This document shows positions 1-64,000 of a DNA stretch of 64,000 nucleotides, one piece after another. Each line of letters begins with the position of its first letter. The first letter of the stretch is position 1. The DNA is from Dysidea avara (lineage: Eukaryota; Porifera; Demospongiae; Dictyoceratida; Dysideidae): NCBI RefSeq assembly GCF_963678975.1, contig NC_089274.1, positions 26,325,053 through 26,389,052 on the forward strand. Direction: 5' to 3'. The translations under genes and the position numbers were made by a program. The notes below the pieces were generated by a model. That model did not search any database. It worked only from the letters and a program-made list of their open reading frames with translations, and was not told where the DNA came from.

Positions 1-42
1 ACTCCATGTATACTCTGTGTATTATTACATTATAATCTCATG

Positions 43-1078
43 CAGGGTTGGATCTAGGACTTTTAGAAGGGGGTTTCCAGTGGTAGTAGGATTCAGATGT
101 GGGGGTTTGAGGGCTGCACCTCCAGATGCTGACAAGGTTTTTAATTTTACAATACTTTTAATGAAATTTACTGTATAACTTGAACCTACTAATTTACAGA
201 GTTTCTGATCTACTGATGCTCACTAGCATTTAATATGTCATGTTTTCACCAATAGTTATGTAGTAATTTGGTCTACTGAATCTTTATGATTATATAGCTT
301 CAAGTGTTTAACTAGCTTTATAGCTAGTCATGATCAACTCTTTGCTTCTTCATAGCCACTTGGCATTTCTGCTTCATTATCACTATTACAATCATCTTCT
401 ATATCCTCTTCTGTTTACTCTGTAGTCTTGGGAGGTTTACTGCTATGTCCATAACAGGAGTGGAGAACAGTACTCTAGCTAAGTTGGGAGGCATAGTCAT
501 ATGAAGTGGTTAATATTCAGGAAGTATCTAAGAATCATTAACTGCACCTTAGTGCGCTAATCACAATATTAGGAAATATATGCCTTACTGGAAAATTTTG
601 AAGGTTGAGATTGAATTTGAGAATAATTTCAGTAGTTCATGGCTTCATGCGTACATGAATACAGTATTCCTTGATAACTGTCATTAAGTACTGTACATGT
701 AGATATCAATAAATGAAAGGCCTTTGAAATACATGCATAAATTTGTAAAGATCCATGGTTAAATTGCAGAACTAGCGTATTGTTTAATGTTTCAACTGAA
801 TGTTCTATTAGAGTAGATGAGTGTTCTATTTGAGTATCTCAATCTTATGCTCTCAAAAATACTTGTGTTCCTTGAGTTTTACTGCAAGAATATCAGTTAG
901 CAAATGAGCATTGGTGAGTATGATTCATGTGTTATGTTCTATGGGTTTATAGTTGTAGTTAAGGAAGAATCAGTATATACGGTAATACTAGTTTCCTAAG
1001 GGCTGGACAGCTGTTCTGAAGTAAGCCAGCCCCAAAGCAGTTTCTGGAAACCCCAGAAACCCCCTAAAACCACCCCTG
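43..1078. mobile_element. Decayed hAT-like DNA element (non-autonomous)
   Basis: The left end reads CAGGGTTGGATCTAGG and the right end, reverse-complemented, reads CAGGGGTGGTTTTAGG; both continue into a G-run followed by TTTCCAG. A TCATG pentamer lies on both sides (38-42 and 1079-1083). CAGGG(G/T)-type ends are typical of hAT relatives, but those make 8 bp duplications, so the class is an inference. The interior has no long reading frame. It carries a CTATTAGAGTATCTC-type motif (801-845) that recurs through the window. Confidence 0.4.
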
Positions 1079-1083
1079 TCATG

Positions 1084-2339
1084 GTAGCAGGAAAACTGTA
1101 TTATAGCTAAATTTCACAGTTGTACCTTTTAGGTTAACTATCAAATTTGCAACCCATAATTATGTGGTCGGCTATACTTATAACTAAGTGAATCTTCTCC
1201 CAGACTTTCACATATGTTTAGCAAGTACTGTATGCAGGGGAGGGAGGCAGGTGAAAGACTATAGTTCCTGCAGGCATTATGTACATCAAGACTAATTTAA
1301 AAGCTGCAGCACCCAACTCAACAGCAAGCTATCATAATATGCAAGTTCTAAAACAAGTTACAAAAGAAAGGGCTTGTAATTCTTAAAGACAAGGAACTAC
1401 AAGAATCCTTCATGCATGTGCATAGTCCAGATTGTCTTAAAACATGTAAAATAAGCTACATAAACTGCTGTGATGCTGTGATGTTTATGAATAATTTAAA
1501 CCAGAATTTTTGGTTACTTGGTAGACTGGTTTGCTTAGGTATGATCACAAATATATATATTTAAAGTGCTGACAGCTTACAAAGTAGCAACTTTATCACC
1601 TTCACAATGTTATACATGCAATGAAAGAGCAATAATATAACATTTATTTTATAAATAATATATAGCTGCAGTGTAGGACTGCAAAAGCAAAGCACATTGG
1701 TAATTACATGCAAATGTAAGTAGACAGAAACTTGCAAAAGATATATTGCTCTAATTAAGGCTTAATGGCTTGTGCACTTTAAGGAGGCTTTGCATATTTT
1801 AACATACTTGCTGTGTAAGGGACAGGCATAAAGGGCCAATTTTCAGTGCACACTGCATGGCTACAGAATTAAATCATGCACCAAAGGATCGAATTTGAGA
1901 TGAACTTCTTTAAGTCCTATTTTAAGTTGTTGTTTCAAAGAGAGCAGTGACAAAATTTCATCAAAAACACTCCGAATGACTAATAGGTACCCACCTAAGA
2001 TAAGTGATACTAGTGTGCACCCTTATAATTAGGTGACCAATTATGGGTTTGCATGCCTTGACCCTTGGCCTGTCATTAACCCACTGCTAAAATCATTTAA
2101 AGAAACAGTAAAGATATCACTGTGAATAACACCAGTTGAGTTGGGATAAAGATTCGACTTCGTTTTCTCAGTTCTTATACAGTGTATGGCTAGGTACTAT
2201 AAATTTTGTGTTTTATATTGTTTCTTCTTGTCTGGTATTATGGGCTACTTCAAACTATGAAAAGTTAGAGTTATGATTACAATGAATTGATTTGTTCATA
2301 ATTCTCTGCCCATTAAGGTTTTATTTTTATATCCCTTTT
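1084..2339. other. AT-rich intergenic stretch, no gene seen
   Basis: No reading frame with recognisable domain, no splice-linked exon of the FReD family and no RNA gene could be seen. It consists of AT-rich unique-looking sequence between two repeat remnants. Confidence 0.5.
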
Positions 2340-2690
2340 ATGTGTGCCAAATTTGAAATCAAAGGTGGTGGCCAAGAAATGGCTAGCTGCAATGATTTTA
2401 ATAACGTACACGTAGCTACAACCATTATTTTCATTAACATTGATCATTGCAGCCATTTCTTAACAGCCACCTTTGATTTTACAACTTATTTCACCCAAGC
2501 TTATAAAGTTGCACCATTTTTTCACAGCTTGGCTGTTTTGGTGTGGATTTTCACTGCTTTTTGTACCTTATGAGCCACCAAAACCCAGCCTATAATTGAC
2601 TTTAGGGTTTGCTTTTACTCACATTTCTTCATATCTATACAGACACAATGATGAATACTGAAGACAGACTTGTAAATGTAAATTACCCAT
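2340..2690 (+). repeat. Diverged relative of the foldback element
   Basis: The arms AAAGGTGGTGGCCAAGAAATGG (around 2363) and CCATTTCTTAACAGCCACCTTTG (around 2453) are an imperfect inverted repeat. They are followed by ACAGCTTGGCTGTTTTGG (around 2524) and a degenerate copy of the segment that follows the foldback in the three large elements. It is therefore an older, unlinked relative of their foldback end. A 93-residue open frame across it is a by-product of the repeat. Confidence 0.6.
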
Positions 2691-2864
2691 GGGGAGGTAA
2701 ATTATCTCATAATATAAAATGATCATAACTTTGGAATGAAATTGTCTCAGTATTGCCTTTTTAAATAAAAACCAAGTCAACAAGACCTTACTTTACTTTG
2801 GTACCCTGTTTTAACAGGTTTATTAATGTCTCAGGGAGATTAAGACATAAATCATGTGCAAAAA

Positions 2865-2899
2865 AGGCCACAAAGGTCACCAAAGGTCACCAAAGGTCA
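2865..2899 (+). promoter_or_regulatory. Three AGGTCA half-sites in direct repeat, 4 nt spacing
   Basis: AGGTCA occurs at 2874-2879, 2884-2889 and 2894-2899, each separated by CCAA, with a degenerate AGGCCA at 2865-2870. AGGTCA direct repeats are nuclear-receptor half-sites (DR4 spacing here). It lies about 160 bp upstream of the first visible exon of the 5'-truncated FReD copy. It could equally be a short tandem duplication of AAAGGTCACC; a regulatory role is only inferred. Confidence 0.25.
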
Positions 2900-3062
2900 A
2901 ATCTGTGATGACACTATGTCAAAATACATATCACGAGGAGTACTATTACTTATGTGGAGAGTATTTCATGGTTTTATGAAAAAGTACATGATTTTTGCAT
3001 TGTGCCACTATACTAAATGACAGATATGCATGTATTTATGCATTCAACAAGTAATACTATAG

Positions 3063-3790
3063 GATCGAACCATCATTGGGAAAGATCAGATCACTCAGTG
3101 CTGATTCTTGTAAACACATCAGAAAAGTTTTAGCAACTGATTGTACTAACCTACCCAATAGTGGAGTGTACTGGGTACAGGACATACAGGTACTTATTAT
3201 ATCATGCATGTATGATAATTGTGTCTTACTGGCTATAGACCTACTGTGACATAATAACTGATGGTGGAGGATGGACACTTGTATGGCAACACTCATACAT
3301 GGAAACATCTCCCCTCTCCACTAACATGTACTACTTCTCAGATTACTACAAGGCCTGTGCTACCTATGCTAGTGGATGGTGCAATATACCCAATAAGAAA
3401 CGTTTCAATCCAACAGAACAAATGATTGTAGCCTACCACCAAGGAACCATTTATTACGCATATAAAGGAGTGTTCAATTATAATATAGACCATGACTGGA
3501 CAGGAGGAGTGTTAGTGGACTTTAAGAAAATTGTTGACCTGTGTACTAATGATGATAAGCCAAATCAACAACCAGCACCATCTGCCCAAGCAGCACCAAC
3601 TGCTCAGCAAAACGATCCTGCTCTGCTAGGACTAGCATTTGATAAAACAAGTCCCCATGACTACATCACTAATTATGATACTATTTATGGAAATTTTGAT
3701 TCTCCAATAGATTGCCGCTGGTATGATTGCTTTGCACCAGCCACTGGAAAACGTGGTACTCAGCAGACAGTAGCAATTTATGTCCGTTAA
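3063..3790 (+). pseudogene. FReD-like gene copy A, 5' exons missing
   Basis: Two exons are visible: 3063-3189 and 3239-3790, matching exons 4 and 5 of the complete paralogues in boundaries and phase. The last exon opens with a TYCDIITDGGGWTLVW-type motif, the usual start of a fibrinogen-related domain, and runs through NPTEQMIVAYHQG and NIDHDWTGGVLVDF to the terminal QQTVAIYVR and stop. A variable linker contains QPAPSAQAAPTAQQ, shared with copy C. The signal-peptide exon and exons 2-3 were searched for by eye in the preceding 3 kb and not found. That interval carries a foldback relative instead. The reading frame that remains is open, so this could be a recent truncation or a gene with very distant 5' exons. 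FReD proteins are generally secreted lectin-like recognition molecules; the ligand here is unknown. Confidence 0.7.
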
Positions 3791-6700
3791 TCATAATTAC
3801 ATACTCTAATACCAAGAGCCCATAACAATCATGCCAATACAGACTGATAAGTGTTTCTTTAGGCTTGTATAAAACTGTATACATGCATTTTGAATATATA
3901 ATCATATGTTGCTTAGATACTAATAAATGCATTATTTCATATTCAGTGCTATTGGTCACAAAGTACTGTTAATTCACCCACCCATACACTTATGCTTTTA
4001 TGTTTTGCTGTACCGCATAATATGGCTACATGAGGCATATGCTCCTTCAAAAGTATTAACATGCCATAAAGTTAGATGCCTACCTAGTGATTACCATGGA
4101 AATCTAATCACAGAACTTCAATCAAAAAAGAAACACGTATGTACGATGCTTTAATTTTTGTAACTGGGTCTGTGAAAACAGCCATGTTGTCTGTGGGGTT
4201 CAGTTATGAATTTTCACAACAGCCTACTGGTATCAGGGGCAGATCTATGATTTCTCAAGGGGGTGGGGTGCTAAGCTTAGTGGAGGTTGGAAGCTGGTTG
4301 ATACAACTTTTAATTTAATAATGAAGTAAGGATCTAGCAATAAAAACTAGTGAGACAAGAATGATGATATTACAACATAGCCCTGTGGGAAAATCCCTAC
4401 GTTGGCATTTCATACCAATTATTTTGTTCAATGCATGGATTTATGTATGCAGGTGTATTGAATAGTCAACTGCACTAATTTATAAAGTACAGATGTATCA
4501 TAGTGGAAAAACAGACAGCATAGTGCAAAAATTGTGGCATTTGTGAGAAAAGTACTAAACTTTTCATATCAATTGTATTCCTAATGACATTTATTCTTTT
4601 ATATAGTGCCATTAAGAGTTCATAATACTTGCCCATACAAATATTATGAACTCTTGGTGTCATCGTAGATATGACCTTTAGTCACCTATGTACAATGGTA
4701 CACCACACAATGCGTACATACACAATACATTTACAACAACAAAACCTACATTTAATGCACATGCATGGCACTACAATGTGAACATAAACAAAAAGGGGGA
4801 AAATAATTAACTAAGTATAGTAGATGTACATGAAGAGTATGTAAGTCACCAAACTGGGTAAATAATATAGAAGGTAAACTGTTCCATCACATGGTTGCTT
4901 TACAGTGGGAATACTTTGTGGCCAAAACTATAGTCTTGTGGCAAAAAATATGGCAAAAGTGTGGTAGTGTACAGGTCAAGGTTGCATATAAATGATTTGA
5001 TCCAAACTCAAATGGTGGCTGAAAAGAAATCGGAGTACAATTAATGTACTGGCGTGCAGCGTGATGAGTACTCTGCATGTACTGCACTAGCAGGTCAAAT
5101 GGTAACCATCCAAAATGATGATGACTATCAGAAACATAATCAAACTTATGTAGACTACAAGTAATTTAACTTTATCTTCCTTATTGTACAGACACCGTAA
5201 GCGAGATATTAATTAGCTTTAAGTGATGGACCCATACAGGAAGGGCATACAACTGGTCACTGTAAAGCTGTAATAACAATATCTGAGAAACTACTAGAGT
5301 ATCTGCCATCATCTTAAGGACATGTAGTGGTATGTAACTGACGATGATGATAGTTTATCAAATATAAGTGATAATTTGTCTTCTTGCAAACATTAGCAAC
5401 ATGAGCATCCCATGTTGTTTGACTGATAAAGTTATAATAGTCTAGCATAATTATAAACTACTGCATACAACTCAATGGTACAATGGTATACAACAATACT
5501 GCCAAGTCCTCCTCCAACACATATAGGCATAACTTTATATGTATAGCTACTATATATCATAATAAAAATATAACATAATTACGTTGTAATTCTTGCAATT
5601 GGTATTAGCAAAAAAATCAATAGCAAGAGATTATATGGTGTGCATAGTAACCAGGCTTGTCTGTATATGTATGGCAAACAACCAGTCTTAGAAGTCCACA
5701 AAATGAAACATGACATCACCATGACAAGCAATAGTATGAGCAATGAAATTTATATGCACTATGTAAACGGAATAAAACTTTGTTATGTACGTAGTTACTC
5801 AGCATTGCGGTGGAGTTCATAGATGGGGATCAGCCTTATAGCTACCTGAGTCATGTCAGAGTGCAACAGTAGTTATTGATATATATGACATTGGTGGCAT
5901 TACAGTTACTACACATCTTTCCAGCTATAAGCTAAGTCATTAAATCTAAGTCCTTGAAATTAGGTTAGGTAATCTAAGGCTGCAGCACATGTTGCTGTAG
6001 ACCTTCAGTGCTGGTCACTGTAAAGTGTTAATAATAACATAATATACTTACACATGTACATATAATTCTGTAATCCTACTACCAGACACAATTTAACAGT
6101 TTAATAGGCAACTATAACAACTTTAGCAATCTGCCATTTCAGGATCACTAATGCTATTCTCCTCAGAAAACTCCCTTCCTCTGCACATTCCTTAAAAAAC
6201 AAACAGAAACCATTTTAATTGGAAAACATATAGCTAGTGAAAGTATCAAGTTTTCATTCATGAAATTCACCAGAAATGCAAAGCCTGTTTTTAGGGTTTT
6301 ACCATGGAAGCCCACCAATTAATCAAATTATCACAAATATGAAGGTATACTAGATTGAAGCAAATACGTTGAATTATACTACATAGGTGTAGCAAGGTAT
6401 TTTTGTATGGGGATCTAATTCAGATGTATGCTAAGACCCACTACTAAGATCAGCACACTATGTGAAGAATGCTATTTCTAGGGGGTCTGGGGGAATCCCC
6501 AAGCAAAATCTGCTTTCCTGAGATTGAATCTGAAAGCAATTTTAACCAACATAAACTGCAAATGCTATAACTGTACAGAATTGTCTGAAGGTTGACACTC
6601 AAAATTAACATGATATATAAAACTATGGCTATAGCACGGCTACACTGATTAGTGTTTAGATTGAAAACACTGTTGTTGTGCAATACATATGCTGTTATGA

Positions 6701-6821
6701 TCCTACAACTCTACTGTATGTATTGATTTTCTAAAGAGTGTGGACTGGCATTATCAGAATGTAGCAAGAACATATTATATGGATATGGTGTGTTTACTCC
6801 TATGGCTTGGAACAAGTACAC

Positions 6822-6909
<88 letters not shown>

Positions 6910-8877
6910 ATGTGTAGTTGTGTGTAGTGTGTGTTTGTGATGTACATACCACTCTAGGATTGTGATTGTACTATGAGTTCTTATATGGCAATTCACAATA
7001 AACAGAAGCCATTAGGTGACAACTTCCTTGGGTAATGGTGAAAAGGAACAACTATATATAATCTAGTACTGTTGTAGTACATCTGTGGTAGATAAGCTTT
7101 CATTGCTTGATGATAGTATTTGCAATGGCACCATTTTATTTCAAATATTTGAATCAGATAAAAATAACTGCTAAAGTTAGTGAGTGAAGCTGTTTGATTA
7201 GATAAGTAAGTACATGTGTACTGATCATAGAAGTTTGGCTAGTTGCAGGCTACTATTCAACAATATCTATTTGTTCACTTTATTGTACCAAGATGCATTG
7301 CTCATTTAGCTACATATTATATATATGCTTTCCCCATTAAAAGCAAGTTGTGTAGGTATGCTGTACTTTCTATACGTTTATACTTATATATAGTGTCACT
7401 GACATTGACAAACTATTTGGGCTCTCTTCCTTGGATACTACAAATGATTGCATAGTATGCATCGTGTTTCATAAGAGCTAGCTAGGGTTCTCCATTTGGC
7501 ATCACATAATCTTAAAACTCAACTGGGTATACTGTGTTTTAATGTTCTACTAGATTGCATGACTGCTCTATTAGAATTATCAATAACAGAACCAGATAAT
7601 ACTCTAGAGACTCTAACTTGTTAGTACTGGCAGGATAGTTTCCCCTTAGATAGAGAGGAAAATCAGTGTGGCTGATGGAAGGTACGAACACTTGCATGCG
7701 TATATAAACCATACATGCACTTACAGTCTTACACATGCAATAACAGCCCTACAATTTATGAGGGGGGAAACTAATAATTAAGTTTCTGTCTTGATAGATT
7801 TTATATTTCCAAAATCACTGTACTGTAAGGGTATTTTTTCATATCTATATAGCTCGACAATAATATGCTAAGCTTCTATGGTAGTTCCCAACAATGTTGG
7901 CTTCACATTTTTGTGATTCTAAGTGTTACTGCATGATCAAGAAGAATGCATTCAACAATAGAATTAATGGTTTCTTCATGTAATATGTAGGGAATTTTTT
8001 GAAGCTGATGAGTAATTTGTATTGCTGCATCATTCAATTTGTAGCATTGATGGCTGTAATATTTGTGTTACTATATCCATGAATTCATATTAGGTACATA
8101 TGATATATCTACAGTATTATTTTTGATTTGATCCCTGAATTAAAGCTGTTAAATAATTTGGAATGGAATTGATATAACTATTGATGATGTAAGCACTGAT
8201 GTCACCTGTACCTGTATACTGACTGTGATAATAGGAGACATACAAATTGTAGTAATATTCATAAGAACCTAGTTAAGTAACTAAAGCAAGGTGATAGTGA
8301 AAAAAAAGAGGTGCATGCATGCCTTTGAGTCTTGTAGCTGTGTGCAAAAATATGATATCCACACCAAACCAAAAAAGCATATAGCTGTGTTATTTTGATG
8401 TAGATTTAGTGAGAACTCAAAAGTGAGTGCTAGCATAAATGACAGTTAATCAACGAAGTAGTTTTATCACCAAACATCATTGAAACATGTACAACATAAT
8501 GGGTTTGGTAATGTGCAGTAACCACTTGCATTCTTACGAGTGGTCGCAAATATTATTAGAATCACACACAGTTTAACAAAACTTACAAGTGTCACACATA
8601 TGATGCATTGACTCATTTGTACATGCAAATAATTAATATACAAATATAGTTTTATTAAGGTATAGCAGTGTCACATGATGTCCTTTTACATCAATTGTTT
8701 AGTTTAGCAACCCTTCATATTAGTTCCGATGCTTATATATGTATGGTGATGCAGCTAATTACAGACCATAACAGAAAAGACAGTTCCAGTCCCTATACAA
8801 TGCAAAATATGATTAATACTGACTGCTCTATTCATGATCAGCTATATGTAGCCCATAAAATGACAGTTAAATGAGTG
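3791..8877. other. Long intergenic region, no gene recognised
   Basis: About 5 kb of AT-rich DNA between FReD copies A and B. Short open frames exist but show no domain, no codon bias and no splice continuity. Contents noticed are a CAGGGGCAGATCTATG hAT-like end near 4233, the GT microsatellite at 6823-6908, and a GGGGTCTGGGGGAATCCCC block near 6480 also found around 40.8, 40.9 and 42.6 kb. There are also single GACTGCTCTATTAGA motifs at 7561 and 8821. Confidence 0.5.
6823..6908. repeat. (GT)n microsatellite, ~43 units
   Basis: Uninterrupted TG dinucleotides over about 86 bp. Open frames across it on both strands (poly His-Thr or Val-Cys) are artefacts of the dinucleotide repeat. Confidence 0.95.
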
Positions 8878-8971
8878 TATAAAATAGTACGCACAGTTAC
8901 CTAGAGTAGTAGTAGTAAACCGCTGGAAGAGTCAAGTGTAACACAAGAAAAGCCTTCCATTCTACAGCAGC
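8878..8971 (+). promoter_or_regulatory. Putative core promoter and 5' UTR of FReD copy B
   Basis: TATAAAATAG at 8878-8887 lies 94 bp before the ATG and is followed by CACAGTTACCTAGA. Copy C has TATAAATAG at 17286-17294 followed by CACAGATACCTAGA 88 bp before its ATG. Copy E keeps CACAGCTACCCAGA but no TATA box in the same place. Conservation outside the coding sequence in independently placed paralogues supports a shared proximal promoter. No transcription start can be proven from sequence. Confidence 0.45.
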
Positions 8972-10190
8972 ATGAAGTTGTGTTGGATTGTCAGTCTTAT
9001 TCTAGAACTATCCCTGCTGATGGTTGCAAAGTATGTACATAAAATTAATATGTATTATTTATAGTACATGTAGTACCCCTATATACATTGTATATAATAG
9101 TTGTTCAGCAGGTTAGAAAACTTCTGCATATAGCTATAATGTGCATGATGTGCTACTGTTTAAGCACATCCTATTTTTTAGTTCTTCTCATCATCTCAAT
9201 TCCACTAAGGAGTCTATTGTCAAGGTACACAGTACATGGCACATGTTTTGATTACCTACATACATACATACAAACATATCTATCTATACATTATTATATA
9301 CACAGAGGCAGGCTACAGGCCCACCAACTACAACATGTGATGGATCAGCCGAGGGATCTAGTGAGTTTAATCCTGTCACACCTGACATAATATGGATCTG
9401 CAAGAGTGGTGAATGGATTCCTTACCAGTAAGTGATATTTATACAGCCTTGGCCCTTGTTATGCTGTGGTTTTGTAGTATTGAGCCATCTTTGGGAAAGA
9501 TCCAATCACTCAGTGCTGATTCATGTAATCACATCAGAGAAGTTTTAGCAACTGATTGTACTAACCTACCCAATAGTGGAGTGTACTGGGTACAGGACAT
9601 GCAGGTACTCAATGAGTTTGCATAAACACCTGTAGCATTTTGCTATATGTACATAGGTATATTGTGACATGACAACTGACAGTGGTGGATGGACACTTGT
9701 ATGGCAACACTCATACATGGAAACTGCACCTCTCTCCACTAACATGTACTACTTCTCTGATTTTTACAAGGCCTGTGCTACCTTTGCCAGTGGATGGTGT
9801 AATATACCAGATAAACAACGTTTCAATCCAACAGAACAAATGATTGTAGTCTACCATCAGGGAACTATTGTGTATGCATATAAAGGAGTGTTCAACTATA
9901 ATATAGACCATGACTGGACTGGTGGAGTATTGGTGGATTTCAAGAAAATTGTTGACCAATGTAACAAGGAAGGAAGTCAAAATGTCCAACCAGCGCCATC
10001 TGCTAATGGTGGAGATCTAGCTCTTTTAGGGTTAACATTTGACAAAGTATCTCCATATAATCATTTGCTTAACTGTGATACAATGCAGGGAAGTTTTAAT
10101 GCTCCAGCTGATTGTCGCTGGCATGACTGCTACCCAACAGCTAGTGGAAAGCATAATACGCAGCAGACAATAGCCATCTATGTCCGTTGA
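8972..10190 (+). CDS. Secreted FReD-like protein, copy B (complete, 5 exons, 294 aa)
   Basis: Exons by GT-AG and phase continuity are 8972-9030, 9182-9224, 9306-9427, 9478-9604 and 9657-10190, totalling 885 nt with stop. Exon 1 encodes a classic signal peptide (MKLCWIVSLILELSLLMVA). Exon 2 ends in ESIVK and exon 3 begins RQATGPPTTTC, making a KR dibasic step. Exon 4 carries SGVYWVQDMQ, and exon 5 carries VYCDMTTDSGGWTLVW, the entrance of a fibrinogen-related domain. NIDHDWTGG and the C-terminal QQTIAIYVR follow. The domain is shorter than vertebrate fibrinogen C domains (about 220 residues) and resembles the uncharacterised cnidarian/sponge subtype. Family knowledge suggests an extracellular carbohydrate- or microbe-binding role; this is inference. 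It is the best-preserved reference copy for the cluster. Copy E (29378) and copy C (17374) share all exon phases. Confidence 0.85.
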
Positions 10191-10565
10191 GACTAGACCA
10201 TGAAACTGCTTGTATTAACATTGTGTTTGAATTGCTATACATAGCTGGAACAAATACTACAAATACTCCAAGAATTTTGATATTCAAATAATAACTATAA
10301 TTGTGGCTAGAATATATACAGCTATATAGTATAGTGCACAACTTCATAGCTCAGTTTACTGATACATACACGACTTCTTCCATTAATGTTGGCGAAAGTA
10401 AGCCATTTATTTCTCGCTATTTACTATAATTGCTGCTAAAATTAGAAGACCCATTCTGCAGCATAATAATTATATTGAATTGGTATCTCAGTCACACTGT
10501 ATACTGTTATACAGTATGTAATGCTTACTATGACACTGGAGGCACATGCGTATCTATGCCGTATA
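10191..10565. other. 3' flank of FReD copy B
   Basis: AT-rich downstream sequence with no further gene. It ends at the junction with the large composite repeat, copy 1, whose hairpin-bearing terminus begins at 10566. Confidence 0.5.
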
Positions 10566-10573
10566 TATCAAGA

Positions 10574-11447
10574 CAGTGGCGTAGCCAAACCCGGGCAAGC
10601 CAGGGCATTGCCCGGGCATCAGACTTCTTTGCCCCACCATCAGCTCCTAGAGTAATTATAAAGACGTGGGCTGGATAGCTCGAGATTTTGCTAAAGTTAC
10701 TTAACTAGTCACTGTACAAGAATAAGTATAGCACAACTTATACAACACTCACCGTGCCATTTTCGCCGATGGTTTCCTTTTTTTTGGCTAAACAGAGATG
10801 GGGTTATCCATGGGATTTTCCCTACGAGTAACTTGATTGTGCACAAATAGAGGAGGCAATAAATAGAAGCAAGATCACGTGATTACAAAAAAACCACGCA
10901 GCATTGTGGCAAGGAGTGAAGGACAAAGAATTGGCTTCACTATAGTGGGCTGGACAGTTTACATTTGGATTAAGTGATCACGGTAGCTATTGGTGTGGTA
11001 AAAACTCGGGAGGCAAAGTAGTCTAGAGGTATTTGTGAAATTAGCACCCATCTATCCGTGTGGATACTGCTCAGTTCAAACGGTATGGAGTATTTGTTCA
11101 GTCAGCAATTCTTTTCTTTTTGTTTCCACTTTTCTAGGCTAACAACTGTAGTGGCAGAGCATAGTCATCACGTGATAGAGTGTCTCGTGCTTTAATTCAA
11201 GAATCTTTGTAGTCTGGTATTAAGACACATGTAGCTAGATGTATGTAATATGTTAGAAGGCCAATAGCTAGCTAGGCGTTCGCTTCTATTAGTCATCTTG
11301 CATGCAGTAGTGTAGGATGATACATAATGCATTTTAAAAATGTTATATTGATGTCCATGTGAAGATGGGCATGTGTACGTGTGTTGCATGGGAAATGGCT
11401 TGCCCACCCATTGCCCAGGCATGGCGAAAAGTCTGGCTACGCCACTG
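10574..11447. mobile_element. hAT-like non-autonomous element, 874 bp, with 8 bp duplication
   Basis: Terminal inverted repeats start CAGTGGCGTAGCCA on both ends (right end GGCTACGCCACTG). An exact TATCAAGA duplication lies at 10566-10573 and 11448-11455. An 8 bp duplication with CAGTGGCG-type ends is diagnostic of the hAT superfamily. The interior has no transposase frame. The insertion is in the very terminus of the large composite element, so it is younger than that element. Confidence 0.85.
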
Positions 11448-12270
11448 TATCAAGACACACGGTAGTGTGTCGTGCGGCCCAAGAAGCCGGCGCGCCACAC
11501 CGTGAGTATATTGACAGGAAGAACGAAAACGTCATTTTCACACCTTTGTATCTCGGTGATCACTTATCTGATTGGAACCAAATTTGCTACACAGTTGCCC
11601 GCCAGCCAAGGGAGTCTACATTCCAAATTTGAAGGAAATCGCTCCAGCCATTTCCGAGATACGAGCTGCCAAAGTTTCGTTTTTTTTTTCTTCGTTTTTT
11701 TTTCTTCGTCTTTTCGCACACTTGCAAAAATTGCTATAACAAGCAAACGCGTACTCCGATCGCCTCGAAATTTGGCACACAGAAAGGGAGTCCAAAGGCG
11801 CATCCTAGAATCAAATTTGGTACAAATCCGATGAATGGTTCAGGAGTTATGACCGATTATTCGCGTAAAACAAGATCGATTTGTTGTCACGCCTACAGGG
11901 TAAACCGCTTCATGGAATGAGTTGAAAATTGCTATGTAGATGGACTAACCATCGTAGGAGTGCCTTTTGGTGGTTTGAAAGGAATCGAGATAAAGACCAC
12001 GGAGATATGACACAAAACCCAACCTGTGTCACAATTACGCGATCGATTTTTATGGATAAAAAAGTATTAGTTTTCACGCCTACTAGGCAAACCGCTTAGA
12101 GCAATGAGCTGAAAATCGGTGTATAGCTGGAATAATCTTCATAGAAAGTTCTTGCAGTAGTACAGAAGAATCGGATTACAAACCACTGAGTTATGATTCA
12201 AAAGCCAACTCAGTGTAGCAAATGCGAGATCGAGATACTCTAATAGAACAGTCACCCTAATAGAGCATTC
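11448..12270 (-). repeat. Conserved tail of composite element copy 1
   Basis: The segment is nearly identical, inverted, to 23140-23980 of copy 2 and partly to 55355-57151 of copy 3. It contains two diverged ~180 bp modules, each beginning CACGCCTAC with GTAAACCGCTT or GCAAACCGCTT. Several short blocks around CAAATTTGG also recur. A 120-residue frame is open in copies 1 and 2 but is broken in copy 3 and contains homopolymer T runs, so it is not called a gene. The tail begins with the ACACACGGTAGTGTGT hairpin and ends at the CTATTAG motif (12228-12270). Confidence 0.7.
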
Positions 12271-12349
12271 GGCTAATTTATTTACTCCATTATAGAATTT
12301 TATTACATCACAAGTTATTCTGTAGGGAGTTCAGCTGCAAACAGTTAAT

Positions 12350-15300
12350 CTTATAGACAGTTCAGCAAGAAGACAGTCACCATGTGGAGAGTTAAGCAAA
12401 TATATCACTATAGAGATTCAGAACATTACAAGTAACACTGAAGAAAGTTCAGCTATAAAAAAGTCATGCACTGTGTAGAGAATTCAGCTACAATTAAGTC
12501 ACTCTCTAAAGAATTCAGTTACACAGAATTCAGCTACACACAAGTCACTGTGGAGAGAGTTCAGCTACAAATAAATTACCCTTTAGAGTGATCAGCTACA
12601 AACAAAACACTTTGCAGAGTGTTCAGCTACAGAGTGTTCAGCTACAGAGTGTTCAGCTACAGAGTGTTCAGCTACAACAAATCAACCATTAGAGCGATCA
12701 GCAATGAACAAATCAACACAAATCTACCTGTAGAGAGATAAGCTAGAAACAAATCACCCTGTAGAGAGATCAGCTAAAACAAATCAACCTGCAGTGAGAT
12801 CAAATCACCTTATAGAGAGTTCAGCTACAAACAAATTACCCTGTAGAGAGATTGGCTACAAACAAATCAACCTGTAGAGAGATCAGCTACACACAAATCA
12901 ACTTGTAGAGAGATGAGCTACAAACAAATCACCCTGTAGAGAGATCAGCTAGAAACTACACACAATGTAAGGAGTTCAGCTACAAACAAATCACCCTGTA
13001 GAGAGATCAGCTACAAACTAGACACAAAGTAAGGAGTTCAGCTACAAGTAAATCACCCTGTAGAGAGTTCATCTACAAATAAATCAACCTGTAGAGCAAT
13101 CAGCTAGAAACAAATCACCCTGAAGAGAGGTCAGCTACAAAAAATCACCCTGTAGAGAGATCAGCTAGAAATAAATCACCCTGAAGAGAGTTCAGCAACA
13201 AAGAAACCACCATGTAGAGAGTTCAGCTACAAACAAATTACCCTGTAGAGAGATCGGCTACAAACAAATCAGCCTGTAGAGAGTTCAGCTAAAACAAATC
13301 AACCTGCAGAGAGATCAACTACAAACAAATCACCTTATAGAGAGTTCAGCTACAAACAAATTACCCTATAGAGAGATCGGCTACAAACAAATCAACCTGC
13401 AGAGAGATCAGCTACACACAATTCAACTTGTAGAGAGATCAGCTACAAACAAATCACCCTGTAGAGAGATCAGCTAGAAACTAGACACAATGTAAGGAGT
13501 TCAGCTACAAGCAAATCACCGTGTAGAGAGTTCAGCTACAAACAAACCAACCTGTAGAGCGATCAGCTAGAAACAAATCACCCTGAAGAGAGGTCAGCTA
13601 CAAAAAATCACCCTGTAGAGATATCAGCTAGAAACAAATCACCCTGAAGAGAGGTCAGCTACAAAAAAATCACCCTGTAGAGAGATCAGCTAGAAACAAA
13701 TCACCCTGAAGAGAGGTCAGCTACAAACAAAACACTTTGCAGAGAATTCAGCTACAAACAAATCAGCTTGTAGAGAGATCAGTTACACACAAATCAACCT
13801 GTAGACAGATAAGCTAGAAACAAATCACCCTGTAGAGAGTTCAGCAACAAAGAAACCACCATGTAGAGAGTTCAGCTGCAAACAAATCACCTTATAGAGA
13901 GTTCAGCTACAAACAAATCACCCTGTAGAGAGATCAGCTAGAAACTAGACACTATGTAAGGAGTTCAGCTACAAGCAAATCACCCTTTAGTGAGTTCAGC
14001 TACAAACAAATCAACCTGCAGTGAGATCACCTACAAAAAAGCACCTTGTGCAGAGTTCAGCTACAAACAAATTACCCTGTAGAGAGATCGGCTACAAACA
14101 AATCAACCAGTAGAAAGATCAGCTACACACAAATCAACTTGTAGAGAGATCAGCTACAAACAAATCACCCTGTAGAAAGATCAGCTAGAAACTAGACACA
14201 ATGTAAGGAGTTCAGCTACAAGTAAATCACCCTGTAGAGAGTTCAGCTAAAACAAATCAACTTGCAGAGAGATCAGCTACAAATAAATCACTTTACAGAC
14301 AGTTCAGCTACAAACAAATTACCTTGTAGAGAGATCGGCTGAAAATTAATCAACCTGCAGAGAGATCAGCTACACACAAATCAACTTGTAGAGAGATCAG
14401 CTACAAACAAATCACCCTGTAGAGAGATCAGCTAGAAACTAGATACAATGCAAGGAGTTCAGCTACAAGCAAAATCACCCTTTAGTGAGTTCAGCTACAA
14501 ACAAATCAACCTGCAGTGAGATCACCCACAAAAACGCACTTGTACAGAGTTCAGTTACAAACAAATCACCCTGTAGAGAGATCAGGTAGAAGAATTCACC
14601 TTGTAGAGAGTTCAGCAACAAAGAAACCACCATGTAGAGAGTTCAGCTGCAAACAAATCACCAAGTAGAAAGATCAGCTAGAAGAAGTTACCTTGTAGAG
14701 AGTTCAGTTACAAAGAAACCATTATATAGAGAGTTCAGCTACAAAGGAATTACCCCGTAGAGAGTTCAGCTAGAAGAAGTCACCTTGTAAAGAGTTCAGC
14801 TACAAAGAAACCATCATGTACAGAGTTCAGCTACAAAGAAACCACCTGTACAGAATTCAACTACAAACAAATTACCCTGTATAGAGATCAGCTAGAAGAA
14901 GTTACCTTGTAGATAGTTCAGCTACAACAATTCACCCTGTAGAAAGATCAGCTAGAAGAAGTCACCTTGTAGAGTGTTCAGTTACAAAGAAACCATCATG
15001 TAGAGAGTTCAGCTGCAAACAAATCACTCTGTAGAGAGTTCAGCTACAAAGAAACCGCCATGTAGAGAGTTCAGCCTCATACAAACCACCTTGTAGAGAA
15101 TTCAACTACAACAAATCACCCTGTAGAGAAGAAGTTACCTTGTAGAGAGTTCAGCTACAAAGAAACCATCATGTAGGGAGTTCAGCTACAAAGAAACCAT
15201 CATGTAGAGAGTTTAGCTGCAAACAAATCACCTGTAGAGAGTTCAGCTAGAAACAAATCACCCCGTAGAGAGATCAGCTGGACGAAGTCACCTTGTAGAG

Positions 15301-15655
15301 AGTTCAGCTACAAAGAAACCATCATGTAGAGAGTTCAGCTGCAAACAAATCACCCTGCAGAGAGTTCAGCTACAAAAAAATCACCCTGTAGAGAGTTCAG
15401 CTAGACAAAGTCACCTTATAGAGAATTCAGCTACAAAGAAACCATCATGTAGAGAGTTCGGCTACAAAGACACCACCATGTAGAGAGTTTAGCTGCAAAC
15501 AAATCACCTGTAGAGAGTTCAGCTAGAATCAAAATACCCTATAGAGAGACCAGCTAGAAGAGGTTACCTTGTAGAGAGTTTAGCTACAAAGAAACCATCC
15601 TGTATATAGTTCAGCTACATTTCAAGTCACCCAGTAGAGAGATCAGCTGCAAAAA
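12350..15655. repeat. ~31 bp minisatellite array in element copy 1
   Basis: More than 100 head-to-tail units of the type GTAGAGAGATCAGCTACAAA followed by CAAATCACCCT, alternating with the AGTTCAGCTACAAAGAAACC variant. Units are directly adjacent with no unique spacers. Cassettes containing a marker variant (AACTAGACACAATGTAAGG, for example near 12950, 13480, 14190 and 14435) recur every 240-710 bp. This shows amplification of multi-unit blocks. The same satellite, in opposite orientation, fills copies 2 and 3. Confidence 0.95.
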
Positions 15656-15865
15656 AATATCCTGTTGGGAATAATGGGCATGTAATAAATATATGTATAT
15701 AATTTGTATAATTACTAATAAAATCAAAAATAATTTAAGTACTAAAATTCTTCTTTTAAGTTCTTTTCTTCTTCCTGTAGTAAAGAAAAAAACACATGGG
15801 TTAAAAAAGCCCCAAAGCCAGCCATAGGCCGGCTTTGCAGTATACAAATACAAAAAGAAGTGATA

Positions 15866-16187
15866 TCTAATCAAAAACAGCCAAGCTGTAAAAAAAGGTG
15901 CGGCCCCCAAAAAGGCCATGGTGAAAAAAGATGTGAAATCCAAGGTGGCGGCCAAGAAATGGCTGTGATGGTAGGTTAATGGTTACATTTTAATAATGAC
16001 AATTCAGGTAAATTTGGTGCCGCTTGGTCTTGGCACCAAATTCACCTGAATTGTCGTTATTAAAATGTAACCATTAACCTACCATCACAGCCATTTCTTG
16101 GCCGCCACTTTGGATTTCACATCTTTTTTCACCATGGCCTTTTTGGGGGCCGCACCTTTTTTTACAGCTTGGCTGTTTTTGATTAGA
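15866..16187. repeat. Foldback palindrome of element copy 1
   Basis: Arms of about 150 bp are reverse complements of each other, from TCTAATCAAAAACAGCC to the mirrored GGCTGTTTTTGATTAGA. The centre lies in the TTTGGTGCCGCTTGGTCTTGG region (near 16020-16035). Sub-motifs include AGGTGGCGGCCAAGAAATGG and its complement. Near-identical foldbacks lie at 18535-18855 and 50449-50767. Confidence 0.9.
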
Positions 16188-17285
16188 TATATATAAAGAG
16201 AAGGATATTATTTTGCTATGTATCTGTATTATAGTGGTGCATGTTATTAGTGTATGGTTACCTGCAATGAGAGATAATGTTATCATGAAAGTGTACTGTA
16301 CTCTTGCTATTATTCATCTGGTGCTTATGCAGTTACTGTATGTATGATATGCTCTATGTATGTACATGCATATTCACATATTGTAAAAGGTAAAAAAATC
16401 TTCATTACCAGTGACTATATCATTTATGTAGTAGAGCTTGTAATCTTCTCACTACTAAGTTAATTTACTCTAAAATGCATTTCACCACATTTCACTAGCT
16501 GTTTATCTTGAGGTTTGCATTGAAATGTCACATTTTCTATACAACATGCATGGCATCTACAAATTGACTATATACATATATAGAAAGAATGAAAAATGAT
16601 ATTGCACTGCTAGATAGCTCAATATAACTACCACAGAAATGAATTTCCAGTTGGTGAGGTTATGTAAAAACTAATGTGCATACCAGTGATACCCATGATA
16701 CCATTGAATCACAGTGAACTATAATGATGTACATATTAATAGCCATGTTAGCTTGGCTGAAAAGTTGCAATAAAGATTGGCAACTAAATTCAATAAATAG
16801 TTGAAGTATAAATCTTGATGGACATTTGACATGCCATGGATAAGCAATGTGGCAGTGACAATAAACTTTAATTGAATATTACTGACGTAATTCAGTCTGC
16901 CAAGTTTATTGTATTGTCAGAGTACAATGGAACTAATCATGACCTTTAAATGGACTTGCAGCTATGAATGAGTTATTTTTATGGTAAACTTAAATCCTAT
17001 GAGGCCAAACTTCATGAAAAGTAATTTAATACTATTTTTTAAAAATATAAATCATTTTCATGTAACTGTCATTTTGATATTGCATAGGCTTAACTTTGAG
17101 ATGATTTTATAAGACTTTATACTGGTTCTGTATAGTGATGCAGAAAACATAGAAATGGCAAATTACTATTGCTAAATATCTGTACTATGCATGCCTATAT
17201 ATACAGTATGTTTGCTGCATCACCATGTTTCACCAAATATTCATAAACAGCTTTATAACCCATACAATCACAGTTAAATGATCAT
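16188..17285. other. AT-rich spacer between copy 1 and FReD copy C
   Basis: No gene seen. It separates the end of composite element copy 1 from the promoter of FReD copy C. Confidence 0.5.
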
Positions 17286-17373
17286 TATAAATAGTGTGTT
17301 CACAGATACCTAGATCATTAGCAAGCTTGCAGGCTGAAAGACACTCCTTGTACTCAGTGAATAACTGCAGAGA
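17286..17373 (+). promoter_or_regulatory. Putative core promoter and 5' UTR of FReD copy C
   Basis: TATAAATAG (17286-17294), then TTCACAGATACCTAGATCATTAG and CAAGCTTGCAGGCTGA, precede the ATG at 17374. Copy E (29290-29333) has the same order: TTCACAGCTACCCAGATCAATAG then CAAGCTTGCAGACTGA. This is non-coding conservation between paralogues 12 kb apart. Confidence 0.5.
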
Positions 17374-26922
<9,549 letters not shown>

Positions 26923-28472
26923 ACAAGTTACATAGACTAATATTGACTGAAAAGTGTTTTCTTTTTGGTAATTGTATACATGCATTTTACATAATGCATA
27001 TAGCCATACTGAAACAAGTCAAGTATTGTTATATATGTACTGCATAGTTACTTGTTTGGGTTTTGTTGAAGCCCATGCATATTCAGAATTTTCAGTAGTT
27101 AAGAAGCATACAATTTTTCATAAGATTACAATGATGTAAATATTATAGCAAGCTCTGTATTCATAAAGTAGTAAGAGTTAGGTGATGTAGTGACTTCTGT
27201 TATACTTGAAGTTCCACAGCGCTTTTTTGTTGGTGATGGAGATATTGTTGTGAAATTTTGATAAAATCCTTTGCTTATGAGAAGTCAACATTATTACAGT
27301 TTAAGTGCAAACAAGGTTCCAGGTCCCAGCTGTTGTGGCTTCTTTGGCACATACCTGCATACAGCATGTGTGCATGACTGGAGGATTAATTAAGTTATCA
27401 TTGGGTTTGGACATTTAAATATTGAAATTCTGATTTCCTGTGCTTGTGGTCTTTAACTAGTGATATATCATACATACAAAACTTGTCAGTTCTTTGGGTC
27501 TTAATTGGACAGAAACTGAGATATTTGCTAAGGTAATATGTATTGACACATTTGATACAATGACTCTATATTCATTTTAACATGTCATACAGAGGCAGGC
27601 ACCAGGTATACCGAATAATGAGAATAAGCTAATGAGAGTCTGCTTCAGAAAGAAAGCCTCTCAACATTAAAATCCTAAATGGCTAAAACTCCAAACTATA
27701 TAATTATATTTTAGATATAGTGTGTGCAAGTGACCAGCTAACACCTGACCAAGAGTGCTTTCACTCAACTCTGTACTTACCACAAATTCATCTGCATTAC
27801 ATATGATATGCAGGGAACTAATTTACAATAATTGTAATTTTTTTTCCTGGGAGAATCAACTGCCAGTATTATAATAGTTTTAGAATGAATGACTTGTGTA
27901 CGCAAAATTCAAAACAATGATAAAAGAAAGACATGGCCATTCATTATAAAGGACGTACCCTTTTCTTAGATATATGGCTGGGTTGTTTTGCTATAGATAT
28001 TGCGTGATAGGTTACAGATTTGAGGAATTAAATGTTGACAAAAATAACAAAATCATAGATATAAACAACACTATTAAACGCAATCTGTATATCCTTAGAC
28101 AATAAATAGCTACCATGTACATAATTTGTGTTTTAGCTACATATGCATGAATTTAAAATCATACCATAGGCATATATAGTTTTAGAGTAAGTCCATGCAA
28201 CACAATTTCATACCACAGAATGTACTATATTTGATGCTATGAGCTAACCATGAGTGTGCCATCCTATATGCACTCGTTTAACTGACTTATAGGACTCATA
28301 TGTTATGTAATCTTGTCTTCATCTTCTGCATCACATGAGTATCTAGTGAGTATTTTACTATATAAATCAGAACACTGATGGCAAGTGTAGGATGAATGTA
28401 GCTAGGCAGTCAGGGTAAGGATATGGGGTATGTGGCTTTTTGGAGTTAGGCACTTGCCTATCCTACATACTC
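26923..28472. other. Intergenic, no gene seen
   Basis: About 1.5 kb between FReD copies C and D. It is AT-rich, with no reading frame of note and no recognisable repeat ends. Confidence 0.5.
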
Positions 28473-28975
28473 CCATGCAATAGTGGAGTGTACTGCAACA
28501 TGCAGGTATTATAGAGATGGTGTATTTGCATGCATGCATAACGTTGGGTGCCACATGTATTGTATGGGTGTTTTCTGTATAAGAACAGACCTATTGTGAC
28601 ATGACAACTGATGGAGGAGGATGGACACTTGTATGGCAACACTCATACATGGAAACATCACCTCTCTCCACTAACATGTACTACTTCTCAGATTACTACA
28701 AGGCCTGCATGTGTTACCTATATGGCTGGATTACCATCTTTAATTCTTATACTGATCAACATTGAAATCAACCAACCCAACACTCCACCTGAGTCCATTA
28801 TAGTTGAACACTCCTTTATATGTATATACAACAGTTCCCTTGTGGTAGGCTACAATCATTTGTTCTGTTGGATTGAAAATTTCTTATTGGGTATATTACA
28901 CCATCCACTAGCATTGCAACCAGCGCCATCTTTTATTGGAGAAGACCCTGCTTTGTTAAGATAAACATTGTCAAA
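28473..28975 (+). pseudogene. FReD-like pseudogene D with an internal inversion
   Basis: A remnant of exon 4 (AATAGTGGAGTGTACTG, 28483-28506) and the start of exon 5 (from 28589, TYCDMTTDGGGWTLVW) are present. After AAGGCCTGC (about 28709) and a short degraded stretch, the block 28732-28915 reads as the reverse complement of the family. Inverted, it contains TGCTAGTGGATGGTGTAATA through GGTGGAGTGTTGGG. Forward sequence resumes at GCAACCAGCGCCATC (about 28918). A frame is open through the inversion by chance, but the domain is destroyed. The last C-terminal part decays after about 28975. Exons 1-3 are absent. Confidence 0.85.
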
Positions 28976-29377
28976 CATCTCCATGTAACCACTTGCAAAT
29001 TATATCAAATTTGCTACTTGTGTATATGTAGTAATGTCCTATATGACTTTCTGATAAACTGATAAAATTTATAATTTATGTTGGAATAGTAGCTAATATC
29101 ATTTGGCAGTCAATTACAACTCGCAAAAAAATTATTATGCAAAATTCTTCTTTATGGCTGAACGTTTACTATTGTATAGCTATAGTTACATACTGGTCTT
29201 TTTGCATGTTTGTGCATTACCATGTATGCATGTACATATGTAACTAACTAAGTATTCATAACCTATATAATCACAACTAACTGGTCAGATTTTCACAGCT
29301 ACCCAGATCAATAGCTAGCAAGCTTGCAGACTGAATATAGTGAAAGTTATTCATTGTGTAGAGCAAGCAATTGCAGC

Positions 29378-30519
29378 ATGAAGTTGAGTTTGATAATCAG
29401 TCTTTCTCTGAACCTATCATTACTGGTGGTTGTGAGGTATGTGCTTTTGCTTGTCATTGATTGTATAGGCTCTGTTTGGAGTACATATATAGCAATATAT
29501 GTTATTCTTATAGTTCTTCTCATCTCAATGCCACTGAGAAGTTGATTGTCAAGGTACAGTGAATGACTATTTTAGCAGTATATTACGCATGTGTACTATT
29601 ACACAGAGGCAGGCTACAGGCCCACCAACTACAACATGTGATAGATCAAGTGAGGACTCTAGTGAGTTTAATCCTGTGACACCTGACACAGTATGGATCT
29701 GCAAGAGTGGTGAATGGATTCCCTACCAGTAAGTAATATCTCAGCACCTCTAATGGCATTGTGATAAATTTGAGCTTGCATGTAATTAGTTTGTAATTGG
29801 CACTGTATGTAGTATTGAGCCATCATTGGGAAGGATCAGATCACTCAGTGCTAATTCATGTAAACACATCAGAGAAGTTGTAGCAACTAATTGTAGTGGA
29901 GTGTACTGGGTACAGGACATGCAGGTACTCAATGAGTTAGTACATGTATACATGTAAGGCATAAGTTTCTGTTATACATATGTAGGTATACTGTGACATG
30001 ACAACTGATGGTGGAGGATGGACACTTGTATGGCAACACTCCTACATGGAAACATCACCTCTCTCCACTAACATGTACTACTTCTCAGATTACTACAAGG
30101 CCTGTGCTACCTATGCTAGTGGATGGTGTAATATACTCAATAAGAAATGTTTCAATCCAACAGAACAAATGATTGTAGCCTACCACCAAGGAACCATTTA
30201 TTACTCATATAAAGGAGTGTTCAATTATAATATAGACCATGACTGGACTGGTAGAGTGTTAGTGGACTTTAAGAAAATTGTTGACAGATGTACTCATAGT
30301 GGAAGTCCAGATGTCCAACCGGCACCATCAGCTCATGGAGGAGATTCTGCTCTGCTGGGAATAGCTTTTGATAAACGAAGTTCGTATAACTACAAGGGCA
30401 ATTATGATACAATTCAAGGAAGTTTTAATGCACCATGTGATTGCCGATTTTCTGTTTGCTACCTTGCATCTACCGGACTACGTGGTATTCAGCAAACCGT
30501 CGCCATTTATGTCCGCTAA
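29378..30519 (+). CDS. Secreted FReD-like protein, copy E (5 exons, 288 aa)
   Basis: Exons are 29378-29436, 29514-29553, 29607-29728, 29813-29924 and 29986-30519, totalling 867 nt with GT-AG boundaries and the family phases. The signal peptide is MKLSLIISLSLNLSLLVVV. Exon 4 lacks five codons (equivalent of TNLPN) relative to B and C but stays in frame. Exon 5 has VYCDMTTDGGGWTLVW and ends QQTVAIYVR. Several normally invariant positions differ: NILNKKCF for NIPNKKRF, DWTGRVLVDF for DWTGGVLVDF, and CRFSVC for CRW(Y/H)DC. These suggest relaxed or changed constraint. The same secreted recognition role is inferred for the family. It lies directly downstream of pseudogene D. Its promoter shares the CACAG-TACC-AGATCA-TAG block with copy C but no obvious TATA box. 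Confidence 0.8.
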
Positions 30520-31060
30520 ATGAATAGTAGTGCTCATATAGTTCCCTGAACATTAATTAATAGCTGCATACATAGCATTTCACTGTGACATACACCTAGG
30601 AGTCATTTGATTATCCATGCAGTAAGCTTTGATCAACTGTTAAACATTGCTGAATTCCATGTAATATATTTGTGTCATGATGCAATTATCACCTTTTGGG
30701 CTGAAAAATACACACACATATGTGTGATACACACACATATAGGTAGCATGGCCATATGCATATTAAATAAAAGTCATATAGTCTCCACTTTTGTCTTGCA
30801 TGGAATATGGTTACAATGAGGTGGTCTTATTTCAGAAGAGGTTATTTGGTAATTTCTTTTATTGATTAAGATTTTACAACACAAGTGCTGAAGGTCTGTA
30901 AGACACCTGACCTTACAGCCTGTTTAAAGATGTTATGTTTGAATAGTTTTATTGTGCATATACATGTATTAGCTACTATGAATAGTCATAGCCTTCATTA
31001 CAGTTAATGATGACGCTCACAAACTGGTGAAGTATAAAAGGATTAATTGAAAGACCATGT
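30520..31060. other. 3' flank of FReD copy E
   Basis: AT-rich sequence, including an ACACACATATGTGTGATACACACACATAT imperfect palindrome (30710-30740, longer motif abbreviated by position). No gene seen. Confidence 0.4.
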
Positions 31061-31089
31061 GGGCTTGCTAAAATGGTGCGGATAATCTA

Positions 31090-31330
31090 ATCCATGCTAA
31101 AACTGCCAATTGCAATCAGTAAAAAGGACATGTCTTTCAATGAGACCATGCAGGGTTTAAAGAGATATGAAGTGGTGGCTAAAAATGGCTGCAATGGTGT
31201 CAATGCCAAACAATTTTTATTGCAATACTGTCATCAAAATTACAGCCATTTCTTGGCTGCGACCTATGATTTAAAAACTGGACTCTTATATACAAATACT
31301 GAATATTGTCAAAGTGGCAGTCACTAGTTG
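31090..31330. repeat. Fragment of a foldback-element relative
   Basis: GAAGTGGTGGCTAAAAATGG (about 31169) and CAGCCATTTCTTGGCTGCGA (about 31242) are arms of a degraded version of the foldback at the ends of the composite elements. The 77-residue frame across it is not considered a gene. Confidence 0.5.
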
Positions 31331-32059
31331 TTATGTTTAGTGGTAACCTTCACTAGTGTATTTTAACTGTGTATAGATATGATAAAGGTACTTACTTGCA
31401 CAACCTCCATTATATACATCCATGGCAGTAGCAAACAATAGGGCCGACACCACACAATTACTAGAAATGTTTATGCTATTATGTATGTAAAGGAATAGAA
31501 TATGTAGCTTCACTTCATTTAACTGAGCACACTAACCACACACCTGTGGGATACACCAGTCCAATACCCAAACAGCAAGATGAAGATATAGCAGTCACAA
31601 TAGCTAACAGTTACAAACATCAGGTAAATTGTCATGGTGTTTAGGAACAGACACGATTCACAAGCATTACCATACCTAAGCAAGCTATATATTTGATGAA
31701 GTAGGGATTCATGGGCAAGCCAAAGAAGTATAGCTATGGTATATAGTTATGTCCCTTGTTTCACTACTTTTTGGTGTATGTGTTTGTTTACTTGTTTAGC
31801 TATAGTAATGTTATAGCTGGATACTTCCAATCTTTGACGTTGATCCTTGTTCACCACTGTAGTCATGGTTACAGTTCTACACACCATAGCAGCATTGTGT
31901 TAATCAAAATGTACTATGCCAATGTAAGTGTTTAATTGCATAAATATTTGTATCAAGATTAAATATACAATACAAGCATATGTGTAATATGTAACTACGT
32001 ATGTACATACACATAGCATAGCTACCATTACATGGCAGTCTATAAAATCACAAAAAATA
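31331..32059. other. Intergenic, no gene seen
   Basis: Unique-looking AT-rich DNA between the foldback fragment and the decayed membrane-protein paralogue. Confidence 0.4.
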
Positions 32060-33640
32060 TCTATTAATGTTGCACGTCTGATTCAGTTCTATTCTTAAGG
32101 ATAAAGTTTTGATCATCAGAATTTTTCTGAGCTAACTGCACCATCACCATTTAGCTCTTACCAGACTTGAAGCGAACATCACTAGAAAAAACAGAAAAAT
32201 TTGCAGTTACTGGAAACTCTATAGCTTCCCAATATGTGCATGTGAATCAATACAGTAACAGTGTAGCTATCAGAGCCGGTTACAGCAGACATGGGAGCCA
32301 TTTGGAATGTCTAGGGGCTTGCCTCGGGAAATGTTTATTGTAACAGTCTGAGATAGGATGTTCACTATTCTTATTTTACTTCCTTGTTAGTTGCAGCCAC
32401 TTACAGTTTTTAAGAGAGATAAATGTGATTGTTCTATTAGAATGGGTGCATGACTGTTCTTTTAGAGTATGTTGATCCTTTTTTCCTTTGTAAAAGGTAT
32501 TTCTGATTACCTGAAAATGCTGAGAAAAATACTTGAACAGTCTCAGACTCCTCCCCACCACAGGAATGAGGTAGAAAAAAATCCTAGAGCAAGTGGTAAA
32601 GGTATTGCGGTGGTAACTATATCAACAATAATGTCATAACGTTTGTCATTGCTTTGGCATGAAAATAAAACTTGTTGACAAATTTTATTATTGGTTTACC
32701 ATGGTAAACAATCAAGCAGATTTGTTGCTACATAATATACAGTACAACATAAATAATATTAAAATTCACAATGGAAATTCTTCTATCTAGACAGTCTGGT
32801 TCACAATGCTATCTATATTTCTGAAATCTCTGTAACCATGGAATGCATGTGCTAAACAAGCTAAAAGTAAATATTGACTGTCAACTAGTGCTATGTAATA
32901 GAGTGAGCAGAGAAGGCTACACAAATGTAAGTAACCAAGTAGAATAGTTATTGTTGGTAGAGTAAACAAGTCACTAATAGGTATACAGGAATTCTAAGTG
33001 GATAGTTGGACTTAAGTAATCAGATATTGATGTAAACATGGAAACTTTGTCCAAATGGGTAAATTACGATATTAATTTTGTGTATAGCATTCAGCTTACT
33101 TATGCTGCACATATAATATCTGCATTAAGTTTTTTGCAAAATTAACAACATACTTAAGTGTTTACCTAAACACCTGATACTTGGGCCTTGCTGGGCTAAT
33201 CAATGAATTCACCTAGGCTACAAACAGTAATCTTCAATATATATGGCTTCAACAATGAAACATGCCTCAGGGATCTAGTACCAATGCTGATCACTATTGA
33301 AAAGGTGTTAAGTAAGGTTTCATTGACTGTTGACAGAAATTTATTATTTTACTATTATAGCTAGGTATGTCAGTCAAGAGAGAGGATCATTTTAGCTTTC
33401 TTGCATGGATTTAAGACACGGTACGTAGTTGAATTGATTTAAGACATGGTACGTAGTTGAATTGATTTAAGACATGGTACCTAGTTGAATTGGTCACATT
33501 AGCCTTAGAACAAACAGTGCATGTCAAGGAATCAAATAAAGAGCTGATGTACACCAAATGAATACAGTCAGCAACATCCACTTTCCTCACATTGTATCAT
33601 AATCGTTATCATGTCTGTGGAGTTACAATCAAGCAGTTTT
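32060..33640 (-). pseudogene. Decayed paralogue of the multi-pass membrane protein gene
   Basis: Segments align by eye with the gene at 43053-45915. The C-terminal coding end is at 32065-32235 (GACTCAGTTCTATTCTTAAG-like, compare 43065). The start of exon 3 is at 32580-32740 (CCTAGAGCAAGTGGTAAAGG, compare 43971), exon 2 is at 32810-32965 and parts of exon 1 are at 33366-33640 (GGTATGTCAGTC, compare 45376). The centre of exon 3 is missing and replaced by DNA with a CTATTAG motif. Frames are shifted between exon 2 blocks and a 28 bp segment of exon 1 is triplicated (33408-33491). It is clearly non-functional. Order and strand match the intact gene, implying a segmental duplication. Confidence 0.75.
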
Positions 33641-36190
33641 TTGCCATGGGATGTGTCATCTGTATAGGTTGTTGTAAAGTAGTAGGAGATCATTACTTGA
33701 CAGTAATCTCTACTTGTCTTACAGTTAAAAGTATTGATAAACCAGCATGGCTACATTTGGGATTAAATCTATGCATATAACCTCCTCCTTAATTGTTTCA
33801 GCACATTTTGCATTACTTGCATTTTTTGTTGTAACTTTTTGTTGTGTACAGATGGAAATTTATTACACAATCTAGCTATTTCTGATCACATACATAAATA
33901 ACTGCTTAAGGTTGTTTTGTTACGTCCATCTTCTTTAGAATTCTATCTCATCACCAAGCTGTATAGCTACTCCTACTCACATATGCTAATAAAAAACTGT
34001 CAAACAATTGCATTTGTTTTTAAAAGATGAAATGAAAGTCTGAGAGTAACTTAGATATAGTGTCAAAGGTAATGTATATTTGGAGTGCACAATTGCTCAA
34101 GGAATGTTCAGGCGCTTCACACACATATTCACAAAAATTGCTGTAGAAGTTTATGCACCAAATAGCTATCTGACTTTCTTTTTTTGCTACAGCAGCCCTC
34201 CAAGGAAATATTTGGATTAACATGTAGAAGAATCAGTTATTGTTTATACAGACTACCAGCCTTGTTGTGCAGGAAAAAATGATTGATGAATTCATATTTA
34301 GAGCAACCTTAGTTATGAAAATTCTTTAACTGGATTTATATGGTCTGTATGTATAACACCCAAACAGTAAACGATGCATGATAATATGCAGCCAAACAAA
34401 CTAACTGTTTGGGTGCCTGGTTTTCTGTTTGTCATATAGACTGCACAATAAAATAAATTGAATTAATCAAAACGCTATAACTATGTTTAAAATTCTGTAA
34501 CTGCTGGAATGCGCTAATAAAAGTTTCTTTAACTGTCCATGGACAGTCTCCTTTTTCAGTCTCATTTTGATAACATACCCCTTTTGGGTCATAGAGCTGG
34601 TTTTTTCTTTTAATTTTCCAGGCTTCACTGGCACAATCTTTTCTTACAGCAAATCTGTTTTTGGATTACTACCAGCTACTATTACTAGTTCTTTTTTTGT
34701 TCATATAGTCACATATTATTTAGTTAAGACGGCTACAGTACTTTCAGTGTACATAAATTGAAAGTGCTAATCTACCTATATTACAAATTTATGGCATCCA
34801 GCACAAAGTAGAGTGACTATTATAGCTATACTGGATTGATCAAACAATCATTTTCAGTTTTTTGTTATGTAATTCTACTGTTGTTTGCCGGTCTAAAGCT
34901 ATACTTGCAGCTGTTGAGTGATAGTTGTGGTGCAGTGTGAAGTGGAATAAAAATATTGTTCAACAAATGGATTTGCTAAATTTTGGGACCACTTGGCCAG
35001 CAGTTTGACATACAGTACCATCATGTATGTCATTGTAGAAATAAAGTTCATGTATGTGGAGTGATGATAATTATATACCCATGGTCTGTGTCATGTAGAT
35101 TAGTCTGATTACCTACTCTTCTTTGTGCATTCCTGCTACAATGCTTTAAATCTATTCTCAGTTGATCCCATGCCAAACAATAGTTGTATGTACCTTTCTG
35201 GTAGTTGCATCTTATCTCCTGTATGTAGCTTCTTGTATAGGAAACTTGCACAGATTGGACATACAATGTATCCAGGTGTAAAAAGTGCATGCATGGGAGT
35301 GAATCAAAATAGTTTGTTCATTGTAATACACATATTAATCTGTATATGATTACAGGTGGGGGGAGGGAGAGATTTCAGTATACATATATACGTAGTTTAG
35401 CTAGTAGCTACACTTTAAACATTATTTATGCATATATATCCCGTGCAATAAACATGGGCGCATACATTTTATTTTCATATACCAGCCATACTGCGCCTTC
35501 TTAAGTGAATCTTCCATCTCAATAAAGTACATCATCCCATGTTATTCCCTCATTTGATTGACTGCAGTTAGTTAATAGCAGTAACTGAGTAGTTATATTT
35601 ACATAGACTTATACTTGTATACCTGTTTACAATTTCATTCATCTTGAGATGTGACTTAAAGTAGGGTCACTGAAACAGCCACTTGGAACCAATCTGTCTT
35701 TTGAGGTAGCCTTCTGTGTTGGTCTATTATAAGTCCTTAGAGCAGGCAAGCAAGCAGACCAAATACCTAAACAACGCTTGCAACACATTTTCCTAGTTCA
35801 TGAAATACACAAGTAGTCCATTTACAGACAATGTCATGCATGCATCCAAGTATTGTGCTCCATCATGGCAGTGGTCTACTTACCTGTCTAATTTAGTGGG
35901 CTTCTATTGCAGCTGGGGACTTATATACCTACCAAACCATCACCCAATCATTTGAGTCTATCCTGCGCACAGTGGTAACTAAGATGAAGGTAATATTAAC
36001 CTCTAGACTGAAAATGTCATAAGTTATGGCCATGCATTATTATATATGTAGTAAGGTATTCATGCGTGCACCAACTTACAACTCACAAAGCATATAATAC
36101 CAGCTACATATAGCATGCGTGTTCATTTTGTACGTACGTATGTTTGTACATACACACACACCGCCCCGGGCACACACACATCTTATCATC
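33641..36190. other. Intergenic, no gene recognised
   Basis: Contains several short frames, the longest about 80 codons, without domain similarity or splice linkage. AT-rich throughout. Confidence 0.5.
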
Positions 36191-36199
36191 TTATCGGCC

Positions 36200-36645
36200 T
36201 GTCTGTTGACAATAGCAGGGTCCTGGTTCTGAAGAACTGGACCTGGCACAAACTTAGCTTAAGCATTATTGCTGGTGCCGGGTGAGATCACTTTTGCGAT
36301 GGAACATTCTGCTACATCCACAGTAGAACTCTGTTTGTTTTGGTGGAGGAGGCTGACTGGAACATGTACTTACAATGTCTGGTTAAATCTCCAGAGCGAC
36401 TAAAAGTTCTCCCACAGCCACAGACAAAAAGCCAGTGACCACAGTGGGACCCCTAGCAACTCCTTTGGATGAAATGGTTTGGCAAATCATGCCACCTTGA
36501 ACAATCCTTGGCTACCTCATACCAACTGAGAGCATCCAACCCCATCCTCTGAACATCCCTGAAAGCTACATCCTTCCACCACAGCTTAGGTACATAAAAT
36601 GGTCTAGTAGTTAAAAGTTCTCCAAACAGCATCTGCTTAGGTAAA
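36200..36645 (-). mobile_element. 3' fragment of a LINE-type retrotransposon ORF2
   Basis: Minus-strand translation gives KQMLFGELLTTRPFYVPKLW, then WKDVAFRDVQRMG, DALSWYEVAKDCSRWHDL. This is the usual ending of LINE reverse-transcriptase proteins (PKQLLYGEL...RP..K.RWKDV..RDL...GI....W...A.DR..WR). After a stop, a GRTFSRSGDLTRHCK zinc-finger-like tail follows at about 36370-36420. Frame breaks show it is a decayed fragment. The polymerase region is not present in the window. Confidence 0.6.
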
Positions 36646-36662
36646 CACACACACACATACAT

Positions 36663-36709
<47 letters not shown>

Positions 36710-36791
36710 GACATACAGACACACACGTACACACACACAACACACATTCATACACACACACAGAGAGACATACAGACACGTACACACACGT

Positions 36792-36885
<94 letters not shown>

Positions 36886-36960
36886 CACACACACACTGTG
36901 ACACACATACATACATACATACATACATACATACATACACACACATGCGTGTGCGCACAC
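36646..36960. repeat. (AC)n compound microsatellite
   Basis: CA repeats in two long blocks (about 36660-36700 and 36790-36895) with CATA tetranucleotides (36905-36940). Long His-Thr and Cys-Val frames here are repeat artefacts. Confidence 0.95.
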
Positions 36961-36969
36961 GCACGTATG

Positions 36970-37319
36970 CATAGGCGGTGGAAAGGGGGGGGCTAGGGGG
37001 CTAAAGCCTCCCCCCCTCAGAATGATATCACACCGAAATTATCTTTCTTGGAGTGGGGCTGAAAACCGTGATAAAGATCGAGATACTCTAATAGAGCAGT
37101 CACTCTAATAAAGTAGTCAGTGTGTAGCGAGCTATGTAAGGATTTTTATGTAGTTTATCAGCTAGAAATGGTAGCTGGTGAGGTGGAAAGCTTTTGTCAG
37201 TTGGTTGTGACCTTTTTTTTTTTTTTTTTTTTTTTGGTCTCACCTTACCAAACTATAGAAATAAGTCTGGGTCAGCTCAGCGGAGGCCCCCCTCATATTA
37301 ACTACTTCCTCCGCCGCTG
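36970..37319. mobile_element. hAT-like MITE, 350 bp, perfect 8 bp duplication
   Basis: CACGTATG occurs at 36962-36969 and again at 37320-37327. The ends CATAGGCGGTGGAA and (reverse complement of the right end) CAGCGGCGGAGGAA form inverted repeats. Inside are the CTATTAG double motif (37078-37120) and a poly-T run of about 26 (from 37211). The duplication length supports hAT. It has no coding capacity. Confidence 0.8.
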
Positions 37320-37327
37320 CACGTATG

Positions 37328-38680
37328 TAATTTCTTTGATCACATGATCACCTGTTATTCAACTAAGTTTAGAATATTAATCTACTGTCTGTTGACAGTA
37401 AATTGTAATTTAATTTTGTAATATGACCTGTACACGTTAAAATGAATAGTCTTTCAACCTTACACCTATATTCAGTGGTCCATGAAAATGTTGATTTAAT
37501 GATCTAATTGTAATGTAAGTTGTAATACAATTTTATAATGTTCCTATATACACAAAGCAGAGTGTGTATATATATGATGTTATGGTAGAATGAATAGCCA
37601 TTTAACCTTAAACATACTAATATCATTATAGTATACCAATATTATTATAGTATACTAATATTTATAGTATACCCATGGTCCACCTACTAATTGCCATTTG
37701 TCTACATACCAGCAAACTGATCTGACAGCTCTTACTACTTAGTAACTAGTAACCATTCATGGATAAATTTGACTTTTTTGTTTATTATTTATTGGCCTCA
37801 CCATTATAGTATGCCCACTGTATGATACAAGTGCTACATATGTGAGTTTTTTGGTACAAATATAATTCTAACTTAATAAAAATAGAGTTTACAAAATACT
37901 ATAATATAGCACTTAGCTTGAATAGTTCTATACATTGGTAGCAGTAGCTATGATGAGTTATTTCTGTGATCTAACATTTAATAAAAGATCTGACTAACTT
38001 TGACCAAACACTAGTCTTTATATATATTGAGAATGCAGAGTCAAGTTGCTATGTAAATATAAACTGGTAGCTACTTTAATTCAATAGTGATGTGGTCTTT
38101 TCAGTTATTTTATTTCACACTAGGCAGTGCAAATATTTTTTTATCGATTAATCAACAAAATATGATTTTCTAGCCAGAACATATTTAACCTATATATGCT
38201 TATTTCAACTAATAAGTTAAAATCTTACAGCTTTTTAAAATCATAATTTTTCTGGGGTTACTAGTACTCCTTGTCACCACCCCTGGGCACTAGTGCTGGA
38301 CAAAAGATTGAACGAAGTACTTGACTTTCAGATGTTGTAAAGTCAACCACTGGGCTACCGCGGTTGGATTGGACTCTACGCAAGCAGGTGATAGCTGACC
38401 GTAAAAGAGAAAAAGTTAATAGAGCACTACAGCCAAGATATCAACAAGCTATAATATGGTTATGATCACTTTTACTTTCCATAATTATCTATTTAGGTGG
38501 GTAATAAATCTCATACACTCCACCTTGTTTTCTAATATACTCCACACCTCAGGAACAACATAACATATGCTCAAAATCTAGGTTTATCCAATGAGTACGC
38601 ATTATTAACTTACAGTGATGCAATGAGGGCGACATAGCTGAATAAACTGTTCATCCAACCATAGCTAATTAATCCTTTTT
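37328..38680. other. Intergenic, no gene seen
   Basis: Very AT-rich DNA with a local AATATTATTATAGTATAC-type tandem near 37615-37675. It lies upstream of the collagen-like gene. Confidence 0.5.
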
Positions 38681-38758
38681 ATGTCAAAACTTTACTCTAT
38701 AAAAGCCAGCTTTACTGTTGTAGTTCACAGCTCACAGTCCAACTTAGTAGTTACTAAA

Positions 38759-39872
38759 ATGAAGATAGCTGGTTCTCAAAACAATTTCAATTTTGCTTTG
38801 ATACTTAGTTTGGTCTTGTCACTGGTTTGCTTAGTGATAGTGTTTGTGGGTGGATGGCATTTCCAGTCTTCACTGGTTGAGGAGAAGGTGAAAACAGAGG
38901 CACAAGAAGCAACTTAAAGAAAGTGTAAAGGAGCAACTTGATCAGCTACAAATCCAACTAGTAATATTGGAAAATCAGTATGAAGTGAGTATTTCATCTT
39001 TTCGTTTTGCATAATTACTTAATTATTTATGCACGCATATTATTGTACAGTGTTTTATATACCATCTCCATAATTCTATATAGAATAATCTTCAAGCCCC
39101 TAATGAAGCTGACAACAACAACAATAACAATGTTACTAGTAAACGCAACATATTTAAAAGAGCAGCCACTGATGTTTATAACTGCAGTGAAGGAATAATT
39201 GTCATTAAAGGAAAAGATGGTCAGGATGGACTACCAGGACCTCCAGGACCTCCAGGACCTCCTGGACCTGTTGGACACAAGAGAGATGCAGAACCTATTG
39301 AACCAGGTTCTGGATTAGGTGGAGGATCTGAAACTGGTGGAGTGGTGTATGTACGATGGGGCCATAAATCTTGTCCAAACACAGGAGCAGAATTGGTATA
39401 TTCCAGCAAAGTAGGTGGCTCATACGTTTCTCATCAAGGAGGTGGTGGTAATGCGCAATGTCTACCAGATGATCCAGAGTATTTTAAGACCATTGGTGGA
39501 ACACAAAACTTGGGGTTTATGTATGGGACAGAGCATAAGTTAACAGATAGTTTAGTAGGCAGTTCACACAACACCGATGTTGTGTGTGCTGTATGCTATG
39601 TCCCTACAAGAAATGTTGCTTACACACTGCCAGCTAAGTACACTTGTCCAACTGGATGGACCAGAGAATACCACAGCTATTTGATGAGTGAGCATTATAA
39701 TCATCACCGATCAACATTCTCCTGTGTTGATGAGAGCCTCTCTTCAGTAAATGGTTCAGGCAACAATAACAATGGCTTTCTCTTTCATACGGTAGAAGCA
39801 GTATGTGGAATACTATCATGTCCTCCCTATGACAGAAACAGTGAGCTGTCTTGTGCTGTGTGCACCAAATAG
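38759..39872 (+). CDS. Short-chain collagen C4-like transmembrane protein, with an apparent frameshift in exon 1
   Basis: Exon 1 (ATG 38759, in-frame alternative 38681) encodes a type II anchor, FALILSLVLSLVCLVIVFVG, then a coiled-coil-like stalk. The initial frame stops at 38915. The downstream frame (QLKESVKEQLDQLQIQL) joins through the donor at 38985 to exon 2 (39084-39872, phase 0). One extra base around 38904-38909 explains the shift. Exon 2 has an Asn-rich stretch, a KRNIFKR basic site, and a short Gly-X-Y run (GLPGPPGPPGPPGPV). It then has the C-terminal module YVRWGHKSCPNTGAELVY ... PDDPEY ... CAVCY ... LSCAVCTK. That module is typical of sponge/cnidarian short-chain collagen C4-like proteins, presumed extracellular matrix or cuticle components. 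Whether the gene is functional depends on the frameshift: polymorphism, assembly error or recent pseudogene. Confidence 0.75.
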
Positions 39873-40600
39873 AGCAACTCAGTTTCTTATATAAGAACTT
39901 AGTGAGTGACAAAGTGTTAGAAATAGTGACTCTTATTCAGGTCTTTTTTGCTTTGAACATTGTAGCTATACAAAATACACACATGACTTTTGGTTATTTC
40001 ACTTGCATAAAAACTAAAGGTATGTGATGTGTTCGTAAATAATTTGAGCTATGCAATAATGTTCACATTTGCACTATATAAAATACAGAGTTACACATGT
40101 TCATTGTGTTGTTTATGGTATATACATAGTCTAGTAGATATACGGAGGTAGAAAAAATTGTTGCATGTGGCATCACTAGCAGACACATTTTAGTAATCAT
40201 GTGATACCTTGATGAATTGTAGCTATTTTTTGTAAATATAATGTATGGTGGATTTCACTTTTACACATGATAGCTATATGCTGCGGGTATAAAGAAGGCC
40301 TAAATCATGCAACATTCCATGAAGATAAAAATGAAAAAATAATATGGAGAATTACAAACAGACCAAGAACATTCATAAAGCCCCCTTCCTCCCTCGGAAA
40401 GTACGTACCATTCAACTGGTCTGCTACATTCCACACTATTGTTTTAAATAACAAATATTCTCACACTGCTTATAATGGTTCCACCTGTGCTATGGGCCAC
40501 ATGGGTTATATATAATACAGGAAAGGATGCAAAGACATGAGATGGCAGCGTGGAAGTGAAAGTACGTAATAAGGAGATAAACAGCTGCAGATTGTATATA
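39873..40600. other. 3' flank of the collagen-like gene
   Basis: No further gene seen. AT-rich DNA up to a foldback fragment. Confidence 0.4.
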
Positions 40601-40604
40601 GCAT

Positions 40605-42940
40605 AACATCATTGCAGCCATTTGTTCTTTGCTGCCACCTTTGATTTCACAACCTTTTCCACCCAGGCTTTTGAAGGCCACACCCTTTTCAAGAGCGACT
40701 CCAGGAATTTTGGTGACAGATTTCCAAATTTTCTCACTTAAATATAGCTGGGTCTAGGGGCATGCTCTCCCAGGAAACTTTTGAAAATGTTGAGATTGAA
40801 TCTGGTAACAATTTTCACCAAAAAATCTTTAAAGCTGATGTTTTAAATATATGTTAGGAATTGCGATACAGGCTGCTGGTGATTGTTTCTACCAGCATAG
40901 CATCAGGATCAGGCTAAACATAAAACTATGTTGGTCTGGGAGCATGCCCCCAAGGAAATTCTTCAGATATTAAACACTCTGAGATACAATTGTTACAGGC
41001 AAACAACGTAACTTCAAAATGTGATTTTTCTATTAGGGTAGCTGACTGCTCTATTAGAGTATTCCATCTGAACCTTTGATACCTTTGAAAATCAATGTAT
41101 AATCAATTCTAATGAACTGAATATACTTCACCAGTTTCTGGAAACCTCAGAAATCCTGTTCCTGCTTTTTACAGCTTAGCTGTTTTTGCATAGTTATATT
41201 ATAACAATTGCTAATAATATCAGTCAGATCACCACAAAATAATTTTAAGCAAGTTTAAAGATGACCAAAATAAAGTGTAGGTCATCTACAGTATACCTGT
41301 ACAGCATACTATAGTGCCACCCAAAGATTGCAGATCTGCATGGATGTTTGCATTATATCGATCAGTATAATTATGAAGATAATCTTTGCTGCATACCTCA
41401 AGATATCATAATATTATGAATGCAGCCATGTACTGCCAGTTGAAGTATATATGTACACTACAAGTCCATGCATGATGCATAGGATATTTCAAAGGTGATT
41501 TCTAGGTGTCACAAAAGCAGGGTCGCTGTCCCCAGTTGCTGATTATGAGATTCTTTCAATAAATTTAGTACAGATTAATGATTCCAACTATTTTCAGCAA
41601 ATAGCTAGTAACCATTAAGTCCCTTTACTTATACTAGTGGTCATGCATGAGGTAAATAGTGACAGTGTTAGTGGATCATATCTAGATCACGTAACTGGAA
41701 ATAGAAATCTATTGTACCAAGCTGTGATAAAAGGGTGTGGCCTCAAAAAGACCAGGAAAAGTTGTATAATCAATGTTAGCAGCCAATATGCCAATTGTTT
41801 TAATGATCACACATTATGTTAGTAATGTCACATTTACTGACTGCATGACTGACTGACAGACAGACAGACAGACTGACAGACTGACTGGTCCTACACATGA
41901 AGTCTATAATAAGTACACAAATGTTTGCATCAAAATTACCTACACATAGAGTACCGGCAGCTTTTCAATACATGAATGGACTAACAGTAAGAGCCATTGA
42001 TAATCAGAATCCTTTCTGTTGACATTCTTATGGCCACTGACACTATAAGTCTTTTGGCTTACTGGTCAAATTGTAGGTATATTATATTGTATTATTGTAT
42101 TGTTTGCTTTTTTTGAGAACTATTAATATAAATGAATGTGACCAGATTTTTGACCATTCAAGGGATCTTCCACCATACATCCACTGAATTCAGTCAGGGG
42201 TAGATCTAGGGGTGTTTAAACTGGTCAAGTATATTCAAGCAGTTAATTGATTTGCAAAGGTTCAGATTGAAATACTCTAATAGAGCATGCAGTCAACTAC
42301 CCTAATAGAACAGTCACATTTTTGCATTATTATTATTTAGTTACCTCTACCAACACAGTAAAAATCACATCTCAGAGTACCTGAATTTTTTCTAGGAGTA
42401 TGCCCTCAGACCCCCAGAATGGCATCCATATTTGTTGTACATTTGTTTCAAACTCAGCTTGCTCCTGATACAATGCCAGCAGAAACAAACAAGCCTACAT
42501 TAATACTGTCAGTTTTAAAGATTGAAATTGTTACTGACAAATTTGGTAATTAAACACCAGAGGCAGCGATCCTACTACACTGGCATTCACCGATATACTA
42601 GTATTTCACCGATATACTGGTATTTTGATAGTTTTCAAAAATTTCCTTGGGAAGCATGCCCCCAGACCACCCTAGATTTAAGTGTGCATGCAACAACAAA
42701 AAATTTGGACAGCTGTCACCAAACTTTCTGGAGCCGTCTTTGATTCTATATAGCTATAAAGATAACTTTGTTCAAATATATGTAAGCCAGATATATGTTC
42801 AGTGATGTTGCAAATCTCTTCTTACCAAATTTGAAGCCATTAACCATTTTTTCAGTCTTTAGTTATGAATCGTGGTAGCTATGTTGATAGCATGTGGGAG
42901 ACTACTTTTCGCAAATCTGGCCACATATAAATTTTAAAAA
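40605..42940. repeat. Cluster of decayed DNA-element remnants
   Basis: It starts with a foldback arm fragment (GCAGCCATTTGTTCTTTGCTGC, 40614-40640). Several copies of a GGCATGC(T/C)C-CCAGGAAA block follow (about 40758, 40938, 42395 and 42650), often followed by a GAGATTGAAT-type segment. CTATTAG motifs lie at 41028-41070 and 42270-42315. A CAGGGGTAGATCTAGGGG hAT-like end lies at 42196. A GGCCACAT/TTTTCGCAAAT remnant at 42905-42930 resembles the end of the 243 bp MITE at 50939. No gene was recognised. Confidence 0.5.
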
Positions 42941-43052
42941 TTAAAGCACAATCTAAATTGTATTTGTAATTTAGCTAAATATATGCATGTAGTTACTAGT
43001 ATCATGTGTATAATTTACTTAACAGCCTATAATATCAATACAAAACTATATA

Positions 43053-45915
43053 TTAATGTTGCACATCTGATTCAGTTCTACTCTTAAGGATAAAGTTATT
43101 ATCAATTTCTGTCTCAGGTTTTTTCTGAACTATCTTTGCCATCATTTGATTCTTAACTGGTTTAAATACAAGATAAGTAAACATAATAATTATCAGAGGA
43201 AGCAGAAGATTTCGCAGTGACTGGAAATCTCTGTAACTTCCCAGTGTAAGCATATAAATCAATATAGCAACAAAATATCCAGTGCATAGAACAATTGCCA
43301 GCAATATAAAAGGAATGGGAATTCCAACACATTTCACAATGGTGACAAGACTGAAGCAAGTCAAATAGCCACATATAGCAAGCAAGACTACCATCACATA
43401 GACAGAAGCAGTTTGCAGTGGGTCATTAATGAATGCTAGTAACATATATGGTAAGAAATAGATACCCACAAACATGATATTTGCTGAAATCAGAGATGCA
43501 GTGATTACTATCACAAATTGTTTTCTTGAAAACTGGTTTGTACAAAGCAGTATAACGGGCCATAAAGTTATAACAGCAATTGTTGTGAGTATTGAAAAAC
43601 ATGAAGAAACATAGTTCATTACAAGATACACAAGATGATCCACGTTTTTTGCGTCATCACCACAACCACCACCATGACAAAACACTTCTTTTCCATAGTC
43701 ATGAAACCTTGAAATAGACAAGCCAGTGAACACAGTCAATAAAATAGTCACTGCTATATTGAACACAATCAATGCTGGTACATGCATGTTTCTTAAAATC
43801 TTGCTATTTTTAATTAATTTAATTTTAAACAAACCATATGTTAAATCTTTGTAATTTGTGATAACTTTTGAATCAATTACATGAGAATACTTCACTTCCA
43901 AGAGCCATTCCACAAGAGATGCCAGCATTGGATGGAGATAGAACAAAATCAAGAATAAGAGTAATAGTCCTAGAGCAAGTGGTAAAGGTATTGTGATGGT
44001 AACTATATCAACAATAATGTCATAACGTTTGTCATTGCTTTTGGCACGGAAATAAAACTTGTTGACAAAGTCTATTGGTTGATCATGGTAATCTATCACT
44101 GCATATGTCTTTATCTACATAACAAAGTAGAATATACGCAATAAATACAGTGGAAATGAGGCAGTTCAAATTGTTGTCCATACCTCTTAAATATCTGTAA
44201 CCATGGAATCATTGAAATGCACGTTAAAATACACAATGACTTAAGCAAAAGAAGTGCTGTTATTGGATACCAAATACATAGTGCTGTGTAATGTGGTAGG
44301 CAGAGGACAGTGATTACAAAAGTCCTGGTCACTGCTGTTAAATATAGAAACCAGCAAGTGGTAGTTATTATTTAATAAATAAAGAGATAGCTATAAACAG
44401 CAATTCTAAGGTGCATTGGGGATGGTTGGAACCATTGGATGTGACAAACAAGGACATTTTTCCAAGCAGTTATATTTCAATATTTGTGTATAAGAGTCAA
44501 CTTTCATACCTCGTTGTGTATGTCTAGTCTCAACTTTCATGTGAGATGCCATGTACCCAATCCAAACTTTGTATACTATTTTAGTGGATTACAGACCACA
44601 TAATATTATAGGCTGTATAGCCATATATGCATGTCCAATTTGTACCTGAGTCCACTGAATATTCTCAAAATTTGCCACAAATGCTTTTGGGAATTTCCTA
44701 AAATTTTCACCTATTATACTCTTCAGGTATTTCCATTATGCTTGCATTGTGCTCCTAGGTTAGCAACATTTCTTGCAATTATCTTGGAACACTTTAATCA
44801 GTGAATCCTCTATTAGTGTATTTCACTACAAAGTGACTGTTCTATTAGAGAGTATCGATCTAAAGAGTTATGTACAATGCATTTTGATTACTCTATTGCA
44901 GTTTCCACTGACTGCTCTATTAGGGAGTATCGATTTATTTTAATGGAATTAAGCTCCATGCATGCATAGTTTGCTAGCATTACGCTGGCGTATTATGTGC
45001 TTTTTTTATTATGCTGGCATATTAATGCAGGCCTACTATAATTTGTACTGTCCAGAAGATAACTGAGATCACATGCCCAGATAAGTATGTATGGATATGA
45101 GGGGCTCTATTGTAAAGCACTAAGTAGTACACTTTAATTGTGGTTTATTTGGCAATGACTGTAATTTGGTGTACAATTCAACAGACTATCAAATTCAAAA
45201 TATTTACTGCACTATATGTTTTTTTGCAAATTAAGAGCCATACCTAGAAATGGTCAGTGTTGGCCAAATGACCTGATATATTTGGCTATATACCCAAGTA
45301 GTAAATTCACCTAGCCTAAACATCATGCAAAGGTCACATGTATAAGTTTTCACTGACTGTATATTATCTTACTAGGTATGTCAGTCGAGAGAGTAGGTCA
45401 TTTTTAGGTCCCTTACAAAGACATGGTAGTTGGATGGTCACATCAGCCTCAGGTATATTTACAGCAAACAATGTCATCCAGAACAAGGGATCCGGGCCAA
45501 GCAAGTAAAGAGCTGTTGTACTCCAAACGTATAATTCTGAATCCGTACTATTAGTACAGTTTAAATAGGCATCTTCCTCCATTGAATCATAATCATAATC
45601 ATCATCACAATCAGTGTCATTGTTTGTGGAGTTGCAATTACAAACTTGAAATGTATAAATAATCCTAACAAATTCTGCTGGCTCTTCACCAGTACTATAA
45701 AAGGCTTCAGTAAGTTTATCAAGTAGATCCTTGTTGTTTAATAAATAGGAATGTAGCTGACTGTATTTCTTAATGCAGTCACAGTTATCTGTGTCATTAC
45801 AACTCTTACCGCTACTTTCAACTTGAGATGCTATCTCTTCAGCCTGACAAATGAACTGACAAGCTGAAAACATTAACAACATGGTCATGAACAAATTCAT
45901 TTTTGCTTTACCCAA
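43053..45915 (-). CDS. Signal-peptide-bearing multi-pass membrane protein, family not recognised (about 576 aa)
   Basis: The proposed exons are 45915-45417, 44334-44149 and 44098-43053. They join in phase 1 at both introns through GTAAGG and GTATTT donors; the second intron is only 50 nt. The protein begins with a signal peptide (MNLFMTMLLMFSACQFICQA). A Cys- and Asn-rich acidic ectodomain follows with at least five N-glycosylation sequons and a DDDYDYDSMEEDAY run. Exon 2 is mainly hydrophobic (FVITVLCLPHYTALCIWYP). Exon 3 contributes about seven or eight membrane segments, such as PLALGLLLLFLILFYLHPM, and a charged cytoplasmic tail ending SRTESDVQH. No known family was recognised. The exon 1 donor choice is inferred from phase: the stronger-looking GTAAGA site further downstream would give a stop in exon 2. 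A decayed duplicate lies at 32060-33640. Receptor or transporter function cannot be decided. Confidence 0.6.
44335..45416. other. Intron 1 of the membrane-protein gene
   Basis: About 1.1 kb with no other gene. It contains two CTATTAG(A/G)GAGTATCGAT motifs (44835-44860 and 44910-44933). Parts (near 45280-45320) resemble the decayed paralogue near 33190-33220, so the intron was duplicated with the gene. Confidence 0.5.
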
Positions 45916-46236
45916 ACTCTCTCACACACACACACAGACTCTTTGCATTGTGATTTAGTTCAAATGACATTTGAAGCAGTTGATTATATTTATTGTCATG
46001 CAAATATTTTTGGTAGATCTTAAACCACTAATTTCCTGTTATCAAATAGTCGCATAACAACAGTGTTACAATAATTTGATCAGGGCATATAACTGTACTG
46101 AAGGTGCTCAGAATCTGAAAAAGGTGTACGCGTATGGAGAATTATCATGTAGCAATGTAATCAATATTTTAAAAATGTTTATATTATTTTGAATAGACAC
46201 TGATCAAATTATTTATGAATCAATGACAACACTCAT

Positions 46237-46554
46237 CTATGTGATTAGAAGCAGGTACCCAAGCAAGCATGTAAATAATTCCATTTTAACGCCTGAAGAG
46301 TTTAAGAATATTATATTTAATTCGTTATGAGGAGCCATGTATATACCAAGTACTGTGAATGTAAAAACTCCCTGGGAAAGTACCATTACTATTACTACAG
46401 TTGGTCTACCACATACCACAAATTGCATTACCAAAATTTTCACACAATGCTGATAAAAGCCTCTCCTGCAGTTTAGGTCACGCCTATATGTGCAGCAGGT
46501 TGTAGTCAAATAGGTAAAAGATGAAAACATGAGATGATATGAAAACAACAACAA
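46237..46554 (-). other. Unassigned hydrophobic open frame, 105 codons
   Basis: The frame encodes Cys-rich and hydrophobic segments (VVIVMVLSQGVFTFTVLGIYM) and lies on the same strand upstream of the membrane-protein gene. It could be a fragment of a related membrane-protein exon. No splice link or family match can be seen, and composition alone could explain it. Confidence 0.15.
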
Positions 46555-46585
46555 AGTTAAAAAAGAATATATTTCACAGCTGTTA

Positions 46586-46763
46586 AAGTGGAACCCCTCT
46601 TAAAGGACACCTCTGAATTGAGGACAGCCTCTAAATAAAGGACACATGTCTAGGTCCCAAATCAATAGTACCAGTGCTTTATGAACTCCTGAATAAAGGA
46701 CACCTCTTTATGAAGGACAAGAATAAATTCCCCAGTGGTGTCCATCTTAGAGGGGTTCCACTG
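46586..46763. mobile_element. Tc1/mariner-type MITE, 178 bp
   Basis: Ends AAGTGGAACCCCTCTTAAAG and (reverse complement) CAGTGGAACCCCTCTAAGAT are inverted repeats flanked by TA on both sides. Internal AAAGGACACCTCT blocks repeat in both orientations. AGTGGAACC ends with TA duplication are common among pogo/Tc1-like MITEs. It has no coding capacity. Confidence 0.6.
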
Positions 46764-47017
46764 TATTATAGGTGTGATTGAAGTCATGAGAAAAACTGTT
46801 AGTGATTGGTTTTGCTTTGAATGGCTGTTACAATCCACTGTGGAACAGCAGATCTCTTAACTATAAAATATGTAGTATCATTATATATATTGATTTGTAT
46901 AGTGCAGCTTATGGCTACCACAGGAACAGACATCAAGTAATTGTGAGTTATAATTCAGAAAGAACTGTTCATGTACAAGTTCAACCAGATCTAGCTATCA
47001 CAGATACTATAGTGCAG

Positions 47018-47257
47018 TAACACTCATACATGGAAACATCTCCCCTCTCCACTAACATGTCTGTACTACTTCTCAGATTACTACAAGGCCTGTGCTACCT
47101 ATGCTAGTGGATGGTGTAATATACCCAATAAGAAACGGTTCAATCCAACAGAACAAATGACTGTAGCCCACCACCAGGGAACCATTGTCTGAGCATAAAA
47201 AGGAGTGTTCAACTATAACATAGACCATGACTGGACTGGTGGAGTGTTGTGTTGCTG
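47018..47257 (+). pseudogene. FReD-like fragment F
   Basis: Matches the first half of exon 5 of the FReD family, from CACTCATACATGGAAACATC through GGACTGGTGGAGTGTTG. It carries a small insertion (ATGTCTGTACTAC), a TGA stop where the others read TAT/TAC, and then abrupt loss of similarity. It lacks the GGGWTLVW start and all upstream exons. It lies 16 kb beyond the rest of the cluster, so the family once extended or dispersed further. Confidence 0.85.
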
Positions 47258-48083
47258 GAAATCTAACACATTCAGCTGGAACCATATTTAGTGGAACCTG
47301 ATAGGGCTGAACATTTGTGCTATCCCCTTTCATGATTGTAGGATGCAACATATCACGATTATGATAACTATTGTAATGTTATAGTATGCACAGCTTTGAA
47401 AGAATTATTTAGCAATACAAATTGTATACTGATCAACACACTTAAGGTCATAGGCAGCCACATGCAGTTTAATACAAACAGCATTATGAATAATACTATC
47501 CTTAGAAATTCAGTGGTTTCTAACAGATAAGATTTATTCACACAATGAACTGTATCAGGCTTGTTTTCCGGATCATGTTCTTCCACAGCATTATGAACCA
47601 TTTTGAATTTACTAAGATACATTTGTACCGCAACATCACGATTATTTATAATACATATCAACATCACGATGTTCAGATACAATCTCCCGGCCCTAACCTA
47701 GAACCTGATAGTGCTCTTAATGACGACATACACCTTTATACATAATCCAGGCACTTAATGCTTTAGGTCCCAAAGGATAATACAGTTATCCTGTGACTAC
47801 ATAGAAGAATCCATGACAGCTTTGTTTGATACCTTCAAGATTTACCATGAACACCAGTGGTATTTGTGAGAGTTCCACTAGCCTTCCTTCCAGTGTGCTG
47901 CACAAGTGTGTTACAGTGTATTACAAACCATGTCTTTTGACAATGTCATTAAAAATTAATGCTTACATAGCTATTACTTGTTTTATCTGCCACATCATCC
48001 TTTACTGATGCACACATGACTATCTGAAGTGCAAGAGTACTGTAATTTTTATTACCAATCACCAAAAGTTCCAAATAAGCCAA
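47258..48083. other. Intergenic, no recognised gene
   Basis: A minus-strand frame of 104 codons (47368-47682) has one hydrophobic stretch but no recognisable family or splice partner. Otherwise the region is AT-rich DNA. Confidence 0.35.
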
Positions 48084-49773
48084 TTAATCACCGGACGGTG
48101 GAGTTACTTGTCTAATCTGATGAATACCAATATATTTGGTAGTTTTTGGTCTACGAGCAGTGTGCTTGTTCTTCACGTTAATATCCTTGCCCGATTTAGT
48201 TCTCATCCATCCATCATGCAGTAAGTCACTAAATGATACTGGTAAGGAGCACAAGTATGAGATGAGATGGGGTGGGAGTGGTAGCTCTTTAATTCTTCTG
48301 CGCCGAGCCACACCCATCTGTCTCCTAATAGCTAATCGACACAAATGTTGCAGAGAAAACACACCTAAGAAATTAAAACAAAGAAGTATCATAAAACATG
48401 GAGTTTTACAAAAGAGGTATTACATTAAGTTGTGCATGAGTAATACATTGCAATTTTTTATCACTCACATCATAAAACAGTTCAACTTTGATGAATACAC
48501 TATCAATGGAGTTTTGATTATATAAAAATTCAATTGCAATGGTGAGGCCATGCCAAATTATTTTTTAAAGCTTTTATCCCTTTAAAAGATGCCTGCTCCT
48601 GTATATCTGAGTTGGAGGCCTACAATAATACTTGAAAAAAGAAATTAAACAGTTCACTACAAGTCTTTTTTTCTTTGATTTAACAAGTAAACATTATTGT
48701 ATGGAAATTGCCAGCATTTGCCTGTAGTCATTGTTTCCATCTACCGTCTGTGATGCTGGATACTAGAGTTATATACTCTAGTAAAACAGTCAGATGCAGC
48801 TAAAATGAATTTTTAATTGTATACTTTCCCCCAACCATTGTTAGAGGCAAACAATGATGTCAATCCATTTGGTATGTGCCTTTATTTAGAATTCAATGTC
48901 AATCTATCAAGATCTGCTGTGATATGCTTGAGGGGTCATGCATTGGTTGTCCTATACCATGATCTGGCCTACTCCAAGGGTCACATTAATTCTGGCAGCC
49001 TTGCTGTTCAGCACTTTGACAGCCAGTGCTGAGGGGGTAATGAGGAATATATATATATATAGCACTAATCTCTCAGCAGTGTTTGTGCAGTAGTCTCGCA
49101 CGGCCAGACCACTTTTTCTCAGCACGGTACTTATCGATTAGAACTATAAGCGCCTACTCAAAAAAGGATCTGGTCCAGAAATAATAATTATACCAACTCG
49201 TTTTCACACCCTGAGCAAGAGCTCGGGGTGTGAAAACGAGTTGGCATGTTGATTCTGGATCAGACCCTTTTTCGAGCAGGCACTTATAATTCTAATCGAA
49301 AAGTGCCATACTGGTCTGGCCACACAAGACTACTTGTGTATAAGTACTGGTCACTCACTATCTCCAGCCTTCTCCAGGATTGCATGACATTTTGGAACTG
49401 ATTCAGATAGTTCTAGAGGGGACAAGTGACCCACTGTGCCTTCAGGATTGTATGGGCTTGCTCCATAACACAGTAATAGCTCCACACACTGCAATCTCCC
49501 GTATACTACAGCCTGGTATAACGGAGATACAAAGTCATTGTCTTTAACATTCACGTCAGCTCCTGAATCCAGTAATAGTAGCATCACGTGCACGTCTCCA
49601 GCCACTGCAGAAATGTGTAGAGGTGTTTGCTGCCAAATATTTAAGGTCGATGTACTGGAACCTTGAAGTAGGAGCATCAGAACGCGATCATAGTCTACCT
49701 TCGAGCACGCCTCATGTAGGGGTGTGTTTCCTTGAGATTCGAGTTTCTTTCCGCTGGCCATGTCAATGTCCAA
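48084..49773 (-). CDS. Ankyrin-repeat and SOCS-box protein (ASB-like), 2 exons, 231 aa
   Basis: Exon 1 is 49773-49359 and ends at a GTGAGT donor (phase 1). Exon 2 is 48364-48084, after a TTTCTTAG acceptor. The join is in frame for 696 nt. Exon 1 encodes three to four ankyrin repeats (GNTPLHEACSKVDYDRVLML, QTPLHISAVAGDVHVMLLLL, then SPLYQAVVYGRLQCVELLL). Exon 2 starts with a SOCS box: SLQHLCRLAIRRQMG, then IKELPLPPHLISYL. In ASB proteins the SOCS box binds elongin B/C and cullin 5 to form an E3 ubiquitin ligase, with ankyrin repeats choosing the substrate. That role is inferred from the family. A basic tail of about 50 residues follows the box, longer than in most ASBs. Without splicing, exon 1 alone would end two codons later and lose the box. 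The intron holds a foldback MITE. Confidence 0.8.
49089..49334. repeat. Foldback MITE in the ASB-like intron
   Basis: Left AGTAGTCTCGCACGGCCAGACC and right GGTCTGGCCACACAAGACTACT are inverted. The arms continue inward through TTATAATTCTAATCGA and end in an inner palindrome around GAGCAAGAGCTC with flanking CTCGTTTTCACACC and GGTGTGAAAACGAG. The total is 246 bp, almost entirely self-complementary. Confidence 0.85.
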
Positions 49774-50448
49774 TTACACAATGGGGCGATTCTTTCAGCA
49801 AAATAATATTTCTAAAAATAGTTTCCCACAATAGGAATATTTTGCAATTTATCACGTGCGCACAATGTGTATGCTTTATTAGAGTATTTACGCTGATCTC
49901 TTACCATCCCAAAGGCTTCCTAATTTATTCTGCCATGAATTTTGGATGCGCTGTATTTTGCATATCTGTTGTTCCAGGTTCGGTTGGAAAGGAATTGAAA
50001 CACAAACTATGGCATGCAATAAATCCATCTCATGCTATAAATACATGTACTCCCATACCATTGATTGTAATTATTGTATACCTGTATGCAGTCATACTCG
50101 AATAAAATAAAATCATGTACATGGCACAGAGAGGGTAACAAGGGGAAATCATCTAATAGAGTAGTCAAAAGTACTCTATTAAATGATTAGAACAGTCATA
50201 GCATAAAAGGTATGAATTACATTAGCGAACTGCACTTGGAACCCTAATCTCTTCAGTTACAATAGAAATTTCAGCTACACTATATACATCAACAGAGTAT
50301 TTGTTAGGAGTGATAAAAGCCTGAAACTATATACCACTATTCCAATATATGGGTGCTTCGCACCAATTATGTTATCTCTGATTTCAATGATTACATTTTG
50401 AAAGTGAGATTTTAGCTTCTGAACACATTAGAGCCCTTGTAAAGTATA
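49774..50448. other. 5' flank of the ASB-like gene
   Basis: Presumed promoter region of the minus-strand ASB-like gene on its left part, AT-rich. A CTATTAG motif pair lies at 50152-50200. No gene seen; a plus-strand frame overlapping the ASB exon is a shadow. Confidence 0.4.
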
Positions 50449-50767
50449 TCTAATCCAAAACAGCCAAGCTGTAAAAAAAGTGTGCGGCCCTCAGAAAGGC
50501 CATGGTGAAAAAAGATGTGAAATCCAAGGTGGCGGCCAAGAAATGGCTGTGATGGTAGGTTAATAGTAAAAATTTTAATAACGACAATTCAGGTGAATTT
50601 TTGTGTCGCTTCACAAAATTTACCTAAATTGTCATTATTAAAATTTTTACCATTAACCTACCATCACAGCCATTTCTTGGCCGCCACCTTGGATTTCACA
50701 TCTTTTTTCACCATGGCCTTTCTGAGGGCCGCACACTTTTTTTACAGCTTGGCTGTTTTGGATTAGA
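50449..50767. repeat. Foldback palindrome of element copy 3
   Basis: Arms of about 150 bp run from TCTAATCCAAAACAGCC to the mirrored GGCTGTTTTGGATTAGA, with a loop around TTTGTGTCGCTTCACAAAA. Nearly identical to the foldbacks at 15866 and 18535. Confidence 0.9.
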
Positions 50768-50938
50768 TTTCATTTCTTTTTGTATTTGTATATACCCCAA
50801 AGCCGGCCTATAGCCAGCTTTGGGACTTTTTTAACCTATGTTTTTTTCTTTACTACAGGAAGAAGAAGAAAAGATGAAGTAGATGTACTTTAAATATTTT
50901 ATCAGTAAATGTACAAATTATATATACTGTATAATACA

Positions 50939-51181
50939 TATGTGACCGGATTTGCGAAAAGGGGTCTTCCACACACATCCAATTTGCCAACTTTGACAAT
51001 TGATAACTTCAGATTGGAAAGAGCTATTGCCTTGAATTTTGGACAGTGGTGAGCACCACTATAGCTGAATACGTGGTGAAAGTTTCAGGTTAATATGTTA
51101 CTTGAACACTGAGTTATGGTCTCCAACGGTTACGGAATTGGATGTGTGTGGAAGACCCCTTTTCGCAAGTCCGGTCACATA
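50939..51181. mobile_element. 243 bp MITE with long inverted ends, inside copy 3
   Basis: TATGTGACCGGATTTGCGAA, continuing AAGGGGTCTTCCACACACATCC, is mirrored at the right end as GGATGTGTGTGGAAGACCCC then TTTTCGCAAGTCCGGTCACATA. Copy 2 holds only the left 110 bp, directly fused to the satellite, and copy 1 lacks it. This gives relative ages for the three large elements. Confidence 0.8.
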
Positions 51182-51204
51182 ATATTATATAGTTTACAGA
51201 AATC

Positions 51205-54200
51205 TCCATGGTGGTTTCTTTGTAACTGAACACTCTACAAGGTGACTTCTTCTAATTGCTCTCTCTACAGGGTGAATTGTTTGTAGCTGAACGATCTACA
51301 AGGTAACTTCTTGTAGCTGATCTCTCTACATGGTGATGTGTTTGTAGCTGAATTCTGTATAGGTGATTTGTTTGCAGCTGAGCTCTTTACAGAATGGTTT
51401 CTTTGTAGCTGAACTCTCTAAAAGGTAACTTCTTCTAACTGATCTTTCTACAGGGCAATTTGTTTCTGGCAGAATTTTCTACAGGGTGATTTCTTTGCAG
51501 CTGAACTCTCTACATGGTGGTTTCTTTGTAGCTGAACTCTCTACAAGGTAATTTCTTCTAGCTGATCTCTCTACAGGGAGATTTGTTTGTAGCTGAACTA
51601 TCTACAAGGTAACTTCTTATAGCTGATCTCTCTACAGGGTGATTTGTTCGTAGTTAAATTCCGTACAGGTGATTTGTTTGCAGCTGAGCTCTTTACAAAA
51701 TGGTTTCTTTGTAGCTGAACTTTCTCCAAGGTAACTTCTTCTAACTGATCTTTCTACAGGGTGATTTGTTTGTAGCTGAACTATCTACAAGGTAATTTCT
51801 TCTAGCTGATCTCTCTACAGGGTGATTTGTTTGTAGCTGAATTCTGTACAAGTGATTTTTTTGCAGCTGAGCTCTTTACAGAATGGTTTCTTTGTAGCTG
51901 AACTCTCTACAGGGTGATTTGTTTGTAGCTGAAATCCCTACAAGGTAACTTCTTCTAGCTGATCTTTCTACAGGGCGATTTGTTTGTAGCTGAGTTCTCT
52001 ACAGGGTGTTTGTTTGCAGCTGAATTCTCTACATGGTGGTTTCTTTATAGCTGAACTCTCTACAAGGTAACTTCTTCTAGCTGATCTCTCTACAGGGTGA
52101 TTTGTTTGAAGCTGAACTCTTTACAGGTGATTTGTTTGTAGCTGAACTCTCTACAAGGCGATACTTCTAGGTGATCTCTCTACAGGATTCCTTGTTTCTA
52201 ACTGAACTCTCAACAGGGTGATCTGCTCATAGCTGAACTTTCTACTGGGTGATTTGTTTGCAGCTGAACTCTCTAAATGGTGGTTTCTTTGTAGCTGAAC
52301 TCTCTACAACGTGACTTCTTCTAGCTGAACTCTCTACAAGGTGACTTGTTTCTAGCTGATCTCTCTACAGGGTGACTTGTTTCTAGCTGAACTCTCTACA
52401 GGTGATTCGTTTGTAGCTGAACTCTCTACATGGTGGTTTCGTTGTAGCTGAACTCTCTACAAGATAACTTCTTCTAGCTGATCTCTCTACAGGGTGACTT
52501 GTTTCTAGCTGAACTCTCTACAGGTGATTTGTTTGTAGCTGAACTCTCTACATGGTGGTTTCGTTGTAGCTGAACTCTCTACAAGATAACTTCTTCTAGC
52601 TGATCTTTTTACACTGCATATTTGTTTGTAGCTGAGTTCTCTACAGGGTGATTTGTTTGCAGCTGAACTCTCTACATGGGAGTTTCATTGTAGCTGAACT
52701 CTCTACAATGTGACTTCTTCTAGCTGAACTCTCTACAGGGTGACTTGTTTCTAGCTGAACTCTCTATAGGTGATGTGTTTGCAGCTGAACTCTCTACATG
52801 GTGGTTACTTTGTAGCTGAACTCTCTACAAGGTAACTTCTTCTAGCCGATCTTTCTACAAGGTGATTGAGTTTTTTGCAGCTGAACTCTTCACATGGTGG
52901 TTGCTTTGTAGCTGAACTCTCTAAAAGGTGACTTCTTCTAGCTGAACTCTCTACAGGATGATTTGTTTGCAGCTGAACTCTCTACATGGTAGTTTCTTTG
53001 TAGCTGAACTCTCTACAATGTGACTTCTTCTAGCTGAACTCTCTACAGGGTGACTTGTTTTTAGCTGATCTCTCTACAGGGTGACTTGTTTCTAGCTGAA
53101 CTCTCTACAGGTGATTTGTTTGCAGCTGAACTCTCTACATGGTGGTTTCTTTGTAGCTGAACTCTCTACAAGGTAACTTCTTCTAGCTGATCTTTCTACA
53201 GGGTGATTTGTTTGTAGCTGAATTCTCTACAGGGTGATTTATTTGCGGCTTAACTCTCTACAAGGTGACTTCTTCTAGCTGAACTCTCTACAGAGTGATT
53301 GATTTTTTTTGCAGCTGAACTCTCTACATGGTGGTTTCTTTGTAACTGAACTCTCTACAGGGTGATTTGTTTGTAGCTGAACTCTCTACAGGGTGATTTG
53401 TTTGTAGCTGAACTCTCTACAGGGTGATCTGTTCATAGCTGAACTCCCTATAAGGTAACTTCTTCTAGCTAATCTTTCTACAGGGCGATTTGTTTGTAGC
53501 TGAGTTCTCTACAGGGTGATTTGTTTGCAGCTGAACTCTACATGGTAGTTTCTTTGTAGCTCTACAGTGTGACTTCTTCTAGCTGAACTCTCTACAAGGT
53601 GACTTGTTTCTAGCTGATCTCTCTACAGGGTGACTTGTTTCTAGCTGAACTCTCTACAGGTGATTTGTTTGCAGCTGAACTCTCTACATGGTTTATTTCT
53701 TTGTAACTGAACTCCCTGCAAGGTGACTTCTTCTAGCTGATCTCTCTACAGGGAGATTTGTTTGTAGCTTAACTCTCTACAGGTGATTTGTTTGCAGCTG
53801 AACTCTCTACATGATGGTTTCTTTGTAGCTGAACTCTCTACAAGGTAATTTCTTCTAGCTGACCTCTCTACAGGCCGATTTGTTTGTAGCTAAACTCTCT
53901 ACATGATGGTTTCTTTGTAGCTGAACTCTCTACAAGGTGATTTATTCTATAGCTGATCTTTCTACAGGGTGATTTGTTTGTAGTTGAACTCTCTACATGA
54001 TAGTTTCTTTGTAGCTGAACTCTCTACAAGATGATTTTTTCTATAGCTGATCTTTCTACAGGGTGATTTGTTTGTACCTGAACTATCTACATGATGGTTT
54101 CTTTGTAGCTGAACTCTCTACAAGGTAACTTCTTCTAGCTGATCTCTCTACAGGACAATTTGTTTGTACCTGAACTCTCACATGATTGCTTCTTTGAAGC

Positions 54201-55330
54201 TGAACTCTCTACAAGGTCATTTCTTCTAGCTGACCTCTCTACAGGCCGATTTGTTTGTAGCTAAACTCTCTACATGATGGTTTCTTTGTAGCTGAACTCT
54301 CTACAAGGTGATTTATTCTATAGCTGATCTTTCTACAGGGTGATTTGTTTGTAGTTGAACTCTCTACATGATAGTTTCTTTGTAGCTGAACTCTCTACAA
54401 GATGATTTTTTCTATAGCTGATCTTTCTACAGGGTGATTTGTTTGTACCTGAACTATCTACATGATGGTTTCTTTGTAGCTGAACTCTCTACAAGGTAAC
54501 TTCTTCTAGCTGATCTCTCTACAGGACAATTTGTTTGTACCTGAACTCTCACATGATTGCTTCTTTGAAGCTGAACTCTCTACAAGGTGATTTCTTCTAG
54601 CTGATCTTTCTACAGGGTGATTTGTTTGTAGCAGAACTCTCTACAAGGAAACTTCTTCTGGCTGATCTCTCTACAGGGAGATTTGTTTGTAGCTGAACTC
54701 TCTATACATGATTTGTTTGCGGCTGAATTCTCTACATGATGGTTTCTTTGTAGCTGAACTCTCTACAAGGTAACTTCTTCTAACTGATCTCTCTACTGGG
54801 TGATTTGTCTGTAGCTGAACTCTCTACAAGGAAACCTCTTTTATAGAGCTCTGTACAGGGTGAATTGTTTGTAGCTGAACTATCTACAAGGTAACTTCTT
54901 CTAGCTGATCTCTCTACAGGATGATTTGTTTGTAGCTGAACTATCTACAAGGTAACTTCTTCTAGCTGATCTCTCTACAGGGTGATTTGTTTGTAGCTGA
55001 ATTCTGTATAGGTGATTTGTTTGCAGCTGAGCTCTTTACAGAATGGTTTCTTTGTAGCTGAACTCTCTACAAGGTAACTTCTTCTAGCTGATGTATCTAC
55101 AGGGTCACTAGTTTGTAGCTGAATTCTCTACATGGTGGTTTCTTTGTAACTGAACTATCTATAAGGTGACATCTTCTAGCTGATCTTTCAACAGGGTGAT
55201 TTGTTTGTAACTGAACTCTCTACAAGAAAACTTCTTCTAACTGATGTCTGAACAGGGTGAATTGTTTGTAGCTGAACTCTCTACAGGGTGATTTGTTTGT
55301 AGCTGATCTCTATACAGGTTACTTATTTCT
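51205..55330. repeat. ~31 bp minisatellite array in element copy 3
   Basis: Same unit family as copies 1 and 2. A higher-order duplication of about 370 bp is clear: the block starting GCTGACCTCTCTACAGGCCG near 53857 recurs near 54229, including the unusual TTATTCTATAGCTGATC variant. Several shorter block repeats occur near 52380/52500. Confidence 0.95.
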
Positions 55331-55915
55331 AACTGATCTCTTGAATTCTGTTCAGGGTGACTGCTCTATTAGGATGACTGCTCTATTAGAGTATCTCGAT
55401 CTCGCACTTGCTACACCAAGTTGGATTTCGTGTTATAACTCCGTGGCTTTAAGTCTGATTTTTCTACACCATTGAAGAGCCTTTCTAAGATGATAACTCC
55501 ATCTGTACAGCGATTTTCAAAGCATTACCCCAAGTGGTTTATCTGGTAGGCGTGGCAAGCATAATAATAATAATAATAATAATAAAAATTAGCTAATCTC
55601 GATTGCGTAATTGTTACACACTGTTGATTTTTTCGCTGTATCTTCCTGGTTTTTAGCTCGATTTCTTTCAAACCACAAAAGGTTTGAGGTTCAATAGTTA
55701 ACCTATTCACCCACCGATTTTCAGCTTCTTCCCATACGCGGTTTACCCTGTAGGCGTGACAACATATTGGTGTTATTTTTCGTGCATAATCGCTCATAAC
55801 TCTTTGCCTGTTTATGGTATTCCAGCCAAAGTTGGTACAGAGATGCGCCTTTATACCCCCCTTCTGTGTGCCAAATTTCAAGGCAATCGGATAACGAGTT
55901 CGCGTTTTATAGCAG

Positions 55916-56852
55916 TAGGCATTCCAGACTGATCTTAAAATTTTGGAAAAACGGGCTTTTTATATGCTCAATAGATAGAGTATTGATTGCTGATCTCAGA
56001 AATATATAGTTTGTCGGGTTGGAATTAGCTACTTTGGCATGCACAGTGCTTAAAAACTGAAAAAGGGTACATTTTTCTCCAGGGCTCCTCATACATTTTA
56101 CAGGGGAAAATGGCACAATTGAATCAGGAAGCCATCTAGCAATCTGGACTATCTTGAAACTGCAGTTGCTTCTAGCTGCAAGTTTGTACATGTAATGAGA
56201 GTAACTTCAGGTCTTATCGGATCTCAGCGATCTTTGTATGCTTTGTGGTGAGCAAATATGTTTCACCTACTGCACACTTCTCAATACAATGGTGTATGCC
56301 CATAGGTAAGTGGCTATCTCAAGTTGGTAAAAACATCAAGTTAGCAACTTATAAAGGTAAACAACTAAAGTGGAGGAGCCACAATGATGCAACAATACCT
56401 AAGGTGGAGTTGTGGTTTCAATTATGGCATTGTTATGCCGACTTTGAAGTGGTTTATACTTTTGAGCTGATGACACAACCATCAGAAAATTGCTCTGGAG
56501 CTGAAAATCGCTAACTCAAGCGAAGTAACTACGCACTTTAAAGTAAGCACCAGTGACTACCTTCCACCCGACCGTACGTTTTTTAAAGTTTTAAAGTATT
56601 CTACATACATTACAAGGTTTGAAAAGATTACAAAACAACACAAAACTTACTTATATGTAATGCGCACGATAAAACTAAGATTTTCATGATGATCAGCGTG
56701 TGGACAAACCCCACAGCGATTTTCACCCTCATTGGAGCTCGGACGACGGAGCAATCCCAAGTTAAACACGAGTTGTCATTTTGTGCCAGGGCTCTATTGG
56801 GGAATATACGGAGAATTTTTTTATTAAAAAATCTCGGATACTGGAATGCCTA
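55916..56852. mobile_element. 937 bp element with TAGGCATTCCAG ends and a 7 bp duplication
   Basis: Perfect 12 bp inverted ends TAGGCATTCCAG (55916-55927) and CTGGAATGCCTA (56841-56852), flanked by ATAGCAG on both sides (55909-55915 and 56853-56859). Comparison with copies 1 and 2, which lack it, confirms a clean insertion in the tail of copy 3. A 7 bp duplication fits neither hAT (8) nor Tc1 (2) well. No transposase is visible, so the superfamily is open. Confidence 0.75.
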
Positions 56853-57151
56853 ATAGCAGTTTTTGTAAGTGTGCGAAAAGAGGAAGAAAAATAAGAAGAA
56901 AAAAAATGAAGAAACTAAGCCAATTTTTGAAGTCGCATATCTCAGGAATGCCTGAAGCGATTTCGCTCAAATTTGGAATGTGGAGTACTGAAGTTGGAGG
57001 GAATGTACACAGCAAAATTTGTCTTGTTTCATCAAGGCAGCACAGAGCTACGGAGGTGCGAAAATTGCGTTTTCTTTCTTCCTGTCAATATACTCACGGG
57101 GTTGCGCGCCGGCTTCTTGGGCCGCACGACACACTACCGTGTGTCTTGATA

Positions 57152-57593
57152 TTGATTGCTTGTTCTACTGACTATTTCATGAGTCATAAAAAGGTCAGTA
57201 GCTACATTTTCACAGATAGACAAACATGTATATATGTATTTGTAGTGTTTTTTTTGGTCTAATCCATACATTGGCCATAAGCGCAATCATGATTGGCCAT
57301 GTATGACACAAAGTCTATCAGTAAGCCTTATAATCACGCAGTTGTTGTCTCCTCGTGCTTTACACATGTACCCAGCCAGTAGTACTATAATTATATGCCA
57401 ACTATTATTCAATGACTACAGTTCTAACATGCAAAGTACAACACAAAATTCTATATACAATGACAACAATAAATGACACTATAAATACAATATTAAGCCA
57501 AATTCATATACAACATATACACACACACAAATACAATAAGATAAAACGTGTCAATGTATAACAGTTGAATGTACAGTACAAGTCTGTAATTCT
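57152..57593. other. Spacer before the CP2-like gene end
   Basis: AT-rich DNA that probably contains the 3' UTR of the minus-strand gene at 57594. No other gene seen. Confidence 0.4.
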
Positions 57594-60021
57594 TTAAGGG
57601 GTGCCGGTGCTGTTGGTTACTATGGTGATAAGGTCGTCGTCTTGTAGACGCATTACATCCTCATCAGTGCTAACCCTGACCCATACTGCATTGCCATCCT
57701 TTCGATGTTTCTCTTTTAAAAGCCCACCAATGGAATCTTCTGGGATGCCAAGTCTTACTACAAATAAATGTTTCATTAGCATAATGCCTTTTGCACAGTG
57801 TACTTCGCAATATCCAGCAAAATACATTAGAATATAATGTCACTAATATCAGTACCTAATGGTTAACACATTCACCAAATCAACAGTCTGGAAATTTTAT
57901 TACCATCTTTTGTTCCTTGTGGTTACAGGTAAACAGAAAAAGATTTAAAATGATATTTGCACTATTTTGAAATTAAGTTTTCAATTTCATACTAGTAGGA
58001 CTTGTGGTTTGAGTCCAGGTGTAATCAATCGATTGACATCATTCCAAGAAAACTAGAAATCATTTTCTAATGGTACTCAAAGAGGTTTGCACATAAAACT
58101 TTGAAATTTGATTCACAGTGAGTTGTGATCCCCATATATGTGACCTAATTTTAGAAAACCATAGATATCCGCGCATTTTTCAAAATTGTTGTTTTGTTGG
58201 TTCTTTGTTGTCTACAAGGACAGAGGAATGGACAGACCTGAGTTGGGGTTGTTACTCTAAAATGTACAGTAACTCGTTACATAATACTCGTTATTCTATG
58301 CCATGCATGCATTACAGTTACATATTACCAAGAGTTCCTCTCTTTTCATATTATGAACTCTTGCACAGAAAAATGCAACCAATCATGAGGCCGACCACAA
58401 TGCACCTAAAAAGGAGTAATGTGTTACATTTGTTACAATTTCTGGATGTAACATCCATTAATATTACTCACTATTTCATCATGTAACGTGTTATATTATT
58501 TGTTACTGCAAAAGTAATATTATTATTATGTAATGCACAACACGTTACCCTTAACTCTGGGAATGGACTGGCTAAGTTTCATAAGTTAAGCAGTGTGGGA
58601 AATACAGCACTAGACAGTTGGACATGCAAATAAATCGTATTTACAGAAGCCATCGAGAAAACAATCTACAGTCGCTTACATAAACTATCATAACTTACTG
58701 ATACAATGGCATATGGAGTTGATTCTTGGCTCATTGTGTTTGCCATGAATTTGTGAATCCACCAAGGTATAGTTTTTGCCTAAGGTATGCTTTTATGTTT
58801 GAGAAGGAAGGTGAATTCACTGAAGAAAGATTATCAGTAAATTTTTTTCATCACCACAACGTAAACAAACCTCTGTAGCTCAGAAACCCTCCTGTGTATG
58901 GAGACGAAACAAAGATTTTAGAACTCCCTATGAACAGGTGAACATGACCAACCAGTGAGTCAATAAAAACTTGCATAATAATTTATTCTATGGAGCTTGC
59001 CTTGTTTTAAATACGTTTTATTACAAAAGTACTATGCGTGGATTGACGGTTTTCCCAAATTCGGTCACATATACTTTTATCATAGGGTAAACCCCTAGGT
59101 ATCACCACGACCACAATGGCACAGATTGCATAGTTATAGGACAATTAAAGCATATTGTTTACAGCAATCTGTTACAGCAGATAACAAGTTGTTTCCTTGC
59201 GTTTACAATGCTGTAGCTTGGAGAAGGAATGTTGTAATTGGTAAAATCGGTATACCGCTTTGTTCTTCATGACATCAGGATTTTGAAAACCTAAAAGTCA
59301 AGTCCATATGACCTTTTGTATACTATTTATCAATTGACAAATATCAAAAGCTACTATGTGGCTTATGCTGACACAGTGATTGCATTTTATGTGGTTTTTC
59401 TTTAAGGGTTAAGAACAAAAGGCACCAAGTGACAAACTTTACATTATAATAGTATGTCAGTTGTACCAATTTACCTGAAATGATTGCCTTGAGGGCATCC
59501 ATGCTGTACTCTTTCAATGCTACCTCATCATAAGTATCTCCCTGCTCTGTGTTCTGCCTGATCAACAATGTCACCCCAGATGCAGTCACGTACTGACTTG
59601 CTACAAGTAAATATCACAATAATTATTATATCACTATAAACATGACCAACACTGGCTGTAATGAAATGGTCTAGTAATATGTACTTCCTTGTTATTGATT
59701 TTAACATATATATTGTCACATAGCTTTTAATAGGACATAAAATCAAGTAGTGTAAGGAGGCTACAATCAGGTAGGTGGTTTTGCACATATCATCAATATA
59801 GCTTTATGTAAAATCACGTATAAGTTGGCTGGTTTAATGAGTGACATTCTGGTTTTACACTATCTCCCACTTACCCACAGCCTGGACATCAGTAGCCACA
59901 TAAGTGTCATCCACTACATAGAACACATGACACATAATATGATGGTTACTATAGTAAGGCATCATACCTATTGTGTCTATGTAGATGTCTTGACCAGATT
60001 CAGGCATGAATACTTCAGTGC
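57594..60021 (-). CDS. 3' exons of a probable Grainyhead/CP2-family transcription factor (partial)
   Basis: Four exons, 60021-59968, 59913-59875, 59600-59475 and 57757-57594, join in phase 1 throughout and end at a stop (57594). They encode about 127 residues. The C-terminal part reads GVTLLIRQNTEQGDTYDEVA, then LKEYSMDALKAIIS, RLGIPEDSIGGLLKEK and DEDVMRLQDDDLITIV. This has the layout of the C-terminal dimerisation domain of Grainyhead-like/CP2 proteins (LL.VR.....FDAL.L...T..GL...IS.KY..P...I..++K...G....++D..+......D.F.++). The DNA-binding domain would lie upstream (right) and is not visible before the MITE at 60092 and the DIRS remnant. It is therefore either beyond the window or lost. 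Family assignment rests on remembered pattern, not a search. Grainyhead proteins control epithelial genes in animals. Confidence 0.6.
58238..58560. repeat. Relative of the GTTAC-rich hAT-like MITE (in intron)
   Basis: Ends TGAGTTGGGGTTGTTAC and (reverse complement) CAGAGTTAAGGGTAACGTG, with internal GTTACATA and TAATATTA blocks. They resemble the element at 18197/24162 that hosts composite copy 2. It lies in the last intron of the CP2-like gene. Confidence 0.5.
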
Positions 60022-60091
60022 CTAAAAAAATAAGTAGTCAATGTTATACAGCTGCTCTAAACATATTCTCAATATGTTCACAATATGTGGA

Positions 60092-60714
60092 TATGTGACC
60101 CAGTCTGGGAAAACTGGGCTTATCGCCTATTATAAAATATCGAGAAATGTTTTAAGTATTTAGTGTGTTGTAGCTTGCCAATGGTTGAAGCTATGTGTAC
60201 CAAACTTTCACACGTTTTACATACCTTCCAGAGCATACACTGCACAAGTAGCCAGCTGCTAAGTTTCATGCCATTTTAGATAGTTTTTAAACTGAGGTTG
60301 ACTGTATCAAGCGAGCTCCAAATGGGGTGGGAGGCAGGGGCCCGGAAGGAGGGCAAGAGGCTGATCAAAAAATTGAAGAGGAACGCGTAGGGATGGATTA
60401 GGCCAAGTTATGGACCATTCAGGTGTCAAAACTGGCTTAAATGAAAGGAAATTCACAGCACAGGTCTTTATTCAATACCATGGAGGTGTACACAGCCACA
60501 TATAGCCATCCCTAGGCTGACCATAGCTCTGTTAAGGCCCCACACCACACGTACGGAACACCACTGAGCTTGGGAAAAGCAGCCAGTAAAAGCAGACCAC
60601 TCAAGTCTAGCTGATTATGACTGTGAAATTTGATAGTTTATTCATGTAGCTTTGTGTTCTTGGTGAAAAATGACATGGGCAACAAGACTGGTTTTCCCAG
60701 ATCCAGTCACATAA
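60092..60714. mobile_element. MITE-like element with TATGTGAC ends, ~620 bp
   Basis: Left TATGTGACCCAGTCTGGGAA then AACTGGGCTT; the right end, reverse-complemented, reads TATGTGACTGGATCTGGGAA then AACCAG. The same TATGTGAC...GG ends occur in the MITE at 50939 and as a single end near 59050 (TTTTCCCAAATTCGGTCACATA). This suggests a larger superfamily of related ends. No coding frame. Confidence 0.6.
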
Positions 60715-61029
60715 GTAGATACAGGTACTATATGGTGAAATACCAAACATGAAACTGCAATGGGGTACATGCTTTTGCACTATAGCAACATAAATCATGA
60801 GCAAAATTTATTTATTGCTTACTGGTCCCAGGCTGGTGTATTCTCTGTCAGTTGAATGTAATGAATTACACAGAAAATAAATCCCTGCATGAATACTATT
60901 GGTGGTCACGTAAGCCTCTCTCACATGACAGCAAGGTTGAAAAATGTGAAAAAATACATTCTACGTCACGTATTCGTACAAGTGGGTTACAGCATTTTTG
61001 TATCAGGAAATGTTGTCATATTCATCGAT
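60715..61029. other. Spacer, no gene seen
   Basis: AT-rich DNA between the MITE and the DIRS-like remnant. Confidence 0.4.
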
Positions 61030-63400
61030 TCTGAGATATGTCACTAGAAGAAGAGCAGTTTCAACAGCTCATGGATGCCCTTGTGGTGACAAAGACCAGG
61101 ATTGAGTCACTCAGCTGCAGCAGGAAGGAAGGAAGGAAGTGGCTGGAAGAAGTGTCCAGAAGAAAGTGGCTGCAACTCAAGCGATGTGCTCACAACAAGT
61201 CATGGACAAGTTGAACCGAAAGTCCTATACTTTCAGGAAGAAAGGCTGAGAAACTCAATAACAAGGTGGACAACCACATGCAAGCAGCCAAGAAGCAGTT
61301 GGACAACACTACTGCTACAGATGATGCCTCCAAGCAAGCTGTGGAGTGGACAAAAGCAGAGCTGGAGTAAGATGAAGAGCCACACATATCCAGATAGCTG
61401 ACTGGTCTAGTACAAGGCAGACGAGCTCATGGATAACTCAGACAAAGAAGCGTCTGTTCTGGGCTTGCAAGGAGAAAGACTCCCGAGTGCAGGCGCGTAG
61501 CATTTGCTAGGCCGGCCAGAAAGAAGCCGAGAACAGATGAGGCAGTCAAATCAGATAAAGTGCAGAAGACACCACCAGGACCCAAGACAAGGGCAATTGG
61601 GTTGTGCTACACCTGCTCACAGTGGCAAACACATGCCCCAAGAACAATCAGCCGTACGTATCCTTTTGGTCAACCAGTAGTCAGTATTGGTGGCACAATG
61701 TGTAACTACATGTAATGGTGTGTCAAAGGTAGTGCTGTACTGAATACTGATGGTACCATACAGCAAGGTCAGGGCAATGGTGTCTTAAGGGTATCAGAGC
61801 CATTGGATGGCTTCTGTTGATGAGAAAGAGCAAGGGCAGAAAGCTGATGTTGATAAGACAGCACAGCAAATACTCAATGATCAACTGCAAGGTGATGATA
61901 GCCATGAGCTTATTCCAAGGGAAAAAGCCTCTGATATAGTTCATTCAGCACTAGGGCCTAATGGTTTGCATAGTGATTATGGCCCCATCCTGCCCAGAGG
62001 GTAGCTTTCAGATAGCTATAAATATAGACCATGAGTGGGAATTTGCCATGGGAGGAGCCAGGGACTGCAACAAATCCTCAAATAGTTGATGTGCAGGGCA
62101 GGCTCAAGCAGCACCTTTCCTTTTGGACAGAGGTCCTTAGAGCTCCACCCCTTGGATTCAAAATAGTTATACGTAGGCTACCCCTCCAGTTTATGCCAAC
62201 CTCTTTTGAGCAAGGTAACCATAAGTCCATCTTGATTTTGTCACAGAGAGTGTGCAAGAACTAGTGACCAATAGATGGGTTAAAGTGAAGCCATTGGTCT
62301 GTAGTCCTTATCAGGAAGGAATATGCAGATTGGTACTAAATCTTAGATACCTGAATCAATTTTTGCTTGCGTAAGGATCAATTCAAATAATTATGAGGAT
62401 TTTAAGAATTGCCATACTAATGTTTGATAAGGATGACTTCTTGATTTTGAAATCAGGTTACCATCATTTAGACACATTTTTGATGCATACCAAGGGGTTT
62501 TGTATGGAAGGTAAAAGGCACCCCCAGGTATTTTGTGTTTACAGTATTGCCCTTTGGTTTATCCTCAGCATGTCATGTGTTCACAAAACTGTTGAGACTC
62601 CTTATTGGGTACTGGAGGGGCCTACTTAGATGATATATAGTATTGTGGCAGTAAAAGGCGACAGTCTGGAAAAGAGTAAGTACACAGGTGCATTGTGAAC
62701 TGGATAAGGTGGACATCTGTTAAGAAATTGGTCTGGCTAGGCTTTGAGGTAAGATCTGGAGCTAGGGCAGATAGTGATCCCAGACTCAAAACTAAAGTGC
62801 ATTTGTGAGCCATCGTTAGTTGAGAGACCAAGAGTCTCCACTACCGGGTTAGCTAGTGTAATTGGCAAAATAATTTCTATGTCAATGGTGCTAGGCTTGG
62901 TTACATGTCTAACGACACACAGTCTTTAATATGCAGTATTGAATGCTAGGAGATCATGGTGTTCTCAATTACCACCCTCCATGGAAGGTTCTGATTGTGG
63001 TGAGGATAGTGTTAGCAAAAAAACCAATTCTCCAACAAGAAGCATTGGTAATTTTGATATGCCAGAATTCACAGAACAGATACCTAAGGAAGAGAATGAG
63101 ACAGCGGGTTATATTAGTAGAATCATAGACTGTGATGACTGGTCGTTAAATCCGTTAGTATTCACGGAGCTAGACAGTTTGTACTACACTGGGAGATTGA
63201 TTATATCAGGGAGGTTATTGATAGGTTTGCCGATTGGTGTTATAACCATATCCTATGCTTCAACTTCCTGTTACTATTGTCCGAAGCACACCAGGCTAAC
63301 GAAGGCAAGTGTCAGCCAGAGAGCTTCCCAGAATGGAAGGCCTGTTCATAGAGGGTTGCTCTGGGTATAATATGTGCCAAACACTCCAGTAATTGCCTTA
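61030..63400 (+). mobile_element. Decayed DIRS-like retrotransposon (gag, reverse transcriptase, RNase H remnants)
   Basis: The segments are out of frame with one another. A gag-like part lies at 61038-61520 (EEEQFQQLMDALVVTKTRIE, then KLNRKSYTF). A Cys-rich zinc-knuckle-like GLCYTCSQW lies near 61600. Reverse-transcriptase motifs lie at 62270-62640, including CRLVLNLRYLNQFL, FDKDDFLILKSGYHHLDTF and FCVYSIALW. A connection part follows (VWLGFEVRSGA near 62730; LASVIGKIISMSMVLG near 62850; LNARRSWCSQL at 62939). The RNase H end is YISRIIDCDDWSLNPLVF near 63110. Order and motif wording match DIRS-type elements of corals and sponges. Multiple stops and frameshifts show it is dead. The tyrosine recombinase was not found. 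Confidence 0.7.
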
Positions 63401-63519
63401 CGTCTCAGTTTTTAGTCCGTGAAGTGTTTACATGCATAGTTCTGATTATTCTACAGCCTGGTTCCATGGTAATCAAATGTTGCTACCAGGAGAGCTGAGT
63501 ACGACCTACATCAAAAATG

Positions 63520-63850
63520 GTCACAGGAGTGGTACGTACAACCTAAGTATGATCACAGCCTGGAGTGATGGTGTTCATGACTCAAGTGTGGTCACAGTTT
63601 GGATGTTCATGACCTACAGTAAGTATGGTTACAGCCAAGAGTGCTAGTGTTCATGACTTAAGTATGGTCACTGTCTGAAGTGCAATTGTCTTCGACCAAG
63701 AGAAAAATGCTAATTTGGGGGTCGAAGGTTGGTCACAGGCTAGGGGATTGATGTGCCTAAGTTTGACCTATGGTTGGTCACACTGGTATGTTTAGCCTAC
63801 AGTAGGTCACAGATTGTGTATTGGTGTCATAGGTGGACCTAATTGGGTAT
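63520..63850. repeat. Degenerate tandem repeat, ~50 bp units
   Basis: Irregular repeats of GGTCACAG(C/T)-TGGAGTG-TGGTGTTCATGAC and AAGTATGGTCAC-type segments, roughly every 45-55 bp, fading to the right. They may be the 3' flank of the DIRS-like element. Confidence 0.5.
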
Positions 63851-64000
63851 GACACAGCAAAACCACAGTCGATGTGTGGTGTATGTACTGTAATAACTGA
63901 GGTCTATTTGTGTGGTGCAGAGGTGATCTCAAAGACCTTGGCTGGAATTGGAGGAGCAATAGGATCCTATGATGTGTGCTCTGGCAAGAAAGCTTCCTAA
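63851..64000. other. Window end, nothing recognised
   Basis: Short unique-looking sequence without a feature that can be supported. Confidence 0.3.

Follow-up and report, generated by a model that had tools for sequence, protein, structure and literature searches.

Among DNA elements built around long inverted repeats, FB and Tetris carry such repeats at both ends, contain internal tandem repeats and duplicate their target, and in parvovirus terminal resolution an inner nick followed by hairpin copying turns the terminal hairpin over. Helentrons and HINEs have a preference for TT or T-rich insertion sites, and elements of the HINE type follow a general order of 5′ inverted-repeat module, central tandem repeats and 3′ hairpin, according to the portions of PMC4067079 and PMC7492417 drawn on here. 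ATon inserts at AT and has inverted ends and no known transposase (PMC3422177, in part). For canonical Helitrons, Helraiser provides the mechanistic model (PMC4778049, in part). Here we used a computational approach to study a composite element—foldback, 31-bp array and hairpin tail—that occurs three times in a 64,000-nt stretch of the Dysidea avara genome (the window). This composite is real and mobile as a single unit, and it very probably represents a non-autonomous rolling-circle transposon family of the Helitron type.

Anatomy and ends of the element

The element runs from a ~319-nt 5′ palindrome through kilobases of 31-letter repeats to a small 3′ hairpin (Table 1). The common ends and internal order claimed in the original prediction hold for all three window copies: each starts with TCTAATC inside the foldback, contains the 31-bp array and has CTTGATA at its other end. 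The proposed terminus of hairpin plus CTTGATA was drawn too long: 27 of the 29 3′ ends retain CTTGAT, and the base after it is variable, so the final TA is host sequence, and the element stops at CTTGA. Its termini are 5′-A/TCTAATC and TTGA/T-3′ (the slash marking the element boundary), the latter directly past the hairpin GACACAC-TACC-GTGTGTC, which is 18 nt long (−9.0 kcal/mol with RNA parameters) and lies 4 nt from the end. The two deviating 3′ ends read CTTGG/T and, in altered form, CTCA/G. That the 3′ end is not CTRR, as first noted, is correct, yet this departure is milder than it seemed, because the true end CTTGA gives TTGA (TTRR) as the last four bases, found in 27 of the 29 ends.

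The A and T flanks seen in the window hold outside it as well. In an alignment of starts, from which a 31st row without the first arm was left out, host A precedes all 30 and TC opens 29 (the exception, L026, starts with TG); five further starts all have the A flank, and 27 of 29 ends have T directly after CTTGA. Within the 20 full elements, the 5′ flank is A throughout, and the 3′ flank is T in all but L027. These 20, with a mean length of 4.2 kb, the largest reaching 6.7 kb, were picked from the top of the similarity list, which under-samples older or deviant copies; L018 was dropped from a first list of 21 because its 3′ end lies on the strand opposite its foldback. The 31-mer consensus and the unit divergences, blurred by unequal unit lengths, were set aside. 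The array share of copy 3 is 61% by TRF; the value from unit matches, 84%, is inflated by stray ones.

Copy 1 calls for a correction. It measures 5620 bp, or 4738 bp once a nested 874-bp insert and its extra 8-bp duplication are subtracted. Hairpin plus CTTGATA had been placed at 10566; the hairpin really lies at the position given in Table 1, and the insert, which we take to be hAT-like, sits over the end. No open frame of at least 150 aa was found inside the three window copies (the window has nine such frames, all elsewhere), and a Pfam search of four tail frames gave zero matches.

Table 1. Positions of the element copies, their parts and nested inserts in the window
Feature	Position	Strand	Remarks
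Copy 1 of element	10568..16187	-	A/TCTAATC at 16187, CTTGA/T at 10568
Copy 1, 5′ terminal foldback	15866..16187	-	Loop type L, inverted centre (L-)
Copy 1, 31-bp minisatellite array	12479..15665	-	TRF; 110 unit matches
Copy 1, 3′ hairpin	11454..11471	-	GACACAC-TACC-GTGTGTC
Insert nested at very end of copy 1, 874 bp	10574..11447	-	Inverted ends CAGTGGCGTAGCCA and TGGCTACGCCACTG; 8-bp duplication TCTTGATA
Copy 2 of element, 5444 bp	18535..23978	+	Empty site known
Copy 2, 5′ foldback	18535..18855	+	Loop type S+ (GTGAAGCGGCAC)
Copy 2, 31-bp array	19121..22898	+	TRF; 130 unit matches
Copy 2, 3′ hairpin	23957..23974	+	Then TTGA (23975-23978), host T
Copy 3 of element, 6701 bp including nested insert	50449..57149	+	
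Copy 3, 5′ foldback	50449..50767	+	Loop type S, inverted centre (S-)
Copy 3, 31-bp array	51203..55318	+	TRF; 133 unit matches over entire element
Unrelated 937-bp element nested in copy 3 tail	55916..56852	+	Inverted ends TAGGCATTCCAG and CTGGAATGCCTA; 7-bp duplication ATAGCAG
Copy 3, 3′ hairpin	57128..57145	+	Then TTGA (57146-57149), host T
Decayed foldback relative	2351..2550	+	Traces of foldback's following sequence

Insertion, abundance and transposase supply

Paralogous empty sites were found for 4 of the 20 full elements (window copy 2, L023, L019 and L011). All four inserted without target duplication, in agreement with the lack of a clear duplication in the original prediction, and three of them at A^T. 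The empty site of copy 2 (L020:3299-3598) is ungapped across 300 bp; both empty sites of L011 read C instead of A at the 5′ base, and for L019 two of eight empty-site matches show a one-base gap where the junction lies. For copy 1, the flank used in this comparison was taken at the nested insert. Empty-site matches of L012 and L027 were discounted as tandems matching themselves.

The 550.8-Mb genome contains 6,934 copies of the exact 3′ end as a 19-mer (reversed control, 0), and the 24-nt version of this end has three matches in the window and none in 100 shuffles; on both counts, a chance origin is excluded. Exact head-to-tail junctions number 63 (control, 0), where a rough calculation gives ~0.95 if AT insertion were random, and in L015 the last 62 to 75 bp occur in three extra tandem copies, each terminating in CTTGA/T. 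The family carries kilobases of minisatellite to thousands of sites and, extrapolating from 6,934 3′ ends at a mean of 4.2 kb, could make up ~5% of the 550-Mb genome. Empty sites, thousands of 3′ ends, tandem junctions and the genomic supply of Helitron transposase genes together back rolling-circle movement, the lack of a target duplication and the view of the element as a mobile source of tandem-repeat DNA.

Intact Helitron transposase genes are present in this genome: among 230 candidates there are 150 scored Helitron_like_N matches, many in open frames of more than 1,000 aa. The motif QKRGLPHxH occurs in all 14 Rep loci examined, corresponding to 12 distinct genes, and the rule given in the consulted part of PMC4067079 assigns these to the Helitron (GLP) form rather than the Helentron one. 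A Rep gene with the element's own ends was not found in the stretches searched around 16 distinct Rep genes (3.5-kb loci round 12 of them, 10 kb at two of these and 2.5 kb downstream of four others), the Rep loci having only weak matches to the ends (4 to 6 edits). Among the matches listed, Rep loci and elements have only short repeats in common, including a ~245-bp palindromic insert. Three genome-wide scans sought 3′ ends whose upstream differs from the family. They gave 23 places (by eye, mostly insertion/deletion variants of family sequence), 50 places (mostly family variants, with a minority of single foreign upstreams) and 4 places, and none of the resulting coordinates, compared by eye, lies near a Helitron_like_N-matching Rep gene. 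Because their patterns exclude letters, the scans pass by our own estimate ~18%, 32% and 32% of unrelated upstreams, so that a rare partner could slip through; 100 of the 6,934 3′ ends were listed individually. Candidate Helitron 3′ ends end in CTAG, which is no independent evidence because the scan required CT-type endings.

Support for the Helitron-type assignment comes from the ends, the clean insertion, the linkage of the two ends, the number of 3′ ends, the lack of a frame, the excess of junctions and the Rep genes. Following the Helraiser model, a Helitron transposase (an HUH nuclease fused to a helicase) encoded elsewhere in the genome would nick at the 5′ A^TCTAATC, and one strand would then be peeled off. 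The 3′ hairpin would halt the transposase, with a cut after TTGA, and the freed strand, probably as a circle, would be joined into an AT dinucleotide without duplication, the 31-bp array moving along as cargo. That the genomic Helitron-type Rep genes move the family, the strand chemistry and the circle intermediate are all three what we infer. Several observations fit a Helitron less well: no transposase gene with the family's ends in the regions searched; a 3′ TTGA, not CTRR, with the hairpin 4 nt, not about 11 nt, from the end; the empty-site deviations of L011 and L019; a ~319-nt terminal palindrome, not described for Helitrons in the portions of the literature examined; and five foldbacks without a 3′ end downstream, discussed below.

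The 5′ palindrome and rival readings

The foldback, originally described as perfect and ~320 bp long, does measure 319 to 322 nt in the three window copies but is near-perfect, with an arm identity of 92.9 to 100% across 29 copies and a stem of ~160 bp. Its centre occurs in both orientations in each of the three loop types (S, 6 and 7; L, 9 and 4; X, 3 and 1), based on 30 classed foldbacks, 4 of 34 being ambiguous and left unclassed. Most simply, the arms would be kept alike and the centre flipped by a DNA polymerase switching templates between the arms, a process that produces arm homogenisation and spacer inversion (PMC8604942, in part) and suffices for a centre in both orientations. Alternatively, the transposase itself could turn the centre over by a nick at the inner foot and hairpin copying. 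The hairpin's two feet do have A^TCTAATC on opposite strands (the lower strand of the inner foot reading GAAATGAAA/TCTAATCC or a close variant), and all three loop types exist in both orientations; we nevertheless regard such a flip as very unlikely, because the same homogenisation and inversion are known to result from template switching and because no inner-foot start product (foldback plus foreign flank) was seen among the 33 assessable foldback matches. By eye, these 33 of 34 are all followed on one side by the same sequence, and the 34th ends at a stretch boundary. The wider proposal of a functional hairpin replicon at the 5′ end, in which a Helitron-type HUH nuclease nicks either palindrome foot and the end is copied and turned over, seems to us just as unlikely. 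If true, it would join rolling-circle transposition to a parvovirus-like flip/flop terminal hairpin, and flip/flop copying would maintain the likeness of the arms and both orientations of the centre.

The original prediction likened the family to HINE and pearl elements. Membership in this Helentron-derived group (HINE/DINE-1/pearl type) would account for the same general order of modules and for a 9-bp subterminal inverted repeat (GTGCGGCCC / GGGCCGCAC), which lies 34 to 42 nt from the 5′ end and 23 to 31 nt from the 3′ end in three of four elements and, in the fourth, 4 nt further in on the 5′ side. We consider it very unlikely: this repeat is near chance (~0.06, our own estimate), the ends have no variable T run, and the 12 Rep genes examined are all of the GLP form. 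Above all, the target in the elements examined is AT, not TT, as in canonical Helitrons, and the HINE/Helentron class is rejected on this ground.

Highly improbable, too, is a misread inverted repeat belonging to a DNA transposon of the cut-and-paste or foldback type (foldback elements, Tetris, MITE, ATon). A long inverted repeat exists, and ATon likewise combines AT insertion with the lack of a known transposase; here, however, the two ends share no inverted repeat (5′ TCTAATCC versus TCAAGACA for the 3′ end read backwards), the foldback stands at one end only in 33 of 34 matches, no duplication was seen at the empty sites found, and L015 repeats only its 3′ end in tandem.

The pairing of foldback and tail noted in the original prediction is not a coincidence of the window, as each of the 18 foldbacks that have 7 kb or more of sequence downstream is followed within 7 kb by a 3′ end on the same strand (a chosen cut-off; two of the 18, in L025, share one 3′ end). 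Another 14 of the 32 foldbacks have less than 7 kb downstream, 3 with a 3′ end there and 11 without; five of these 11, with 4.4 to 6.2 kb of downstream sequence, show no tail in the stretch, and full elements reach 6.7 kb. A chance neighbourhood of separate repeats, namely the two ends and the array, would suit these five and the reshuffling of tails and foldbacks between subfamilies (the tails of copies 1 and 2 are 98% identical, their foldback types different) but is extremely unlikely in view of the 18 linked foldbacks and the absence of the whole unit at once from empty sites.

Comparison with known systems

The family suggests that the extreme 5′ terminus, which the transposase has to recognise, can be a ~160-bp stem in a Helitron-like element inserting at AT, and it offers many natural copies in which to test the reading of the 5′ end, 3′-end multiplication, and palindrome homogenisation and inversion. 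No element of such anatomy appears in the titles and abstracts of the literature searched within one library. FB and Tetris share with it long inverted repeats and internal tandem repeats, whereas here the inverted repeat is at one end only and there is no duplication. ATon of Aedes aegypti is similarly flanked by A and T, is non-autonomous and has no known transposase; it is short and has its two ends joined by terminal inverted repeats, which the family described here lacks. HINE, DINE-1, pearl and Cg_HINE resemble it in the 5′ inverted-repeat module, central tandem repeats, 3′ hairpin and dispersal of satellite-like repeats, but they favour TT or T-rich sites and have subterminal inverted repeats of 11 to 15 bp; the present family uses AT, has palindrome arms ~10 times longer and contains a 31-bp unit with 36 to 133 matches per element.

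Canonical Helitrons (Helibat/Helraiser and their non-autonomous relatives) differ in ending with CTRR rather than TTGA and in having a hairpin of 16 to 20 nt ~11 nt before the 3′ end rather than one of 18 nt 4 nt before it, and the ~319-nt palindrome as the 5′ end and a body of which half or more is minisatellite set the sponge family apart from them. In turn, both have a 5′-TC, insert between A and T without duplication, bear a 3′ hairpin near the end and exist as many non-autonomous copies with head-to-tail junctions, and intact Helitron-type Rep genes reside in the same genome.

Ends, integrity and insertion of the element family

Each of the three window copies starts with TCTAATC at the foot of the foldback, carries the 31-bp array, and closes with an 18-nt hairpin (GACACAC-TACC-GTGTGTC) followed by TTGA. 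The original prediction of three copies in the window stands as to their existence; its exact end positions needed correction (see the table). For copy 1, the predicted end lies within two host bases of the true one, and the hairpin itself is displaced to 11454-11471 because an 874-bp insert splits the end of the copy. The 8-bp duplication of this insert, which we take to be hAT-like, spans copy 1's last six bases and two host bases. No open frame of at least 150 aa was found within the three copies, and no Pfam family in four reading frames from element tails. Decayed foldback remnants at 41164-41184 and 2351-2550 suggest older waves of the family within the window. Elsewhere in the window, four reading frames of ∼180 aa resemble one another and lie in succession (3239-3790, 9657-10190, 26374-26922, and 29986-30519), a local gene cluster with no Pfam match in the two frames searched.

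Corrected window copies, their nested inserts, and long Rep/helicase frames at two other loci of the genome
Feature	Position	Strand	Remarks
Element copy 1	window 10568-16187	-	corrected ends
Element copy 2	window 18535-23978	+	corrected ends
Element copy 3	window 50449-57149	+	corrected ends
874-bp insert splitting copy 1 3' end	window 10574-11447	-	8-bp duplication TCTTGATA
937-bp insert in copy 3 tail	window 55916-56852	+	12-bp inverted ends, 7-bp duplication
Helitron Rep/helicase open frame, 1,613 aa	L042 643-5481
Helitron Rep/helicase open frame, 1,594 aa	L041 1020-5801

The window belongs to a genome of 550.8 Mb in 108 contigs, whose gene content suggests an animal, perhaps a sponge. For comparison with the window copies, we retrieved 20 of ∼40 listed foldback places. 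In the genome, the 19-nt 3' end has 6,934 exact matches (3,432 + 3,502; reversed control, 0), which, at the mean length of 4,245 bp of 20 full elements (range, 2,650 to 6,701 bp), would amount to about 5% of the genome, a share that is only an extrapolation because truncated and tandem 3' ends are among those counted. The 20 full elements contain 36 to 133 matches to the 31-bp unit each, the array making up about half to four fifths of element length. Among 32 foldbacks examined, all 18 with at least 7 kb of downstream sequence retrieved are followed on the same strand, and within 7 kb, by a 3' end (two of them, both in L025, share one). In the shorter stretches retrieved for the other 14, a 3' end is present for 3 and absent for 11, five of these 11 with 4.4 to 6.2 kb.

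The base ahead of the start is A at 30 of 30 starts (a 31st lacks its first arm) and in five of five further copies, and 27 of 29 tails close in CTTGAT. Since CTTGAT is kept and the next base is variable, we place the element end at TTGA/T and the target at A/T; if the element ended at CTTG and one A were duplicated at insertion, the pattern would be indistinguishable. Joined flanks of the 20 full elements, searched against the window and retrieved loci, gave paralogous empty sites for four: copy 2 (L020:3299-3598, 300/300 bp ungapped, 89.7%), L023 (19 matches, 8 of them listed), L019 (8 matches, two of them gapped by one base where the flanks meet), and L011 (two matches, both weak at 76 to 77%, with C as the 5' base). 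Among the matches listed, no target base was duplicated or lost at these four elements, in agreement with the lack of a clear duplication noted originally. Copy 1 was in effect left out, its flank being taken at the nested insert; L012 and L027 were discounted, their matches being to themselves or to a neighbouring element in a tandem.

Inversion of the foldback centre and exchange of parts

The foldback consensus of 29 copies forms 158 base pairs. As raw counts over 4,546 cells, the consensus pair is retained in 4,318, whereas 44 are G-T, 133 are broken, and 51, over 23 of the 158 pairs, are Watson-Crick pairs changed on both sides. Arms are 96.9% identical within a copy and 95.3% identical to the opposite arms of other copies, a small gap. 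The centre, classed in 30 of 34 copies, occurs in both orientations in every loop type (S, 6 and 7; L, 9 and 4; X, 3 and 1). All 81 opposite-orientation pairs are more alike with one member turned over—partly by construction, because the loop itself served for classing; the independent part of the comparison lies in the linked arm bases, which invert together with the loop. Mean likeness is 0.895, 0.888, and 0.945 turned versus 0.822, 0.806, and 0.861 unturned, the turned values being close to those inside the plus groups (0.910, 0.880, and 0.923). Five of the 34 copies, retrieved after the pattern was known, again showed both orientations, with two inverted. Template switching between inverted arms homogenises the arms and also inverts the spacer (PMC8604942), so that a special mechanism need not be invoked.

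Copies 1 and 2 have tails 98% identical and differ in foldback type, so parts are swapped between lineages. A quick tail tree has five orientation changes, which we do not use as a count of flips because lineages exchange parts. A ∼245-bp palindromic insert lies just ahead of the array (window 50938-51181 and 19016-19118), and also downstream of an intact Helitron gene (L042 6975-7218 and 9599-9838).

Probable rolling-circle marks and the search for a partner

Exact head-to-tail junctions (CCGTGTGTCTTGA/TCTAATCCAAAAC) occur 63 times in the genome (32 + 31; control, 0), against about one expected if 6,934 insertions fell randomly over ∼50 million AT dinucleotides (a number estimated from the window), an expectation that AT-rich target preference may lift somewhat. 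At locus L015 (4390-4648), the last 62 to 75 bp of the element stand in three further tandem copies, each closing CTTGA/T, so that 3' ends have multiplied here in a natural series. Both patterns fit circles or repeated 3' stops, the model given for Helraiser (PMC4778049); possibly, they arose instead from an insertion preference for existing ends.

Helitron_like_N, scored for 150 of 230 candidates, matches many long open frames in the genome. The motif QKRGLPHxH is present at all 14 Rep loci examined, which represent 12 distinct genes; under the rule of PMC4067079, this is the Helitron form. Besides the two tabulated frames, other Rep copies are near-identical (97 to 99% in several pairs), which suggests recent activity. 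One of the L042 and L041 genes has a candidate 3' end, hairpin CGCGCATTTTGCGCG followed by CTAG/T, which came from a scan itself requiring CT-type ends. The element's ends were absent from the Rep loci examined, and three partial genome scans for 3' ends preceded by different sequence led to no Rep gene; as the listing covered the first 100 of the 6,934 3' ends, a partner having the whole tail in common may have escaped.

Relation to Helitrons

The original likening to HINE is not supported, as the insertion site is A/T in the elements examined. The family works like a Helitron. Canonical Helitrons end in CTRR, whereas this family, as noted originally, does not, ending in TTGA; because this defining feature is missing and no partner was found in the searches above, we call the family Helitron-like and non-autonomous, a candidate Helitron variant rather than a strict member.
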